Shown in pieces: positions 1 to 64,000 of a stretch of 64,000 bases of DNA. Each line of letters begins with the position of its first letter. Positions within the stretch are counted from its first letter, which is position 1. A program made the position numbers and the translations under genes. This DNA is from Rhodomicrobium lacus (lineage in GTDB: Bacteria; Pseudomonadota; Alphaproteobacteria; Rhizobiales; Rhodomicrobiaceae). Location of the stretch: assembly GCF_003992725.1 (NCBI RefSeq), contig NZ_RZNF01000012.1, positions 744,001 to 808,000 of the forward strand. The letters are read 5' to 3'. The notes beneath the pieces are model-generated. The model searched no databases. It saw only the letters and a program-made list of their open reading frames with translations, and was not told the DNA's origin.

Positions 1-120
1 GAGCAAGGCGATGCGCCGTCTCTAGAACAGCTGTTTGCCGTTCTGGATGCAGTTTCCGAGAATTACGACATCCCGTCTGATTGGCTTATGTCTGGCGAGG
101 CCTGCGAAATCGAAGCCTGA
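1..120 (+). CDS. C-terminal end of a truncated protein, possibly HTH (XRE-like) regulator
   Basis: An open frame enters from the left edge in frame 1 and stops at TGA 118-120, giving the last 39 residues of a protein. The tail contains a helix followed by a DIPSDWLMSG-like segment, which resembles the end of some XRE-type helix-turn-helix domains (pattern tyr/gly-val/ile-x-x-x-trp-leu-x-x-gly). The convergent gene at 732-1295 ends in a related-looking IPEHWLIWG segment. The fragment is too short for a firm family call; the assignment is inference. Confidence 0.4.
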   Translation, partial: EQGDAPSLEQLFAVLDAVSENYDIPSDWLMSGEACEIEA

Positions 121-136
121 AACCTTCAGGCCGGGC

Positions 137-790
137 GCCACGGCTCACGATTTGCGGCCCGGCGAATTGAGGCTGCGCCCCCCCACGGTGCGCAGCCTCC
201 CCCCTCGTAAACTCATCACCCGAGCAGGCGGCTGAACGGGCAGCAGAGCCATTCGCTATGCCTCGGATCAGCCAATACTCGCGAAATACTGAACGCTTGG
301 CGCCAAGGCTCACGATTTGCAGCCCGGCGAATTGAGGCTGCGCCCCCCCACGGTGCGCAGCCTCCCCCTCGTAAACTCATCACCCGAGCAGGCGGCTGAA
401 CGGGCAGCAGAGCCATTCGCTATGCCTCGGATCAGCCAATACTCGTGAATACTGAACGCTTGGCGCCACGGCTCGCGCGTTGCGGCCCGGCAAATTGAGG
501 TTGCGCCGCCCTCGGCGCGCAGCCTCCGTCCCAATGGACACGTCCCCCGAATAGCAGGCCGAACGGGCAACAAAGCCTTTCGCTATGCCTCGGATCAGCC
601 GTTACTCGGGGTTACTAGACGCTTGCTGCCACGGCTCGCGATTTGCGGCCCGGCGAATTGAGGTTGCGCCGCCCACGGCGCGCACCCTCGTCCTCGTCAA
701 CTCTTCTCCCGGAGAGCGACCCGGGTGGGCATTACAGCTCCTCCGCAATACCCCAGATCAGCCAGTGCTCGGGAATGCCCGCACGCTCGG
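137..790. repeat. Four degenerate tandem repeats of 163-165 bp containing copies of a gene 3' end
   Basis: Units begin with gctcacgattt or gctcgcg at about 143, 308, 471 and 634, so the period is 163-165 bp. The first two units are almost identical, including identical stretches around the gcagcctcc and agcaggcggctgaacggg blocks; the third and fourth are more diverged. The segment ending each unit (cctcggatcagcc...actcg) matches, on the minus strand, the last codons of the gene at 732-1295 (coding WLIxGIA). The array therefore looks like repeated duplication of the 3' end of that gene plus its downstream spacer. Short open frames inside it are artefacts of the repeat. No other gene is visible between 121 and 731. 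Confidence 0.85.
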
Positions 791-1295
791 CATATCTTTC
801 CAGAAGCTCGATCATCAGTTCATCGAGCTCAAGTTTCCTGCTCGCCGCGCTTTTCGCCAGGCGGGCCTGAAGACTGGAAATATCGAGGGCCATTGCGGCC
901 GGCTGCGCAGCAGCGGCGCGCAGAAGGCTGAGGCGCACGAGAACGGCTCCGGGCGAGAGAACATCCGGCAGAACGTCGCCGTTCCAGACCCTGAGGTCGG
1001 GCTGCGCCCTGACCAAGCCGCGCGAGCCCAACCCTATGAAGACATCGTCCCACAAGGCTTCCGGTATCGGGCCCGGATAGCTGACCGTGTTTGCGTTTTT
1101 CAGCGTAGCAATCTGCCATTCACCAGCGACATAGCCAGCCGAAAGCGGCCTCTGCCGCAAATGTGGCATCCATCCGGCAGCGGTGGCACCCTCTATCCAT
1201 GCATCAGCGTCGATCGCGTATTTATTAACGCTGGAGCGAGTTGAGTGCACATGAAAGCCGACTTCATCGGCAAAAGCGGAAATGCGGAGAGACAT
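732..1295 (-). CDS. Hypothetical protein, 187 aa, gene of origin of the 3' repeats
   Basis: The frame encodes 187 residues with no recognised domain. Residues 1-120 are mixed and contain several Trp residues (for example near AWIEG and GEWQI). The last 55 residues look like a helical bundle ending IPEHWLIWGIAEEL, which resembles the C-terminal end of an XRE-type helix-turn-helix domain. No good Shine-Dalgarno is visible ahead of the ATG at 1295, only an A-rich run. The stop lies inside the fourth unit of the tandem repeat array, so the last codons are present as decayed copies downstream. Function unknown. Confidence 0.55.
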   Translation of the reverse strand: MSLRISAFADEVGFHVHSTRSSVNKYAIDADAWIEGATAAGWMPHLRQRPLSAGYVAGEWQIATLKNANTVSYPGPIPEALWDDVFIGLGSRGLVRAQPDLRVWNGDVLPDVLSPGAVLVRLSLLRAAAAQPAAMALDISSLQARLAKSAASRKLELDELMIELLERYAERAGIPEHWLIWGIAEEL

Positions 1296-1530
1296 GCTTT
1301 TTTTTCGCGTTTGAGTGACCAGAACTCGACATTGATAAGCTAGGTTGAACGCATTACTCGTCTGTTAGAAGTCGACAAATCTTCCATTAGTTTAGCGAGC
1401 ACATTCACCAGTCGTTTACTTTTATTCCATTCTTGGGCGACACCGTTTCTCTCACTACTTGCTGCGGCAGTCCGTTGTGCTTTATGTTTTGCACAATCTG
1501 TGGTTCATTGGGGGTGGCAAAGAGGCAAGG

Positions 1531-1797
1531 ATGACGAGTGCTCCATTTTCGGGAGTCGACGTTTTGCCCCTCACAGCAACGTTGACGAACCTCCCGTTCC
1601 AGTCGATCGCCCTGCTCGCGCTCGGTGCCTATATCGTTGTTGCCACTTTGAAGGTCCTTTGGGAGTGCCGAACGATCATTCTGATGATTACGGTCGTCGG
1701 GCTTCTGATGGCGAATGGTGATCGTGGGCAACTTCGTTTGAACGACTTGAGCCAACAAAGCCTTTCTCAGTTATGGGAGAAGCTAACGCGACCATGA
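1531..1797 (+). CDS. Small hydrophobic protein, 88 aa, unknown
   Basis: An ATG at 1531 preceded by aaagaggcaagg opens an 88-residue frame. Two hydrophobic stretches, about residues 24-44 and 48-63, are separated by a short polar turn (WECR), so a small two-pass or hairpin membrane protein is likely. The C-terminus is polar. An upstream in-frame ATG at 1459 would add 24 residues but lacks a ribosome binding site. It is convergent with fliP. No family is recognised and coding is not certain; the antisense frame at 1405-1758 is the alternative and looks less protein-like. Confidence 0.4.
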   Translation: MTSAPFSGVDVLPLTATLTNLPFQSIALLALGAYIVVATLKVLWECRTIILMITVVGLLMANGDRGQLRLNDLSQQSLSQLWEKLTRP

Positions 1798-1856
1798 CGG
1801 TTCACCTCGTGGTTTGGCAACTGGTAATGCACGTATTGCACAACTTACGATTGATC

Positions 1857-2669
1857 CTAGTTGAACGAGCGAACGAGATTCCCGACCAGAAGATTCCAGC
1901 CGTCGATCAGGATGAAGAACAGGACCTTGAAAGGCAGCGAGACCGTAGTTGGAGCGACCATCATCATGCCCATGGCCATCAGCACTGTTGAAGCGATGAG
2001 GTCGATCACCAGGAACGGAAGCATGATCAGGAAGCCGATTTCGAAGCCGCGCCGAAGCTCGGAGATCATGAATGCGGGGATGAGCATCCTGAGGGTGGGC
2101 GTCCCCTCGGGGCTCGCTTGCCGAGACATTCCCGAGAAGAGATCGAGATCCTTCTGGCGCACATTCGCCATCATGAACTCCCGGAACGGATCGGTAATCT
2201 TGTAGAAAGCCTCATCCTCTGAAAGCTTCTTGTCCATGAAGGGCCTGACACCCGTTTCCCAAGCCTTTTCGAAGGTGGGCGACATCGTGAAAGCGGTCAT
2301 GAACAGCGCAAGGCTCACGAGGATGATGTTGGCGGGGGTGGACGGCAAACCGAGACCGACCCGCAGGAAAGACAGCGCAATGACAAAGCGGGTGAAGCAC
2401 GTCACCATGATGAGGATCCCGGGCGCCAGCGACAGCACCGTGATCACAAGCACCAGCTGAATGATGCGCGACGAGGTGCCGTCCGCTGTCTCCGGGAACA
2501 ACGAAGCGAGACCACCGAGCGGACCGCCAGCTTGTTGAGCGCAAGCGCTGGCTGGCACCAGAATCAGCAGGATGAGAACGAGCGCCGCCGTTGCTCGCCT
2601 CCCTCGCCAGGTGGAGACGACGCCCGCACTTCCCCCAGTCAGAGGTGCTTCATGCGGATGCGGGCGCAT
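1857..2669 (-). CDS. fliP: Flagellar export gate protein FliP
   Basis: FliP is a core subunit of the FliPQR export gate in the inner membrane. The frame has a cleavable-type N-terminal hydrophobic segment followed by the characteristic membrane block (IIQLVLVITVLSLAPGILIMVTCFTR), the conserved SPTFEKAWE loop, and a C-terminal pair of membrane segments ending in the LPFKVLFFILIDGW signature. I chose the ATG at 2669 because GGAGG lies five bases upstream; an in-frame ATG at 2717, one base after the fliL stop, would add 16 residues without a ribosome binding site. It is the last gene of the flgB operon. Confidence 0.95.
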   Translation of the reverse strand: MRPHPHEAPLTGGSAGVVSTWRGRRATAALVLILLILVPASACAQQAGGPLGGLASLFPETADGTSSRIIQLVLVITVLSLAPGILIMVTCFTRFVIALSFLRVGLGLPSTPANIILVSLALFMTAFTMSPTFEKAWETGVRPFMDKKLSEDEAFYKITDPFREFMMANVRQKDLDLFSGMSRQASPEGTPTLRMLIPAFMISELRRGFEIGFLIMLPFLVIDLIASTVLMAMGMMMVAPTTVSLPFKVLFFILIDGWNLLVGNLVRSFN

Positions 2670-2718
2670 GTCGCCCTCCGAATAGCCGATGACAGACGGT
2701 GCGATTGCGCCCTGCATC

Positions 2719-3159
2719 TCACTGCACCACGAAAGTCAGGATCAACAGATCCAGGGTTTTGCCGTTGCCGATCCGGGCGGCGCGCGACCGCAGATCGTTC
2801 TTGAGGAGTTGAAACCCGGTCGGCCCCTCTATCTCGCGGATCGAAACTGTTTTCAGAAATGTCACCAGATCGTCCGAAATCCTCGCGCTGATTTCCGCTG
2901 CCTCGGCCACGTCGGGCTTGAGAACGACCGCCGCCTCAAGCCGGACCGAGAGGTTCGAGCCGTTCGCCAGATTGGCGATGATGGGCGGAAGCACCTTGAC
3001 CTCGCTTCTTGCTATCACCGGCTGCGGCGCGGGCGCAGGCGCGACCGGCGCCGACTGAAAAACTCCGGGCTCCATGAAGCCGAACGCGAACCCCGCCGCG
3101 GCAGCGACCAGCGCGCCGGTAACGGCTCCGAGCAGCATTTTTGGTCCACGTTCCGTCAC
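2719..3159 (-). CDS. fliL: Flagellar basal body-associated protein FliL
   Basis: This 146-residue protein has one membrane anchor near residues 8-28, a Pro/Ala-rich linker, and a periplasmic domain with the FliL features: a predicted strand-helix stretch, FLKTVS, an EGPTGFQLLKNDL segment, and a final LILTFVVQ. FliL associates with the stator ring around MotA/MotB. The start is GTG at 3159, preceded by AGAGGA at a normal distance. It sits between flgH and fliP, as in other Hyphomicrobiales. Confidence 0.9.
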   Translation of the reverse strand: MTERGPKMLLGAVTGALVAAAAGFAFGFMEPGVFQSAPVAPAPAPQPVIARSEVKVLPPIIANLANGSNLSVRLEAAVVLKPDVAEAAEISARISDDLVTFLKTVSIREIEGPTGFQLLKNDLRSRAARIGNGKTLDLLILTFVVQ

Positions 3160-3177
3160 GCCAGATCCTCTCGCGTC

Positions 3178-3909
3178 TTAAAAGGGCAGAAGCCAGTCGG
3201 TGACCTGCTGGCCCCAGGCCGGCTGTGCCACTTCCATGATGCGCCCGCGTCCGCCGTAGGAGATGCGGGCCTCCGCGATCTTGTCGTATGAAATGCTGTT
3301 GTCGGTCGCGATATCGCGCGGCCGGATGATCCCCGAAATCAGCAGTTCCCGCAGCTCGTAGTTCACGCGAACTTCCTGACGACCGGCGACAATAAGGTTG
3401 CCGTTCGGCAGCACCTCCGTCACGACCGCGCCGATCAGGAGGTTGATGCTTTCCGCACGAGAAATGCCGCCCTTCGCATCGGTGCTGGTCGTCGATTCCA
3501 CCTTGGGGTCCAACTCGCCGCTGCTTTGCGTGTCCAGATGCTTGTTGAGCCCCGACCAACTCAGGTTGGCCTTGTTGGTGATATCCAGTTCCCGCGTCGA
3601 AGACCGCGAGCGACTGTTGTTGTTATCGATCGAGGCCTTGTCCTTGATGGAAATCCTGACGGTGATGACGTCGCCGACCTTGGTCGCGCGCGGATCCTTG
3701 AACAGGTCCGCTCCGTTGTCCTGCCACAGCGATGCTCGGGTTACATAAGACGCGGGTGTCGCCGGCATCGTGCCGATCGCCGTGTGAGACGGCACCAGCC
3801 CAGCGCCGACAGGCGTGAGCGTAGGCTCCCGACCGATCTCGTTCATCTTGTTGAGGCATCCGCCAAGCATCAAGGCAGTCCCCACTGCTGCCGCCGTGCA
3901 GATCTTCAT
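3178..3909 (-). CDS. flgH: Flagellar L-ring lipoprotein FlgH
   Basis: FlgH forms the outer-membrane L-ring. The 243-residue product begins with a lipoprotein signal whose lipobox LGGC puts the lipidated cysteine at position 18. The body matches the family: SLWQDNGADLFKDPRATKVGDVITVRI near the N-terminus, the NGNL(I)V-GRQEVRVN strand, and ISGIIRPRDIATDNSISYDKIAEARISYGGRG near the end. The start ATG overlaps the end of the motE frame by four bases and is preceded by GAGGA. Length is normal. Confidence 0.95.
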   Translation of the reverse strand: MKICTAAAVGTALMLGGCLNKMNEIGREPTLTPVGAGLVPSHTAIGTMPATPASYVTRASLWQDNGADLFKDPRATKVGDVITVRISIKDKASIDNNNSRSRSSTRELDITNKANLSWSGLNKHLDTQSSGELDPKVESTTSTDAKGGISRAESINLLIGAVVTEVLPNGNLIVAGRQEVRVNYELRELLISGIIRPRDIATDNSISYDKIAEARISYGGRGRIMEVAQPAWGQQVTDWLLPF

Positions 3910-4652
3910 GATTTTTCCTCGCTCTGCCGAGACGGGCTGGCCGACTTTGCGTTGTTCTTCCGGTTGGCATCGCCCAGAGCCGCAGCCGGGGCGGAACTAT
4001 CCTGTTCCCTGACCGCGCCGATCATCACGGCCACGATCCGGGCCGCCTTTTCCGGCGGCATCTCATCCAGAATCGCGCTGGATTTCTTCGTGCTCAGTTT
4101 GATGAGCAGAGCCGAGGCCGCCTCCTCGTCCATGGCGGCAATCTGAGCGGCCGCCGCGTCCGGCTTCACCTTGGTGTAAAGCTCCACGAGGCTTTGCTCT
4201 GCCTTTTTCATGAACTCGTTACGGCGTTCGAGCCACACCTTGTATTCGGTCGTCTTCTCTTCGAGCAGAGCCGTGCGCCGCGCAAGCTCGTCATCGAGCT
4301 TCATCAATTCGGCTTTCTGGCTCAGATAGCGCGCATCCGCCGCCGCATCTGCGATATTCTCGCAGTAGGCCTGCGCAGCCCGCGAGTTGGGGGGCGGCAC
4401 GGCCCCCGGCACCGGCGCAGCCTTTGCCGCATCAGACTCTTTCGCGCGAGCTTCACCCGCCTTTTTGGCGGCCTGATCGACGGAGGCGTCCCACTGGGGT
4501 TGCGGAGTGGCCCCGCGAGCCTTGCGCGCCGCTCCGCCCTCGTCTGGCCAGCCCCAAGCGTATTGCTGAGCTGCGGCCGGAGGCGTCGACATCTGCGCAA
4601 CGGCGGCGAGCGCCATGAGGCAACTTGCGGATCGAACCATGCGCCTCATCAT
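3906..4652 (-). CDS. motE: MotE-like periplasmic motility protein
   Basis: The product has an N-terminal signal peptide (about residues 1-28), an Ala/Pro-rich linker, a coiled coil (about 105-150) and a C-terminal module resembling the MgtE N-terminal domain (PDAAAAQIAAMDEEAASALLIKLSTKK...MPPEKAARIV). MotE is known in rhizobia as a periplasmic chaperone acting on MotC and the motor. The gene lies in the flgI-motE-flgH order usual for Hyphomicrobiales. Its first ATG overlaps the flgI stop (ATGA). The symbol is by family and context. Confidence 0.8.
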   Translation of the reverse strand: MMRRMVRSASCLMALAAVAQMSTPPAAAQQYAWGWPDEGGAARKARGATPQPQWDASVDQAAKKAGEARAKESDAAKAAPVPGAVPPPNSRAAQAYCENIADAAADARYLSQKAELMKLDDELARRTALLEEKTTEYKVWLERRNEFMKKAEQSLVELYTKVKPDAAAAQIAAMDEEAASALLIKLSTKKSSAILDEMPPEKAARIVAVMIGAVREQDSSAPAAALGDANRKNNAKSASPSRQSEEKS

Positions 4653-5752
4653 TGCACCACCAGTTCTGCCTGCAGCGCGCCCGCCGACTTGATGGCCTGA
4701 AGGATCGCGATAATGCCCTGGGGCTTGAGCCCCATCCGGTTGAGCCCCGTGACGAGAGACTGAAGGTTGGCACCGTTCAGCATGAAGAGCGTCCCATCGG
4801 GTTGCTCGGCGTTGACCGCCGTACGATCCTCGACTGCCGTCTCTCCACGCGAGAAGGGCGCGGGTTGGACGACCTTCGGCATCTCGGTGACGCGCACCGT
4901 TATGTTGCCGTGCGCAACCGCAACGGTGCTGATCTTCACGTCGCTCCCGATCACCACGGTTCCCGTGCGCTCGTCGATCACGATCCGCGCTGGCGCGTCC
5001 GGCTGAATGGGCAACTCGCTGATTTCACTGATAAAGCGTGCTGCATCGAGCCTTGGCGGACGGAGCAGTTCAATGGAGCGCAGGTCTTTCGCACGCGCGG
5101 ACCGTCCGCCGTAGGTCGGCATGGTATACGCGTTGATCACATCGGCAGCTCGCGTCGCCGTCGAGAAGTCGGGGTTCAGAAGTTCGAGCGTGAATGACTT
5201 GAAGCGTTCGAGTTCGATTGGCAGGCGCCGCTCCACAAGCGCGCCATTCGCGATGCGGCCGGCGGTCGGAACGCCCTGCGTCAGCTTCTCCGCGCGACCG
5301 CCTGCAGCAAAGCCCGATACGCTGACCTGGCCCTGCGCGGCGGCGTAAATCACGCCATCCGCGCCCGAAAGCGGCGTCATAAGGAGCGTGCCCCCCTCAA
5401 GCGAGGTTGCGTTGCCGAGCGAAGAAACCGTGACATCAACCCGACCACCCTCACGGGCGAAGGCGGGCAATTCCCCCGTCACGATGACGGCCGCCGCGTT
5501 CTTTGTCTGAACCTGATTGTTGTTCGTGAGGTTGTTGCGGATGTTCACGCCCATTCGGTCCAGCATCGACTGGATCGACTGACTGGTGAAAGGCGAGCTT
5601 CTGAGATTGTCGCCGGTGCCATTCAATCCCACCACGATCCCGTAGCCCACGAGCTGGTTCGACCGGACATTCTGGATCACAGCAATGTCCTTGATGCGAG
5701 TCGTCGCATGCGCAGGCTGGACCATCAGAAGTGCGATCAGGAAACGTTTCAC
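4649..5752 (-). CDS. flgI: Flagellar P-ring protein FlgI
   Basis: FlgI polymerises into the peptidoglycan P-ring around the rod. The 367-residue frame starts at GTG 5752 and has a short signal peptide (MKRFLIALLMVQPAHA). Diagnostic segments are RIKDIA..Q.VRSNQLVGYGIVVGLNGTGD, the LTNNNQVQTKNAAAVIVTGELPAFAREG strand, SLGNATSLEGGTLLMTPLSGADG and the C-terminal LVTGLNRMGLKPQGIIAILQAIKSAGALQAELVVQ. Length and ends are complete. It follows flgA by three bases and overlaps motE. Confidence 0.97.
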   Translation of the reverse strand: MKRFLIALLMVQPAHATTRIKDIAVIQNVRSNQLVGYGIVVGLNGTGDNLRSSPFTSQSIQSMLDRMGVNIRNNLTNNNQVQTKNAAAVIVTGELPAFAREGGRVDVTVSSLGNATSLEGGTLLMTPLSGADGVIYAAAQGQVSVSGFAAGGRAEKLTQGVPTAGRIANGALVERRLPIELERFKSFTLELLNPDFSTATRAADVINAYTMPTYGGRSARAKDLRSIELLRPPRLDAARFISEISELPIQPDAPARIVIDERTGTVVIGSDVKISTVAVAHGNITVRVTEMPKVVQPAPFSRGETAVEDRTAVNAEQPDGTLFMLNGANLQSLVTGLNRMGLKPQGIIAILQAIKSAGALQAELVVQ

Positions 5753-5755
5753 GGC

Positions 5756-6223
5756 TTAGTTCACCCGCACGCTGCCATCGGCCGCCACGACGCCGTGGAT
5801 GACGACACCGGAGTCCGGATTGCGCGCGCTGATGGTTTCGCCGACGCTGCCGGATTGCAGCGCCATGGCGACGCCCGTAATGCGCACGGTGCCGGATTCA
5901 TAAACGAGCGAAACCGCCTTGCCCTGGCGGACAACGACAGGCTCCCGGATCGCGACTTTCGGGATAGGCAGTCCCGGCAACAAGGTGCGTCGCGAAGTCT
6001 TGCCAATCAGGCCGCTCGCTTCGGTCACGAAAGAGCCCGCGTTCTCGCTCTCGGACAGTTGCTTCGAGGAGAGCATGTCCTCCGTAATGACGTCGCCGGG
6101 GTAGAGCGCGCGCTTCGGCACGGGCACGACCCGCCCCCCCTGCTCCGCCTGCGATGGGGTGGCGAGGAAAATCGGTGCGGCCAACGCCGCGGTGATCATG
6201 ACGCCTTTCATGAAGCCACCCAT
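5756..6223 (-). CDS. flgA: Flagellar P-ring assembly chaperone FlgA
   Basis: FlgA is the periplasmic chaperone needed for P-ring assembly. The 155-residue product carries a signal peptide (about 1-26) followed by the SAF/FlgA core: VPVPKRALYPGDVITEDML, LIGKTSRRTLLPGLPIP, VRQGKAVSLVYESGTVRITGVAMALQSGSVGETISARNPDSGVVIHGVV. The short form, without the extra N-terminal domain of enteric FlgA, is typical of alphaproteobacteria. The start overlaps the flgG stop by one base. Confidence 0.93.
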   Translation of the reverse strand: MGGFMKGVMITAALAAPIFLATPSQAEQGGRVVPVPKRALYPGDVITEDMLSSKQLSESENAGSFVTEASGLIGKTSRRTLLPGLPIPKVAIREPVVVRQGKAVSLVYESGTVRITGVAMALQSGSVGETISARNPDSGVVIHGVVAADGSVRVN

Positions 6224-7008
6224 CAGAGATTATTCTTCGTGAGAACCTGGAACATCTCGTCCGCAGCCTGAATGACTTTGGAGTTCATCTCGTAGTTTCT
6301 CTGCGCGGAGATCAGATTCGTGATCTCCTGCACCGGGTCTACATTCGAGCTTTCGACGTAGTACTGCTGAACCGTGGCGTAACCCTCGCTCCCCGGCACC
6401 TGAACCTGAGCGCTTCCCGAGGATAGCGTTTCCCGGAAGAGGTTGTTGCCGAGCGCCTCAAGTCCCGCTTCGTTTGCGAAATTGGCGATGGTGAGCTGTC
6501 CGACCTGCGTCATGACACCCGTGCCGGGGTCGACGTAGACTGTCCCATCGGTGTTGACCTGGATCGACGTTGCGTTCGTCGGGATCGTGATGCTCGGGAT
6601 AACCGTGTAACCGTCCTGCGTCACGAGTTGGCCCGATGCGTTCTTGCTGAACGTGCCCGCACGCGTATAAAGCGTCTCGTTGTTCGCGCCGGTGATCTGG
6701 AACCACCCGCGCCCGCTGAGCGCAAGGTCGAGCGAATTGCCGGTCTTGGTGAGCGGGCCCTGCGTATGCAGACTTCTGATGGCGACCGGCTGCACGCCGA
6801 GACCGATCTGCGACGCCTCCGGTATCGGGTCGGCATCGCTTCGGTTGGGGACGCCCGCCGCACGCTCCGACTGGTAAAGCAGGTCGGCGAATTCCGCTCG
6901 CGACCGCTTGAAGGCAACCGTATTGGCATTCGCGATATTGTTCGCGATGACTTCGACATTCGTTTGCTGAGCAACCATGCCGGTCGCAGCGACGGAAAGG
7001 GCGCGCAT
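6223..7008 (-). CDS. flgG: Distal rod protein FlgG
   Basis: FlgG builds the distal part of the flagellar rod. The 261-residue product has the N-terminal rod motif ([13 protein letters not shown]...[27 protein letters not shown]), the central [13 protein letters not shown] segment, and the C-terminal coiled helix [42 protein letters not shown]. All are full length. It lies between fliE and flgA in the operon. Confidence 0.97.
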
Positions 7009-7018
7009 GATGGCCTCG

Positions 7019-7327
7019 CTAGATCGTCATCCGGGTGAGTTCCTGATAGGCAGAGACGGCCTTGTCGCGCACGGCGAGGGCCGATTGCAGCGACAGCTCC
7101 GCCCTGGATACGGCTTGCACCACCTCCTGAGTGGAAGCACGCCCCTGGAGTCCGGCCGCAGCGACACTTTCGCCCGTCTTGATATCGGTCGCCGTCTGCT
7201 GCCCAAGCGCAGCCAGCACGCTGGAGAAATCCGCCGAAGCGATGCCCGCCGAGGCCGTCTTCTTTTGTAAAGCGGACGTCACCGAAGAGTCGGAAACGGC
7301 GAATGAGGCAAGCGAGGCAATCGTCAT
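7019..7327 (-). CDS. fliE: Basal-body MS-ring/rod junction protein FliE
   Basis: FliE links the MS-ring to the proximal rod. About 102 residues: a variable Ser/Ala-rich N-terminus and the conserved C-terminal helices ([45 protein letters not shown]). I take the ATG at 7327, which has AAGG eight bases upstream; a TTG two codons earlier overlaps the flgC stop. The position after flgC is standard. Confidence 0.92.
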
Positions 7328-7329
7328 GA

Positions 7330-7743
7330 TCAAACCTTGAGGATGTCGATGGTAAGGGTTTCGAGATGGCGCACCTGCTTGAGAACTTGCAGGTTCGCTT
7401 CGTAACTTCGCGCGCCTTCGCGGATGTCCGCGAGTTCCACGAGAACGTTCACATTTGGAAGCTTGACATTGCCTTGGGCGTCGGCCGCCGGATGTCCCGG
7501 AATGTTTTCGATGCGATAGGGAGACCGATCCGCCTCGACATCGCCGATGGTCACCAGTTCAGCCCCCGTTGCGGCATCGAGTTCCTGATCGAAGCTCAGG
7601 ATCTTGCGTGTGTAAGGGAGCGCCCCCGGCGTCTTGCCGGTGGATTCGGAGTTCGCGAGGTTCTCGGTCGCGACGCGAATGCGCTGCGACTGCGCCGACA
7701 GGCCCGAACCCGCGATGGCAAGAGAGGCAGACAGATTGTCCAT
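7330..7743 (-). CDS. flgC: Proximal rod protein FlgC
   Basis: FlgC is a proximal rod subunit. The N-terminus MDNLSASLAIAGSGLSAQSQRIRVATENLANSEST and the C-terminus VELADIREGARSYEANLQVLKQVRHLETLTIDILKV match the family. The ATG at 7743 fits the canonical family start and has AAGGGG eight bases upstream; in-frame ATG 7749 and GTG 7752 overlap the flgB stop and are alternatives. Translational coupling with flgB is likely. Confidence 0.94.
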   Translation of the reverse strand: MDNLSASLAIAGSGLSAQSQRIRVATENLANSESTGKTPGALPYTRKILSFDQELDAATGAELVTIGDVEADRSPYRIENIPGHPAADAQGNVKLPNVNVLVELADIREGARSYEANLQVLKQVRHLETLTIDILKV

Positions 7744-7748
7744 CGCCA

Positions 7749-8123
7749 TCACCCCTTCGCCGCTTGAGAGATCATGCTGTGAAAGCTTTTCACGACCGCA
7801 GTGTTCAGCGCGTAATCGCGCATCACTTCCGAACTCTTGAGCATCTCCTGATCGAGGTTCACATCGCCGCCGGAATAGAACGTCGCTCCATCGGCGGCAT
7901 CTTCCTGCGCAAAGGACGCAACCTGCGAAACCTCGGCCTGAAGGTGCGACGGGCTCGTCGAAGTCATCTGCAGCCCGATGTTATCCACAACGGCCTCGAA
8001 CGGAACGACGTTAGCCGTCTTGTATCCAGGCGTATTCGCATTCGCGACGTTCTGAGCCAGAACCCGCTCCTTGGCGAAAAGCCATCGGCCTTGTAGAGAT
8101 GCGATATCGAGCACGTTCGACAT
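7749..8123 (-). CDS. flgB: Proximal rod protein FlgB
   Basis: FlgB is the first proximal rod subunit and the first gene of this ten-gene operon. The 124-residue product begins MSNVLDIASLQGRWLFAKERVLAQNVANANTPGYK, followed by the conserved VVPFEAVV segment and a C-terminal helix ending MISQAAKG. A longer frame from 8162 adds 13 unlikely residues. The region immediately upstream holds the inverted repeat at 8172-8194, a candidate operator. Confidence 0.94.
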   Translation of the reverse strand: MSNVLDIASLQGRWLFAKERVLAQNVANANTPGYKTANVVPFEAVVDNIGLQMTSTSPSHLQAEVSQVASFAQEDAADGATFYSGGDVNLDQEMLKSSEVMRDYALNTAVVKSFHSMISQAAKG

Positions 8124-8171
8124 GTGCAAGCGTCCGTCCGTCGCGAGTTGGGTTCGACTCAAAACGCTTTA

Positions 8172-8194
8172 CAACCTATTAATGGTTTAGGTTG
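8172..8194. promoter_or_regulatory. Inverted repeat CAACC-N13-GGTTG upstream of flgB
   Basis: The arms CAACC (8172-8176) and GGTTG (8190-8194) are separated by 13 bases, and here the symmetry extends to seven bases (CAACCTA/TAGGTTG). It lies about 50 bp ahead of the flgB start. The same arm sequence and spacing recur upstream of four other flagellar or chemotaxis transcription units in the window, so I read it as a protein-binding site. The binding protein is unknown. Confidence 0.6.
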
Positions 8195-8223
8195 CATTTC
8201 TTGCCTGAAGCTGTTCACGCTCG

Positions 8224-8244
8224 GCTCATGGCTCAACCATGAGC
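8224..8244. other. Perfect 8-bp hairpin between flhB and flgB
   Basis: GCTCATGG (8224-8231) and CCATGAGC (8237-8244) form an 8-bp stem with a five-base loop in the 8163-8377 spacer. It lies downstream of flhB and upstream of the flgB promoter region. There is no T-run after it on the minus strand, so a transcription terminator is possible but unproven. Confidence 0.35.
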
Positions 8245-8377
8245 TAAATCGTTGAAAATTTTTAGATAATTTCTACTGCATGGGCGCTTGACGACTGGGG
8301 ATCGCCCCGGATGCGCGCGGCCGCAGCGCAAGCGACTGCCCCTCTCAGGGCTGGTGCATGCCTCGACCGAAAGGGCC

Positions 8378-9439
8378 TCAGCGCCCCTTTTTGTTGATGT
8401 AGATGATAACCTCGGCCACCGCCTTGTAGAATTCCGGCGGGATAGGCTGATCCACGCGCACAGCGTCATGCAGCGATTTTGCGAGGGCCTTGTTTTCCAC
8501 GACGGGAACGCCGTTGGCCTCCGCTATGCCGCGTATCCTCAGCGCGAGCTTGTTCTTGCCCTTGGCCAGCGTCTGCGGCGCCCGGTCCTGACCTCGAATA
8601 TAGCGAAGCGCGACAGCATAATGGGTGGGGTTGGCGATCACGACCGTCGCGTTCGGCACGTTCGACATCATGTTGCGTCGCAAGCGCGCCCGAGCGATCG
8701 AGCGCGCGCGCGCCTTCAGCATTGGGTCGCCCTCGGACTGCTTGTGCTCGTCCTTCAGATCCTGTCGGCTCATCTTGAGCTTGCGGAGCCATCTTAAGCG
8801 CGTCCAGAAAACGTCGGCAGCAGCCAACACGCCGCATGCAAATGCGCAGATGAGGACGGCCTTGAAGGCAAGCCGCTTGACCAGTTCGAGCGTATTGGCG
8901 GCGTCCGTCTGAAGCACGAGCAGAGCGGCGGCGCCCCCTTCGAATGCAATATAGAACGCAACCGCAATGATTGCGAATTTGAGCAAGCTTTTCAGAAGGT
9001 CAACGAGACCGTCAAAGCCGAGAAGCCGCTTCAGCCCCTGCTGGGGTGAAATCCTCGACAAATCGGGCTTGATCTTGTTGAATATCAGCGTCGGCGGGTT
9101 CTGGGCGAAGGATGCCACCAGTGTGGCCACCAGCAGCATGAGAACAAGCGGCCATACGAAATTGAGGATCGTCAGACCCGCGAGCTTCAGAATAAAAAAA
9201 GCGTCGGCCCCGTTTTCGAGGCTGAAACCGGAGGGGTCCTCGATGAAGACAGACAGATTTTTCGCGGCGTCGCCGAAAAACGCCGGTGCGACTGTCATCA
9301 GGAAAAGCACAAGGGCAAACAGCGCCGCCGCGGAGTTCACCTCACGTGAAGACGGGCCGCCTTCCTTTTCGAGGCTGTCGCGGAGACGCTTTTCGCTCGG
9401 CGGCTCTGTCTTGTTGTCTGTTTCAGAGCTATCTGCCAA
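8378..9439 (-). CDS. flhB: Flagellar export switch protein FlhB
   Basis: FlhB switches export substrate specificity from rod/hook to filament. The 353-residue product starts with the usual charged segment (KTEPPSEKRLRDSLEKEG), has four predicted membrane helices between about residues 36 and 210, and a cytoplasmic domain with the autocleavage motif NPTH at 270-273 followed by YAVALRY. Length is normal. It is last in a motA-fliN-flhB unit, with an 85-base gap after fliN. Confidence 0.96.
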   Translation of the reverse strand: MADSSETDNKTEPPSEKRLRDSLEKEGGPSSREVNSAAALFALVLFLMTVAPAFFGDAAKNLSVFIEDPSGFSLENGADAFFILKLAGLTILNFVWPLVLMLLVATLVASFAQNPPTLIFNKIKPDLSRISPQQGLKRLLGFDGLVDLLKSLLKFAIIAVAFYIAFEGGAAALLVLQTDAANTLELVKRLAFKAVLICAFACGVLAAADVFWTRLRWLRKLKMSRQDLKDEHKQSEGDPMLKARARSIARARLRRNMMSNVPNATVVIANPTHYAVALRYIRGQDRAPQTLAKGKNKLALRIRGIAEANGVPVVENKALAKSLHDAVRVDQPIPPEFYKAVAEVIIYINKKGR

Positions 9440-9524
9440 GAAACCGGCCTCCGCCCGTGGCGCGCCTCTTCAGCCCGAGGCGCATCGAGTTGAAGCGACA
9501 CCTGCTTAATGCCGGAACGCTGGT

Positions 9525-9887
9525 TTAGAGCTTTGTGTTGTCGATCATTTCGGTGAGAGTGACGCCGAAACGGGAGCCTTCCTCGTCGAGCACCACGATC
9601 TCGCCCTTTGCAATGATTCGTCCGTTGATCATCACATCGACAGGATCGCCGACCTTGCGATCGAGAGGAATGACTGCGCCTCTACCCAACTTGGTCACCT
9701 GATAGATCGGCATGGATGCAGAGCCCAGCAGAACCTTGAGGGAAAGCGGGATCCGCAACACCCTCTCAAGGCCGCCGGGATCGCTCGCCTTGCCGAGACC
9801 AATCAGGTTCATCGCCGTCTTGCTGACTTCCTCAGCGACGTCATTTCCAGCCGCGAGAGCCTCACCCAAGACCATTTCTTGCGTCAT
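9525..9887 (-). CDS. fliN: C-ring switch protein FliN
   Basis: FliN forms the base of the switch complex. The 120-residue frame from ATG 9887 (AAAGGG six bases upstream) has a short variable N-terminus and a C-terminal SpoA domain: VLRIPLSLKVLLGSASMPIYQVTKLGRGAVIPLDRKVGDPVDVMINGRIIAKGEIVVLDE. Upstream in-frame starts at 9902 and 9920 are less likely. The gene sits between motA and flhB, away from fliG-fliM. Confidence 0.94.
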   Translation of the reverse strand: MTQEMVLGEALAAGNDVAEEVSKTAMNLIGLGKASDPGGLERVLRIPLSLKVLLGSASMPIYQVTKLGRGAVIPLDRKVGDPVDVMINGRIIAKGEIVVLDEEGSRFGVTLTEMIDNTKL

Positions 9888-9928
9888 CGATATCCCTTTC
9901 ATTCGGTTGGTGTGAGACAAACGTCAGG

Positions 9929-10795
9929 TCACGCAGCCTTCGCCTCGGGCGCCGTCAGACTTTCCTCCACGCGATTGATGGTGGGGCGTTCATGGGCCGA
10001 GATCATTTTCCGCCCGTGTTCGACCGCGACCGAGGCCATCGCGCCATTCATGAAGGCAAGGAATGTCTGCTTTACGAGCATATAGAGGTGAAGCCGCTTT
10101 TCCCGAACGGTCTTGAGCTTTGTCGCGATGGGCGAAACCACCGCATACGATAGGAAGATACCGGCGAAAGTGCCAACCATGGCAGAGGCGATGAGCGCAC
10201 CCAGCACTTCCGGCGGCTTGTCGAGCGCCGCCATGGCCTTGATGACGCCGAGAACTGCCGCGACGATACCGAGAGCGGGAAACGCTTCCGAGACAGCATG
10301 GAGCGCATGGTAGGGCTTCAGGCCGTCGTGTCGGATGGTCTGGATTTCCTCGTCCATCAGCGCCTCGATTTCTGCGGGACGCGCGTTACCCATGATGTGG
10401 AGCCGTGCATAGTCGCAGATGAACTGCGTCAACTCCGGATTCGCCAGCACCTCGGGATATCTCGCGAAGATCGCCGACTTCGATGGATCATCAATGTGCT
10501 TCTCCACCTCACTTTTCGGCTTGTTCTTGAACTCCCGCATAAGCGCATAGAGAAACCCGAGAACAGCAAGGTATTCCGCTTCCTTGGGCTCGGAGTTCCT
10601 GAGCGCCTCCACGATACCTTTGCCCGTATCCTTGATAACCTTCATGGGATTTGCCACGATGAAGGTACCGATGGCTGCACCGCAGATGATCAGATACTCT
10701 GCAGGCTGCCAGATGACGGCCACATGACCGCCCATCCAGACGTAGCCGGCGAGCATGCAACCCAAGGTGACGAATAATCCAAGAGCGATGACCAC
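9929..10795 (-). CDS. motA: Flagellar motor stator protein MotA
   Basis: MotA is the membrane stator subunit that couples ion flow to torque. The 288-residue product has two N-terminal membrane helices ([37 protein letters not shown]), a large cytoplasmic loop with conserved charged residues, and two C-terminal helices ([46 protein letters not shown]). The start is GTG 10795, with AGGA upstream; no ATG is available. The start codon touches the candidate operator at 10795-10817. Confidence 0.95.
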
Positions 10796-10817
10796 AATCT
10801 TAATCCTATCTAGGTTG
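10795..10817. promoter_or_regulatory. Inverted repeat CAATC-N13-GGTTG at the motA start
   Basis: CAATC (10795-10799) and GGTTG (10813-10817) have the same 13-base spacing as the sites upstream of flgB, flgE and the che operon, with one mismatch in one arm. It abuts the motA GTG, which is closer to the start than at the other sites. Confidence 0.45.
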
Positions 10818-10859
10818 CATCATGAGTGAGTCGCTTGTGCGGGGCTGACCCTTCGTTCG

Positions 10860-11657
10860 CTATCGCCAGGAACCGCCAAGCGAAAGTCCCTGCACGCTGG
10901 AAAGAAGGTCGACGCCGATCGACACCACGCCGCCGCTGCTGGACGATGTTCCGAAGAGCGCATTGACGTAGTCGCTGGCGGTGTCGTTATTCTTGGCGTC
11001 ATACAGGGAGGCGAATTTTGCGATAAAGCTTGTCAGCTTCTGCGGATCCTGGAAGTCGCTGATATCGAGTGCCTTGGTAAGAAGCGCGGCCTGCCGGTCG
11101 ATATCCATCGCCGCCGTGTATTCGGAAAGACCGAGCGCGGTGTAGACCGTTGTAAGAAGCTTCTTGTCGGCCAGAATGTCGTAGACACTGTCGATCTTCG
11201 ATGCATTGCGATAGAAATAAAGCGCCAGCTGCGCGCCCTCGTTCGATTCGCCCTGCTTCTCTTCAAGCTTCTGAGCAATATACTGATCGACGACACCGGT
11301 CTGAACCGCCTCTGAAGTTGTGGTGGATGTGCCGTTTTCCTCGAAGTTGAAAGTCTTTGCTAGTTCAAGGGTTCCGAGGTTGCCAAGTTTGGCCCCCAAA
11401 CTTTTGCTGTCGGCCCCTTCGGACAGCACTTGCTTGTAAAGTGCCTTTGCGTAAACCTGATCTCCGAGGCCGTAGGCCGTAAGCGCATAGGAAAACAACT
11501 TGTAGTCGTTGACGAGTTCATCCGGGGACGTGACGCTGGCGATGTTGGCCTTGTAATATTCGGTCTGGCTCGCCACGGTAGGGTCAGCCGCCGTCAGTTC
11601 GATCCATTTGCTGTAGTTGTTCGTGATCGAAAGGAACGTTGTAAGCGTGGAAGTCAT
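10860..11657 (-). CDS. DUF1217 family flagellar-associated protein
   Basis: The 265-residue product matches the DUF1217 pattern: N-terminal TSTLTTFLSITNN, segments of the form YYKANIASVTSPDELVNDYKLFSYALTAYGLGD, repeated short helices, and a Ser/Gly-rich tail. Proteins of this family are found in flagellar loci of Hyphomicrobiales and Rhodobacterales and are thought to be structural or secreted; the exact role is unknown. AGGAGG lies eight bases before the ATG. It follows the soluble transducer gene by 12 bases and is probably the last gene of the che operon. Confidence 0.8.
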   Translation of the reverse strand: MTSTLTTFLSITNNYSKWIELTAADPTVASQTEYYKANIASVTSPDELVNDYKLFSYALTAYGLGDQVYAKALYKQVLSEGADSKSLGAKLGNLGTLELAKTFNFEENGTSTTTSEAVQTGVVDQYIAQKLEEKQGESNEGAQLALYFYRNASKIDSVYDILADKKLLTTVYTALGLSEYTAAMDIDRQAALLTKALDISDFQDPQKLTSFIAKFASLYDAKNNDTASDYVNALFGTSSSSGGVVSIGVDLLSSVQGLSLGGSWR

Positions 11658-11669
11658 GATGCAAGCCTC

Positions 11670-12767
11670 CTAAAAGAGCTGGACGTCGGCAAAGGTCTCG
11701 GCGGCTGGTTCCGTCGCGGTGCGTTCGATCGGGAGGCCGGTCGCATCGGCGAAGCGTTCGCGCATTTCGCTCAAGCTGAATGTCCCGGCGATCTCCTTGA
11801 GCAGAATCGTCGCGTGCGGAGGAGCGGCGGACATTCGCGTTTCGGCAAGCCCTTCCTTTACGAGGTCTGCGTTCCTGTCGGCGAGAAGAGCAAGCGCGCC
11901 GCAGATGTTCTGGATATGCTGGGTCACACGGTCCTGGAATTGGAGTTCCCTCACCGCGCAGGCAACCGCATCCTCAATGTAGCGCGACGAAACCCCGGTC
12001 GTGGAAAGACTGCTCGCAATTGCGGCGTTCTGATCGAGCAGCCGGTCGACCATGGCGCGAATGCGTTCCTGGGCCTTCTCCTTCTCGTGCGACATGTCGA
12101 TGGAAGAAATTTCCTTGAGCAGCAAATCACCGCGCTGAACTCCCACCGCAACCTCGGACATCTGGCGCTTGATGGTGTCCGACAGCGTGTTGACGCTGCG
12201 CGCGAGATCCCCGATCTCTGTCGCTACGACCACGAAGCCGCGCCCGGCGCTGCCCGCCCGCGCTGCCTCGATCTTCGCATTGAGCGAAAGCAGGTTCGTC
12301 CGCTTGTTGATTTTTTCGATCTGCGCCAGCGACTTCTGCATCGACTGCACTTTTTGCTGCACATCGTCGAGCGCTGAGACAAGGGCCGTAGCCCCCGATG
12401 ACAGGCGGATGATCTTTTCGAAGAGCTGGTTGAAGATCGAAGCGATGTTCGTTGCCAGTTCCGGAAGAGCGACGGTTGCCCCATTCAGTTCGATGGAGCT
12501 TTCAGCGTCGAGCATCTCCTGAACGGACTGGATCTGCCCCCGCGCTGTGGAGGCGATGTCCTGGAAGCGTCCGACGAGAGTTTGCACTGTCGTTTCGATG
12601 TCATGCGAGGTGTCGGACAGCTCACTGACCAGAGCTTTCAGCGACACACCCTGCACGGCGGCGGAGTCGAGCGCTTTTCGGAGGAAGCCGTCCTCGCGAT
12701 CGTCGCTGGCAGCTTCGAACGAGACAAGCGTGGCGGGGCTGGTGCCATGTGATGTCGAAAGGGTCAT
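11670..12767 (-). CDS. Cytoplasmic methyl-accepting chemotaxis-type protein
   Basis: The 365-residue protein has no membrane segment. Its centre is a transducer signalling hairpin, but with an altered tip: INKRTNLLSLNAKIEAARAGSAGRGFVVVATEIGDLA in place of the usual [17 protein letters not shown]. Long helices flank it (about residues 20-160 and 190-270), and the C-terminal 60 residues carry no recognised domain. Its ATG overlaps the cheB stop by four bases. A soluble receptor or an adaptor-like signalling protein is likely; ligand unknown. Confidence 0.8.
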   Translation of the reverse strand: MTLSTSHGTSPATLVSFEAASDDREDGFLRKALDSAAVQGVSLKALVSELSDTSHDIETTVQTLVGRFQDIASTARGQIQSVQEMLDAESSIELNGATVALPELATNIASIFNQLFEKIIRLSSGATALVSALDDVQQKVQSMQKSLAQIEKINKRTNLLSLNAKIEAARAGSAGRGFVVVATEIGDLARSVNTLSDTIKRQMSEVAVGVQRGDLLLKEISSIDMSHEKEKAQERIRAMVDRLLDQNAAIASSLSTTGVSSRYIEDAVACAVRELQFQDRVTQHIQNICGALALLADRNADLVKEGLAETRMSAAPPHATILLKEIAGTFSLSEMRERFADATGLPIERTATEPAAETFADVQLF

Positions 12768-13867
12768 TTCGCGTCTCTGCTGTTCGAGAAAATCTCATGA
12801 GAATGGCGAGAGGTGGCGGGCTTTCGACGGCCTTCGCCGCTCAAGAGCGCCATGATCTGCCCCGCCATATCGGCGAGCGCGATTTCGGCCTCGACCGCAC
12901 CGCGTTGGAAAGCAACTTTAGGCATGCCGTAAACGACGCAGCTCGCTTCATCCTGGCCGAGCGTACGGGCGCCGTTTGTACGCATGGCAAGCAGGCCGTC
13001 CGCGCCATCCCGGCCCATTCCCGTGAGAATTACGCCAATCGCCTTAGGCCCCGCCTGCTCCGCAGCGGAGAAAAACAAGGCGTCGACCGAGGGGCAGTGA
13101 CCGTTCACGCGGTCATTGCCTTCGACGATGCAGACATAGTTCGTCGCGGATCGCCTGATGCGCAGATGCGCGTGACCCGGAGCGATATAGGCGTGCCCTG
13201 GGAGCACCACATCGCCGCTCTGAGCCTCCTTCACTTTCACCGCGCAGACGTCGTCGAGCCGGCGTGCGAAGCTCGCTGTAAACTTGGGAGGCATATGCAG
13301 CGTGATGACGATGCCCGGGCTGTCTGCCGGCATCGCACGAAGGATATGGTTGAGGGCTTCCACGCCGCCGGTCGATGCCCCGATGGCGATGATTCTGTCG
13401 GGTGAGTAAGGGCCGCATCTGACCGCAGTCTTCGAGGGCAACGGCATCTGACGAACACGTGACCGAGCCGCCGCCTTCACTTTGGCGATGATTTCGGCCT
13501 GCCTCTCCGCGAGCCCGATCTGGAGCGCGCCGTCCGGCTTGGTCAGGAAGTCGACCGCTCCCAGTTCGAGCGCCCGAAGCGTTACGTCAGCCCCTTCGCG
13601 CGTGAGCGACGAGAACATCACAACGGGCATTGGGCGCAGCGACATGATCTTCTCAAGGAAGGCGATGCCATCCATGCGCGGCATTTCCACGTCGAGGGTG
13701 ATCACGTCGGGGTTCAGTTCCTTGATTTTTTCCCGCGCGGCGAAGGGATCGTTCACCGCGCCGATCACCTCGACTTCGGGATCGGAGGAAAGAATGCTCG
13801 TGATAAGCCGCCGCATCAGTGCGGAGTCATCGACGACAAGAACTCGTACGGGTTTGCGCTCGGCCAT
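12764..13867 (-). CDS. cheB: Chemotaxis protein-glutamate methylesterase CheB
   Basis: CheB removes methyl groups from receptors. The 367-residue product has a receiver domain (phospho-acceptor D59 in LDVEMPRMDG, K110) and a C-terminal methylesterase domain with the catalytic triad visible as S165 (GASTGG), H191 (TLHMP) and D287 (GMGRDGADG). The ATG at 13867 begins the family-type MAERKPVRVLVVDD; a longer upstream frame is antisense noise over cheD. It follows cheD by ten bases. Confidence 0.97.
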   Translation of the reverse strand: MAERKPVRVLVVDDSALMRRLITSILSSDPEVEVIGAVNDPFAAREKIKELNPDVITLDVEMPRMDGIAFLEKIMSLRPMPVVMFSSLTREGADVTLRALELGAVDFLTKPDGALQIGLAERQAEIIAKVKAAARSRVRQMPLPSKTAVRCGPYSPDRIIAIGASTGGVEALNHILRAMPADSPGIVITLHMPPKFTASFARRLDDVCAVKVKEAQSGDVVLPGHAYIAPGHAHLRIRRSATNYVCIVEGNDRVNGHCPSVDALFFSAAEQAGPKAIGVILTGMGRDGADGLLAMRTNGARTLGQDEASCVVYGMPKVAFQRGAVEAEIALADMAGQIMALLSGEGRRKPATSRHSHEIFSNSRDAK

Positions 13868-13877
13868 GAGTTCGCTC

Positions 13878-14489
13878 TCAGTCAAACAATTGAACATCGC
13901 CGCCGACCTGCTGACCTTCGAGGGTGATGCCGAACAGACGCTCCTCCTCGGCGACCTGCGCCTTCTGCGTGCCGCGCAAGAATAACCTTGCAACCTTGCC
14001 TGTATATGGGGTGTAGCAAATCCAGCGACCGAGAACGCCGCCGAGGTCGCTTGCCGCCAAATGCAACGCTTCATCCTTCACGTAACGACGCGCGAAACTC
14101 GCGTTCTTGTCGCCGATCAACGTCGCGCCGAAGAAATTCGCCCCACCGAACAGCTTGACCTCGAGTCTGGAGCGGTGAGCGCCTGCTTTCAGAACCTTGT
14201 TGATCAGTTCCTCCATCGCGAAGTTCCCGTAGCGGTTGGCCCCGCTCAGCATATCGCCCCACTGGCCTGTCTCGCTTTCGGGGAGCATGAAGTGGTTCAT
14301 GCCGCCGATGCCCGTTTTCACGTCGCGAACGCAGGCGGAGACGCAGGAGCCAAGAACAGTGACGATGGATTCATCCTTGTCGGCCGCGACATAGGTCTCG
14401 CCCGGCAGGATCCGGACCGCATGCGTGCCAAGCCGATGAACGAAGACCCTCGATCGCGGAGGGGAAACGGAGCGCCTGAGTGCTGTCAT
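13878..14489 (-). CDS. cheD: Chemoreceptor glutamine deamidase CheD
   Basis: CheD deamidates receptor glutamines. The 203-residue product has the catalytic cysteine C49 in VTVLGSCVSACVRD and histidine H66 in GGMNHFMLP, plus the KLFGGANFF segment. The start ATG at 14489 overlaps the cheR stop (ATGA); a much longer frame upstream is spurious. The C-terminal tail ends in DVQLFD. Confidence 0.95.
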   Translation of the reverse strand: MTALRRSVSPPRSRVFVHRLGTHAVRILPGETYVAADKDESIVTVLGSCVSACVRDVKTGIGGMNHFMLPESETGQWGDMLSGANRYGNFAMEELINKVLKAGAHRSRLEVKLFGGANFFGATLIGDKNASFARRYVKDEALHLAASDLGGVLGRWICYTPYTGKVARLFLRGTQKAQVAEEERLFGITLEGQQVGGDVQLFD

Positions 14490-15376
14490 TGTCCGATCTT
14501 TCGATAGACGGTGCGTCCGCAGAGTTTGAAGCGCGCCTGGTGGTCGAGCAGCGATTCGGAATGGCCGACGAACAGCCAGCCGCCCTCCTTGAGTTGCGCA
14601 TGAAACCGCTCGATGAGCGCAGCCTTTGTTGCAGCATCGAAGTAGATCATCACGTTCCGGCAGAAGATCGCGTCGAATTTCCCATGGAAAGGCCACGGAC
14701 TCAGCAAATTGAGCTGCCTTATGGACACGAGATCCTGGATGTTGCGCCGAACCTGAACCGTGTTGCGATCTTCGGGACGCCGTTCGAAGAATGTCTCGCG
14801 CATCGCAGCCGGAACATTTTCGAGGCACGCCCGCGGATAAATGCCCGCCCTTGCCTTCTTCACCACGTTCGTGTCGAGATCCGTGGCGAGCACGCGCAAA
14901 TCCCAATCGGCCATTGCCTCGCGCTGAAGCGCGGCTGCGACCATGGCGATGGAATAGGGTTCCTCACCGGTCGAACAACCGGCGGACCAAAGGCGGATGT
15001 GTGAACGCTCGCCGTTTCGGCGCTGCGCCCCTGGCGCGAGCACGTGCTCCTTCAGAAAATCGAAGTGATGTGCTTCACGGAAGAATTTTGTGAGATTCGT
15101 CGTGATGGCGTCTATGAGGAAGCTGGCCTCGCCGTCACCTTCCCTGCTTTCCAGGAGCGCGCAATAATCCCGGAAAGAGCGCAGTCCCAGCGCGCGGAGA
15201 CGCCGCGAAAGCCGCGAATATGTCATGTCGCGCTTGTGCGCGTTAAGGACGATGCCGCTTCGCTTGTAAACGATGCCGACGATAGTTTGGAAATCGGCCG
15301 CCGTGAACGGAAACTCTGTGGCGGCGGAGGAGGAACTCGTGTTTCCCCGTTCCATTGGCTCGACTCTTACTCGCAT
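14486..15376 (-). CDS. cheR: Chemotaxis protein methyltransferase CheR
   Basis: CheR methylates receptor glutamates with S-adenosylmethionine. The 296-residue product has the N-terminal helical domain, then the SAM-binding segment WSAGCSTGEEPYS (130-142), VLATDLDTNVVKKARAGIY, and FDAIFCRNVMIYFD near the end. The start is ATG 15376 or ATG 15355; neither has a strong ribosome binding site. It lies 136 bases after the PAS transducer gene, which encodes a matching C-terminal tether. Confidence 0.95.
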   Translation of the reverse strand: MRVRVEPMERGNTSSSSAATEFPFTAADFQTIVGIVYKRSGIVLNAHKRDMTYSRLSRRLRALGLRSFRDYCALLESREGDGEASFLIDAITTNLTKFFREAHHFDFLKEHVLAPGAQRRNGERSHIRLWSAGCSTGEEPYSIAMVAAALQREAMADWDLRVLATDLDTNVVKKARAGIYPRACLENVPAAMRETFFERRPEDRNTVQVRRNIQDLVSIRQLNLLSPWPFHGKFDAIFCRNVMIYFDAATKAALIERFHAQLKEGGWLFVGHSESLLDHQARFKLCGRTVYRKIGQ

Positions 15377-15512
15377 GGCACTATCTGTCTTTTGGAGGCT
15401 GATGCCGCTTCAGGTCGGCTGGATATCGATCTGTTTCGAAGGAGAGCCGGGGGGGTATCTCGCCCCCGACACTCGGGCGGTGGCGGGCTTTCAGGCCCGT
15501 CGCTGGCGACGA

Positions 15513-17864
15513 TCAGAACTCGTGCCAGTCATTTTCTTCGCTCGATGCTTTCGAGCGCGTGGCGCAGTGTTGGCCGTTCGCACCGTTGGCGCGATAGGAG
15601 CCGTTCAGCTTCGTCTCGCCGCCCCGGAACGTCCGCTTCTGAGAAGCAGTCTTCGCACCGGCCGATCGCTTGTTGACTGACGCTTCCGCGTCGCTTCCCA
15701 GGCGGAATGCGGAGAGCCGCTCGAACATGGCCTCGGCCTCTGTCTGAAGGGTGCGGCTCGACGCTGCGGTTTCCTCCACAAGCGCGGCATTCTGCTGCGT
15801 CATCTGGTCCATCTGCGCCACGGCCTTGTTGATCTCGGAAACCCCGGTCGACTGCTCCTGTGTCGCCGAAGCGATTTCGGAGACGATGTCGGCGGCGCTA
15901 TTGATTGAGGTGACGATTTCCTGAAGCGCCGTGCCGGTATCGGCGACGAGCTTCACACCGTCCTTCACCTGGCGCCCGCTTTCGACGATGAGCGCCTTGA
16001 TGTCCTTCGCGGCGACCGAACTGCGCTGCGCCAGCGAGCGAACCTCCGACGCAACAACGGCAAAGCCCTTGCCGGCATCGCCCGCGCGCGCCGCCTCGAC
16101 CGCCGCATTGAGAGCGAGAAGATTGGTCTGGAAGGCGATCTCGTCGATGACGCTGATGATGTCCGAGATCTTGTTGGACGAGTGCTCGATGGCGGACATG
16201 GCGCTGACCGCTCTTGCGACGACGGAGCCGCCGTCGCTGGCAACCGTTCGCGCGCTCGCGCTGAACTGATTGGCGCGGCTTGCGTTGTCGGCATTGTTCC
16301 TGATCGTCGACGCCATTTCTTCCATCGAGGCAGCCGTTTCTTCAAGGCTCGATGCCTGCTGTTCGGTCCGCTGCGAAAGGTCGTCCGTCCCGGTCGCAAT
16401 CTCGGCAGTCGCAGCCGCGATCGTCGATGAAGCATGCAGGATAGAGCCGATGATGCCTGTCATCTCATCAAGGAATCCATTGATTCCGAGACACAGTTCG
16501 CGCATGTCTCCGCTTTTTCCATCGATCGGAATTCGGCGGGTCAAGTCCGATTCCTTCGCCGCCTGGATGACGCTTCGAATCTCCTCGACGGTTTTGACGA
16601 GCTGCACTTCCGCAATCTTCTGCTCGGTGATGTCCGCGGCGAATTCGACGACCTTCGTTGGTTTGCCATCGAAGTCGAGGATCGGGTTGTAGCTGGCCTG
16701 CAGCCAGAAAACGCGCCCATTCTTGCCGATGCGGCGGCCCTGCCCGTTGTAGGCTTCGCCACTACGGAGACGATCCCAAATGCCCCGAATTTCGCTCGAT
16801 CCCCGCAAATCCTGATCGAGAAAAATTTCATGATCCCGGCCGCGGATTTCTTCGAGCGTATAACCAGTCACCTTCAGGAAATTCTCGTTGGCGTTCAGAA
16901 CCTTGCCATCGAGGCTGAATTCGATCACCACCTGGTTCTTGTTGATGGCGGCGAGTTGCGCTTCGTAGTTGAGATTTGCCTTTTTCTGCTCGGTGATGTC
17001 CGTGACGTGAGCGACGATCTTCACGGGCTTTCCGAAGTGATCGAAAACCGGGTTATAGCTCGCCGCGATCCAGACTTCACGACCGCCCTTGGCGATGCGC
17101 TTTCCTTCCCCTCTGAAGAATTCTGCCTTCTCGAACTTCTGGACAAAGTTGCGATAGGCTTCAGTGCCGCGAATCTGGGGATCCACGAGCATGCTGTGAT
17201 GCTGACCCTTGATCTCGTTCAGCGTAAAACCCATGATATTGAGGTAGTTGGCATTCGCCGTGATGACATGCCCATCCAGCGTGAACTCGATGATCGCGCG
17301 GAGCCTCTGGCTGGCTTCCTCATCGGCCTTCGCACGCGCAATGATGTCGCGGATCTCTGTCACATCAGCCCACTCGAAAGCGTTTCCGATATAGGCGCCG
17401 TCCGCTCCGTAGATCGCGTTCACGCAGAGTTCGAACGTGCTTTCGCCGGCCTTGACGTCCGCCTTGTGAGGCAGGCGCCACGGCTCATCGAGCAACCGTC
17501 GAATGTGCGACGGGTCCTTGTGGAAGATGTCTGCGGAGAGCCCCGTCATGTTATCGGGATCCAGGCTTTGCGCCCGAGCAGGCAAGCTGTCACGAACCTT
17601 CCGAATGAGGGCCTTCGACGCCTCGTTGACATAGATGATCTTGAAGTCGCGATCGATCATCATCAGCGGATTGGAAGCGACATCGGCAAGGCGACATATC
17701 TGGCTCAGCAGCGCGTGCTCCTCCTCGAGTTTCTTGTCCTTTCGGAACAGGCCACCTGCGATTTTTTTTGCTGTGCCACTGACATTGAACATGATGGAGC
17801 CTTTTTTCTCGGTAACTTTGATTGCTTTATTTGCGGGCGATGTCGAATTACTGGATTGCTGCAT
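15513..17864 (-). CDS. Soluble PAS-containing methyl-accepting chemotaxis protein
   Basis: This 783-residue protein has no membrane helix. Three PAS-like sensor domains lie at about 55-170, 190-295 and 310-415; the second and third each end in a VxxxADITEQK-type PAC segment. A HAMP-like stretch follows at about 425-480, then the signalling domain with a canonical tip ([40 protein letters not shown]). The chain ends DWHEF, a pentapeptide of the type that tethers CheR and CheB. The ATG at 17864 overlaps cheW and has GGGAG eight bases upstream. Confidence 0.93.
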
Positions 17865-18375
17865 CTTCCATCTCCCGTAGCTGCTCCACTTCGTCTCGCT
17901 GGAAGAGGTGTTCGAGCGAAAGGACGACCACCATCGTTCCCTCGACGGACACGATGCCGGAGAGAAATTCCGCGACGGCGCCTCGATCCATTTCCGGAAC
18001 AGGCCGTATCTCCGAAGTCTCGATCGTCAGGATGTCGGATACGGCGTCCACAAGGAGGCCCACGGTCCGTTCGCGAATCGCGACGATGATGACGATTTTC
18101 GACTTGGCCGCTTCCGTAGCACCGGTCCCGAACCGCAGTTTCAGATCGTAAACCGGGATGATCGTGCCTCTGAGGTTCATGACGCCGAGAACGTAGTCCG
18201 GCTGATTTGGCAGTGCAGTGGTGCCGCTCCACCCTCGGATTTCCCGGACAGCGGTGATGTCGATGGCGTATTCCTCGCCGCCGATGGAAAAACTGATGAA
18301 TTGATGCGCTGCGTCGGCGCCCAATGATCTGTCTACTGATTTTTGTCTCGGGACTGCGAGTGCCGCTTCGGTCAT
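17848..18375 (-). CDS. cheW: Chemotaxis coupling protein CheW
   Basis: CheW couples receptors to CheA. The 175-residue product shows the two-subdomain CheW fold: [43 protein letters not shown], and [14 protein letters not shown] near the C-terminus. An N-terminal extension of about 25 residues is variable. It follows cheA by 30 bases and overlaps the transducer gene by 17 bases. Confidence 0.95.
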
Positions 18376-18405
18376 GTTCGTTCTCTCTGCAACGGTATTC
18401 GGGAT

Positions 18406-20523
18406 CTAGGCCTGCGTCTGCAAGACCGGCTCGGCGGAAGCTGAAGCCTGCGCCAGGGCGCTCATTTCGCCGGCGTCAAGAACGGCCTCATGCTGGTGTT
18501 CAAGCCCTGACTTCGAGTTGCGTTTCAGGCTCGCGCTCGCAATCGAGCAGATATCCTCGAGGTTCAGGATCAGGGCGACGCGGCCGTTCCCGAGGATCGT
18601 AGCTCCGGCGATGCCCGGCACAGGGTCCGCATTCTCGTTCAGGTTCTTGAAGACGAACTGCTGCTGGCCGATCAGTTCGTCTACCACGAGGCCGGCCTTG
18701 GTGCCGTTTTCGGTCTCGACCACCACAACGAGGGCCGGATGCGAATTCTCGCTTTCACCGGCGACGTTGAAAAGCTGGTGCAGGTAAATGAGCCGTATGT
18801 ACTCTCCGCGAATGAAGATGACATCGCCGCCTGCAACGGATCGGATCTGGCGTCGGTCGGGGCGCAAGCTTTCAACGATGCTGGCCAGCGGGATGATGTA
18901 TTTTTCCCCGCGGACCGCGACATGCATTCCATCAAGCACAGCCAGCGTGAGCGGGATGACGACAGTGAAGCTCGACCCCTGGCCCTTTTGCGAATTGGTA
19001 TGAATGCGGCCGCCGATGCTCGCTATGTTACGTCTCACGACATCCATGCCCACGCCGCGCCCGGATACCTCGGTCACCTTGTCGGCCGTGGAAAATCCGG
19101 GGGCGAAGATCAATTCATGGATCTCTTCTTCGCTGAGATCGGCATCCGGTCGGACGAGCCCCTTGCTGATGGCCTTTGCCAGCACTTTTTCCGCGTCTAT
19201 GCCCGCGCCGTCATCCTCGATGGTTATGAGGATGTTACCGGCGCGCTGGGTTGCGGAGAGGTGGATCACCGCTTCTTCCGGTTTTCCCGCCGCCAAGCGC
19301 TGTTCCGGCATCTCGATGCCATGGTCGATTGCATTCCGGATCATATGGGTGATCGGATCGACCAATTCCTCGACGATGGTCTTGTCTACCTCCGTCTCGT
19401 CACCCGAGGTGACCAGTCGCACCTTCTTGCCGAGCTTGTTAGACAACTCGCGCACGAGGCGGTTCATCCGCGCGAAGACCGTTCGCGCGGGCTGCATGCG
19501 AATGGCCATCACGCATTCCTGCAATTCACGGATATGCGCTGCAAGCTCATCCGCGCCCTGCACGCGCTGGTCCCGCAGATTCGTTCCAACCTCGGAAGGT
19601 TGCTGGGTCAGCATGGCCTGGGTGATGACGAGTTCTCCGACCATATTGATGAGGCGGTCGACGCGGGCCAGGTCGACGCGGACGAAGCTGGGGCTCTTCG
19701 CCTTGCGTTCCGAGGAAGCGCTCTTAGCGGTCGCAGCCGATCCGGGGAGCAGCGCTCGCGACGGCACTTTCGCTTCCTTGGGGGGTTCGGGAGAAAACGC
19801 CTCGATGACAAGATCGCAATCTTGATCTACGAACTCGAAAACCTCCTGGATATCAGCGCGCGAAGCCTTGCTCCGCAGGCTGAAGGAAAATCCGAGATAG
19901 GCTTCCTCTGGATCGAGGGTCGCAAGCTCGGGCAGCCCCGTCCTGTCGCAGCAAACTTCGAGTTCGCCGAGCCGCTTCAGTTCACGGATGATGAGCAGCG
20001 GCTCGTTGGCATGACGAAACAGCTCGCGGTGAGGGGTAAAATTTATGCGCCAGCTTTGCATCTCCGATACGGTGGGAGCTGAGGCCTTCTCTTCCGGAAT
20101 AGCTGCGGGAGTGCCCTCCGGGTTGATCAGCGCCTCAACCTCGGCGAGGACGTCCGCGCCGAAGCCTTCGGGGATGTCCGTGCCCTTCTGGGCGGCTTCC
20201 ACCAGGCTTGCAAGCACGTCGCCGGAACGGACGCAGACGCTTGCGACGTCCGCGCTGAGTTCCAGACGATCATCCCGCAGGCGGTCGAGAAGGGCCTCGA
20301 AGCCATGCGCGAATGTGACGAGCGACCGGAAATTGAACGCGGCGGCGCCGGCCTTGATCGAATGCACCGCGCGGAAGATCGCATTCAAGTTTTCACCATC
20401 CACCGCGTTTGCGTCGAGCGTAGAAAGGCGCGAATCCAGATCTGGCAATACTTCGGCGCATTCGTCGAAGAATGTCGCCCGAAACTGGTCAAGATCCAGC
20501 GCTGAAGGTCGGTCGGAAGACAT
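18406..20523 (-). CDS. cheA: Chemotaxis histidine kinase CheA
   Basis: The 705-residue kinase has the standard layout: HPt domain with phospho-acceptor H54 in AVHSIKAGAAAF, a middle region that includes a possible CheY-binding P2 segment, a dimerisation helix pair (about 285-345), the ATP-binding domain with the N-box NAIDHGIE, DDGAGID and GRGVGMDVV motifs, and a C-terminal CheW-like domain (about 530-665). A short Ala/Ser tail follows. GAGG precedes the ATG. It lies between cheY and cheW in the main che operon. Confidence 0.97.
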   Translation of the reverse strand: MSSDRPSALDLDQFRATFFDECAEVLPDLDSRLSTLDANAVDGENLNAIFRAVHSIKAGAAAFNFRSLVTFAHGFEALLDRLRDDRLELSADVASVCVRSGDVLASLVEAAQKGTDIPEGFGADVLAEVEALINPEGTPAAIPEEKASAPTVSEMQSWRINFTPHRELFRHANEPLLIIRELKRLGELEVCCDRTGLPELATLDPEEAYLGFSFSLRSKASRADIQEVFEFVDQDCDLVIEAFSPEPPKEAKVPSRALLPGSAATAKSASSERKAKSPSFVRVDLARVDRLINMVGELVITQAMLTQQPSEVGTNLRDQRVQGADELAAHIRELQECVMAIRMQPARTVFARMNRLVRELSNKLGKKVRLVTSGDETEVDKTIVEELVDPITHMIRNAIDHGIEMPEQRLAAGKPEEAVIHLSATQRAGNILITIEDDGAGIDAEKVLAKAISKGLVRPDADLSEEEIHELIFAPGFSTADKVTEVSGRGVGMDVVRRNIASIGGRIHTNSQKGQGSSFTVVIPLTLAVLDGMHVAVRGEKYIIPLASIVESLRPDRRQIRSVAGGDVIFIRGEYIRLIYLHQLFNVAGESENSHPALVVVVETENGTKAGLVVDELIGQQQFVFKNLNENADPVPGIAGATILGNGRVALILNLEDICSIASASLKRNSKSGLEHQHEAVLDAGEMSALAQASASAEPVLQTQA

Positions 20524-20535
20524 CTGAGCCTCGCG

Positions 20536-20901
20536 TTACGGGCAAACCTTGTTTACGACTTGAAGCAATTTCTCGGGCGAAAAAGGCTTCACGATCCAGC
20601 CGGTCGCGCCAGCATCTCGGCCTTTTTGCCGCGTGTCCTCACTGCCTTCGGTGGTCAGTACGAGGATCGGGGTCGACTTGAATTGCGGCTGGGCCCGGAC
20701 ATGCCTGATGAAGGTCATCCCATCCATATTCGGCATGTTGACGTCGGTTATGATGACATCAACGTTGGCGCTACCGAGCACGCCGAGACCTTTCTGGCCA
20801 TCTTCGGCTTCCACCACGTCGAAGCCGGCATTTTTGAGAGTGAAAGCGACCATGTCGCGCATGGTCTTTGAGTCATCGACGGTGAGGACACGCTTAGCCA
20901 T
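20536..20901 (-). CDS. cheY: Chemotaxis response regulator CheY
   Basis: This is a single receiver domain of 121 residues. It has the acidic pair DD (9-10), phospho-acceptor D53 in ITDVNMPNMDG, T83/T84 and K105 in IVKPF. There is no output domain, so it should bind the motor switch or act as a phosphate sink. Its ATG overlaps the end of the STAS gene by eight bases. Confidence 0.95.
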   Translation of the reverse strand: MAKRVLTVDDSKTMRDMVAFTLKNAGFDVVEAEDGQKGLGVLGSANVDVIITDVNMPNMDGMTFIRHVRAQPQFKSTPILVLTTEGSEDTRQKGRDAGATGWIVKPFSPEKLLQVVNKVCP

Positions 20902-21193
20902 CGGCCTTGCTCCAATCTGTTATTAACGAACCGCATCCGATGTCCGTGAATGCGGCACACAGCGCAGGGGACGGATCGACGAGAACCAGCCTTCCACCCT
21001 GCTTTTCGGCCGAACTGGCAGCAGCCATCAGCAGTTGCAGGCCAGGCGTCGTTGCTATGCCGACGCCGTTGCCGACAACGCGCAGGTCCGGTGAAGCGGC
21101 CAGCATTGCGATGAGGCTCTCTTTCAGCTCGGGAGCAGTCCTGATATCAAGGCTGCCCGGGAGTTCGATTGCCTGCGAATCTGTCGATTTCAA
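20894..21193 (-). CDS. STAS-domain protein at the head of the che operon
   Basis: The 99-residue product has the STAS pattern: LPGSLDIRTAPELKESLIAML, a VVGNGVGIATTPGLQLLMAA segment in the anti-anti-sigma helix position, and KQGGRLVLVDPSPALCAAFTDIG. The usual serine phosphorylation site is replaced by Thr (ATTPG). Single STAS genes at the start of che operons are common in alphaproteobacteria; the role is not settled. It is the first gene of the operon, with the candidate operator about 100 bp upstream. Confidence 0.75.
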   Translation of the reverse strand: MKSTDSQAIELPGSLDIRTAPELKESLIAMLAASPDLRVVGNGVGIATTPGLQLLMAAASSAEKQGGRLVLVDPSPALCAAFTDIGCGSLITDWSKADG

Positions 21194-21291
21194 CGAAGCC
21201 CCCCTTAGTCGGCGCGGATGGTCCTGATGCCGCCGCCCAATTGCGTTTCAACCTGTAGCAGGTATAACGCACACACATTAAAGGGTGGTTG

Positions 21292-21314
21292 CAACCGACT
21301 GATATCTTCGGTTG
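21292..21314. promoter_or_regulatory. Inverted repeat CAACC-N13-GGTTG upstream of the che operon
   Basis: CAACC (21292-21296) and GGTTG (21310-21314) are separated by 13 bases, and the symmetry extends to CAACCGA/TCGGTTG. It matches the sites upstream of flgB and flgE in arms and spacing. A run ttatttttt follows on the plus strand, so a terminator reading is also possible, but no gene upstream on that strand would use it. It could serve both the che operon and fliG. Confidence 0.55.
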
Positions 21315-21359
21315 TTATTTTTTCTGCTGCACCCGCGTTGGTGAGATATCGTTAAGGTG

Positions 21360-21508
21360 TCGCCTATATATCCAACTCTACAGCAGGTTGCAGCCCGGAG
21401 AGCGCGCTCGTGTTGATGGCACCGAGGCCCGTCATTCCCGCACGCGAGCCTGATTGAAGGCATTGCTCCTGTCGGAAACGCCCCGCCATGTGCGGGGCGT
21501 TTTTGTTT
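21360..21508 (+). ncRNA. Candidate small RNA or fliG leader with attenuator
   Basis: A perfect 11-bp stem (21476-21486 with 21492-21502, loop CATGT) followed by tttttgttt is a textbook factor-independent terminator on the plus strand, yet no plus-strand gene precedes it. The sequence from about 21360 to the hairpin has further pairing potential (GCTCG near 21403 with CGAGC near 21445). Either a short non-coding RNA ends here, or the fliG-fliM message is attenuated in its leader. The 5' end is not defined. Confidence 0.45.
21476..21508 (+). terminator. Strong factor-independent terminator
   Basis: Eleven base pairs AAACGCCCCGC/GCGGGGCGTTT around a five-base loop, then a T-rich tail, on the plus strand. 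It lies about 120 bases ahead of the fliG start. Confidence 0.85.
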
Positions 21509-21625
21509 GTGGGTGGCCAGCAGCCTGGGGACAATTTCAGGAGATTTCACGGTTCGGGCGATTACGCGGGTTTTGCGCAAGCTGAATCACCTCTGGGTTG
21601 AGTACGTCTCAACCGGTGGACCACT

Positions 21626-22639
21626 GTGACCGAAACGCTCATCATCGACCAAGAGCCCACGCGACAACTGAGCGGGGCGGAAAGGGCGGCCGCTCTTCTT
21701 CTTGCGGTTGGCTCTGAAAACGCGTCCAAGATTCTTCCGCATCTCGGGGAAGAGGAGATTCGCGCGGTAGCGCGCTCTGCATCCCGTCTTGGCGCCGTGC
21801 CGCAGGCAACGATCAACCAGATTGCAGGCGACTTTCTCCTTCAATTGTCGAATGAGGGAGGTCTCAAGGGCTCCGGCGAGGCCATCGAGGGGCTGTTGAG
21901 CCGCGTTCTTCCCCCGGGGCAAGTGCGCCAGATCATGGCGGACGTCCGCGCCAGAATGAACGAGGCAGTATGGCCGAGGCTGGAAGAACTTCCGCCGCAC
22001 CTCATCGCACAGTTTCTGAACCGAGAGCACCCGCAGGTCATTACTTTCGTGCTGTCGAAGCTCAAGGTCTCCTTTTCGGCCGAGATCGTGCCCCTCATTC
22101 CGAACCGCAACGAAGTCATGCGGCGGATGCTGACGACCAAGCTTGTCACGCAGGGCGCCATGAGGCTGCTCGAACAAACCATCAGAGACGAACTTATCCT
22201 CAAGGTTGCGAAGGCAACGGGTCAGAACAGTCACGAGCGCGTGGCCAAGATCGTGAACCGATTGAACCGCAAGGCAATGGAGGACGTGCTCCAAAGTCTG
22301 GAAAATTGTCGTCCGAAAGAAGCGGAATTGGTCCGCAATCTCATGTTCACGTTCTCAGATATCGCAAAGATGTCGGAGAAGTCCCGGATCGAGCTTTTTG
22401 AAAACATCGAAGCCGACCAGATAGCTCCTTCGCTGATTGGCCTCGATGAGGGCATCAAGGAGTTGATTCTCTCGTCCATGCCCTCCCGCACGAGGCGCAA
22501 CATCGAGCAGGAACTGGCGAATCCGCCAAGACTGACCGAGGAAGAAATCGAGACTGCAAGACGCGAAATTGCAGACATCGCTCTCAAGCTTTCGGAACAG
22601 GGCATCATCTCACTCAATTTCGCCGACGGTTCGAACTGA
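21626..22639 (+). CDS. fliG: Flagellar motor switch protein FliG
   Basis: FliG is the torque-generating ring of the switch. The 337-residue product starts at GTG 21626 (GGTGGA upstream). Three family domains are visible: N-terminal LSGAERAAALLLAVGSENASKIL, the middle domain with EHPQVITFVLSKL (the EHPQ motif), and the C-terminal domain with MFTFSDIAKMSEKSRIELFENI and SSMPSRTRRNIEQEL, holding the charged torque helix. It is 14 bases ahead of fliM. Confidence 0.97.
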   Translation: MTETLIIDQEPTRQLSGAERAAALLLAVGSENASKILPHLGEEEIRAVARSASRLGAVPQATINQIAGDFLLQLSNEGGLKGSGEAIEGLLSRVLPPGQVRQIMADVRARMNEAVWPRLEELPPHLIAQFLNREHPQVITFVLSKLKVSFSAEIVPLIPNRNEVMRRMLTTKLVTQGAMRLLEQTIRDELILKVAKATGQNSHERVAKIVNRLNRKAMEDVLQSLENCRPKEAELVRNLMFTFSDIAKMSEKSRIELFENIEADQIAPSLIGLDEGIKELILSSMPSRTRRNIEQELANPPRLTEEEIETARREIADIALKLSEQGIISLNFADGSN

Positions 22640-22653
22640 TTATTGGAGATCGC

Positions 22654-23592
22654 ATGGGAAACCAATCGCCCGACGCCGGGGCCGGTGTCGAGATCGTCGA
22701 CAAGCTGAAAGAACTGACGAAACTCTCACTCGATCGCCTGCCGGTGCTCACGTCGATCTTCGAAAGCACAGCGACAACGTGCTGCGAAGAATTTCGTGAG
22801 TATTGCTCGCCCGCCGTCACAGCTTTCGTCAATCAGATCGTTTCCGGTGACTCCTGGGACCTGCTCGAAGCGTGTTCTGATGGCGTCTCGGTGATTTTTT
22901 ACTGCCGTGAGTGGGACGCGCGCATTGTGATCGGGTTGGAACGTCGACTTGTCTTCTCCATCGTCGATGCGATGTACGGTGGAGATGGCAGTGAACTGCC
23001 GTATGAGGACAAGCGGCCCTTTACTACGCTTGAGACGAGGATTGGCCGCGTCATCTGCGAGTTTGGCGCGCGCTCGCTGGCGGAAGCGTTCCAGACAGTC
23101 GGTGAAATCACCCTCGTGCCCGAGCGTACCGAGACCGCGCTGGATTTCGCGAGCCTCGGCCAGCACAACATGATGCTGATCCACGCGCAGATTCTGTTCC
23201 AGGTGCTGGACTTCGGCGGCGTGATGTTCGTGCTGATCCCGCAAAACGTGCTGCTTCCCGTGCGGCAAAAGCTTGAGCGGCAGCGCGCTCCCATGCTTTC
23301 GTCCGTAGATCCAAGATGGACGAGCCTTCTGAGCCAGCGGGTTTCGCGCGCAGAGGTGGCGATGGATGCCGTCATTCTCGGCAAGGAGATCGAACTTGGC
23401 GAGATGTTGAACCTTCAGGTGGGCAAGACCCTGGAACTGGAAGGCACGGAACGGCAGATCTTCTTCGAGTACGAAGGCGAACGTCTCTTCCGCGGCTGTC
23501 TCGGCAGGGAACGTGGAACTTACACCATTACCATCGAAGAGGCCCTGTCCGATATCGACGTCGAACAGACCGAACCGCATCATCGGTCCTGA
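22654..23592 (+). CDS. fliM: Flagellar motor switch protein FliM
   Basis: The 312-residue product has the CheC-like middle domain (VIGLERRLVFSIVDAMYGG, PFTTLETRIGRVICEFGARSLAEAF) and a C-terminal SpoA domain (RVSRAEVAMDAVILGKEIELGEMLNLQVGKTLEL). GGAG precedes the ATG. The N-terminus lacks the usual LSQ-EIDALL peptide that binds phosphorylated CheY, and no in-frame upstream start exists because the fliG stop is only 14 bases away. FliN is encoded elsewhere (9525-9887). Confidence 0.94.
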   Translation: MGNQSPDAGAGVEIVDKLKELTKLSLDRLPVLTSIFESTATTCCEEFREYCSPAVTAFVNQIVSGDSWDLLEACSDGVSVIFYCREWDARIVIGLERRLVFSIVDAMYGGDGSELPYEDKRPFTTLETRIGRVICEFGARSLAEAFQTVGEITLVPERTETALDFASLGQHNMMLIHAQILFQVLDFGGVMFVLIPQNVLLPVRQKLERQRAPMLSSVDPRWTSLLSQRVSRAEVAMDAVILGKEIELGEMLNLQVGKTLELEGTERQIFFEYEGERLFRGCLGRERGTYTITIEEALSDIDVEQTEPHHRS

Positions 23593-23688
23593 AGCTTTTA
23601 GCCCGATTCCGACATTTGCATCCGTTCGCAGCACGCTTGGGAGCAAATGCCGGAATCAAAAGGACCACGGCAACACCATGATTCTGGT

Positions 23689-23756
23689 GGAGCTTTTGAA
23701 TTTGACATTTGAGCGGGAGCGCGCGGCAACCGGGACTCAAATGTCAAATTCGCTCC
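23689..23756. repeat. Long inverted repeat between convergent fliM and FliL-like genes
   Basis: A 16-bp perfect inverted repeat (GAATTTGACATTTGAG at 23698-23713 with its complement at 23736-23751) is extended by GGAGC/GCTCC arms (23689-23693 and 23752-23756) across a four-base bulge. The loop is 22 bases and GC-rich. It fills most of the 180-bp spacer between two convergent genes. It may act as a bidirectional terminator, although no T-run follows, or be a small palindromic repeat element. Confidence 0.85.
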
Positions 23757-23772
23757 AACGGGCGCTCCGCGA

Positions 23773-24285
23773 TTAACGCTCTCGGAACTCGTTGGCCCTC
23801 GCGAGTTCATCCCTGCCCAGGAAGTGCAAACTCGTGATAAAGACATCCTTGATGGTTGCGTCTCCGACTTTCGAGTTTGCGTTTTTCCTGATATCCTCGG
23901 CGAGCTGCTTGAGGCTGTCCTTGCTGAGATTGGCAAGGGCCACCCTGTTCTTGAAGAAAAGCGCTTTCAGCGCCTCGTCGGTGACGGCAAGCTCGATATA
24001 GTTGGCTGCATGGCCGCCTGACTTCACATTGGCCACCACCGACATCTGTACCAGCACGTAGCCATGGACCCCCGCATCCTCGATCACCGGTATCGTCAGC
24101 TGCTTCAATTTGATCGTAGTTTCTTCAGCTGCCTGTTCCACGGGCGGCGAGGAAACGGTGCGATTGGCGGCGACGCTACCGGCAAAGACTGCCCCAAGAG
24201 TGACGGCCACGATCCACGCGGCAATGGCGATTTCCCGAAACAAGAAGGCCCTCCTTTTATCGGATTGATCTGGAGTAGGTGCCAT
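23773..24285 (-). CDS. Single-pass membrane protein, FliL-like in layout
   Basis: A 170-residue protein with one membrane helix (about residues 18-38) and a C-terminal periplasmic domain containing VHGYVLVQMSVVAN, a DEALKALFFKNRVAL segment, and VGDATIKDVFITSLHFLGR. The arrangement of anchor, linker and strand-helix domain resembles FliL, but similarity is weak and a true fliL is at 2719-3159. The start overlaps the flgN-like gene by 29 bases. It is the last gene of the flgE operon. Function unproven. Confidence 0.6.
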   Translation of the reverse strand: MAPTPDQSDKRRAFLFREIAIAAWIVAVTLGAVFAGSVAANRTVSSPPVEQAAEETTIKLKQLTIPVIEDAGVHGYVLVQMSVVANVKSGGHAANYIELAVTDEALKALFFKNRVALANLSKDSLKQLAEDIRKNANSKVGDATIKDVFITSLHFLGRDELARANEFRER

Positions 24286-24610
24286 CCGACTCGGAATCGC
24301 AGATAGCGTGCATGATCGTCGTTGTGATGGCGCGCGCGGCGTCCAGATGCATCAGCAGCAGCCACTGATTGAGGTCGAGTTTTTGCCTCGCAAGGCTCAC
24401 GAGCGGCTTCAGATCGTCAGGCAAAGTCTGCGCCGAGATGGAGATACCGATATGGTGAAGCTCAAGAAGGGACTCGGTCTTGGCCGCGCAAAACTCGCCG
24501 ATATGCCTCGCATCGAGGGCGGCCAGCGCATTGTTCTCGGCGTCAAGAGTGCGAACGAGACGGTTCAACGCAACTCGCGCAACACCTATCGATGTATCCC
24601 GGTCAATCAT
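24257..24610 (-). CDS. FlgN-like export chaperone, putative
   Basis: A 117-residue, mostly helical protein with the layout of FlgN: an early helix LVRTLDAENNALAALDARHIGEFCAAKTESLLELHH, then a second helical region. FlgN chaperones the hook-associated proteins FlgK and FlgL. The ATG at 24610 has a perfect AAGGAGG at optimal distance, much better than the upstream TTG. Its place between the rod-binding gene and the FliL-like gene supports a flagellar role. Assigned by pattern and context. Confidence 0.6.
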   Translation of the reverse strand: MIDRDTSIGVARVALNRLVRTLDAENNALAALDARHIGEFCAAKTESLLELHHIGISISAQTLPDDLKPLVSLARQKLDLNQWLLLMHLDAARAITTTIMHAICDSESDGTYSRSIR

Positions 24611-24638
24611 ATGGCCCTCCTTCAAAATGAATATTTGG

Positions 24639-25103
24639 TCAAACGGATCGGGCGGCGCGCGCGCCGCCGTTCTTTGATCGCTCTTCCAGGCGGTTCGCTA
24701 TGCCGAGCGCGCCGGCACGGCCGCACGCATCCGCGAGCGACTGCGACATCATCGATTTCCAGACGTTGCCCGAGAAGCCGGCGCCAAACGCCGAAGCGCT
24801 TTTCGGCAGCATGATTTCGAACAGCGTGCTCAGCACGGAAATCTCGAACAGTTCGTAGGGAGATTTTCCGGTTGCCGCCTGCCCCGAAGTGGCGGGATGA
24901 AAAGCGGCGAGAGATGCGGCCCCCTGGCCAGCCAGACCTCTCGCCGCCTGCGCTTGCGGCGCTGAAAGCATCTCTTCCATCGAAGGAACCGAGCCGGTCG
25001 TTTCGGCCAGAAGTCTCAGTCGCTCCGTGGATTCCCTGACGCGTTGCGGATTTGCAGCGCGCATCGCATCCACGATAAGATCTGCACCTTGATCGACCAT
25101 CAT
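24639..25103 (-). CDS. FlgJ-like rod-binding protein
   Basis: The 154-residue product carries the rod-binding pattern in its C-terminal half: SPYELFEISVLSTLFEIMLPKSASAFGAGFSGNVWKSMMSQSLADACGRAGALGIANRLEE. It lacks the peptidoglycan hydrolase domain of enteric FlgJ, as is usual in alphaproteobacteria, where a separate transglycosylase (here at 36423-37016) does that job. The start overlaps the upstream stop (ATGA). A longer frame to 25190 is spurious. Confidence 0.75.
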   Translation of the reverse strand: MMVDQGADLIVDAMRAANPQRVRESTERLRLLAETTGSVPSMEEMLSAPQAQAARGLAGQGAASLAAFHPATSGQAATGKSPYELFEISVLSTLFEIMLPKSASAFGAGFSGNVWKSMMSQSLADACGRAGALGIANRLEERSKNGGARAARSV

Positions 25104-25528
25104 CCGTTTGTTTCCGAGGTAATTGTGTGGTTGCGGGTGTTGTTGCGGTCGGCTTGCTCGATAAACGCGTCGATCGCCTCGGCGAGCCACGATCTCAGTT
25201 CCATGCGAAATTTTTCGTCCTCGAACCGGTCAAGGCGCTTCTTGAGGAGAAGCTCTATCTTCGCGAGTTCCAGCGTCTTCTGAGAGAGACCGTCTAGGAG
25301 AATGGTGTTCCTCTGGACCGCATCTTCACAGGCGGCCAGCCTGCGAACGATGAGTAGCGGCGGAACGCCCCCTTCCACAGCCTCGTTCAGATAGCGCTCG
25401 GCTACCGCCACCTCTCTTTTGCTCTCTTCGATGAGAGATTTTATCTGCTGCGCCTCGATCCGTGTTGCCACTTGCAGTTGACGGTATGCATTCAAGAGGC
25501 GTTCTGTGCGTTCTAAAGAATTTTTCAT
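25100..25528 (-). CDS. FliJ-like coiled-coil protein, putative
   Basis: A 142-residue, almost entirely helical, highly charged protein (EAQQIKSLIEESKREVAVAERYLNEA; LELAKIELLLKKRLDRFEDEKFRMELRSW). Size, coiled coil and position in the export-gene run after fliR fit FliJ or another general export chaperone, but the sequence itself is not diagnostic. It starts three bases after fliR and overlaps the rod-binding gene. Confidence 0.5.
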   Translation of the reverse strand: MKNSLERTERLLNAYRQLQVATRIEAQQIKSLIEESKREVAVAERYLNEAVEGGVPPLLIVRRLAACEDAVQRNTILLDGLSQKTLELAKIELLLKKRLDRFEDEKFRMELRSWLAEAIDAFIEQADRNNTRNHTITSETNG

Positions 25529-25531
25529 GGG

Positions 25532-26299
25532 TCAGATCGCCCGAAGCCAGGATGCGAAGGCCCCCATGAACAGGATGAACATCTCTCCCGCGATGAAGTA
25601 GAACATCAGAAGCCCCCCGCCGACGACAAACGGCATCGACAGGAAGTAGGCGGGCGTCTGCGGAGCGATGCGGTTAAGTACGCCGAACATCAGGTTCACG
25701 AGGAAGGCGAACACGAGAAGAGGGGCTACGACCTGAAGCGAGATGAGGCACGCCTCTCTGAGAGTGTCTACAACGCTGGTCAGACTCTGTGAGACGCTGA
25801 TACCGGTTCCGACGGGCAAGACCTCGTAGGATTGCAGAAGCGCCTTCAGCACCTCAAGGTGCTGGTCGGTTGCGAGAAACAAAAAGGCCGACGTCAGAGT
25901 AATGAAGTCGGCCAGCGGAGGCGTGGTTTCTCCGTCGTCTTCCACGGAATTGACCGGCGTAGCGAGGCCGATGGCGGCAGAGCCCGCGACAGCAAGAAAT
26001 TTGAGGCTCGCGAAGAAGAAGCGAACCATTATACCGATGACGAGTCCCTTTGCGGTCTCGATCAGAACGAGGGACGCGAGCGAGGGCGTCGAGGACAACC
26101 CCTCCTGCACGCGCTCGAAATTTCCAAGAGAAAAGGCAACCGCAACGCTGATTGCGAGAGACACCATCAAGCGCACGCGCACCGGAATACGCGAGCTGCC
26201 GATGGCCGGCAGAACCATCAGGCATCCGCCGATGCGGCAGAACACGAGGAATATCGAGAGCACCCCGCCCGGAAGAGCATCGAGAGCCTGCGAGATCAT
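25532..26299 (-). CDS. fliR: Flagellar export gate protein FliR
   Basis: FliR is a membrane subunit of the FliPQR gate. The 255-residue product has about six membrane helices, with the family segments [65 protein letters not shown], and [34 protein letters not shown]. Its ATG overlaps the flhA stop by four bases. Length is normal. Confidence 0.95.
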
Positions 26300-28389
26300 G
26301 ACACAGCCCCGAGCTGCACGATGGGAATGCCGCGCGCGATCTCCAGATGCGACAGAACCGGCAGGTTCGGGAAGGTGCGCTCCGTTATCATGCGGACGTA
26401 GAACCGGATTTCCGGGCCTGCAACCAGAACGAAATTGTTCTTCTTATCCATCAATTCGCGGACCTTCTCGGACAGCTCCAGTGCGAACTGCTCGATGAGG
26501 GCCGGACTGATGTCGAACTCAACGATCCCGCCCTTCACGTCACGGCGCAGTGCCTGTTGCATGGCCGTTTCCCAACGCTGGCCGAGACGGAGAATTCTGA
26601 GCGTCCCATTATCGGAGAAATCGGCGCAAATCTGTTGCGCGAGGCGCGTTCTGACGTGTTCGGCGATCAGTTCGACGCGCTTTGCGTGTGGTGAGATTTC
26701 GGCAACGGCTTCGAGAATGAGGCTCAAATTGCGGATCGAGATACGCTCCTGGAGCAGCCGCCGCAACACGGCGTGGAACGTCGAGTTCGACAGGCTGGAA
26801 GGAACGATTTCATCCATGAGCCGCTTGTATTCCGGCTCCAGCGTGTCGACGAGGCGACGATAGTCCTTATAGGAAAGCAGTTGAGAGAGATTGTTCCTCA
26901 ATGTTTCCGCGAGGTGGGTGAGCAGGACGGACGTGCGGTCGATCGGCGTAAAGCCCTGCGCGCGCAGCTTCGCCGAGAACCCATCCGGCACCCATACCGC
27001 CTTGATGCCGAAGGTCGGATCGCGCGTCGCCTCGCACGGCACCTGAGGCACGAGGCCGTCTCCCGTTATCACGAGCACTTCTCCGAGGCGAAGTTCGCCG
27101 CTTGCGACGACAGCCCCATGGATCTTGATCTGATAAGCCTTGGGCGGCATGAAGATGTCGTCTGTAAGCTTTATCTCCGGGACGATGAAGCCATATTGTT
27201 TCGCGAAGTTGCGGCGTATGATCGAGACGCGATGGCTGATCTCCTGGAATTCCGGAAGGAGGACGCTTGAGATCTGCTTGCCGAGGCAAAGCTCGACGTC
27301 TGACAGTTTGAGCGACTCCTTGACTGAAAGCTTGGCCTGCGCCTCCGCTTCGGCGCGCTGGCGCTCGGTCGCGGCCGCCAGACGCGTTGCGACATCCGCC
27401 TTCCGCCGTGGTTCCGCATAAGCCACGAACATCAGTGTCGTGGCGAGAAGGGCGAATGGAAAGAACGGCAGACCTGGCGCAACCGCGAGCACGCATGAAA
27501 CGACGCCTGCCACGAACAAAGCGCGTGGATAGTTGCCGAGCTGACTGAGAACCACCTTCTCCGCCGAGCCGCGCGTTCCGCCTTTCGAAACGAGCAGACC
27601 GGCCGCGAGCGAGACGATGAGGGCCGGGATCTGGGTAACGAGGCCATCGCCGACCGAGAGCTTGACGAAGACGTCGGCGGCGGACGCGAACGTCATGTCG
27701 TGCCTGACGACGCCGATCACGATACCGCCAAAAATATTGATGGCCGTTATGATCAGGCCGGCAATCGCGTCTCCACGCACGAATTTCGATGCGCCGTCCA
27801 TGGCGCCGAAGAACGCGCTCTCCTCTTCAAGCTCGCGCCGGCGTTCCATCGCCTCCTTTTCGTCGATGTTGCCGGCGGCGAGGTCGGCGTCGATGGCCAT
27901 CTGCTTGCCGGGGATCGCATCGAGCGTGAAGCGCGCGCCAACCTCCGCGATACGCGTCGCGCCTTTGGTGATCACGAGAAAATTGACGGTCACGAGGATC
28001 AGGAAAACGATCGTACCGATAAGGAAATCGCCGCTCATCACGAAATCGGCGAAACCGGCAATGACATAACCGGCCGCGGAATAGCCTTCGGCGCCGTGAG
28101 ACAGGATCAGGCGCGTCGTTGCGATATTGAGCGATAATCGCAGCAACGTCGAAATCAGCAGCACGGTTGGAAAGGCCGAGAAATCGAGCGGCTTCTGAAT
28201 CCAGAGCGCAACCATCAGGATCAGCACGGACAGGGCGATCGAGATCGCCAGGCCGATATCGATGATCACGGGCGGCAACGGGACGAAAAGCACCGTGAGG
28301 ATAAACAGGATACCGAAGGCGAACCCGACATCCTGATTGCTCATTCCGGCGGCAATGGGTTGCACGCCGGTCGTCTGGGGTGACGACAC
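26296..28389 (-). CDS. flhA: Flagellar export apparatus protein FlhA
   Basis: FlhA forms the nonameric export ring. The 697-residue product has eight predicted membrane helices in the first 330 residues, including the conserved FHIPED-region equivalent [32 protein letters not shown] and [21 protein letters not shown], and a long cytoplasmic domain ending with family motifs ([48 protein letters not shown]). The start is GTG 28389 with GGAG seven bases upstream. Confidence 0.97.
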
Positions 28390-28430
28390 GTTCGATCTCC
28401 GTGATAAGTTTAGAGAAAGCGGCTATCGGT

Positions 28431-28697
28431 TCAGAAGCCGTGCTCGATACGCGAATAAGCTTGCTCGGAAATCCCGAGCAACACGCTTCCGATGAACGAC
28501 GCCGTCATCATGGCCACCACGAAGACGGCCACGATTTTCGGGATGAACGTCAGCGTCGCTTCCTGGATCTGGGTCAGCGCCTGAAACAGCGAGATGGCGA
28601 TCCCGACCGCCATCGCCGCACCAATCATCGGTCCGCTAGCCATGATAACGGCCCAGATGGCTGACCTCACGAGATCCATGGCATCTGCCTGATTCAT
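28431..28697 (-). CDS. fliQ: Flagellar export gate protein FliQ
   Basis: An 88-residue protein with two membrane helices separated by the conserved FQALTQIQEATLTFIPK turn, the hallmark of FliQ. It starts five bases after flgD and precedes flhA by 41 bases. Full length for the family. Confidence 0.95.
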   Translation of the reverse strand: MNQADAMDLVRSAIWAVIMASGPMIGAAMAVGIAISLFQALTQIQEATLTFIPKIVAVFVVAMMTASFIGSVLLGISEQAYSRIEHGF

Positions 28698-28702
28698 GGG
28701 CG

Positions 28703-29113
28703 CTACGAGATCACGACGCCGGAAGCCAACTCTATGGTGCTCCCATCGGCAAGGGTTGCAACTGAGCCCGAGGAGTTGATTTCAATCGACTTGATAACCC
28801 CGGAGACTGTGCCGTCCGCCGAAGTCACCGTCTTTCCGATGAGCGAAGCGCCCTGCGAAATCGCGTTTTGCGTCAGCAGCGTATCCAACCGCGAGTTCGC
28901 GTTGACGAGTTGTTCGACCGACGAGAACGACGCCAGTTGCGAGATGAACTGTGTCGGGTCCGTTGGGTCTGTCGGATCCTGGTTTTGAAGCTGCGCGACA
29001 AGCAATTGAAGAAAACTGTTATAGTCCAGCGTACTTGTTTTACTTGTTGAGCTGGTTGACGTTGATTCGTTCGACGTGGTCGCTGTGGACGAAGTGGTTG
29101 CCGGAACTGACAT
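28703..29113 (-). CDS. flgD: Hook capping protein FlgD
   Basis: FlgD caps the growing hook. The 136-residue product has a Ser/Thr-rich N-terminus, then the conserved LDYNSFLQLLVAQLQNQDPTDPTDPTQFISQLASFSSVEQLVNANSRLDTLL block and a C-terminal GKTV...DGTVSGVIKSIEI region. This is the short alphaproteobacterial form. Its first 74 bases overlap the end of flbT in another frame; AGGGA lies ahead of the ATG. Confidence 0.93.
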   Translation of the reverse strand: MSVPATTSSTATTSNESTSTSSTSKTSTLDYNSFLQLLVAQLQNQDPTDPTDPTQFISQLASFSSVEQLVNANSRLDTLLTQNAISQGASLIGKTVTSADGTVSGVIKSIEINSSGSVATLADGSTIELASGVVIS

Positions 29114-29519
29114 TTCTTTGTTTCCCTGCGTCTTTGATCTTGCCTTGGAGACACTCGGCCACGAAGGGCCTCAGAACTTTCAACGCATCGAAATACCGGC
29201 CGCCATCGACCAGTTGCTCGACCTGATCCAGGGCGGCAGCCAATTCGTGAGACGCACCGACACCCAACTCCAATATCATCTCGACAACGGATTTTTTGAC
29301 GCTGTCCGCGCTTTTCGGCTCGATCAGCATCGCCTGAATCAAAAAATACAGCTGACGGACCGGGGTTGTCGCTCGCTCCGCCTGCATGACATAAGCTTCC
29401 AGCAGGAACGCGACATCGTTGAGAAACTCGACCGAAACCTTCCGGTCAGCCCGCAAGACCGCGCCGTTGATGAATATCCGTTCGCCCGGCTTCAGACTGA
29501 CAGAAAAAGGGCGGCTCAT
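29040..29519 (-). CDS. flbT: Flagellin post-transcriptional regulator FlbT
   Basis: FlbT binds the 5' leader of flagellin mRNA and controls its stability and translation in alphaproteobacteria. The 159-residue product has the family start (LKPGERIFINGAVLRADRKVSVEFLNDVAFLLEAYVMQAERATTPVRQLYFLIQAML) and a central helical region. The last 25 residues run through the flgD start region in a different frame. It overlaps flaF by ATGA. Confidence 0.93.
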   Translation of the reverse strand: MSRPFSVSLKPGERIFINGAVLRADRKVSVEFLNDVAFLLEAYVMQAERATTPVRQLYFLIQAMLIEPKSADSVKKSVVEMILELGVGASHELAAALDQVEQLVDGGRYFDALKVLRPFVAECLQGKIKDAGKQRNVSSGNHFVHSDHVERINVNQLNK

Positions 29520-29863
29520 TTGAGACCTTCTGCTACGGAACGAGAGACATCGATGATGAAGCCGAAATCGTTGCTCCGACCGCGTCGGATCGCCTCGATG
29601 CGGCGGAGCACAGCGATACCGATCGAAATCAGATCCGCGCGAAGCTTGTTCGGCAGCCTGCTTTCCGGCGATCCCAGTTGCTCAATGAAGAAGACCCAAA
29701 GTCGCTTTGTGTAGAGAAGGGCTTCGATTGCTTCTGCAGATCGCGGGCCTGCCTCGACACCTCGCTGCAGAAGCTCTATCGAGCGCAGGATCGCCCCGTG
29801 CTCGGTCCCACGTGCTGTTCTGACATCTGTCGCCAGCACTTCCTGATACGGCGAATGATACAT
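29516..29863 (-). CDS. flaF: Flagellar biosynthesis regulator FlaF
   Basis: FlaF works with FlbT and flagellin, in Caulobacter as a secretion chaperone or positive regulator. The 115-residue product from ATG 29863 (MYHSPYQEV) has ESPxxAEAIEALLYTKRLWVFFIEQL- and LRADLISIGIAVLRRIEAI-type segments diagnostic of FlaF. A longer frame to 30022 lies in the flgL coding region and is rejected. It follows flgL by 20 bases. Confidence 0.9.
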   Translation of the reverse strand: MYHSPYQEVLATDVRTARGTEHGAILRSIELLQRGVEAGPRSAEAIEALLYTKRLWVFFIEQLGSPESRLPNKLRADLISIGIAVLRRIEAIRRGRSNDFGFIIDVSRSVAEGLK

Positions 29864-29883
29864 CGTTGAAGTCCCGGCCTTGT

Positions 29884-30921
29884 TTAGGCGCTGATATAAC
29901 TGACGAGCGACAGGCTGTAGATCCGATTGGTGAGTGCGTATGACGTGTCGAGAAGCGTTTGAAGCTGGGCGAGCTTCGTCGATGCCTCGGTCGGGTCTGA
30001 GTCGCCCAGCTCGCTCGACCAATTGTCGACCAGCTTCTTTTCCGTGGTGAGCCGTTCGTTCGTCGATGTGATCTGGGATTGCGACACGCCGAGCGTGGAT
30101 TGCATGCCGCTGATGCCCGCCATCGCGCTGTTCACCTTGTCAAGCGCTGCGGCGATAACCGTTTGCTGCGTTCCCGTATTCAGATTGTCGAGCCCGAGGT
30201 CCGAGATCATCGTGTAGGCTTCGGCGAGCTGACGGAATGCTTCTTCATTCGCGGAAACGGACGTCGTTACCGTTTGCCCATCGGAGATCCGGGCGGTTCC
30301 CCTCGTCGACGAGGCGTTGGACCAATTGCTCGACCACGACGCATCGTCGAACAGCGCGGAAAAATCGCCGGACAGGAAAGATGTCATGTCGGCGGGTGTT
30401 ATCGAACTCGCCGAAGAGTCGGACTGCGTCATGCCGAAAGCCGTAGAAAAGGCGCTCGCGGTCGCGGCCTTTGCCGAGTCCGAATAATCGTTCAAAGGCG
30501 TAGCTCCGGTGTTGGAGCCGCCAAAAACATAAGCGCCTGCTGTGGCGGCATTCAGGGAGGTGATGAGGGATTCCAGCATTCCCTTCGCCTGCGCCGAGAG
30601 CGCACTTACATCCCCGGTGCTCTTCGCGGACAAGAGGGCGTTGCTGAGCTCTTCGGCATCGCTGTAGATCGACGTGAGTGCCGTGGTCGAGGTCGATATC
30701 TTGTTCAGCACAACCGAGTTTGCGGTGATTGTACTCGTCAGGCTCGTCGATTTTGCCTGAAGAGATCGATAGAGCCCATATTGGCTTCCAAGACTGGATA
30801 CGGGATCCGAGATCTTTCCGCTTGAGGTCTCGGTCGTAATCTTCGCGATTTTTGCCTGGGCGTCCGCAACTGCGTTGGGCGCAATTGAATAGAGGACTGA
30901 AGTAGAAACTGTGCTTACCAT
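29884..30921 (-). CDS. flgL: Hook-filament junction protein FlgL
   Basis: The 345-residue product resembles flagellin-family junction proteins: N-terminal D0-like helix with KITTETSSGKISDPVSSLGSQYGLYRSLQAK, VLNKISTSTTALTSIYSDAEELSNALL, and C-terminal SQSQITSTNERLTTEKKLVDNWSSELGDSDPTEASTKLAQLQTLLDTSYALTNRIYSLSLVSYI. Its place after flgK fixes it as FlgL. GGAGG lies eight bases upstream of the ATG. Confidence 0.9.
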   Translation of the reverse strand: MVSTVSTSVLYSIAPNAVADAQAKIAKITTETSSGKISDPVSSLGSQYGLYRSLQAKSTSLTSTITANSVVLNKISTSTTALTSIYSDAEELSNALLSAKSTGDVSALSAQAKGMLESLITSLNAATAGAYVFGGSNTGATPLNDYSDSAKAATASAFSTAFGMTQSDSSASSITPADMTSFLSGDFSALFDDASWSSNWSNASSTRGTARISDGQTVTTSVSANEEAFRQLAEAYTMISDLGLDNLNTGTQQTVIAAALDKVNSAMAGISGMQSTLGVSQSQITSTNERLTTEKKLVDNWSSELGDSDPTEASTKLAQLQTLLDTSYALTNRIYSLSLVSYISA

Positions 30922-30935
30922 GGTTCGTCCTCCGG

Positions 30936-32399
30936 CTAGATCGCGTTGAGAAGATCGGAAAACATCTGATCGACAGCAGAGACCAGCTTCGCGGCGGCGC
31001 CATACGACTGTTCAAGCGCGAGCATTTTCGAAAGCTCTGTATCGATGTTCACTCCCGTCGCATTCGAAAGCGCGGTGGCAGCGGTGCTTTTCACGGTGGC
31101 GCTGTAGGCGGCCGTGGACGATGCAGCTTGCGACTTGACACCGAGCCACGAGGCTGAGGCAGCAGCATAATCAGCAAGACTGAGAGAAGTTCCGGCGCCG
31201 GCAACGGGGTCGAAAGCCTGGGCGGTTTTAAGGCCGCTGACCAGCTCATTCAGACGATCCGTGTATCCGGTTTCGCCTGGATTCGGATTGTATACATAAG
31301 GATCGGCGCCATTGGTCGAGATGCCGCCATCTCTCAGGAGGGTCGGTGTGGCGACAACCGAAGCCGCGACCGATATCCTTGACGCAAGCCCCTCGGAAAC
31401 CGTTCCGGAGGTTGGGACGACAAGGCTTCCGGCGTCGGTGAACAGGCCAGCCTGCGGCGAACCCGTGCCACCACTTTGATCGGTTTCCTGGAAAGCGGTG
31501 ATCAGGCCGCGCGCGATCTCGTCGAGCTGGTCCTGATAGGTGACGGCGAGATCGTCCCTCACCTCTACGAGCCCGGCGAGGCGCCCGCTCTTGATTTCGT
31601 AAGAGGCACCCGAAGTGGTGACGGGCACGCCGTCGACATAGACGGCGTTCCCCTGCGTGGAGGCCGTAAATGTGGTCTTGGCCTCGAAGGTGACAGAGCG
31701 GGCCGTCTTGTCGAACAGCGTCACGCCGCTGTCGGTGTAGATGGCCATGTCGTTGTTTGAGCGCGTCACCGTGGAGATGCCGATCTCGGCGCTCAGGCTT
31801 TGCAGGATACTATCCCGCTCGTCGAGCGCATCGGTTATGTCCGCACCGGCGACCGTTCCCTTGACAATCGTTTCGTTGACAGCCTGGAACCGCGTCAGGA
31901 GATTGTTGATGGTCGAGACAGAATCGCCGATCGCGGCGTCAGCATCCGCGCGCACTTGCTGCACGGTATCGGCGGCGCTGTTGAGCGCGCCGGCGAGATC
32001 GCTCGCAGCCTGCACGGCGTCTACGGACGCCTGGGATTCAGGCGAGGCAGCATATGTCGACAGCGCATCCGACAAAGCTGCGATCAGAGCGGTTGGCGAC
32101 GTGGTATCATCGACGGTGGTTGCGCCAACCGTGCTCTGAAGCTGCGTGAGCGCGTCCGAAACCGCTCCGTCGCGCGCGTCGTCGGCATTTGCAGTCAACA
32201 AGCTCTTCAGAGCGGCCGCATTTGTAACGCGCGTAATGGAGACGACCGACGGCAAGCCGTTGATCGTGACCACATTCGCGAGCTTGCGACTCGCTCCGTC
32301 CGTCTGCTGATTCGCCACATTGCGCGCAACGACGGCGGTTTGAGAGGAGGCGACGGAAACGCCCGCGGAGGCTGTATTCAGCGCAGAGGTCAGCGACAT
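30936..32399 (-). CDS. flgK: Hook-associated protein FlgK
   Basis: FlgK is the first hook-filament junction protein. The 487-residue product has the rod/hook N-terminal motif (ALNTASAGVSVASSQTAVVARNVANQQTDGASRK), a long middle region with LDERDSILQSLSAEIGISTVTRSNNDMAIYTDSGVTLFD, and the conserved C-terminus GVNIDTELSKMLALEQSYGAAAKLVSAVDQMFSDLLNAI. It lies 11 bases after flgE. Length is typical for alphaproteobacteria. Confidence 0.95.
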   Translation of the reverse strand: MSLTSALNTASAGVSVASSQTAVVARNVANQQTDGASRKLANVVTINGLPSVVSITRVTNAAALKSLLTANADDARDGAVSDALTQLQSTVGATTVDDTTSPTALIAALSDALSTYAASPESQASVDAVQAASDLAGALNSAADTVQQVRADADAAIGDSVSTINNLLTRFQAVNETIVKGTVAGADITDALDERDSILQSLSAEIGISTVTRSNNDMAIYTDSGVTLFDKTARSVTFEAKTTFTASTQGNAVYVDGVPVTTSGASYEIKSGRLAGLVEVRDDLAVTYQDQLDEIARGLITAFQETDQSGGTGSPQAGLFTDAGSLVVPTSGTVSEGLASRISVAASVVATPTLLRDGGISTNGADPYVYNPNPGETGYTDRLNELVSGLKTAQAFDPVAGAGTSLSLADYAAASASWLGVKSQAASSTAAYSATVKSTAATALSNATGVNIDTELSKMLALEQSYGAAAKLVSAVDQMFSDLLNAI

Positions 32400-32410
32400 C
32401 GGTCAGCCCC

Positions 32411-33652
32411 CTAGGTATTCAGATTGACGAGAACTTTCAGAAGGTCGGACCCCGTCTGAAAGACCTTGGCATTGGACTGATAGATGTTCTGGGACTGGAT
32501 CATTCGCGTCAGTTCCGTCGCAAGATCGACGTCCGAATTCTCAAGCGTATAGTCGCTGATCGTCCCAAAGCCATTCGTTCCAGCGATGCCGATCTGAACG
32601 CTGCCCGATTCCTGATTGGGCAGATAGGCGTTGCCGCTGATGACGGTCATGTTGTCGGGACTGGCGACGGTTGCGAGCGGGATGGTGTAAGCGGCGACCG
32701 TCGATCCGTTTTCATAAACGACCGACAGCGTACCGTCAGACGAAATCTCGACCGACTTCACCGCGCTCGCCGCGTTGCCGTTCACGTCCGCCGAAAACGT
32801 GTAGGCGGAATCGAGCTGCGTCGATTTCGAAATATCGAGCGTCAGAGTGCCGCCGTTGGGCACCGGAACCGAAAGGCTCGTTGGCGTAGAGAGCGCGTAT
32901 GTCGTGGAGTCGAACGTCAAGGTTTCGGTGACAAGCGCGGCGCTCGAATAGGGAAAGCCGCCATTGGTGGCGTCAGCCTGATTGTAGACGGATACTTCCC
33001 ACTCATTGTCGGCCGTCTTCGTGTAATAGACGTCGAGATTGACCGAGGAGCCGGCATTGTTGTAGGCGGTGAAAGAGGTTTTTTGCGTATAGGTCGCATC
33101 TGCCGCGTTGTTGGAAGGCAGCTTGGTCGTATCCGTGACTGCCGTCGCGCCTATGGGCAGATTGAAAGTGACGACACCTTCCGTCGAGGGGACCGCCTTC
33201 ATCGCAAGGTCGCCGACGTTTACCACTTCGAGGCCCGCATAGCTGTTTGCAGACGGCGTCGTACCAACGGGATACCCAAGAAGCGTATATCCTGCCGCGT
33301 TTTGCAGAGTGCCGTCAGCCTGCTCCACAAATGCGCCCGCGCGCGTCAGAACCGGGGTGCCGCTCGGGCCCGACACGATGAAGAAGCCGTTCCCGTTCAC
33401 GGCCAGGTCCGTCGCACTGGTCGTCGATGTCGTGGTGGATTTGCCGCTGATCGCCGTGCGCACATCGGTATCCACGCCGCCCGACTGATAATCTCCGGAT
33501 CCGCTGCTCGTCACGAGGGTCGAGAACTCTGTCGACGAGCGCTTGTATCCCGTTGTGCTCACATTGGCGATGTTGTCCGCCACTGTGCTTAGAGCCGTCG
33601 ACTGGGCGGCCATGCCCGCTGCACTGGTGTTAATTAGTCCGTAAAGGCTCAT
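32411..33652 (-). CDS. flgE: Flagellar hook protein FlgE
   Basis: The hook subunit, 413 residues from ATG 33652 (MSLYGLINTSAAGMAAQ). The N-terminal motif VADNIANVSTTGYKRSSTEFSTLV, the TDLAVNGNGFFIVSGPSGTPVLTRAG block, a Thr/Asn-rich variable middle, and the C-terminus LENSDVDLATELTRMIQSQNIYQSNAKVFQTGSDLLKVLVNL are clear. A six-residue upstream extension to 33670 would overlap the candidate operator. First gene of a 13-gene run. Confidence 0.95.
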   Translation of the reverse strand: MSLYGLINTSAAGMAAQSTALSTVADNIANVSTTGYKRSSTEFSTLVTSSGSGDYQSGGVDTDVRTAISGKSTTTSTTSATDLAVNGNGFFIVSGPSGTPVLTRAGAFVEQADGTLQNAAGYTLLGYPVGTTPSANSYAGLEVVNVGDLAMKAVPSTEGVVTFNLPIGATAVTDTTKLPSNNAADATYTQKTSFTAYNNAGSSVNLDVYYTKTADNEWEVSVYNQADATNGGFPYSSAALVTETLTFDSTTYALSTPTSLSVPVPNGGTLTLDISKSTQLDSAYTFSADVNGNAASAVKSVEISSDGTLSVVYENGSTVAAYTIPLATVASPDNMTVISGNAYLPNQESGSVQIGIAGTNGFGTISDYTLENSDVDLATELTRMIQSQNIYQSNAKVFQTGSDLLKVLVNLNT

Positions 33653-33667
33653 TGCGAATCGCTCCCC

Positions 33668-33690
33668 CAACCTATGCGCCTAATTGGTTG
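33668..33690. promoter_or_regulatory. Inverted repeat CAACC-N13-GGTTG upstream of flgE
   Basis: CAACC (33668-33672) and GGTTG (33686-33690) are perfect complements with the same 13-base spacing as upstream of flgB and the che operon. It starts 16 bases ahead of the flgE ATG and would control the flgE-to-FliL-like operon. Confidence 0.55.
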
Positions 33691-33760
33691 TAGGCTCCTT
33701 AGCTTGTGCGGACCTTGGATCGAAGGGTGAACAGCGCCGACTTCGAAAACGCTACGACAG

Positions 33761-35137
33761 TCAGGAAGCGCGCAGCATCAGGCGCAGCATGTCATCCAGC
33801 GCTTCGCCGGGCCGAAGGTCTTCGGCGCTTTGCGTCAGATAGCGGTATACGGCGGGAACGAGACGGACAGCCTTGTCGAGTTCGGCGTCGTTGTTCGGCT
33901 TGTGGCCGGCAATCATCCGAATATCTCGGGTCTCCTCGAACCTCGAAATGAGCCCCTTGAGTTCCCGCACCGCAGACTTCTGGTTCGGCGTCCAGACGCG
34001 GGGAGCAAGACGCGAAACCGAGCCCAGAACGTCGACCGCCGGAAATCTCCCCTGATCCGCGATGGCGCGGTCGAGCACAATGTGGCCGTCGAGTATGCCG
34101 CGCAGCGTATCCGCCACCGGATCATTATGGTCGTCGCCGTCCACGAGGACCGAGAAGACGCCCGTTATCGATCCTGGGCCACTCGCGTTGCCGGCCCTTT
34201 CAAGCAGCTTCGGCAGGTCCGTGAAGACGCTTGGCGGATACCCCCGAGAGACAGGAGGTTCTCCCGCTGACAATGCGATTTCTCTCACTGCGTGCGCATA
34301 GCGGGTGACGGAATCGAACACGAGAAGCACCCGCTGTCCTTCATCGCGGAAATATTCCGCCACGGCGAAGGCTGTTTTCGCAGCCAAGCGCCGCATCATC
34401 GGGCTTTCATCGCTCGTGGAAACGACAAGAACGGCCTTGGCCATTCCGTCCTTGGTCAGGGTGTCGTCGATGAATTCCCTGACCTCTCGCCCACGCTCGC
34501 CGATGGCGGCAAAGACGGTCACGTCGAAGGAACTGCCGCGCGTCAACATGGACAGAAGCGTCGATTTTCCGACGCCCGATCCGGCGAAAATCCCGATCCT
34601 CTGGCCGGCACAGAGAGGCGTGAAGACATCGATGACGCGCACGCTCGTAAGTACGGGCTCGCTGACACGCTGTCGCTCGAGAGCGAGCGGCGGCGCCTGA
34701 TCGACTGGAATGAGACGCGCCCCGCGCCCCAGGGCCGGGCCGTTGTCGATGACGCGGCCAAGCGCATCGATCACGCGGCCTTTCCAGGTCTCGTTCGGGC
34801 GAAGCTTCAGCGTCGAAGCAAGCCTGACCGGGGCGCCGAGAAAAGGCTGATGACGCTCTTCAATGGTGCGCACCAGAATCGTATCGCGCTCCACCCGTAG
34901 CGTTTCGGCGAGGGCATCGCCTTCGTCGGTCGCAATGGACACCCAATCGCCGAGCTTCGTGAACTTCGACAGCCCATCGACGCGGATATGTTCCGTCGAA
35001 AGCTCCACGACCTTGCCGCTCACAACAGCGAGCCGATCGTCGAGAGCAGCCTCGAAGGCTTCGGCGAGAGTTGTGAGAGCGGTGCGACCGAAGCGCGGCA
35101 GAACGCCGTCAAAATCGCGATGCGGCTGTTCAACCAT
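33761..35137 (-). CDS. fliI: Flagellum-specific ATPase FliI
   Basis: FliI powers substrate entry into the export apparatus. The 458-residue product has the Walker A motif GIFAGSGVGKST (182-193), the F1-type segments RGREVREFIDD and TSDESPMMRR, Walker B-like VLLVFDSVTRYAHAVRE, and SRGYPPSVFTDLPKLLERAG. Length is normal. It follows flgF with a one-base overlap; its end is near the flgE promoter. Confidence 0.97.
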   Translation of the reverse strand: MVEQPHRDFDGVLPRFGRTALTTLAEAFEAALDDRLAVVSGKVVELSTEHIRVDGLSKFTKLGDWVSIATDEGDALAETLRVERDTILVRTIEERHQPFLGAPVRLASTLKLRPNETWKGRVIDALGRVIDNGPALGRGARLIPVDQAPPLALERQRVSEPVLTSVRVIDVFTPLCAGQRIGIFAGSGVGKSTLLSMLTRGSSFDVTVFAAIGERGREVREFIDDTLTKDGMAKAVLVVSTSDESPMMRRLAAKTAFAVAEYFRDEGQRVLLVFDSVTRYAHAVREIALSAGEPPVSRGYPPSVFTDLPKLLERAGNASGPGSITGVFSVLVDGDDHNDPVADTLRGILDGHIVLDRAIADQGRFPAVDVLGSVSRLAPRVWTPNQKSAVRELKGLISRFEETRDIRMIAGHKPNNDAELDKAVRLVPAVYRYLTQSAEDLRPGEALDDMLRLMLRAS

Positions 35138-35862
35138 CAGGAAGTCGGCGACCCGAGCGCTTGAATCGCGGATTTCAAGCCCGATTCGACAGACTGGATC
35201 GTCGATGCCGCCTCATCGAATGCGCGTTGCACATAAATGAGTCTGGCCGTCTCCTTGATCGCGTTTACGTTCGATTCCTCGACATAGCCCGATGCTATGT
35301 TGCTCTTCGCCGGGTCTGTCGCGGCGATGGCTGGCTTGTCGGAGACGAAGCCGCCTTCGACCCGCGAAAGCTTCGCGTCGGAGCCGAACACGAACACGCC
35401 GATCATGCCTATGCGTTCGTTATTCTGCGTAATCGTGCCGTCCTCGGCGATCTGCGGCGTCGGACCGTTGGGATCGACCTGCAATGGCGCGCCGCCAGCA
35501 TCGAGCACCGGATCGCCCCGCATCGAAACCAGCATGCCGCTCGTCGTCATCTGCATGCGACCGTCTCGGGTGTACATCCTGCCAGCGGGAGTCTGGACGG
35601 AAAGCCAGCCTTGCCCTTTGAGGGCGACGTCAAGCGGATTGCCCGTCTTGACCAACCCGCCTGCGCCAAGGCTGACGACGCTGTCTTTTGACGTAACGAA
35701 AGCTGTCATCTGCGCATCGGCAGCCGACAGAACGCTATCGAACTTCATTTCAGTGCCCCGATAGCCAACGGTATTGGCGTTCGCCACGTTCTGGGCAACG
35801 GTATCCAGGCGTTTCTGAAGCGCCACCTGAGCGGAAAGCGCTACATAGAGCGACGACTGCAT
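35137..35862 (-). CDS. flgF: Proximal rod protein FlgF
   Basis: FlgF is a proximal rod subunit. The 241-residue product has the N-terminal motif LYVALSAQVALQKRLDTVAQNVANANTVGYRGTEMKF, the central LDVALKGQGWLSVQTPAGRMYTRDGRMQMTTSGMLVSMRGDPVL block, and C-terminal SGYVEESNVNAIKETARLIYVQRAFDEAASTIQSVE. GGAG precedes the ATG. It is between cheY2 and fliI. Confidence 0.95.
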   Translation of the reverse strand: MQSSLYVALSAQVALQKRLDTVAQNVANANTVGYRGTEMKFDSVLSAADAQMTAFVTSKDSVVSLGAGGLVKTGNPLDVALKGQGWLSVQTPAGRMYTRDGRMQMTTSGMLVSMRGDPVLDAGGAPLQVDPNGPTPQIAEDGTITQNNERIGMIGVFVFGSDAKLSRVEGGFVSDKPAIAATDPAKSNIASGYVEESNVNAIKETARLIYVQRAFDEAASTIQSVESGLKSAIQALGSPTS

Positions 35863-35934
35863 AAACGTCTCCGGTGGGGCGTGCTGAAAGATGCGGGGAT
35901 GGGAGCAGGAGACACCGGGCGGGCCGGTGTAGCG

Positions 35935-36330
35935 TCAGGCGGCGGCGGCTTTTGCGACAGCAAGCGCCTTGTCGATCTTCTCCTTGAGTACGGGAGCGCT
36001 GAACGGCTTCACGAGATATTCGTTCGCGCCCGCTTCCTTTGCCGCCGCGACGTTGTCCGCTCGCGATTCTGCCGTCACCAGGATGAAAGGGATCTGCGCC
36101 GTCGCCGCGTTCGAGCGAACATAGCGGAGCAAATCGTAGCCTGACATCGGCTCCATGTTCCAGTCGGAGATGATCAGGCCATAGGAATTCTTCTGTATCA
36201 GCTCCAGCGCCATTCCGCCGTTGGACGCCTCATCGACATCATCGTAGCCGATTTGCTTCAGCAACTTGCGAACTATTCTGACCATAGTGCTGTAATCGTC
36301 TACGACCAGAATCTTTAAACCGGCTGTCAT
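35935..36330 (-). CDS. CheY-like response regulator
   Basis: A 131-residue single receiver domain with DD (11-12), phospho-acceptor D56 in IISDWNMEPMSGYDLL, a Thr in VTAES and Lys in LVKPF. The motif SDWNMEPMSG is the CheY form that binds the motor in many bacteria. The ATG at 36330 has AGGAG eight bases upstream; a frame to 36363 is not needed. It heads the unit with flgF and fliI, so it may be the motor-facing CheY. Confidence 0.93.
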   Translation of the reverse strand: MTAGLKILVVDDYSTMVRIVRKLLKQIGYDDVDEASNGGMALELIQKNSYGLIISDWNMEPMSGYDLLRYVRSNAATAQIPFILVTAESRADNVAAAKEAGANEYLVKPFSAPVLKEKIDKALAVAKAAAA

Positions 36331-36411
36331 TGTGTCGTCTCCTGCTCGCGGGCGGGCGCCCAATCTTTTTCCATTCTTGCTGAAAAAGCTTATGCGAGAC
36401 TATCCGCGCTA

Positions 36412-36434
36412 CAACCTGACTGCTATTTTGATTG
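36412..36434. promoter_or_regulatory. Inverted repeat CAACC-N13-GATTG upstream of cheY2-flgF-fliI
   Basis: CAACC (36412-36416) and GATTG (36430-36434) have the common 13-base spacing with one mismatch. It overlaps the last codons of the transglycosylase gene and lies 82 bases ahead of the cheY2 start. Confidence 0.45.
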
Positions 36435-37016
36435 CGGTGCCGTCTGGAGCTTCTCCGAGGCGCAAAATTCCGAAGCCTGAGGCGTCCAGGCCCCGAAGCC
36501 GCTTTGAACGAGGCGATCCAGAACGCGGCAGACGTAACGCTTTTGTCCTTCCTTGTTGTTCTTTCCCGCGTTGTACCGGGCCACCGCCACAGTCCACGTG
36601 CTTTCCTGTTGCTTGAGCGCCTTCAGGAAACGCGCCGCGTAGTCGACATTTTTGTGTGGATCGAGCATTTCGTCGACGGACGCGAAATGCTCGCCGTGGA
36701 AATAGTAGTTCAGCTGCATGCAGCCCACGTCGATGAGCTTCAACCCTTCGCGGCGTGCGGCGTGGAAACGCTCGATCGCCTGCGCCTTGTCGAGCGAATA
36801 TATGGCCTTGCCCTCAAGGTTGAGCGAGAACGCACGCAGATTGCCGTTTATGCCGGTTTCCGTAAGCCCCACGGCGTAAAGAACGCCCAGCGGTATCTGA
36901 TACTTGCTGGCCGCCGCAACCATCTCGCGCTCGCACAGGTTTGGCTCGACCGATTCGGCTGGAACGAGGCTAGATATAAAGAGCAGTGCGGTTGAGATGG
37001 CTCTCAGCTTGCCCAT
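36423..37016 (-). CDS. Flagellar lytic transglycosylase, SltF-type
   Basis: The 197-residue product has a signal peptide (about 1-23) and a soluble lytic transglycosylase fold: catalytic Glu in AVGLTETG (Glu about residue 53), IDVGCMQLNYYFHGEHF, and AVARYNAGKN. It would open peptidoglycan for rod passage, replacing the hydrolase domain missing from the FlgJ-like protein. Its first 47 bases overlap the fliK end. It is the last gene after fliF-...-fliK. Confidence 0.85.
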   Translation of the reverse strand: MGKLRAISTALLFISSLVPAESVEPNLCEREMVAAASKYQIPLGVLYAVGLTETGINGNLRAFSLNLEGKAIYSLDKAQAIERFHAARREGLKLIDVGCMQLNYYFHGEHFASVDEMLDPHKNVDYAARFLKALKQQESTWTVAVARYNAGKNNKEGQKRYVCRVLDRLVQSGFGAWTPQASEFCASEKLQTAPQSK

Positions 37017-38487
37017 GCTCCGATCCCTCTCTCAGGCCCCGATTGCCGGGCTCCCCCCTGTCCTTCTGACCGCTTTGTCCCATTCCGTCCGACCCGGTGT
37101 CTGTCGAACCCGATAGCGACTGATCGCTGGAAGCAGTGGGAGTGCCGGTGGCGGAAGCCGTTACCGGCTGAGGCGCGAGCTGAACCGAAATGGTGTCGAC
37201 CTTGTATCCGGTGGAGCGAAGCAGCCCTTCGAGAACCTCCTGATCCTGTGCCAGCAACTGGGCGGCCTCGGGCTTCTCGACGCTGAGGACGACGGAAAGC
37301 TTGCCGCCGTTCATGGACATGCGCACTGTTACTTCGCCAAGATTTTGCGGCGTGAGGCCGATGGTAAGCGTACGCAAGGGCTGCGTGGCCTCCGCAGTCG
37401 GAAGTGCGACACGGGATGTGGATTGCGACGCATCGGACGAGGACGTCGATATCGCGTTCGAGACCTGCTGCGCGAGGGTGCCGGAAGCGGAGGAAGCGGA
37501 CGCGGAAAGAACCTCGCCCTGTGCGCTTGCATCTTGCGCGGGGACCATGGTTGCTCCGTCCGAGCCAGACGCAGCGGGGGCGGACGGGAAAGCGCGTTTG
37601 CCGGTGTTCGAACTGGAGGCATCCCCGGCGCTGTTCGATGCCGTTACCGCAGGGCTGCCTGACGCGCCCGAGCCGGCGACCGATGTGGGATCGCCCGCGA
37701 GTGCGGCAGACGTAAGCGAACGTTGGCGAAGGGCTTCTGTTTCGGACGCGGCCGACGGCGCCGATGAGGACGGCGAAGGTGCACTCGCTGCCGATAGCGA
37801 CGCCTGTGCGTTCTGCGACGAAGTCGAGCCACTCAGGACTTGGGAGAGACGCGCCGCAGAGTCAGCGTATGGCTGAAAATGCGTTTCGGACTTCAGGACG
37901 CTGAACGGGAGGGCTTGTCCGCTCGATGAAAGCGCGTCGTTCATGGCGGAGAGCGGCGCGGAATTCTCGCCTCTCGTTGCGGCGGTCCGAGGTCCTTCCG
38001 CTGTCGCCCCCGTTTCAAACTGGAGGAGCACCGGAAGAAGCTGCCCCGACGTTGGGATAACACTCGTGGAGCCCGCAGCACTTCCGTCCGTTTCGGAGGC
38101 GTCTGCTGCATTCGTCGCGGTGTCGTCCAACTCGAAAAGAGATCCGTCCTCAATGTCGCTGCCAGCGAGTTCAGACAGCTCCGAATCGATTGCCTCGGTG
38201 CGGCTTGCGTCGTCGACGGAGCGGACATCTTTCCCTGTGCTTCGCTGCCCGGCGCCCTGAATTAGCGCGTCCGCCAGCGAACCGGAAAACTTTGTTGTTG
38301 CGCTGACAGAGGCTTCAACGCCGTGGGAGCGCGAATCCGGTGCTTCACCCTCGGACGCGGTATCGAGGAAGGAAGAAAATTCCGCTCCTCCCTTGTTTCC
38401 TCTCTGCTGGCCGAGCGTCTCAGCGCCCAATATGGCGGACGTCGAGGATGCCGCAACCGCCGGCTGCGCTATCGCTGTCGCTGTCAT
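36970..38487 (-). CDS. fliK: Hook-length control protein FliK (MotD)
   Basis: A 505-residue secreted ruler. Most of it is Ser/Ala/Thr-rich and low in complexity; the conserved hook-length domain lies near the C-terminus: LRTLTIGLTPQNLGEVTVRMSMNGGKLSVVLSVEKPEAAQLLAQDQEVLEGLLRSTGYKVDTISVQL. The rhizobial homologue was once named MotD because it follows motB and motC, as here. It overlaps motC by ATGA. Confidence 0.88.
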   Translation of the reverse strand: MTATAIAQPAVAASSTSAILGAETLGQQRGNKGGAEFSSFLDTASEGEAPDSRSHGVEASVSATTKFSGSLADALIQGAGQRSTGKDVRSVDDASRTEAIDSELSELAGSDIEDGSLFELDDTATNAADASETDGSAAGSTSVIPTSGQLLPVLLQFETGATAEGPRTAATRGENSAPLSAMNDALSSSGQALPFSVLKSETHFQPYADSAARLSQVLSGSTSSQNAQASLSAASAPSPSSSAPSAASETEALRQRSLTSAALAGDPTSVAGSGASGSPAVTASNSAGDASSSNTGKRAFPSAPAASGSDGATMVPAQDASAQGEVLSASASSASGTLAQQVSNAISTSSSDASQSTSRVALPTAEATQPLRTLTIGLTPQNLGEVTVRMSMNGGKLSVVLSVEKPEAAQLLAQDQEVLEGLLRSTGYKVDTISVQLAPQPVTASATGTPTASSDQSLSGSTDTGSDGMGQSGQKDRGEPGNRGLREGSEHGQAESHLNRTALYI

Positions 38488-39650
38488 CTTTCTTTTTTCA
38501 GGACCAGATCGGCGTTCGCGATGGCCACTTGCGCTTCCATCATCCGTTTGCCGCCGACAAAAGTTCGGTCCCCCCCCCGTTTCCCTGCCAAAGCCACCTC
38601 ATTACCTATTAACGGCTTGGGAGTTTCGTGGAGCTTGCGCGCCAACTGTAGCGAAGCAGAAAGCAGCGCGGCGTCATCTGCATCGAAAACTGCGGGGTCG
38701 AGCGAATTGAGCGTGGCGTTCGCCTCTTCATACTTTTCGGTGACGATGTCGACTGCCGCCTGGTACAAGAGAAGACGCTGTTTTCGGGCCTGATCGTTCT
38801 GAACGAGCGAGAGGCCCTTGCCGGCAGCGAGCGTGACGAGCGACCGCCGCCCGGAAAACACACCGCGTTGCGCAACATCCGTGAGCAAACAGGCAGGGCA
38901 GCGTCCAAAACCCAGCGGCCTCGCTTCCAAGAGTTGGGAGAGCGTTGCTACACCATCGGCGTCATCAAAGCGGGGAAGGTAACCGACGATTCGCGCTTCC
39001 GCATCGGCGGCAAATGTCGATGTTTCGAAGCGTCGGATGTAGCTCAGCGCAGCCTTCGAAAACTCCTGCACCCGGAGCTTCTCGCCTGCGAGAACGATAC
39101 TCTGACGCAAAGCTGCTTCTTCCACGAGCGTACCCGGCAGCAGAAGCCGGGCGAGAGTGTAATAGGAGAAGGCGCGTTCGGTATCCGTTTGGGCGGCGAG
39201 CAGCGCTTGAACGAGGGCAAGGTGACCTCCCAGAACCGGCTCGAACCGGCGGGCATCGATCGACAGAAGTATCGAAGAGGCTCGATTCGCGTCGCCGCTG
39301 CCATGCGCAATGATCCCGCGGATCAGATTTCTTTCCAGCTCGCTGGACTGATCTTCTCTCCACGGCTTGATCAGCTCGACGCTGCCGCCGCTCAAAACGA
39401 AGATTTCCGCGAATCTGAGAAATTCCTCGCTCGTGAGTTTGAGGCTTTCAGCCTCGCGCAGATGGGCCTCATATCGCTCGCGGGCTTCGGCCATCTCCAG
39501 GGAAGAGGCTTGTGTCCTTGCCACTTCATCGAAACGGCGCACATCCTGCCGAAGATCCGCAATCAGCGTTTGCTCGCGCTCCGCGCCGCGCGCCACAGAG
39601 CCTGCCATCAGCAGCAAGGCCCCGAGCAACGTTGCAATTGCCGCCCTCAT
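38484..39650 (-). CDS. motC: Periplasmic motility protein MotC
   Basis: The 388-residue product has a signal peptide (about 1-22) and a helical repeat body like rhizobial MotC (segments ERNLIRGIIAHGSGD, RFEPVLGGHLALVQALL, YYTLARLLLPGTLVEEAALRQSIVL). MotC is a periplasmic protein required for MotB function, and MotE acts as its chaperone. It sits exactly between motB and fliK with ATGA overlaps at both ends. Confidence 0.88.
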   Translation of the reverse strand: MRAAIATLLGALLLMAGSVARGAEREQTLIADLRQDVRRFDEVARTQASSLEMAEARERYEAHLREAESLKLTSEEFLRFAEIFVLSGGSVELIKPWREDQSSELERNLIRGIIAHGSGDANRASSILLSIDARRFEPVLGGHLALVQALLAAQTDTERAFSYYTLARLLLPGTLVEEAALRQSIVLAGEKLRVQEFSKAALSYIRRFETSTFAADAEARIVGYLPRFDDADGVATLSQLLEARPLGFGRCPACLLTDVAQRGVFSGRRSLVTLAAGKGLSLVQNDQARKQRLLLYQAAVDIVTEKYEEANATLNSLDPAVFDADDAALLSASLQLARKLHETPKPLIGNEVALAGKRGGDRTFVGGKRMMEAQVAIANADLVLKKER

Positions 39651-40741
39651 TTGTCCTTGTCCTTGAGCAGGACTTCGATACGGCGGTTTTCAGGGGCCAG
39701 GGGATCTTCGGGATTGCGTGGCTGTCGATCCGCATACCCCTCGATCGATAGCACTCTTCCATCGCCGATCTTGCCTCGCGCCAGCATCAGGAACGCCATG
39801 CGCGCCCTTTCGGAAGACAGCGACCAGTTTCCGTAGGGATCACCCGCGAAGGGGCGCCCGTCGGTGTAACCCCGGATGATGATCTGACCCGGATACCTGG
39901 AGATGATATCGCCAATCCTGGTCATCACGAGGACAGTGTCCGGCTTCGGCATCGCGGAGCCCACATCGAACATGCTGCGCTTCGTGTCATCCATCAGACT
40001 GATCAGCGTTCCTTCCGTCACATTGGCGACCGAGACCTGAACCCGAAACGACTGCGGGAGACTGCTTTGAAAATTTTCGATTTCCTTCAAAATCTGCGCT
40101 GCCAGGGGAGCAGGAGTCTCCGTCGGCTCTTTCTCGGCGATAGTGACGGATTTTTGCGGTTTGGCAGGCTCCGGGTGATCAGTGGATGACCGTGAAGCCG
40201 GCTGCGTGATGTCCTCCGGCTTCGCAGATTGGATCAACCGCGGCTCGGCGATAAAGGGGTCGCGCGAAAACTCGCTACCAGACTTGCTTGAGACGTTATC
40301 TCTGGAAGCGATGCGCAGAGCTTCTTCAGCCCGGGTCTCCAGTTCGGTCAGCACGCCGAAGGGATTGCGGGTAAGCTCTTCCTCTGAGACGATTTGCCGA
40401 TCCTGCGGATCTGCGGCAGCGGCCTTAGCCCGCCGCACTGCCGCCTCGGAAGGGTCTGTATCAAGCGCTTTCGGTATGGCATCAGCGACGCCCTTCGCTG
40501 GCGGCGTCTCTTCACTGAGCTTTATCGGATTGAAGTAGTTTGCTATCTGGGACAGGCGCTCCTTCGAGCTGGAATTCACCAGCCACATCACGAGGAAGAA
40601 GGTCATCATCGCGGTCATGAAGTCCGCGTAGGCTATCTTCCATACGCCTCCATGATGGTCCCCCTCCCCCTTGTACAGCTTCTTGCGGACCACGATGTCC
40701 GCGTGCGCCGGCGCGTTCTTCTTGTGTCGCGTCATACTCAT
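39647..40741 (-). CDS. motB: Flagellar motor stator protein MotB
   Basis: MotB anchors the stator to peptidoglycan. The 364-residue product has a charged N-terminus, one membrane helix with the ion-binding D40 (KIAYADFMTAMMTFFLVMWLV), a long linker, and an OmpA-type domain (IIIRGYTDGRPF; SSERARMAFLMLARG; SIEGYADRQPRNPEDPLAPENRRIEVLL). The ATG at 40741 lies inside the 3' part of the fliH-like frame. A second ATG two codons on is possible. Confidence 0.96.
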   Translation of the reverse strand: MSMTRHKKNAPAHADIVVRKKLYKGEGDHHGGVWKIAYADFMTAMMTFFLVMWLVNSSSKERLSQIANYFNPIKLSEETPPAKGVADAIPKALDTDPSEAAVRRAKAAAADPQDRQIVSEEELTRNPFGVLTELETRAEEALRIASRDNVSSKSGSEFSRDPFIAEPRLIQSAKPEDITQPASRSSTDHPEPAKPQKSVTIAEKEPTETPAPLAAQILKEIENFQSSLPQSFRVQVSVANVTEGTLISLMDDTKRSMFDVGSAMPKPDTVLVMTRIGDIISRYPGQIIIRGYTDGRPFAGDPYGNWSLSSERARMAFLMLARGKIGDGRVLSIEGYADRQPRNPEDPLAPENRRIEVLLKDKDK

Positions 40742-41315
40742 GAACTCCGATACTCATTAACCAGCGACCAAGGCTCGTCTCTATTACGGTTCTATCGACG
40801 GAAACCGTCACGTCACATGCCTTCGTGATCACCGTCTCGACTGTCACTGCCTCATCGAGGCGCTGGGCCAGTTCGAAAACCAGATCCGAAGGACCGCAGA
40901 TCTTTAATTTTATGACGCCTTCGTCTGAAGTTAGCCTTTGGATTTCCGCTAAAAGTCGAGCTATAGCTTCATCAGTCAGGTGGCGTTCGACAATGGGAGT
41001 CAGGATCCGCGCAGCAACGTCGCAAATCTCGGCCTGCATTGCAGCCAGCGACTGAAGCAGCAGGGTCTGGAGACGATCCGCCTCGCCCTCGACCCATTGT
41101 TTTCTTGCCGATTCCATCTCGGCTTTATGGCTTGCCTCACTCTCTGCGAGCATCTTCGCGGCGACCGCCTGGGCTTTCGCTTCGCCCTCATCCAGCCCCT
41201 TCCGGTAGGCTGCGGCCACTTCGAGTTCCCGCGCCTCGACGTTTTCGCGCGCCAAGGGAGCCCCAAGACGGGCAAGAAAATCCGGCAAAGGCAGGCGCCC
41301 CGAGGCTGCTTCCAC
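40512..41315 (-). CDS. FliH-like export protein with extended C-terminus
   Basis: Residues 1-190 form a helical, Ala/Glu-rich segment followed by a FliH-type domain (LLLQSLAAMQAEICDVAARILTPIVERHLTDEAIARLLAEI; SVDRTVIETSLGRWLMSIG). FliH regulates the FliI ATPase. The frame then continues 77 codons into motB in another frame, giving a Arg/Gly-rich tail with no family character. The natural end is probably near 40740; a lost stop or single-base change is suspected. It abuts fliF. Confidence 0.7.
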   Translation of the reverse strand: MEAASGRLPLPDFLARLGAPLARENVEARELEVAAAYRKGLDEGEAKAQAVAAKMLAESEASHKAEMESARKQWVEGEADRLQTLLLQSLAAMQAEICDVAARILTPIVERHLTDEAIARLLAEIQRLTSDEGVIKLKICGPSDLVFELAQRLDEAVTVETVITKACDVTVSVDRTVIETSLGRWLMSIGVHEYDATQEERAGARGHRGPQEAVQGGGGPSWRRMEDSLRGLHDRDDDLLPRDVAGEFQLEGAPVPDSKLLQSDKAQ

Positions 41316-41316
41316 G

Positions 41317-42924
41317 TCAACCCTCCCTGATCCAGTCGATGAGAACGGCAGCGGCTTTCTCCTCGTCCCGAGCGATGGCTTTCTCCACGGATTTCAGAGG
41401 CGTATCCTTATTGCTGGTGCCCAGCGTTGTGAGGGGCGGGACATCCTCAGCGAGAGCATCAACCGGCGCGGCAACGGTGTCGAGAATCGGTGTGTTTCGC
41501 TTGTCGGCGGCGATTTGTGGCGCGGGCTTGGGCTTGTTTTCAAGGATCATCCGCAGCGAGGGACGAAGCCCGATCACCACAAACAGGATCGTCGAGAGAA
41601 GTATGGCAGCGGCAAGCACATAGCTTCCCAGTCCTTCCATCACATGATCCCAGAACGCGGGCGCCGGCGCCGGCTCGAACTCATTGCCACCAGCGAAATC
41701 GAGTGCGACGACAGTAGCCTTGTCGCCGCGCAGCGAGTCCAGCCCCGCGGCTGACGAGACAAGCCGCTCCACGACCCGTAGCTGTTCATCCGGCGCGGTC
41801 TTGGCGCTCTCGGCCGCAGCGATGAGCGGCTTCCTGTTCAAAACCACCGCCACGGCGATGTTTTCCACCCGGTAGCCCTCGCTGTGTGTCGTGACGCTTT
41901 TCGAACTCACCTCGTAATTTGTCGTCTCTTCCTTTCTTTCGCTCGCGCGCTTCGACTGATCGGAAGGCTTCGTGTTTTGCTGATCAGCGGGAATGTTCTG
42001 CTCCACGCTGACATTCCATTTCTGATTGGTATTTTGAGAGTTGCTGCTCTCTTTCACCGTGCGGGTGGAGCGCTCGGCCTTGGATTCGGGGTCGAAGGCA
42101 GTCTCGTTGATCTGCTTCTTGTCGAGGTTCAGCCGGACAGTGACGCTCGTCTCGAAGTTTCCGAGCCCGATGACGGGTGTCAACGTCTTGCGAATATTGT
42201 CGTTTATTTCGCGGGAGACCTGCTTTTCGAGTTCCAGCATCTTGCCGCTGGCAACGCCAGGACCGTCATCGCCGGCGGAAAGGATGGTGCCATCGGTGCT
42301 GAGCACCGCCACATGATCCGGCTTCATTCCCGGCACAGCCGACGCCACGATCTGGCGAATGGCGGCTGCGGAGGGCGGCTGCGCTCCCGATTGTTTGACG
42401 ACCACCGACGCCGAAGCAGGCTGTGGCTCGCGCCGGAAGGAGCCGGCGTCCGACATGACGAGATGAACGCGCGCTGAACTCACGGACCGCATGGCTTCGA
42501 TAGTGCGGGCGATTTCGCCTTCGAGCGCCCGGACACGGGTGACATTCTGCATGAAGGAGGTCAGCCCCAGCGACCCGAGCTTGTCGAACAGCTCGTAACC
42601 GGCCGTGGCGTTGTTGGGAAGACCGCGCTCGGCGAGGATCATGCGGGCCCGCGCGGTGTCACCCCGGTTCACGAAAATCTTGTTCGCTTCCGAGCTGGCG
42701 TCGAAGGAGATGCCAGCTTCCTTGAGAGCGGCGCCGATGCGAGAGACATCTGCAGGCGTGAGCCCGACATACAACACATCTTTATCCGCCCGGCTGACAT
42801 AGTAGCTGCCGATTCCGATGATCGCCACAATTGCAATGCCCACCGCCGCCAATGCAGCAAGGCGGCGTGCGCCCAAGCCCAAAAAGCTCGCCGTCAACGC
42901 GTCAATCTGATCGCGAATCGCCAT
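41317..42924 (-). CDS. fliF: MS-ring protein FliF
   Basis: FliF builds the MS-ring. From ATG 42924 (MAIRDQIDALTASFLGLG) it has 535 residues. Two membrane helices lie at about residues 20-42 and 430-452. The periplasmic part carries LYVGLTPADVSRIGAALKEAGISFDAS, RARMILAERGLPN, YELFDKLGSLGLTSFMQNVTRVRALEGEIARTI and the GLGNFETSVTVRLNLDKK segment. The longer frame to 43005 is rejected. First gene of the fliF-motB-fliK unit. Confidence 0.96.
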   Translation of the reverse strand: MAIRDQIDALTASFLGLGARRLAALAAVGIAIVAIIGIGSYYVSRADKDVLYVGLTPADVSRIGAALKEAGISFDASSEANKIFVNRGDTARARMILAERGLPNNATAGYELFDKLGSLGLTSFMQNVTRVRALEGEIARTIEAMRSVSSARVHLVMSDAGSFRREPQPASASVVVKQSGAQPPSAAAIRQIVASAVPGMKPDHVAVLSTDGTILSAGDDGPGVASGKMLELEKQVSREINDNIRKTLTPVIGLGNFETSVTVRLNLDKKQINETAFDPESKAERSTRTVKESSNSQNTNQKWNVSVEQNIPADQQNTKPSDQSKRASERKEETTNYEVSSKSVTTHSEGYRVENIAVAVVLNRKPLIAAAESAKTAPDEQLRVVERLVSSAAGLDSLRGDKATVVALDFAGGNEFEPAPAPAFWDHVMEGLGSYVLAAAILLSTILFVVIGLRPSLRMILENKPKPAPQIAADKRNTPILDTVAAPVDALAEDVPPLTTLGTSNKDTPLKSVEKAIARDEEKAAAVLIDWIREG

Positions 42925-43024
42925 GTTTCCCCAACCCCGTTGCGAAGCAGGGCGGATCATCGGCTCGTTACCTTGCGCGTGGCAGGAGGCCTGGGTTGCA
43001 GGCACTCCCGCTACGCGGTTCGGT

Positions 43025-43990
43025 TTACTGGAAGAGCTTCAGGATCGACTGCGAGGACTCATTCGCAATCGAGAGGGCCTGCACGCCAAGCTGCTGCTGG
43101 ACCTGCAGGGCCGAGAGACGGGTCGATGCTTCGTTCATGTCGGCGTCGACGAGCGAGCTCACGCCGGCATCCACAGAATTCGTAAGCGAATCAACGAAGT
43201 CCTTCTGGCTTTCGATGCGCGACTGCGTCGAACCGAGCACCGAAGACGCCGCCGTTACGGACTTGATCGCCGCTTCAACCTGCTTCTGGTAGGCATTGAT
43301 CATCGCCAGATCGGCGCCCTCATCGGTCAGCGCCGAAATGTCGAGGTTATAGACGCTCTTGCCGTCCGCTGTAGCCGTCTCGGTAGTGCCGTCGGCATTG
43401 GTGAAGGAGCCCGTCGTCGTGCTGTCGACCTCGTCGAGGATACCGCTCTGATCGGCAGCATCGAAGAGTTTCGTGTCGGTCTTGTCGAAGGTGATCGTGC
43501 CGTAAGCTACCGTGCCGTCCGAGGAGCGCGACAGCGAAGCCACGAACGACGCCGTTGCGTTGAAGCCCGCTGCACCGGAATCAACCGAAAGGAAGTTTTG
43601 GCCGTTGAGGCTGGCGCCCTCGGCATACGTCTTCAACTGTGCCTGATATGTAGCGATTTCACCCTGAATCTTGGTGCGGTCGGCGCCCTGGGTTTGGGCG
43701 GTGATGAGCGAGTTCTTGATCTTCGAAAGCGTGTCGGAGATCTTGCTCATCGCATCCGTCGCGGTAGAGAGCGTCGCATCGGCGACGTCGAGCGAGTCGG
43801 AGATCGTCGAAAGAGCCGAGCTGTCGCTCTTCAGCGAGGTCGCGATCGAATAGTACGACGCATTGTCCGCCGCCGTGCTGACGCGCAGACCGGTGGAGAT
43901 TTCGCTCTGAGTCTTGTCGAGGTTCTTGACGGTGTTCTGGAGGTTCAGCAGAGCTGTGTTGGCGGCGTTGTTCGTCAGAATGCTGGTCAT
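43025..43990 (-). CDS. fliC: Flagellin
   Basis: A 321-residue flagellin. N-terminal D0/D1: MTSILTNNAANTALLNLQNTVKNLDKTQSEISTGLRVSTAADNASYYSIATSLKSD; C-terminal D1/D0: SSVLGSTQSRIESQKDFVDSLTNSVDAGVSSLVDADMNEASTRLSALQVQQQLGVQALSIANESSQSILKLF. The variable middle is short. AAGGG precedes the ATG; upstream frames to 44101 are not coding. It is the only flagellin in the window. FlbT (29040-29519) would act on its leader. Confidence 0.97.
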   Translation of the reverse strand: MTSILTNNAANTALLNLQNTVKNLDKTQSEISTGLRVSTAADNASYYSIATSLKSDSSALSTISDSLDVADATLSTATDAMSKISDTLSKIKNSLITAQTQGADRTKIQGEIATYQAQLKTYAEGASLNGQNFLSVDSGAAGFNATASFVASLSRSSDGTVAYGTITFDKTDTKLFDAADQSGILDEVDSTTTGSFTNADGTTETATADGKSVYNLDISALTDEGADLAMINAYQKQVEAAIKSVTAASSVLGSTQSRIESQKDFVDSLTNSVDAGVSSLVDADMNEASTRLSALQVQQQLGVQALSIANESSQSILKLFQ

Positions 43991-44018
43991 GGAAGTGTCC
44001 CTTGGTCGGATTGCATCT

Positions 44019-44048
44019 TGGGACATACCGGACTTGAACCGGCACGCG
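44019..44048 (-). other. tRNA T-arm-like hairpin in the flagellin leader
   Basis: On the minus strand, about 30-60 bases ahead of the flagellin ATG, the sequence GCCGG-TTCAAGT-CCGGT (44043-44027) forms a five-pair stem with the seven-base loop typical of a tRNA T-arm, followed by an acceptor-like atgtccca. No D-arm, anticodon arm or matching 5' acceptor strand exists upstream, so it is not a tRNA gene. It may be a regulatory structure or a tRNA fragment. Confidence 0.4.
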
Positions 44049-44253
44049 GAAACGGCATCATGCCTGCGATGGTGCTTCGCATTTGTGCACCTCGCTTCCA
44101 CGTAACTACAGTAAACAGGAAAAATGCTAATTTTTCGTTAAGAGTAGCCGGATCGGGATAACTTGAAGAATACCAATAACTATTCAATCGATCGCCGTTG
44201 ATTTTTCAATTGTGTGGGCTGTGATTCGCCTGACAAATCGCGAGCGATAACAG

Positions 44254-44284
44254 AAAAACCCCGCCGCAAGGCGACGGGGTTTGT
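44254..44284 (-). terminator. Terminator of the membrane MCP gene
   Basis: A stem AAACCCCG/CGGGGTTT (44256-44263 with 44275-44282), with inner CGC/GCG pairs, is followed on the minus strand by five T residues. It lies 28 bases after the stop of the transducer gene at 44312. Confidence 0.85.
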
Positions 44285-44311
44285 CAATTTGTTTCGCGCT
44301 TTAAGATGTAG

Positions 44312-46072
44312 TCAGGCGTGGATTTGCTCCGGCGCGCGGTGTGCTGGCTCGAATCCACTGTTGACTGGCGGCAGATACTTGGCGCCATCGTCGTCAGTAT
44401 TGATGACGTGGACGAATTCGGACATGCTCTTCGATAGCCTCGACGTGATATCGGAGAGGCTGGCAGATATCCCGGACAACGCCGCCGCCTGTTCCCTCGT
44501 CTTGCCCGCGACGACAGAGACGGAGCCCGAGCTTTTCGCCGCCTTCTCGCTACTTTCAGCGGCGAGAGAAACATTCTGCGCGATTTCCTGAGCTGCTGCG
44601 GTCTGCTCTTCCACAGCTGAGGCAATCGCACCAGTGAAGCTATGAATCTCCGATATCCTTCCGGCCATCGACTGTATGGTGGCGATAGCCGCCGTGGTAT
44701 ATTGCTGGATCGACTGAACCTGATCGGCGATGGCATCGGTCGCCTTGGCCGTTTGTGCGGATAGTTCCTTGACTTCCGAGGCGACCACAGCGAACCCCTT
44801 TCCGGCATCTCCAGCACGCGCGGCCTCGATCGTGGCATTGAGCGCGAGCAAGTTTGTCTGATCGGCGATAGTGCGGATGATTTCAACGATGGAGCCGATT
44901 TCCTCGGTTGCTGTCGTCAGATTCTCGACGTCCCTGTTCGTCCGGTGGGCTTCTTCCGTCGCCACTTCCACAACGGCGTTGGTACTGTGCGCCTGCTGCG
45001 AGACATCCCGGATCGAATAGCTGAGTTCCTCGGTCGCAGTCGCGACAGCATTCGAATTGTCGGCGGCGCTCGCGGAGACTCGCGCGGCTATCTCCGCTTC
45101 GCGGGTCGATGTTTCAGCCGCATCCGAAAGGGTTTCCGCCGATTGCCGCAGTTGGCCGATTTGCCGTTTCAAGCCCTCGACCACGCCAGCCATCATCTGT
45201 TCGAACTGAATTGCTTCGAGCCTCAGATAGTGCTCGCGCTCCTTTTCGCGGTCTCGTGACCGGGCGACCTCTTCCCGAAGAGACCACAGTTCTATCAAAT
45301 TGCGGCGCAGCGCTTCGACAGCTCGCGCGACCGGCCCCAAGGGAGCCTTCTCACCGAACGGGAGGTTCGCGGGCTGCACATTGCCGTCTGCGAGGCTCGT
45401 TATGGCGCGCCCGATATCGAGGAGCGGGTTGAGAATGGAGCGAGCGATCCACCATACAGCCAGCGCTAGGACCGCCAGAAGGCCACATACGATAGCGCCA
45501 TGGACGTAGAGCCGATAAAGGAAGGCTTCATGAAGGCTTGCCGCATCGGCGCTCACTGAGACAAAGCCCCCTATTTCCGGCGCGGCCTGCACGAATGTTA
45601 GTTTCGGGGTCCAGGAATGGCGCGCGACGATTTCAGGACCGTGCGCAAAGCCCGCGCCCGCGGGGCTTTTCGCGATTGCCGCGTAGGTCTCCGGCGACTT
45701 CTTGAGATTCTCCGGCCCTGCTTCCGGCGCATTCTTTCCCGACTGGGAGGGAGTGCCATGACCGAGCGCGACGCCATTGAGGTCATATGCGAGGGCAGTC
45801 GTCACACTATCTTCGTCCTGAAAGCGCGCGGAACGGATTACACCGAGATAAGCTTCTCGACCGACCTTTGAGGCTGGTCCCCCCGCCGTTACCATTTGCG
45901 CGCGAGCAACGGAAAGCACGAGATTTGTCCAATTTCGCAGCTCGCTTTGCTTGTCCTGCACCATCTGCCAGTGCAGGAACCAGAAGCTCACCAAGGCAGT
46001 CACCCCATAGGCGAGCAGGGCGAGGGCCACGATCATATTGATCCGGGTTAAAATTTTCAGACGGGCGGCCAT
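44312..46072 (-). CDS. Membrane methyl-accepting chemotaxis protein
   Basis: A 586-residue transducer. Helix TM1 (about residues 15-37) and TM2 (about 190-212) bracket a periplasmic sensor of about 150 residues; a HAMP domain ([19 protein letters not shown]) and a signalling domain with the tip [43 protein letters not shown] follow. No C-terminal CheR-tether pentapeptide is present. The ATG at 46072 has GTGGAG upstream; a GTG five codons earlier is the alternative. Ligand unknown. Confidence 0.93.
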
Positions 46073-46276
46073 AGATGCATACTCCACTCAAAACTCCCGT
46101 AGGTTGTACACGAACAGCATTAAGGCGGAGTTTCCAGCCTACGAGGTTTGCGAAATGTGTGTAGCGGGAGATGCTCGGAATATTCGTCGCGATTTACATA
46201 AAAGTGGATATGCCAGCTGGGCAGAAAAATTAGTCTGACTACGGGATAGTACCCTCGAAATCAGGAACAGGTTGCA

Positions 46277-46831
46277 ATGTCGAACGCACTCCCCCACCCA
46301 ACTTTCGGTCAGACTGAACCGCTGATCATGGATCTGATCGCGCGTGCGCCGCACCTCATTAATCCCACATCCGGCATCGCGAACGATTTTCTTAATCAAT
46401 ACAATGAGGCGTTGCTCCTCATTGAGAACTTGCCCGTATTACTGCCCGAGATGATCGATGAACTACTGGCTTGGAAGCCGAAGTCGTACGTGGCGTACTT
46501 CGAAAGTTCACCGCTGAGTGGCGGCGACATCGCGATCACGGTTTACCAACTGATCGATGTCGATTTCAGGAATGCTTTCGAGAAGCAACTCGCTCTCCTG
46601 AATGCGATCACACAGCAGGCGATCTATCTCATTCGAGTCATGCAGTCAAAAGCGGGGGAACTTACATCGGAACATGTCGAGGGTTTCTGCAGAGTCATCG
46701 CCAAACGCCTCAGGATCGAGATCGAGAAGGCTGTCGATCTCGTCAATCACGGTATCGATCAACCTAGCGAAACATCCCAGGTGATGGCCGACCGCCTGAT
46801 GGCAGCCGCCACTGATGTCAAGTCCTTATAG
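46277..46831 (+). CDS. Unknown protein co-transcribed with cheA2
   Basis: A 184-residue, mostly helical protein without signal peptide or membrane segment and without a family I recognise. Notable segments are LLIENLPVLLPEMIDELLAWKPKSYVAYFESSPLSGGDIAITVYQLIDVDFRNAFEKQLALLNAITQQ. The start ATG directly follows a ggttgca element. It is 11 bases ahead of cheA2 and divergent from an MCP gene, so a role in the second chemotaxis signalling module is inferred. Confidence 0.75.
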   Translation: MSNALPHPTFGQTEPLIMDLIARAPHLINPTSGIANDFLNQYNEALLLIENLPVLLPEMIDELLAWKPKSYVAYFESSPLSGGDIAITVYQLIDVDFRNAFEKQLALLNAITQQAIYLIRVMQSKAGELTSEHVEGFCRVIAKRLRIEIEKAVDLVNHGIDQPSETSQVMADRLMAAATDVKSL

Positions 46832-46842
46832 AGTGTATTGCC

Positions 46843-49227
46843 ATGGATGAGTTGCTGAGCGATTTCCTGAGCGAGGTGACCGATCACATTCAGGAAATCG
46901 AATCCCATGTGGTCGTTTTTGAGAAGAACCCCGACAATTCAGAAGCTATCCGCCAGATTTTCCGGCTCTTTCACACGATAAAGGGAACGGCGGGCTTTCT
47001 GGGCCTCACCCGTCTTCAAAGCGTTTCGCACTCCGCGGAAACACTCATCGATGGGCTCCGCAGCGGACGTGCCCCGGTATCGCCAGCAGCCTCGTTGCTG
47101 TTGAAGGCGATCGATCGCGTCAAGAGCCTGCTCGAAAGCGTCGCGGAGCTTGGCGAGGAGCCGGCTGGCGAGGACACCGATATTGTCAGCCGCATCGAGA
47201 ACTTTCTCGATCGGGGCGATGACCTGGAAGCGGGCTCCGCTCTCGCCGCCACGCCGGTGACGCCGAAGCAAGAGGAGACCTGCGCGCAACAGGCGTCGAT
47301 TGACCGTCAGGAAATCGCGCCCGAAACACCGGGCACTGTCGCTGGGAACTCTCCGCAAGCTGACGTGGCGCCTTCCGTCGCTGAGGCCATTGCCCAGTCG
47401 CAACCGTCTCCTTCGCAGAAGGTCGAGGCCGACCAGACGTCGTCCAAGCCGACGTCCGGGAAGGAGGTGGGACAGGAGACGCTTCGCATTCCAACGGCGG
47501 TCATCGAACGTATCATGGCCCTTGCCACGGAATTGGTGCTGTCGCGCAATCAGATCATGAACCTGTCGCGGCGGCAGGACATGCATCAGATGAAGATGCC
47601 GCTGGAGCGGCTCTCCGGCCTCACTTCGGAATTGCAGGATGCCGTCATGCAGGCCCGCATGCAGCCGCTCAGGCGCCTGTTCGATAGCGTGCCGCGGCTG
47701 ATCCGGGATCTCTCGGCGGAAACCGGCAAGGAATTCAATGTCGTCATCGAAGGGGCCGACACCCGTCTCGACCGCCAGCTGATCGAATCCATTCGCGATC
47801 CGCTGATGCACCTCGTGCGCAACTGTGCCGACCACGGCATTGAAAGTCCGCAGGAGCGCGCGGCCCGCGGCAAACCGGCGGCCGGCCTCATTTCCATCGT
47901 CGCAAGTCAGGATTCAGGCCAGATCGTCATCGAAGTGTCAGACGATGGCCGGGGCTTCGACAGCGAACGGATTCGGGCGAAAGCCGTCGAGCGAGGCCTT
48001 GCGGAGGCAGACGCGGTCGCGCGCATGACCGACGAAGAGGTGTACCGTTTCATTCTGGAACCGGGGTTTTCCACCGCACAGACGATAACGACGATATCGG
48101 GCCGTGGCGTCGGCATGGACGTCGTGCGCGCGCACCTCGAAGCGATCGGCGGAAGCATCGGGCTTCATTCGACCAAGGGCGCCGGTTCGCGCTTTCTGCT
48201 CAGAATTCCGCTGACGCTTGCCATCGAGCCCGCGCTGATTGTCCAGGCCGCGGGCCAGCGGTTTGCGTTGCCGCAGAAATACGTCGTCGAGGCGCTCGAT
48301 TATTACGACGGCTCGCATGTGATCGGCGAGATGGAGGGGCAGCGCGTCCTGCGGCTTCGCGATGAAGTGTTCCCGGTCGCTGCGCTGTCCACGATGTTCG
48401 ATCTGGACGACAGCGACGCGTCTCCCGACAAGGTCGTGATCGTCTTGCGGCTTGGCGCCAGAAAGCTCGGCCTGATCGTCGACGGCATCGGCGACATTCA
48501 GGAGATCGTGGTCAAGCCCCTGAGCCGGCTCTTTCAGAAATTTCGGATCTTTACGGGTTGCACGATCCTCGGAGAAGGGTCCGTCATCCTCATTCTGGAT
48601 CCGGCCGGAATGGCCGACTTCATGAAACTCGATCAAGAGCCCGTCAAGAGCGGGCCGCCAGTGGAGCGCGCGGTCGAACGGACGGAGACGCCACTCATTC
48701 TTTTCAAAGCTGGCAACGGCGCCACGAAGGCGGTGTTCCGCAGGGTCGTGTCGAGAATCATCCGTGTGGATGCGACCGACATCACGCGGGCGGACGGACG
48801 CCTCGTGCATCGTTATCAGGGTCGATTGATCCCGGTGCAACCTCTCACGGACTCACCCACCGGTAAATCGGTGCTGATCCTGATCCTGAATGTCGGGGAC
48901 GAGACATTCGGTCTGGCTATAGACGCCGTGATCGACATCGTGTCGTCTCAAGCCGTCATCGAACTCGAAGCCGCCACGTCCGGTCTCCTCGGCACCGTCA
49001 GCATTGCGCGTGATGCGGTCGAACTGATCGACCCCGAGCACTTTCGCCAGCTTGCCTTTTCGAGGGAGAACGTACTTGGGGTGAACGAGCCCGGAGCGGA
49101 ACTCGCTCTTCATGACGACGATGCGGGCGTGACGGATCGCGCAAAGGGTGACTACGCCATGCCTGAGCCGTCCAGCAACCATGCAGCAGCCGGAGCGATT
49201 GAAAAGGATATGTGCCATGCAGGCTGA
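46843..49227 (+). CDS. Second CheA histidine kinase with two CheW-like domains
   Basis: The 794-residue kinase has an HPt domain with H44 (LFHTIKGTAGFLG), a long Pro/Gln/Ser-rich linker, a dimerisation region (about 215-265), an ATP-binding domain (NCADHGIE, DDGRGFD, GRGVGMDVV), a CheW-like domain (about 460-590) and a second CheW-like domain (about 620-745: VVSRIIRVDATDITRADGRLVHRYQGRLIPVQPL, FGLAIDAVIDIV). There is no receiver domain. It is followed by cheW2 with an 11-base overlap. Confidence 0.93.
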   Translation: MDELLSDFLSEVTDHIQEIESHVVVFEKNPDNSEAIRQIFRLFHTIKGTAGFLGLTRLQSVSHSAETLIDGLRSGRAPVSPAASLLLKAIDRVKSLLESVAELGEEPAGEDTDIVSRIENFLDRGDDLEAGSALAATPVTPKQEETCAQQASIDRQEIAPETPGTVAGNSPQADVAPSVAEAIAQSQPSPSQKVEADQTSSKPTSGKEVGQETLRIPTAVIERIMALATELVLSRNQIMNLSRRQDMHQMKMPLERLSGLTSELQDAVMQARMQPLRRLFDSVPRLIRDLSAETGKEFNVVIEGADTRLDRQLIESIRDPLMHLVRNCADHGIESPQERAARGKPAAGLISIVASQDSGQIVIEVSDDGRGFDSERIRAKAVERGLAEADAVARMTDEEVYRFILEPGFSTAQTITTISGRGVGMDVVRAHLEAIGGSIGLHSTKGAGSRFLLRIPLTLAIEPALIVQAAGQRFALPQKYVVEALDYYDGSHVIGEMEGQRVLRLRDEVFPVAALSTMFDLDDSDASPDKVVIVLRLGARKLGLIVDGIGDIQEIVVKPLSRLFQKFRIFTGCTILGEGSVILILDPAGMADFMKLDQEPVKSGPPVERAVERTETPLILFKAGNGATKAVFRRVVSRIIRVDATDITRADGRLVHRYQGRLIPVQPLTDSPTGKSVLILILNVGDETFGLAIDAVIDIVSSQAVIELEAATSGLLGTVSIARDAVELIDPEHFRQLAFSRENVLGVNEPGAELALHDDDAGVTDRAKGDYAMPEPSSNHAAAGAIEKDMCHAG

Positions 49228-49738
49228 ACCCGGACTTGTCACGACACATCGCCGAGAGCCAGCTTCCATGGCGACGTCCGACATTCGCACCAGTTTCTTC
49301 ACCGTGTTTGTGGCCGACCAAGTTTACGGAATAAGCGTCGGCGATGCTCCGACGATTTTCACCCTTGGCGAGGTTACTCCCATGCCGTCGGCGCGAGGCG
49401 GATATATCGGGCTGACAAACCTGCGAGGGCGCATCGTGGTGACGGTGAGCCTTCGCAAATGGTTAAGCCTCCGTCCGAAAGAGGGGGGAACCGAAAAATA
49501 TGCAATAGCGCTTGAGGTTCAAAACGAATGCTTCGCTTTGCTCGTCGACAGGATCGGCGATGTGCTGACATTGCCGGAAATCAGCCGAACCGGTGTTCCC
49601 GCCCATTTTCAGAGCCGCAAGACGAATTTCGCGCGGGACATGTATTTCTCGGACATCGGTCTCATTCCGATATTGGACAAGACGCTTCTGTTCGATCAGC
49701 TCATGGCTCAGGTCGCGTCCTCAACGTCCGTCGAATGA
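49217..49738 (+). CDS. Second CheW coupling protein
   Basis: A 173-residue CheW-family protein: FFTVFVADQVYGISVGDAPTIF, GYIGLTNLRGRIVVTVSLRKWL, FALLVDRIGDVLTLPE and LIPILDKTLLFDQL. The ATG at 49217 lies inside the end of cheA2 and has AAGGA upstream; a longer frame to 49148 is unlikely. It should link receptors to cheA2. No cheY, cheB or cheR follows; those functions must come from the main operon. Confidence 0.9.
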   Translation: MQAEPGLVTTHRREPASMATSDIRTSFFTVFVADQVYGISVGDAPTIFTLGEVTPMPSARGGYIGLTNLRGRIVVTVSLRKWLSLRPKEGGTEKYAIALEVQNECFALLVDRIGDVLTLPEISRTGVPAHFQSRKTNFARDMYFSDIGLIPILDKTLLFDQLMAQVASSTSVE

Positions 49739-49910
49739 GCCAGGGCCAGAGGAAGCGGGCGCGCTATCACACTGATAAAGGTCAGGTCGCGCGCCTCACC
49801 AGGAATGGTATTCCGATGACTTCGCCGCCCTCAGCGCGTCGTGATCTCGCTTGCCGCTGTCCTGAAGGCGAAAGCATCGTCGCTCCGAGATTGTCGACGG
49901 CTGCTCGCAA

Positions 49911-50486
49911 TCATGACTTAAGCCTTGCCAGATCCAGCGCGATCGCCTCGCCATAGGCAACAGGCTGCGCGAAATGCGTCAGCAGCGGCACACCCTCGAC
50001 GATCGCGCGAAGCACACGGATCGCGCCGGCGTGGGTGATCGCAAGCACGGTGTTTGAGTGGCCCCCGTTTTCGCCCGAGGTTTCGCCCCCCGCAGAGGCA
50101 GAACCGAGCGACATGTCCGCGAGCCAGTCCGAGAGGCGCGCGGCCATGGCGGTCAGCGCCTCCCCGCCAGGCGGCGCGGTATCGGGCAGGCCGTTGGCCC
50201 ACGCATCGAAGTCCGGCTGCGCGATTGTGTCCCAGCGCACGCCCTCCCAGGCGCCAAAGTCGAGTTCCTGCAAACGCGGATCGATACGAGCGGCTGGATC
50301 GACACGAAGGGCGAGATCAAGGCACCGCCGCGCGGGGCTCGTGCAGACGAGTGCGCCGCTGGCATGTGGCATGAGCCGAGCCACCGCCGCATCCACCTCA
50401 TGCGCATCGCAATGGAGAGCGAGCCGCCCGTAACACACACCCGCCTCGACGACCGGCTTCGGGTGGCGCGCGAGGATCAGACGCAT
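49911..50486 (-). CDS. cobC: Alpha-ribazole phosphatase-type histidine phosphatase CobC
   Basis: A 191-residue phosphoglycerate-mutase-like phosphatase. The catalytic motif is LARHPKP with the nucleophilic His; second-shell motifs are CTSPARRCLDLA, ELDFGAWEG (catalytic Glu) and ITHAGAIRV (second His). In cobalamin synthesis CobC removes the phosphate from alpha-ribazole phosphate or adenosylcobalamin phosphate. It overlaps cobS by ten bases, which supports this role. Confidence 0.85.
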   Translation of the reverse strand: MRLILARHPKPVVEAGVCYGRLALHCDAHEVDAAVARLMPHASGALVCTSPARRCLDLALRVDPAARIDPRLQELDFGAWEGVRWDTIAQPDFDAWANGLPDTAPPGGEALTAMAARLSDWLADMSLGSASAGGETSGENGGHSNTVLAITHAGAIRVLRAIVEGVPLLTHFAQPVAYGEAIALDLARLKS

Positions 50487-51238
50487 GCCGCCAGCGCCAG
50501 CAGGAACGCCAGTTCAAAACTCTGCTCGAACGCGCCGAGAACGTCGCCCGTATAACCGCCGATCAGCCTTTTCGCACGCCAGCCCATGAACAGCACTGCG
50601 GCGACGCCCGCCGCCAGTCCAGCCAGTGCGAGCGGCAGCGGCAGCAGCGCCAGCGGCGCGAGGCCGAAGACGGAGGCGACGGCGAGCCCGCGCGTGGTCA
50701 CGCTCTGCCCGGCGGGCTTCATCTTCCCTGCCTCGACGGGTTTCGCGTACGGCAGCACCGGCATCGTCGCAATGACCGCAAGCCGCCCGCCCGCGTGAAT
50801 CGCGATGAGGGCGGCGGCGGCGACTGTTACCGGAAGGGCGGCCAGGGCGAAAACCTTCACGCCGAGGTTCAGCACCGTCGCCACCACGCCAAAGGTGCCG
50901 AGGCGGCTGTCGGTCATGATCGCGAGGCGCTTTTCTTTCGTGCTGCCGCCCATGGCGTCGAAGAAATCCGCGAAACCATCCTCATGAAAGGCACCCGTCG
51001 CAGCAACGCCAGCCGCGACCGCCAGCAGCGCGGGGAGCGGCCCGGTCCACACGAGCGACGCGGCCAACAGCACCGCCGCCGAAATGCCGCCAACCACCAC
51101 GCCCGCCAGCGGGAAATATTTCACGCTGCGGTCGAGCCAGGCATGGTCGAAGGCGAACAGCCCCGGCACCGGCAGCCGCGTGAGAAACTGCACGGCGCTC
51201 AGGAACAGGCAAAACTCCGTGCGGACGAAGGCGATCAT
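50477..51238 (-). CDS. cobS: Adenosylcobinamide-GDP ribazoletransferase CobS
   Basis: CobS joins adenosylcobinamide-GDP to alpha-ribazole in the membrane. The 253-residue product from ATG 51238 has the family start FLSAVQFLTRLPVPG, KYFPLAGVVVGGISAAVLLA, the acidic motif GAFHEDGFADFFDAMGGSTKEKRLAIMTDSRLGTFG, and several membrane helices. The longer frame to 51361 lies within cobT and is rejected. It is between cobT and cobC. Confidence 0.94.
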   Translation of the reverse strand: MIAFVRTEFCLFLSAVQFLTRLPVPGLFAFDHAWLDRSVKYFPLAGVVVGGISAAVLLAASLVWTGPLPALLAVAAGVAATGAFHEDGFADFFDAMGGSTKEKRLAIMTDSRLGTFGVVATVLNLGVKVFALAALPVTVAAAALIAIHAGGRLAVIATMPVLPYAKPVEAGKMKPAGQSVTTRGLAVASVFGLAPLALLPLPLALAGLAAGVAAVLFMGWRAKRLIGGYTGDVLGAFEQSFELAFLLALAACV

Positions 51239-51251
51239 GTCGGGTTCGGCC

Positions 51252-52298
51252 TCACTTGGCGTGCGTCGGATGCGGCCCGGGCAGGTCGGCCATGGTGTCG
51301 AGCATCGCCTGCGCCATGCGCAGCATGGGCACGACGAGCACAGCGCCAGTGCCCTCGCCAAGCCGCATGCCGAAGCTGAAGAAGGGCTCCGCGTTCAGCC
51401 ATTGCATGAGCGCGATGTGCCCCGGTTCGGCCGACTGATGCGAGAACAGCAGGTAATCGCGCAGGTTCGGGTCGATGGCGACGGCAGCGCAGGCGGCGGC
51501 GGTGGCGATGAAGCCGTCGACAATCACGATCTGGCGCGCGTTGGCCGCACCGAACATCGCGCCCGCCATCATCGCGATTTCGTAGCCGCCGAACTCGCGC
51601 AGCGCGTCGAGGCCGGTTTCGACCGGCGCGCGGGTAAACGAACGCGCGAGCACATCGCGCTTGTGTTGCAGGCCCGCTGGCGGTGCGCCCGCGCCGGGCC
51701 CCACGACGATATCGAGCGGAAGCTTCGTCACGCAATGCGCGACAAGCGCCGCCGAGCTTGTGTTGCCGATGCCGATCTCGCCGAGCGCCAGCATGCCGAA
51801 GCCTTGCGCCCTCAGATCCCCCGCGATCTCGAATCCCGCGCGCAACGCCTCGCTCAGTTCATCAGGGGTCATGGCGGGTTCGTGCAGGAAGTCGCGCGTG
51901 CCGGGACCGATACGCCGCGACGTGAGGCGCGGATGCGGCGGGTGCGGCTGGCGAAGCCCCGCGTCGATCACGAACACCTCGACGTCTGCGCCCTTGGCTG
52001 CGATGTTGCCCCCGGCCTTGCCGTCGCAGGCCATGCCGGTGACGAGTGTCGAGATTTCGGCCGGGTACGCCGTCACGCCTTCCGCGACGACGCCATGATC
52101 GGCCGCGAAGATCGCAAGCGCCGCGCGACCCAGATCTGGTTTTAAGGATTGCGTTATAAGACCGGCGTGGATCGCCAGCGTTTCGATGCGGCCGAGCGAA
52201 CCGACCGGCTTCGCCTTCTGGTCGATGGCGGCGCGAAGTGAGGGTTCAAGGTCGCGCGAAAGCGGCGTGACAGAGGGAAACCGTTCAGCTTTATGCAT
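51252..52298 (-). CDS. cobT: Nicotinate-nucleotide-dimethylbenzimidazole phosphoribosyltransferase CobT
   Basis: CobT makes alpha-ribazole phosphate from the lower-ligand base. The 348-residue product has KPVGSLGRIETLA, IFAADHGVVAEGVTAYP, GEIGIGNTSSAALVAHC, GLDALREFGGYEIAMMAGAMF and the catalytic Glu region RLGEGTGAVL. It heads the cobT-cobS-cobC run. No cobalamin riboswitch is evident in the short 26-base spacer before the divergent gene. Confidence 0.95.
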   Translation of the reverse strand: MHKAERFPSVTPLSRDLEPSLRAAIDQKAKPVGSLGRIETLAIHAGLITQSLKPDLGRAALAIFAADHGVVAEGVTAYPAEISTLVTGMACDGKAGGNIAAKGADVEVFVIDAGLRQPHPPHPRLTSRRIGPGTRDFLHEPAMTPDELSEALRAGFEIAGDLRAQGFGMLALGEIGIGNTSSAALVAHCVTKLPLDIVVGPGAGAPPAGLQHKRDVLARSFTRAPVETGLDALREFGGYEIAMMAGAMFGAANARQIVIVDGFIATAAACAAVAIDPNLRDYLLFSHQSAEPGHIALMQWLNAEPFFSFGMRLGEGTGAVLVVPMLRMAQAMLDTMADLPGPHPTHAK

Positions 52299-52324
52299 GG
52301 GATCACTGTTATAAGAGGCAAGCG

Positions 52325-52813
52325 ATGAGCACTAAAGATCACACGGGCGGCGAGCCGGTCAATGCACCAATCTTTCCGAAGCCGCCAGTCGTGCTGCTGC
52401 TGTTCCTTGCCGCTGGCTTCGTGCTTCAGCATTTCGTTCCATTGCTCCAGGGCGAGCCGGACGTCGCGAGCATCGTCGCGGGCAATGCGTTCATGGTAGC
52501 CGGGTTTGTCATCGCCGTGCTTGCCGCGCGCGAGATGTTCCGCGCCAGAACCGCGATTTTGCCCGGCGAGAAGGCTGCGGCGCTGGTGCAAAGCGGCGTC
52601 TTCACGCTTTCTCGCAATCCGATCTATCTGAGTTTCATTCTTTTTATGGTCGGACTCGGCCTCGCACTCGCGAACCTCTGGTTGATCCTGCTCGCACCCT
52701 TTCTCCTGCTGTATTTGCAGGAACGCGTGGTCAAGCGTGAGGAAGCCTATCTGGCTGCGCGATTCGGCCCTCAGTTCTTCGATTATCGAAAGCGCGTGCG
52801 CCGCTGGATATAG
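52325..52813 (+). CDS. Isoprenylcysteine/phospholipid methyltransferase-like membrane protein
   Basis: A 162-residue protein with three to four membrane helices and the C-terminal signature of the isoprenylcysteine carboxyl methyltransferase / PEMT family: LVQSGVFTLSRNPIYLSFILFMVGLGLA, then LQERVVKREEAYLAARFGPQFFDYRKRVRRWI, which in this family binds S-adenosylmethionine and the substrate. The substrate in bacteria is unknown. It is divergent from cobT. Confidence 0.85.
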   Translation: MSTKDHTGGEPVNAPIFPKPPVVLLLFLAAGFVLQHFVPLLQGEPDVASIVAGNAFMVAGFVIAVLAAREMFRARTAILPGEKAAALVQSGVFTLSRNPIYLSFILFMVGLGLALANLWLILLAPFLLLYLQERVVKREEAYLAARFGPQFFDYRKRVRRWI

Positions 52814-53125
52814 GCGGTGCGGCTCTTCGCATCACGACATCGTTTTTTGATAACCGCCGAGCGCGGGGAACGGTCTTGATCGCACGCGATCCGGCCCGAA
52901 AACGGCCTTGTTGCGGTGCAACTCATCATCTACGGACGAATCAACCCGCAGAGGTTGCATGAGGCCCGGCGTTTTTTGCAGCCTTGTTAAGTTCCGGCCG
53001 ACCTGGAAGCTCGAGTCTTTCTAAATATTCATGATATCGCGTCATTCCTCCGTACCGGAACCTTTCCTATATGCGTGTGTCTTACCACCCGTGTTTCTTG
53101 ACACGGCGAACATGGAGTTTCCCGA
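52814..53125. other. Intergenic region without a gene
   Basis: No open frame or RNA gene is evident in these 312 bases. There are short GC-rich inverted stretches near 52890-52910 and an AT-rich segment near 53020-53035 ahead of the PRC-barrel gene, which probably holds its promoter, but I cannot define -35/-10 boxes with confidence. Confidence 0.5.
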
Positions 53126-53674
53126 ATGAAAACGACTCTCACGGCTGCCGCGGCTTTGATGATCGCTATCAGCCCCCTCGCAGCACAGACGACGGCGCCG
53201 GCGGCTACGGCCCCTGTCACCTTTATCGAACAGCAGACGAATGAAGAAGTGCTTGGCACCGACTTCGTCGGCACCCCCGTCCTCGCGAAGGACAACCAGC
53301 AGATCGGCAAGATCGCCAACCTCGTGTTCGACAAGGACGGCCGCATTGCGATCGCGGTGATCGGCGTTGGCGGCGTGCTCGGGATCGGTGAGAAGGAAGT
53401 CGCGGTTCCGTTCGACGCGATCAAGTCCGAAAGCAAAGACAACAAGCATGTCTTCACGGTCGACGCGACGAAAGAGCAGCTCAAGGCCGCTCCCGCCTAC
53501 AAGACGCTGAACGATCAGGCGTTCAATCAGCGCGTTGCCGAGTGGCGCCAGAAGGCTGCCGAGAGCTGGAAGCAGGCGAAGGAGAAGGCCGGCCAAGCCT
53601 ACGAACAGGCCAAGGAAAAGGTCAACGAGAAGATCAACGAGAACAAACCCGCAGAAACCCCCAAGTCCCAGTAA
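53126..53674 (+). CDS. Exported PRC-barrel domain protein
   Basis: The 182-residue product has a signal peptide (about 1-20), a PRC-barrel domain (about 40-110: GTPVLAKDNQQIGKIANLVFDKDGRIAIAVIGVGGVLGIGEKEVAVPFDAI), and a charged helical tail of Lys/Glu/Ala repeats (KAAESWKQAKEKAGQAYEQAKEKVNEK). Proteins of this kind are common in Hyphomicrobiales envelopes and often stress-induced; the role is not known. A terminator follows at once. Confidence 0.85.
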   Translation: MKTTLTAAAALMIAISPLAAQTTAPAATAPVTFIEQQTNEEVLGTDFVGTPVLAKDNQQIGKIANLVFDKDGRIAIAVIGVGGVLGIGEKEVAVPFDAIKSESKDNKHVFTVDATKEQLKAAPAYKTLNDQAFNQRVAEWRQKAAESWKQAKEKAGQAYEQAKEKVNEKINENKPAETPKSQ

Positions 53675-53693
53675 CGCGGGGACAATCGTCAGG

Positions 53694-53727
53694 AAGGAGG
53701 CTTCGGCCTCCTTTATTCTGATTTTGC
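53694..53727 (+). terminator. Terminator of the PRC-barrel gene
   Basis: An eight-base-pair stem AAGGAGGC/GCCTCCTT capped by a TTCG tetraloop (53694-53713), followed by a T-rich stretch (ttattctgatttt). It also overlaps the last codons of the convergent sulfatase gene. Confidence 0.85.
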
Positions 53728-55644
53728 TTTCGCCAGATTTGGCTTCAGTCGCGCTCCCGGCGGAAGCAACAGGTTCACACCGTTGGGCGTAACGACGTCG
53801 AACAGGGCGAGGAAGCGCGCTGCATCGTCCCTGCTGCCATTGATATCCACACCTTGGGCGAGCTTGCCGCTCATCGCCGTTTCAAGGATCGCCGCTTTCG
53901 GCCCCTTTAGCGTCACGACGGCTGCGGGCAGTGCGCCTTCGGTGAAAGCCGCAATGCGGTTGCGAACCTCGAAGCCCGCCTTTTCGCCCGTGTCGGTCAC
54001 GTCGAACTGTACCGCCATTTTCGCGTCCTTCGCCCGCTCCGCGTTCAGGCGCACGCCCATCGTTTTCAGGAATTGCGTCGTAGGCAAAGCGGCAACAATG
54101 GCGGGATCGGCGAAGTTCCAGGCTTTCGAACGGTCCAGCGTGCCGTTAAGCTCGCCGGCGCCCGAGAGGCCATAGGCGCGCCAGTAGATGTTCGTTTGAT
54201 TGTACGCCCATTGGCGGAGAGCGTCCGCTTTCAGTTCGCGCGCCTGCATGTCGTTAGGATCTGAACGCGTGGCGTGTGTCAAAACCTCAGACGCCCAGCC
54301 GTAATTCTTTGCGTCGAGCGCCTTGCGCGCTTCGTCCAGCACCGCATCGCGGCCGCCCATCACGCGCACATATTGCTTCGACAGCTCGATGAAGCCGGGC
54401 CGTGCGAGCTGTGTTGCGTCGCCCTCCCACCAGCCGAGATAGCCGTTGTAGATGTTGCGCACCGAATGCGCGACGGTGCCATAATATTCCTGAAGCCACG
54501 GATCGCTCGCGAACGGTTCGGGCAGAATGACCTTCTCTGCGAGTTGATCGCGCTTGTAACCGAGGTTCATCCAGTAGATGGATTGATCGTGGACATATTG
54601 GATCGCGTCGCGATAGTTGCGGATGCGGTCCACGATGAAGTCGTTGCCCTTCCACGCGCGCATGTGCGAGCCGGAATAGGTGTCCGCGTTCTTCGCATAC
54701 TGCAATAGCGCGTCAACGCCCTCCATCCACGCTTGCACGTCGCGGTACGATGTCCCGCGCAATGTGTAGAGGTTCGGAAAGGTTTCACCCTGCACCGTCT
54801 CCGAGCCGTGGACGTGCTTGAAGTCGGGCAGCCAAACGTCGATCTCGTCGTCGCCCGCGTCGCCATAGGCCGGAAAGATTTCGAAGTTCACGCCGGAAAT
54901 CGACGTCTTGAGCGGCTTGTCGCCCGGCACCAGAACGGTCGGCATGAAAAAGGATACCGGCCCCGCGCCAAAGGTTGGCCCAATGCCGAAATGAACAGGG
55001 CCTTCCGGTCCGAGCGGAAGATAACCGGCGCTATAGGCGGTGCGCTGGGTCAGAATGTTGCCGACGACGCCCACATCGTTGACGAGATTTTTCACGAAGT
55101 TTTCGGACGCGATGATCTGCGTCTTGCCCGAGTTCACGGTGTCTTGCGTCACGCCCCAGCCTTTCGAGCCGAAGGCGTGATCGGGGTGCCGGTGCGTGTA
55201 GATGATGGCGGCCACGGGAAGTTTCGCGGCCTCCGGCGCGGCCTTCGCGAACGCCTCGCGGGTATCCTTCGCGCTGTTGTCGTCTGAGCCGGGATCGACG
55301 ACGATCAGCCCGTCATTACCGATCACGATCAGCGTGGAAGCGAGCTGGAAGCCATAGGCGTGATAGATCTTGCCTTTCACGACCTCCTGAATCGTTTTCG
55401 GCATCATCCGCGCATATTCGGTTTGCGCAGGCGGGATGGTCGGCGCAGATTCCGTATAAGCGAGGTTTTCGCCTTGCCATACCGCCGGAGCCAGATGACT
55501 CAAAGTGTCCTTGCCGTTGAAAACCGAAGGGTTTTGACTTCTTATCGGGCTGTTTAGCGGACCCTGTTCGTCGGCTGCCGCGAAGCCAGCCAAAGTGAAC
55601 ATCGAAATCGCGCTTCCAAGAAAGATTTCTCGACAGAACGTCAT
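53713..55644 (-). CDS. Alkyl sulfatase-like metallo-beta-lactamase-fold hydrolase
   Basis: A 643-residue exported enzyme with a signal peptide (about 1-24). The metallo-beta-lactamase motif is THRHPDH (about 150-156), followed by a linker, helical dimerisation region with GYLGWWEGDATQL, and a C-terminal SCP2-like domain: this is the three-part layout of SdsA1-type alkyl sulfatases, which split the sulfate from detergents such as dodecyl sulfate. The ATG at 55644 has GGAGG upstream; an earlier in-frame ATG at 55674 is less likely. Substrate is inferred from the family. Confidence 0.88.
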   Translation of the reverse strand: MTFCREIFLGSAISMFTLAGFAAADEQGPLNSPIRSQNPSVFNGKDTLSHLAPAVWQGENLAYTESAPTIPPAQTEYARMMPKTIQEVVKGKIYHAYGFQLASTLIVIGNDGLIVVDPGSDDNSAKDTREAFAKAAPEAAKLPVAAIIYTHRHPDHAFGSKGWGVTQDTVNSGKTQIIASENFVKNLVNDVGVVGNILTQRTAYSAGYLPLGPEGPVHFGIGPTFGAGPVSFFMPTVLVPGDKPLKTSISGVNFEIFPAYGDAGDDEIDVWLPDFKHVHGSETVQGETFPNLYTLRGTSYRDVQAWMEGVDALLQYAKNADTYSGSHMRAWKGNDFIVDRIRNYRDAIQYVHDQSIYWMNLGYKRDQLAEKVILPEPFASDPWLQEYYGTVAHSVRNIYNGYLGWWEGDATQLARPGFIELSKQYVRVMGGRDAVLDEARKALDAKNYGWASEVLTHATRSDPNDMQARELKADALRQWAYNQTNIYWRAYGLSGAGELNGTLDRSKAWNFADPAIVAALPTTQFLKTMGVRLNAERAKDAKMAVQFDVTDTGEKAGFEVRNRIAAFTEGALPAAVVTLKGPKAAILETAMSGKLAQGVDINGSRDDAARFLALFDVVTPNGVNLLLPPGARLKPNLAKAKSE

Positions 55645-55820
55645 AACCGCCTCCGCATCGTTTGTGTGACGCAAGGCGCTTATCGGCAGGTTCGTTCCGG
55701 GAAAGAGTGCTAATCGGCTCCAATAACGGCTTAAGGCGAACAGATTGTAAACTGTGGCAACACTTGCTGGCTCGCGCCTCTCCAGACGGGTGTTGGGTGA
55801 CGGCCGGAACAGCTTGGGCT

Positions 55821-56861
55821 TTACGAGGCAGGCGGGAAATCCACCTCGGCGCGCAGCGGGCGCGACAGCAGCGCATCGATGGCGTCATCCACGCTCGTCT
55901 CGCCCTTGACGATGCTATGCACGGCCTCGCAGATAGGCATCTCCACCCCGTGCTTCGCCGCCAGCGCGACCACGGCGCCCGCCGAATGCACGCCCTCGGA
56001 GACCGATTTCCGCTGGCCGAGAATTTCGGAAAGCATGCGGCCTTGCCCGAGCGCCAGCCCGAGCGACATGTTGCGCGATTGAACACTCGACGCGGTCAGG
56101 ATGAGATCGCCGAGCCCGGAAAGCCCGGTCAGCGTTTCGAAGCGTCCGCCGAGCGCGCGCCCCAGCCGCACGAGTTCCGCGAAACCGCGCGTGACCATGG
56201 CCGCGTGCGCATTCGCGCCGAACTTCCGACCCTCAACGATACCTGCCGCGATCGCCAGCACGTTCTTCACCGCGCCGCCAACCTGTGCGGCCGTGACGTC
56301 GTCGGTCCAGTAGAGGCGGAAGGTGCGATGCGCGAGGGCGGCGGTGAGTTCCGCGCCGAGCGTCTCGTCCGGGCAGGCCAGTGTCAGCGCCGTGGGCAGA
56401 TTGCGCGCGACCTCACCCGCAAAGCTCGGGCCGGAAAGGACAGCGATTTCGGCGCCGGGCACAACTTCGCGCACCACCTCGCTCATGAACGCGTTCGTGC
56501 CGTTCTCCACGCCCTTGGTGCAGATTACGACGGGCGTGCCGCTTCGAAGGTGTGGCGCGACTTCGCTGGCTACGGCGCGCGAGAACTGCGAAGGCGCGAC
56601 GAAGAGGAGAGCGTCAGCCGCCGCGACGTCCTTCGCCTTGGCCGTCGCGCGTATGCGTGGATCGAGCGCCACGCCCGGCAGATAGACGCGGTTCGTGCGG
56701 TGATCGTTGATTTCGGCAACCGTTTCGAACTCGTAAGCCCAGAGCGTGACCTCGCGCCCCGCGCGGCAGGCGGACTGCGCAAGCGCCGTTCCCCACGCGC
56801 CGCCGCCTATGACGCCGATGTGCTGCAAACGCGCCGCCTCGCCGGAAGTGTTCGTGGCCAT
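55821..56861 (-). CDS. gpsA: NAD(P)-dependent glycerol-3-phosphate dehydrogenase GpsA
   Basis: GpsA reduces dihydroxyacetone phosphate to glycerol-3-phosphate for lipid synthesis. The 346-residue product has the nucleotide-binding motif [13 protein letters not shown], the conserved [33 protein letters not shown], the active-site [13 protein letters not shown] and [23 protein letters not shown] 56861 has GGGCGG upstream; the frame to 56954 is too long. It follows tsaD, as usual in this order. Confidence 0.96.
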
Positions 56862-56973
56862 GATCGAGCCGCCCTTTCCAAAATGCCGCGAGCCATGCGG
56901 CTGCGAGCTTACGATTGAGGCGGCTGTGGTAGCGGGGCGGCGGAGACCGCGCAACCCGCTGGCCCTTTCAGGG

Positions 56974-58104
56974 TCATTCCGCCGCGGAAAGCTCTTTCAC
57001 CGCCTCGACCGGGGCCGGAACTTCGGAAATTGGCCAGCGCGCGCGTGCCGCGACGTCAAGGCCGTCTACGAGGCCGGCTGCGATCCGGTTAGCCCCCGCC
57101 CAGGCGATCATTGCCGCATTGTCGGTGCAAAGCCCGGGTGGCGGGGCGTGAAACGTGTATTCAGAAGCTTCACACTCTCTGAGAAGCGCAGCTCGCAGCG
57201 CGCGGTTGGACGCGACGCCGCCCGCCACCACAAGCCGCCGCGGCAGGCCGGATGCTTCATAGATGGTCATGGCCGCGCGAAGCCTGTCGCGCACGACGTC
57301 CGCCGCAGCCTTCTGGAACGACGCACAGAGATCGGCCGCAACCTGCCTCGACACAGGCGCGTGCGTGAGCGCAACCTGACGCACGGCGGTCTTGAGGCCG
57401 GAAAACGAGAAGTCGGGGCGGGTGCGCCCTGCCAGAGGTCGCGGCAGATCGAAGCGATACGGATCGCCGCTGGCCGCCGTGCGCTCAACGGCGGGGCCGC
57501 CGGGAAAGCCGAGGCCGAGCATCTTCGCGACCTTGTCGAAAGCCTCGCCGAGAGCGTCGTCGATGGTGCCGCCGAGCTTCTCGTATCGAAAGAGACCGTC
57601 AACCTTCAGAAATTCCGTATGGCCGCCCGACACCAGCAAAAGGAGATACGGCGGCCGAAGCCCTTCCGTGAGGCCGACCGTCAGCGCGTGGCCTTCGAGA
57701 TGGTTCACCGCGGCAAGCGGGAGATCGTGAACGAGCGCGATGGCCTTCGCCGTGACGAGGCCCACGAGGACGCCGCCGATCAGCCCCGGCCCCGCCGTCG
57801 CTGCCACGCCGTCGAGGTCGTCGAAGTCGAGCTGCGCCTCTACGAGCGCGGCCTCCACGATGCTGTCCACGACCTGCACATGAGCGCGCGCGGCAATTTC
57901 CGGCACGACGCCGCCATAGGCTTCGTGATCGTTGAATTGCGAACGTATGATAGACGAGAGAAGTGTGCCGTTACCGAAAGGGTCGCGCCGGACTATTGCA
58001 GCGGCGGTTTCATCGCAACTCGTCTCGATTCCCAGCACTGTCAACTCGCGGTCTTTTGTCGCCCCCGGCTCCTTAGTTGCTCCGGTGCTCGCGCGTTGCT
58101 GCAT
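56974..58104 (-). CDS. tsaD: tRNA threonylcarbamoyladenosine transferase TsaD
   Basis: TsaD transfers the threonylcarbamoyl group to A37 of ANN-reading tRNAs. The 376-residue product has [14 protein letters not shown], the metal-binding HLEGH (135-139), [59 protein letters not shown] and a C-terminal [11 protein letters not shown]. An N-terminal extension of about 20 residues precedes the core. It is divergent from hemC. Confidence 0.96.
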
Positions 58105-58226
58105 GATCCGTGTCTAATTCCGTCTTGCTTTAGTGCTGTACCTTGCGGCTGCGATATGCTTAGTGTCCCAATCCTCTGCATCCTCAAAAAACCGGACGCA
58201 CCCCTACAACCTAAGTCAACACAACC

Positions 58227-59168
58227 ATGAAAAATCACTCAGACGCAAGGCAAATTCGCATCGGTACCCGTGGCAGTGCGCTGGCTCTGGCGCAAGCTAC
58301 GGAAGTACAGAACCGCCTGGCCGCGATCTATGGCGACGAGGTACAATTCGAGCGTGTCGTCATCAAGACGACCGGCGACAAAATCCTCGACAAGGCCTTG
58401 TCTTTGGTTGGAGGCAAGGGGCTTTTCACCAAGGAACTTGAAGAGGCGTTGTTTGCGGACCAGATCGACATTGCCGTTCATTCGATGAAGGACGTGCAGG
58501 CTTTTCTGCCGGACGGTCTTGAGATCGCCTGCAATCTTCCGCGTGAGGACGTGCGAGACGCGTTCATCTCGACGAAGGCGAAATCTCTCTCCGACTTGCC
58601 GGAGGGCGCGGTCGTCGGAACGGCTTCCATTCGCCGCGAAGCCTTCATCAAGAACAAGCGTCCGGATCTGAAGACGGTGCTGTTCCGCGGCAACGTTCAA
58701 TCGCGGCTGAGGAAGCTCGAAGAGGGCGTTGCCGACGCGACGCTCCTGGCGTCCGCCGGCTTGAACCGTCTCGGTCTCTCCGACCGCATCACCGACCATA
58801 TCCCCGTTGAAGAAATGCTGCCCGCTCCCGCGCAAGGCGCGATCGGCATCGAAATCCGCTCCGACGATCAGGTGACGCGCGAACTCATCATGGCGCTGCA
58901 CGACGAAGCGACTGGCTATGCCATCAATGCCGAGCGCGCATTCCTCAGCGAACTCGACGGTTCCTGTCGAACGCCGATTGCGGCGCTCGCCCGCTACGAC
59001 GGTCACGGCAAGATATCTTTCAAGGGCGCGATCCTTACGCCCGACGGCGCACGCATCTATGAAACCACCCGCGAAGGCAGCGCGAACGACGCGGCAGCGA
59101 TGGGTAAGGATGCGGCGAAAGAGCTTTTCGCGGTGGGCGGCAAGGACTGTTTCCCCGCCACCGAATGA
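58227..59168 (+). CDS. hemC: Porphobilinogen deaminase HemC
   Basis: HemC assembles four porphobilinogens into hydroxymethylbilane. The 313-residue product has IRIGTRGSALALAQA, TTGDKILDKAL, GKGLFTKELEEAL, DIAVHSMKDV, and the cofactor-binding Cys C247 in DGSCRTPIAA. Full length. It heads the haem cluster, divergent from tsaD; a 230-base spacer without a gene separates it from hemD. Confidence 0.97.
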   Translation: MKNHSDARQIRIGTRGSALALAQATEVQNRLAAIYGDEVQFERVVIKTTGDKILDKALSLVGGKGLFTKELEEALFADQIDIAVHSMKDVQAFLPDGLEIACNLPREDVRDAFISTKAKSLSDLPEGAVVGTASIRREAFIKNKRPDLKTVLFRGNVQSRLRKLEEGVADATLLASAGLNRLGLSDRITDHIPVEEMLPAPAQGAIGIEIRSDDQVTRELIMALHDEATGYAINAERAFLSELDGSCRTPIAALARYDGHGKISFKGAILTPDGARIYETTREGSANDAAAMGKDAAKELFAVGGKDCFPATE

Positions 59169-59399
59169 CATGATCGCGTATCAAGCGGAACGCCGCACGT
59201 CGCGGCGTCCGCAACTGGTGCTTCGATGCAGACGTTTCGCCTGACTGATGCACAGGCAAACCCAGACTCCAGAAGAGCACCGCATTTATCGAATCCCGTG
59301 CAGTATGACGATTGACTTTGATATGAGAGCCCACGCTGCGGGCGAATCGAGTGTCAGTCCGACCGCACCGGCGCAGGACCATCCGACAGCGGAGGCGGC

Positions 59400-60107
59400 A
59401 TGCGTTTGCTGGTAACGAGAGCGGAGCAGGACGCCGGTCCATTCGCCGACGAATTGCGCGAGCGGGGGCATGAGCCCGTGCTTCAGCCGCTCATCGAACT
59501 TCACGCGCTCGATTTCGACGCAGCGGCGCTTGAAGAGACCGACGCGCTTATCGTGACGAGCGGCAACACGCTGCGCGCGCTGGAACAGGCGGGCGCAATC
59601 GGTGGACTTGCCCGCTTCCCCATATACTGTGTCGGAGATGCTACCGCGCGACGCGCCAGACATAGCGGCCTTCAAAAGCCGCTTGCCATCGAGGACACGG
59701 GCGAAAAGCTCGCTGCCGCGATCGTCGATGCGGCTGCGCCGGGCACACGCTTCGTCCACCTGGCGGGAGAACATCTTGCGTTCGATATCGTTGGAGAATT
59801 GACACGCCACGGCATGCCGTCGCGGTCGCTGGCCGTCTACGCCATGGAAGCCGCCGAGGCGTTCAAGCCCGAGGTCGCGGACATGATCGAACGGGGCACG
59901 CTCGACGGCGTGACGCTGCTCTCTCCGCGCACGGCCGAAATATACGTTTCATTATGTCACAGGCATCGATTGGCTGAATGCGCTAAAAAACTGGCGTATT
60001 TTTGCATATCGGAAACTGTGGCGCACCGACTTGAGACGCTCGACGCGCGTCGCGTTTACATATCCGAAAGGCCGAATCGCAAGGCTCTTCTTGACCTTGT
60101 AAGTTAG
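59400..60107 (+). CDS. hemD: Uroporphyrinogen-III synthase HemD
   Basis: HemD closes hydroxymethylbilane to uroporphyrinogen III. The 235-residue product shows the weakly conserved family pattern: RLLVTRAEQDAGPFADELRERGHEPVLQPLIEL, ALIVTSGNTLRALE, PIYCVGDATARRAR, and C-terminal DGVTLLSPRTAEIYV, FCISETVAHRLETLDARRVYISERPNRKALLDLV. Position between hemC and the mitofilin gene confirms it. Confidence 0.93.
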   Translation: MRLLVTRAEQDAGPFADELRERGHEPVLQPLIELHALDFDAAALEETDALIVTSGNTLRALEQAGAIGGLARFPIYCVGDATARRARHSGLQKPLAIEDTGEKLAAAIVDAAAPGTRFVHLAGEHLAFDIVGELTRHGMPSRSLAVYAMEAAEAFKPEVADMIERGTLDGVTLLSPRTAEIYVSLCHRHRLAECAKKLAYFCISETVAHRLETLDARRVYISERPNRKALLDLVS

Positions 60108-60185
60108 GCGCAACCTCTGCCCTTCCGAGAACACGATCTTGTGGAAGAAGGCGCTTGCAAAAAAGATAAATAGGCTGGTCCGACG

Positions 60186-61286
60186 ATGCCCGAAGACAAG
60201 AAACCGAGACCGACTATCATCGATGGCGAAAAGGCTCAGCCAGCGGCGGCAGGCGCGGACACCTCGCCCCGTCCGAAACCGCAAATCATCGACCAGGCAC
60301 CGCAACCGACAAGCGGGGGCGGCCTTTTGAAGACGCTGACAGCGGGCGTCATCGGCGGCCTCGTTGGCGCAGGCGCGGTCTATTTCACGGTCGCCGCCGA
60401 CACGACCGGGGGCACGGACGCGGAAGCGCGCAGGCAGATCGCCGATCTCCAGCAGCGGACGGCGCAGCTTGGCGAGGCCGTACGCGCGCGGCCGCAGGCG
60501 GTGGCCGAAACGGCGGCTCCGGCCGTGCCGCCCGTCGATCTTACGGAGGTCAACAACCGTCTCGATGCGCTTGAGAATACCGGCAAGGATGCGAGCGCCT
60601 CGCTGCAATCGCTGACGCAGCGAATCGAAGCCGTCGAGCAGAAGCCCGGCATCGAGCCGCGCAAGGAAGTGGTCGAAGCGGCCGTCGCGGCGCAGATCGC
60701 CCCAATCGGCGATCGCATCACGGACATCGAACGCGGTCTTGGCGAGCGGCGTGCCGACGCCCGCAATGCCGCCCTTTCGCTTGCTCTTGCAAACTTCAAG
60801 CGCGCGGTCGCCGAAGGGCGCCCCTTCGCCGAAGAACTGACGGCCATCGAAAACCTGTCGCCTGAAAAGCTTCCGGTGTCGGCGCTCGCCGCCTACAAGG
60901 ACAAGGGTGTGCCTTCCATCGCCGCGCTGCGGACGAGTTTCGAGGATGCGGCGCGCGTGGCGATCCAGCGGCACTATCAGAAGCAGTCGCCCGACAGCGT
61001 CGTCGGCCAGGTGGTGGCGCGCGCGCGCTCCGCGGTTCAGGTCAAGCCGTCCGGCGATGGTGGCGACACGGTCGAGGCCATCCTCGGGCGGGTTTCGTCC
61101 GCGCTGAAGGCGGGAAATGCGGCGGGTGCCCTCGCGGCCTCGGATACGCTTCCTTCTACGGCCAAAGAGGAAATCGTCGCGTGGCTTGAGCAAGTAAAAG
61201 CCCGCGTCGCTGCAGACGAGGCCGTGAAGAACACCGATCAGCAGCTTATCGCGACCCTGACGAAACCTCAGGGCGTCCAGAACTGA
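60186..61286 (+). CDS. Mitofilin-family (Mic60-like) inner-membrane protein
   Basis: The 366-residue product has a Pro/Ala-rich cytoplasmic N-terminus, one membrane helix (about 47-70: LKTLTAGVIGGLVGAGAVYFTV), a coiled coil (about 78-200) and a C-terminal helical domain. Alphaproteobacterial mitofilin homologues are encoded in the haem operon between hemD and hemY, as here, and shape membrane invaginations in some species. That role is inference for this protein. Confidence 0.85.
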   Translation: MPEDKKPRPTIIDGEKAQPAAAGADTSPRPKPQIIDQAPQPTSGGGLLKTLTAGVIGGLVGAGAVYFTVAADTTGGTDAEARRQIADLQQRTAQLGEAVRARPQAVAETAAPAVPPVDLTEVNNRLDALENTGKDASASLQSLTQRIEAVEQKPGIEPRKEVVEAAVAAQIAPIGDRITDIERGLGERRADARNAALSLALANFKRAVAEGRPFAEELTAIENLSPEKLPVSALAAYKDKGVPSIAALRTSFEDAARVAIQRHYQKQSPDSVVGQVVARARSAVQVKPSGDGGDTVEAILGRVSSALKAGNAAGALAASDTLPSTAKEEIVAWLEQVKARVAADEAVKNTDQQLIATLTKPQGVQN

Positions 61287-61332
61287 ACAACCGGCAACCA
61301 CGCGCGAACTCGCTAACTTTGGAATTCAAGTC

Positions 61333-62910
61333 ATGACCCGCCTCATCGGCTATTTCCTGCTCATCGTCCTTGTCGCCGTCGGGTTTGCCTGGATTGCGGA
61401 CCGGCCGGGAAGCGTAACCATCCAGTGGCTCGGCTATGACATCCAGACGAGCGTCTTCATCGGCTCGGTAGCGCTGCTGCTGGCCTTCGTCATCGTGTTC
61501 CTTCTGGGGTGGCTGGGCCTCCTCACCTGGACCGGACCGAAGAAGTTCCGCAACAGGGTCCAGCGCCGCCGCCAGCGCATCGGTCAGGAAGCCGTGCGAC
61601 GCGGTATCTTCGCAGCGGGAGCGGGCGACAAGTCCGCCGCGCTCAAGGCGGACGCCATTGCGAGGCGGACCGTGCCGAACGAGCCTCTGGCCCTTCTTCT
61701 TCAGGCGCAGTCGGCACAGCTGAACGAGGACTCGATTGCGTCGCGGCAGGCCTTCGAGCGCATGCTGGAAAAGCCGGAAATGGCCGAGCTTGGCCTTCGC
61801 GGTCTTTACATGGAGGCGAAGAAAGCGAATCAGAACGAGGCCGCCAAGCAGTTTGCGGAACGGGCGCTCGCCGCCAACCCCGCGCTGTCGTGGTCTTCGA
61901 GCGCGCTTTTCGAAATCCAGACCCGCGAAGGCGACTGGCGGGCAGCGCTGAAAACGCTTCAGATCGCAAAGGAACACCGCCATCTCGCCAAGCCCGAAGC
62001 CGACAGGCGCCGTTCGCTGCTTCTGACGCAGCTTGCCATCGAGCTTGAAGATTCGCAGCCAAGCAAGGCGCTGGCATACGCCACGGAAGCTTTTGACTTG
62101 TCGCCCACGCTGATCCCCGCCGCTGTCGTGGCGGGCCGGATCCTTACCACGCAGGGCCAGACATCGCGCGCCACGAAAATTCTCACGCAAGCCTGGCGCT
62201 CGACCCAGCATCCCGAGATCGCGCTCACCTTTGCTCACGCGCGGCGCGGCGATTCGCCCCGTGACCGCCTTGCCCGTGTAAAGTCCCTCGTCGCGGCCGG
62301 GGCGCAGACGCTCGAAGGTGCGGTCGCCGTTGCCGTGGCTGCCATCGACGCACAGGAATGGAAGACGGCGAGGCTGGCACTCGAACCCTATCTCGCCAAC
62401 AATCCGACCGCGCGGGTGTGCCGCCTCATGGCGCGCATCGAGGCCGGTCAGAACCGTGATTCAGGCCGTGCGCGCGAATGGCTTGCAAAAGCGGCGCGCG
62501 GCGCTCCGGATCCGGTCTGGGTGGCTTCGGATGGCACCATATCCGCCGAATGGCAGCCGATATCGCCGACGACCGGCGCGCTTGGCAGCTTTGAATGGAA
62601 GACCCCGCCCGCCAACGCGACACCAACCTCCGAAGACTTCGCAGCAGAGATTTCAGCCCTGGACGTCGTTTCGCTCGAAGGTGAATCGCTGCCGGACTCC
62701 TACGCGAAGGCCAAGGGGTTGTCTGGCCGCTCGAACGAGCCGGTGGACGTCGTCGCCTCTCCTGTGGGCAAGGAGGGGGCCGATCCGTCCAAGACGCCTC
62801 CTACGCCCGCTAATGACACGGCAACGTCCAACGCTTTGATCACAACGCCGGAGACGACGGTGGAGGCCGAGGAGGTGACGACGCCGGTCGACCGCTTCCG
62901 GCGCCGCTGA
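61333..62910 (+). CDS. HemY-like TPR membrane protein
   Basis: The 525-residue product starts with two membrane helices (about 4-20 and 38-62) with the HemY_N pattern (GSVTIQWLGYDIQTSVFIGSVALLLAFVIVFLLGWLG), followed by tetratricopeptide-like helices and an acidic, disordered tail. It is the alphaproteobacterial HemY homologue next to mitofilin; the exact role in haem synthesis is not known. The spacer of 46 bases after the mitofilin gene suggests co-transcription. Confidence 0.88.
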   Translation: MTRLIGYFLLIVLVAVGFAWIADRPGSVTIQWLGYDIQTSVFIGSVALLLAFVIVFLLGWLGLLTWTGPKKFRNRVQRRRQRIGQEAVRRGIFAAGAGDKSAALKADAIARRTVPNEPLALLLQAQSAQLNEDSIASRQAFERMLEKPEMAELGLRGLYMEAKKANQNEAAKQFAERALAANPALSWSSSALFEIQTREGDWRAALKTLQIAKEHRHLAKPEADRRRSLLLTQLAIELEDSQPSKALAYATEAFDLSPTLIPAAVVAGRILTTQGQTSRATKILTQAWRSTQHPEIALTFAHARRGDSPRDRLARVKSLVAAGAQTLEGAVAVAVAAIDAQEWKTARLALEPYLANNPTARVCRLMARIEAGQNRDSGRAREWLAKAARGAPDPVWVASDGTISAEWQPISPTTGALGSFEWKTPPANATPTSEDFAAEISALDVVSLEGESLPDSYAKAKGLSGRSNEPVDVVASPVGKEGADPSKTPPTPANDTATSNALITTPETTVEAEEVTTPVDRFRRR

Positions 62911-63080
62911 GCGCGGGCGACGAGCAGGTCGAACGCAAAGTGCCAACCGTGTGCGGTCGCGGCGCCTTGCGGTAGCCGCGCCTCGTATAGAGTATCGAGA
63001 TTTCCGCCAAATATCTTTCAAAGCGGGCTTGCACCACGAGAAGTCCGTTGCTATGCATGTTTCGCGGGTTGGCCCGCATC

Positions 63081-63156
63081 GCCGCTTTAGCTCAGCCGGT
63101 AGAGCACCTCATTCGTAATGAGGGGGTCGCGTGTTCGAGTCACGCAAGCGGCACCA
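63081..63156 (+). tRNA. tRNA-Thr (CGU anticodon)
   Basis: A complete cloverleaf: acceptor GCCGCTT/AAGCGGC, D-arm GCTC...GAGC, anticodon arm CCTCATT-CGT-AATGAGG, T-arm GCGTG-TTCGAGT-CACGC. The 3' CCA is encoded. The anticodon CGT reads ACG (Thr). Confidence 0.97.
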
Positions 63157-63305
63157 CTTCCCTGCCAATTCCGAATTGTAAAATTCCGTACCCGAACGCA
63201 ATCGGGAGCGAACGGTGTCGCGGCGCGTCGAATCTGGGCGGTCGAAGCCGTGATTATACGGTGGTTACAAGTGCAAAAGCTTGAGAAGTCACCTAAGGGT
63301 CGGGT

Positions 63306-63665
63306 TCATACAAGACGTGTCGCTCTGCTCAGCAGACATTCAACCTCGTGACGAGCCCTGGAGATGATGTCCGAATATGACCAAACCCGCATGTTCGGGG
63401 CATCGTTCTGGGGATTCAATTCGCTCACCCGCTTCCCACCAATTACGATGATGTCGCAGGGCTTCGCCGGTAGCCGTGTCTGCAAATCGTCCGCATAAGT
63501 CCTGAAGCCGCCTCTTGGCAATGCCTTCATCATTCGCCTGGCCGCTCTGGCGACGAACGCATCAGTGGAACGCCGCTTGCTTCCGAGGGGTGAGTTGCGT
63601 TTTCTTGCGGCAGAGTGCGCAATTTCTACTGGAATAGTCAGAAGCTGGCGTTCGCACTTATCCAT
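63306..63665 (-). pseudogene. Fragment resembling the C-terminus of a Shedu (DUF4263) defence protein
   Basis: A frame of about 119 residues from ATG 63665. The second half, RTYADDLQTRLPAKPCDIIVIGGKRVSELNPQNDAPNMRVWSYSDIISRARHEVECLL, resembles the end of DUF4263/Shedu nucleases, where a VIG segment is followed by a strand and TYDDLLxRAR. The catalytic part that should precede it is absent, and soxR lies only 84 bases upstream, so this is most likely a remnant. The family link is pattern-based and uncertain. Confidence 0.4.
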
Positions 63666-63748
63666 GCCTTCAGTCCGTCGGCCTGCGCACCTGCAAAAGT
63701 TCAACCGACGCCAGCGAAATGCGTTGTAAGACCATTGGTGCTCCGAAA

Positions 63749-64000
63749 TCATTCTGACTCGGGTTGGCACTCTCGGCTTTCTGCGCCTCCGATGGTGGAA
63801 GCAAGCCGGCGCGGGCCAGCGCCCTCATGTCCCAGTTCGTCGCCGGGGTTGCGCAGCGGGCATTCCTGGAGCGAAAGACATCCGCAGCCTATGCAATTTA
63901 TGAGATGCTCGCGAAGTTCGGTCAGCGCGGCGATACGTTCGTCGAGCATGTCTCGCCAAGCGATCGAAAAATTCTTCCAGTCTTCGACGTCGGGCGGCCG
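63749..64000 (-). CDS. soxR: C-terminal part of redox regulator SoxR
   Basis: The frame runs in from the right edge and stops at 63749, giving the last 83 residues. It has the SoxR pattern DWKNFSIAWRDMLDERIAALTELR followed by the iron-sulfur cysteine cluster CIGCGCLSLQECPLRNPGD. SoxR is a MerR-family sensor of redox-cycling compounds. The N-terminal DNA-binding part lies beyond the window. Confidence 0.93.
   Translation of the reverse strand, partial: RPPDVEDWKNFSIAWRDMLDERIAALTELREHLINCIGCGCLSLQECPLRNPGDELGHEGAGPRRLASTIGGAESRECQPESE

Follow-up and report, generated by a model that had tools for sequence, protein, structure and literature searches.

An operator-like, clade-specific palindrome shared by flagellar, chemotaxis and some surface genes of Rhodomicrobium lacus

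Several flagellar and chemotaxis promoters of R. lacus, together with some surface genes, carry a genuine clade-specific palindrome, CAACC-N13-GGTTG, which resembles an operator and is most likely recognized by one dimeric regulator. The explanation that we favour, with moderate confidence, is that this 23-bp repeat is the operator of a single dimeric transcription factor that represses motility and balances swimming against surface life. A shared flagellar and surface operator of this kind would provide one DNA bait with which a regulator of swimming versus attachment could be isolated, and it would let the gene set of that regulator be read from genomes in a poorly studied branch of the Hyphomicrobiales.

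Palindrome sites in the cluster and their conservation in the genus

The window, i.e. the whole analysed stretch of 64,000 nucleotides, contains Pfam matches to FliP, FlgH, FlgI, a second FlgE/F/G-type rod protein, FlhB, MotA, CheB, CheR, MCPs, two CheA-like proteins, FliG, FliM, export proteins of the FliR and FlhA families, FlbT, flagellin-type proteins, FlgE, a FliI-like ATPase and FliF, a domain content that supports its reading as a flagellar and chemotaxis cluster. The single Rfam match is a tRNA gene (63081-63153, plus strand). All five sites of the original prediction were recovered, on the minus strand: exact copies upstream of flgB (8172..8194), of the STAS gene that opens the che operon (21292..21314) and of flgE (33668..33690), and copies with one mismatch upstream of motA (10795..10817) and cheY2 (36412..36434). 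The distance from the palindrome to the start codon is 48 nt at flgB, 98 nt at the STAS gene, 15 nt at flgE and 81 nt at cheY2, where the starts of flgB, flgE and cheY2 are internal ATGs picked over longer ORFs. At motA the distance is zero, the final base of the palindrome being the G of GTG. Four other matches with at most one mismatch lie in the called flgH ORF (3423), in an MCP gene (12149), in cheB (13991) and upstream of fliG (21578). The last of these, 25 nt 5' of the fliG start and with a left arm that falls on a GCGCAAG stretch, was left uncounted.

The original prediction had staked the motif on a density above that of the genome at large and on conservation in related genomes, and both were found. 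With at most one mismatch, the window holds nine matches; 100 shuffles averaged 1.43 and never exceeded five, and the genome as a whole has about 1.6 per 64 kb. In the whole genome (3.88 Mb) there are 96 such matches versus 40 for the reversed pattern, so that much of the one-mismatch signal is background. Exact copies number ten versus four for the reversed control, and the corresponding counts are 9 versus 1 and 7 versus 0 in two genomes of the same genus, 4 versus 1 in G004 and 5 versus 1 in G003. The window, at 1.65% of the genome, holds three of the ten exact copies (binomial P = 0.0005). Nine of the ten lie outside called ORFs, as judged by a GC-based caller of our own. In the relatives this caller labelled the flgB copy of G001 and the che copy of G002 as coding, which we ascribe to overlong starts, and it placed seven more exact copies of G001, G002 and G004 within genes. 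The longest ORF of the C7 chemoreceptor begins 7 bases inside the palindrome. An extended pattern, TRCAAYC-N13-GRTTGYA, was refined after the fact, and its counts are partly circular because it was derived from the sites that it then scored; with at most one mismatch, four of its eight matches in this genome are within genes, including cheB.

Relatives detected via FlgE were mostly Hyphomicrobiales, and the FlgE proteins of G001 and G002 are 87 and 88% identical to that of this genome (G000). The five sites were picked in this genome, and positions in the relatives were located through arm matches followed by promoter alignment, except that the che site in G002 was placed from the exact match alone; the motA comparison comprises one relative. 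In these alignments the arms are retained and the inner bases vary: over the five sites, 48 of 50 arm columns are identical versus 36 of 65 inner columns (Fisher P = 3e-7). Higher conservation figures, which include sites found via the exact match, were left out of this P value. Arms are identical in 10/10 columns at flgB, che and flgE (three genomes each) and at motA (two genomes), and in 8/10 at cheY2 (three genomes), to which both lost arm columns belong; site support is strong at flgB, motA, che and flgE and weaker at cheY2. When the frame was shifted over 27 positions, the zero shift scored highest (48), its neighbours scored 44-46, and scores of 26-30 were reached at positions 5-9 downstream or 9-13 upstream. 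The arm and inner-base counts, together with the drop in score on every frame shift, support the palindrome as a putative protein-bound operator.

Conserved arms and spacing with free inner bases, as in a palindromic operator, were thus observed, in line with the earlier suggestion of a site for a dimeric protein; that suggestion is weaker for cheY2 and does not extend to fliF, where the weak match that had been proposed (42932) has GGCTG in place of its GGTTG arm in G001 and G002. Of two further weak matches, the one at 46084 retains the arm GGTTGTA and the one at 46252 the arm GGTTGCA in three genomes, in neither case with the second arm. In G003, of the same genus, the comparison covered motA and flgE; motA had no good match and flgE had one with two mismatches.

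Conservation of the arms stops at the genus. Exact copies of the extended palindrome occur in 17 of 397 genomes of the order, with five hits in the five genomes of the genus, 15 in the 392 others, and three for the control over all 397. On these counts the motif seems to belong to one clade. The distant hits that were inspected (ten with short flanks and six with longer ones) include one in a Tad pilus-like locus, two at comM-like genes (one of them just within a called ORF) and three further ones in called ORFs; hits in distant genera are too few for an argument. One exact extended palindrome from another family (L275:9075-9097) lies about 105 nt 5' of genes that by eye resemble csgF-csgG curli genes.

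Could the matches have arisen by chance? One-mismatch matches are common genome-wide, as the 96 copies attest, and four of the nine window matches lie outside the set first proposed. Against this, conservation peaks at zero shift, copies are placed outside genes, and three genomes hold more copies of the motif than of its reversed control. We therefore regard chance as a very improbable explanation.

Position relative to predicted flagellar promoter elements

Of 80 flgE loci from the order (L101-L180), 74 have CAGYYYCRCGCAAG upstream with at most two mismatches (59 exact), versus 13 of 1600 shuffled upstream regions, and TANNNT is conserved ten bases past it, giving the promoter-like element CAGYYYCRCGCAAG-N10-TANNNT. 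The element is unlike the published FtcR motif and matches no other motif that we could name. A matrix scan of the window, controlled with five single-strand shuffles (best score 9.1), placed elements on the minus strand at flgB (CAGCTTCAGGCAAG, 8200..8213; 17.3, the best of the window), flgE (33703..33716; 10.3), motA (10834..10847; 9.1, equal to the best shuffle, and conserved in G001), cheY2 (36389..36402; 8.6, under the best shuffle, and unchanged in G001 and G002) and fliF (42972-42985; 8.2). An unrelated match at 62178 scores 9.8. By score the flgB and flgE elements stand out, and the others are identified by position and conservation. Immediately upstream of the flgB element lies a further inverted repeat, CTCATGG-TTGAG-CCATGAG (8225-8243, minus strand), which is not retained in G001 or G002.

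The palindrome starts 5, 12 and 16 nt past the CAAG of the element at flgB, flgE and motA, respectively. At these three promoters it overlies the predicted -10 region and start rather than lying upstream of them, the starts themselves being predicted. At cheY2 the layout is reversed, with the palindrome 9 nt upstream of the promoter element. No element was seen at che, the surface-protein gene or ldtR, so that the core-promoter layout is limited to three sites. That the palindrome covers the predicted core of these three promoters points to repression. Varying offsets are tolerable for a repressor and usually not for an activator, from which we infer that the regulator probably acts as a repressor at flagellar promoters. 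One dimeric factor would bind a sequence close to TRCAAYC-N13-GRTTGYA at all sites, and at flgB, motA and flgE the bound protein would cover the -10 region and the start and thereby block RNA polymerase.

The opposite possibility is that the promoter element has been misplaced and that an activator, such as one of the LuxR/NarL type, binds the palindrome. DegU, a NarL-family inducer of flagellar genes, recognizes inverted repeats (PMC9263151), and there are seven GerE-domain matches in G000. The offsets of 5, 12 and 16 nt speak against an activator, as does the position of the site at motA and flgE, where it abuts or nears the start codon and leaves no space for a downstream promoter. Five of the seven GerE genes had their flanks scanned, and no palindrome was found near them. 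Overall we consider an activator unlikely, while giving it more weight than any other rival. VisN/VisR are encoded by a tandem pair of LuxR-type genes; any two of the GerE matches in G000 are at least 2.9 kb apart. LuxR-LuxI quorum sensing was set aside as a candidate, no match with up to two mismatches being present near those genes within a 19-kb stretch.

Copies beyond the motility promoters

The original prediction placed the palindrome at the heads of flagellar and chemotaxis units. This stands for the five motility sites, but the motif is also found at a surface-protein gene, at ldtR and near other envelope genes. The surface-protein gene has an exact copy, roughly 300 bp ahead of it, in four of the five genomes of the genus (G000, G001, G002 and G004); its product is a repetitive, secreted-looking protein of 536 aa, free of Pfam matches and trimeric-autotransporter-like by eye. 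Upstream of ldtR the palindrome is exact in this genome and in G004 (two of five), and one arm is lost in G001 and G002. FlgE was not detected in G004, which keeps the palindromes at both of these genes. The C7 chemoreceptor (987 aa; MCPsignal, HAMP) has an exact copy in this genome and copies with two mismatches in G001 and G002. Two further exact copies in this genome lie about 500 bp 5' of the gene for a YadA_anchor protein (26.7 bits, cut-off 22.7) and about 170 bp 5' of an outer-membrane beta-barrel gene. One-mismatch copies are located about 215 bp 5' of the gene for a 1234-aa repetitive protein on C6, whose sole Pfam match is below the cut-off, and, just left of the window, between two genes adjoining fimbrial chaperone and usher genes. 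A copy conserved in G001 and G002 has a Poly_export/Wzz operon as its neighbour, about 250 bp off, in G002, and a transposase gene there in G001; given that transposase gene and the greater conservation of the opposite flank, its target is uncertain. Judged from neighbours viewed by eye, the common theme appears to be swimming and the cell surface.

Two observations concern the surroundings of these copies. About 100 bp upstream of the surface-protein palindrome (L003, L091, L098, L236) stands TTAA-N7-TTAA, complete by eye in some of the loci, which resembles a CtrA box. Beside the flagellar cluster, left of the window (L043:3766-9033), there is a fimbrial operon with usher, PapD-type chaperone and SCPU-domain genes.

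The distance at the surface-protein gene also bears on whether the palindrome might instead act in RNA, as a 5' leader hairpin controlling translation. Folding is stronger than in shuffles for the leaders of flgB and che (z -4.3 and -3.2), and the site meets the ribosome-binding region at motA and flgE. However, no clear advantage over shuffles is seen for the motA, flgE and cheY2 leaders (z 0.8, -1.2 and -0.7), a stem-breaking mismatch at motA is retained in G001, and a copy some 300 bp ahead of its gene does not fit. With a clear folding excess in two of five leaders, we rejected the hairpin, which seems to us quite improbable.

If the palindrome is instead a DNA operator, its copies ahead of the surface-protein gene and of ldtR would fit a factor that sets the balance between swimming and surface life. 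Counted against the operator reading are the 8/10 arms of cheY2, the in-gene matches of the extended pattern, the loss of an ldtR arm, and the mismatches at the C7 chemoreceptor and in G003. It is tempting to speculate further that a genus-specific motile-to-sessile switch, whose regulator might be one of the paralogues at the left edge of the window, sits on ancestral flagellar promoter cores and on the regions that control ldtR, surface-protein and polysaccharide genes, and persists in species that have lost the flagellum. In this full form the idea is doubtful, and we offer it as such.

Candidate regulators and known systems

MogR of Listeria is a comparable case, a repressor on flagellar promoters, but its sites are AT-rich and the bacterium is unrelated. 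RtrC of Caulobacter recognizes a pseudo-palindrome in many promoters, influences both adhesion and flagellar motility, and represses where its site overlaps the -10/-35 region (PMC9648850). In all these respects it resembles the regulator proposed here; the difference is that RtrC is reportedly confined for the most part to Caulobacterales and Rhodospirillales. FtcR and Rem act on flagellar promoters within the same order, but the published FtcR motif, TGTGGGCA (118 of 363 peaks), is no spaced palindrome and is by eye dissimilar to the present site (PMC9456535). A rem-like ORF lies upstream of flgE in L150, L123 and L102. In a search that covered mainly open-access literature we recognized no published motif that matches the palindrome, which falls short of proving that none exists.

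LdtR, a MarR-family protein, is a candidate regulator by virtue of the palindrome at its own gene (exact in G000 and G004) and its reported role. In Liberibacter it is reported to be linked to cell motility and cell-wall genes, with a regulon that spans motility and the cell envelope, and the position of its site is tied to repression or activation (PMC5481520, PMC3999280). G000 has one LdtR-like protein, whose score on the NCBIfam LdtR model is 245.8 bits, just below the cut-off of 250. The site published in the same reports, ATATTCCTTGTATTTTAA, counts against the candidate, being by eye unlike the palindrome, and G001 and G002 have lost one ldtR arm despite LdtR proteins 99% identical to that of this genome. 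LdtR thus seems an improbable regulator, though not to the degree of the hairpin or of chance.

No gene could be assigned as the regulator of the palindrome. The statement of the original prediction that the window holds no regulator gene is unproven, since two paralogous genes are found at the left edge. One, a weak candidate (735-1295, minus strand), is restricted to the genus and borders the flagellar cluster on its left, with homologues 87-88% identical at the same cluster end in G001 and G002. The second ends at about 120 (window 1-120), and the pair is also recorded at L249:5567-6121 and 6733-7296; the family is present in five of nine genomes, all of the same genus. By eye, one of the two paralogues is XRE-like at its C-terminus, while neither has a Pfam match and a PDB sequence search with the XRE-like one returned nothing. 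The model of the 735-1295 protein, built from seven sequences, has a mean pLDDT of 69, and none of its 55 matches in the PDB reaches E <= 0.001, the small HTH proteins 2ef8, 2cro and 3vk0 being among the weak ones (E 1.4 to 5.4). DUF6456, a domain first considered for a possible link to RtrC, is absent from G000-G004, and this says nothing on RtrC itself. Between the two paralogous genes, at 134-791 of the window, a unit of about 164 nt is present four times in tandem, with imperfect agreement between the copies.
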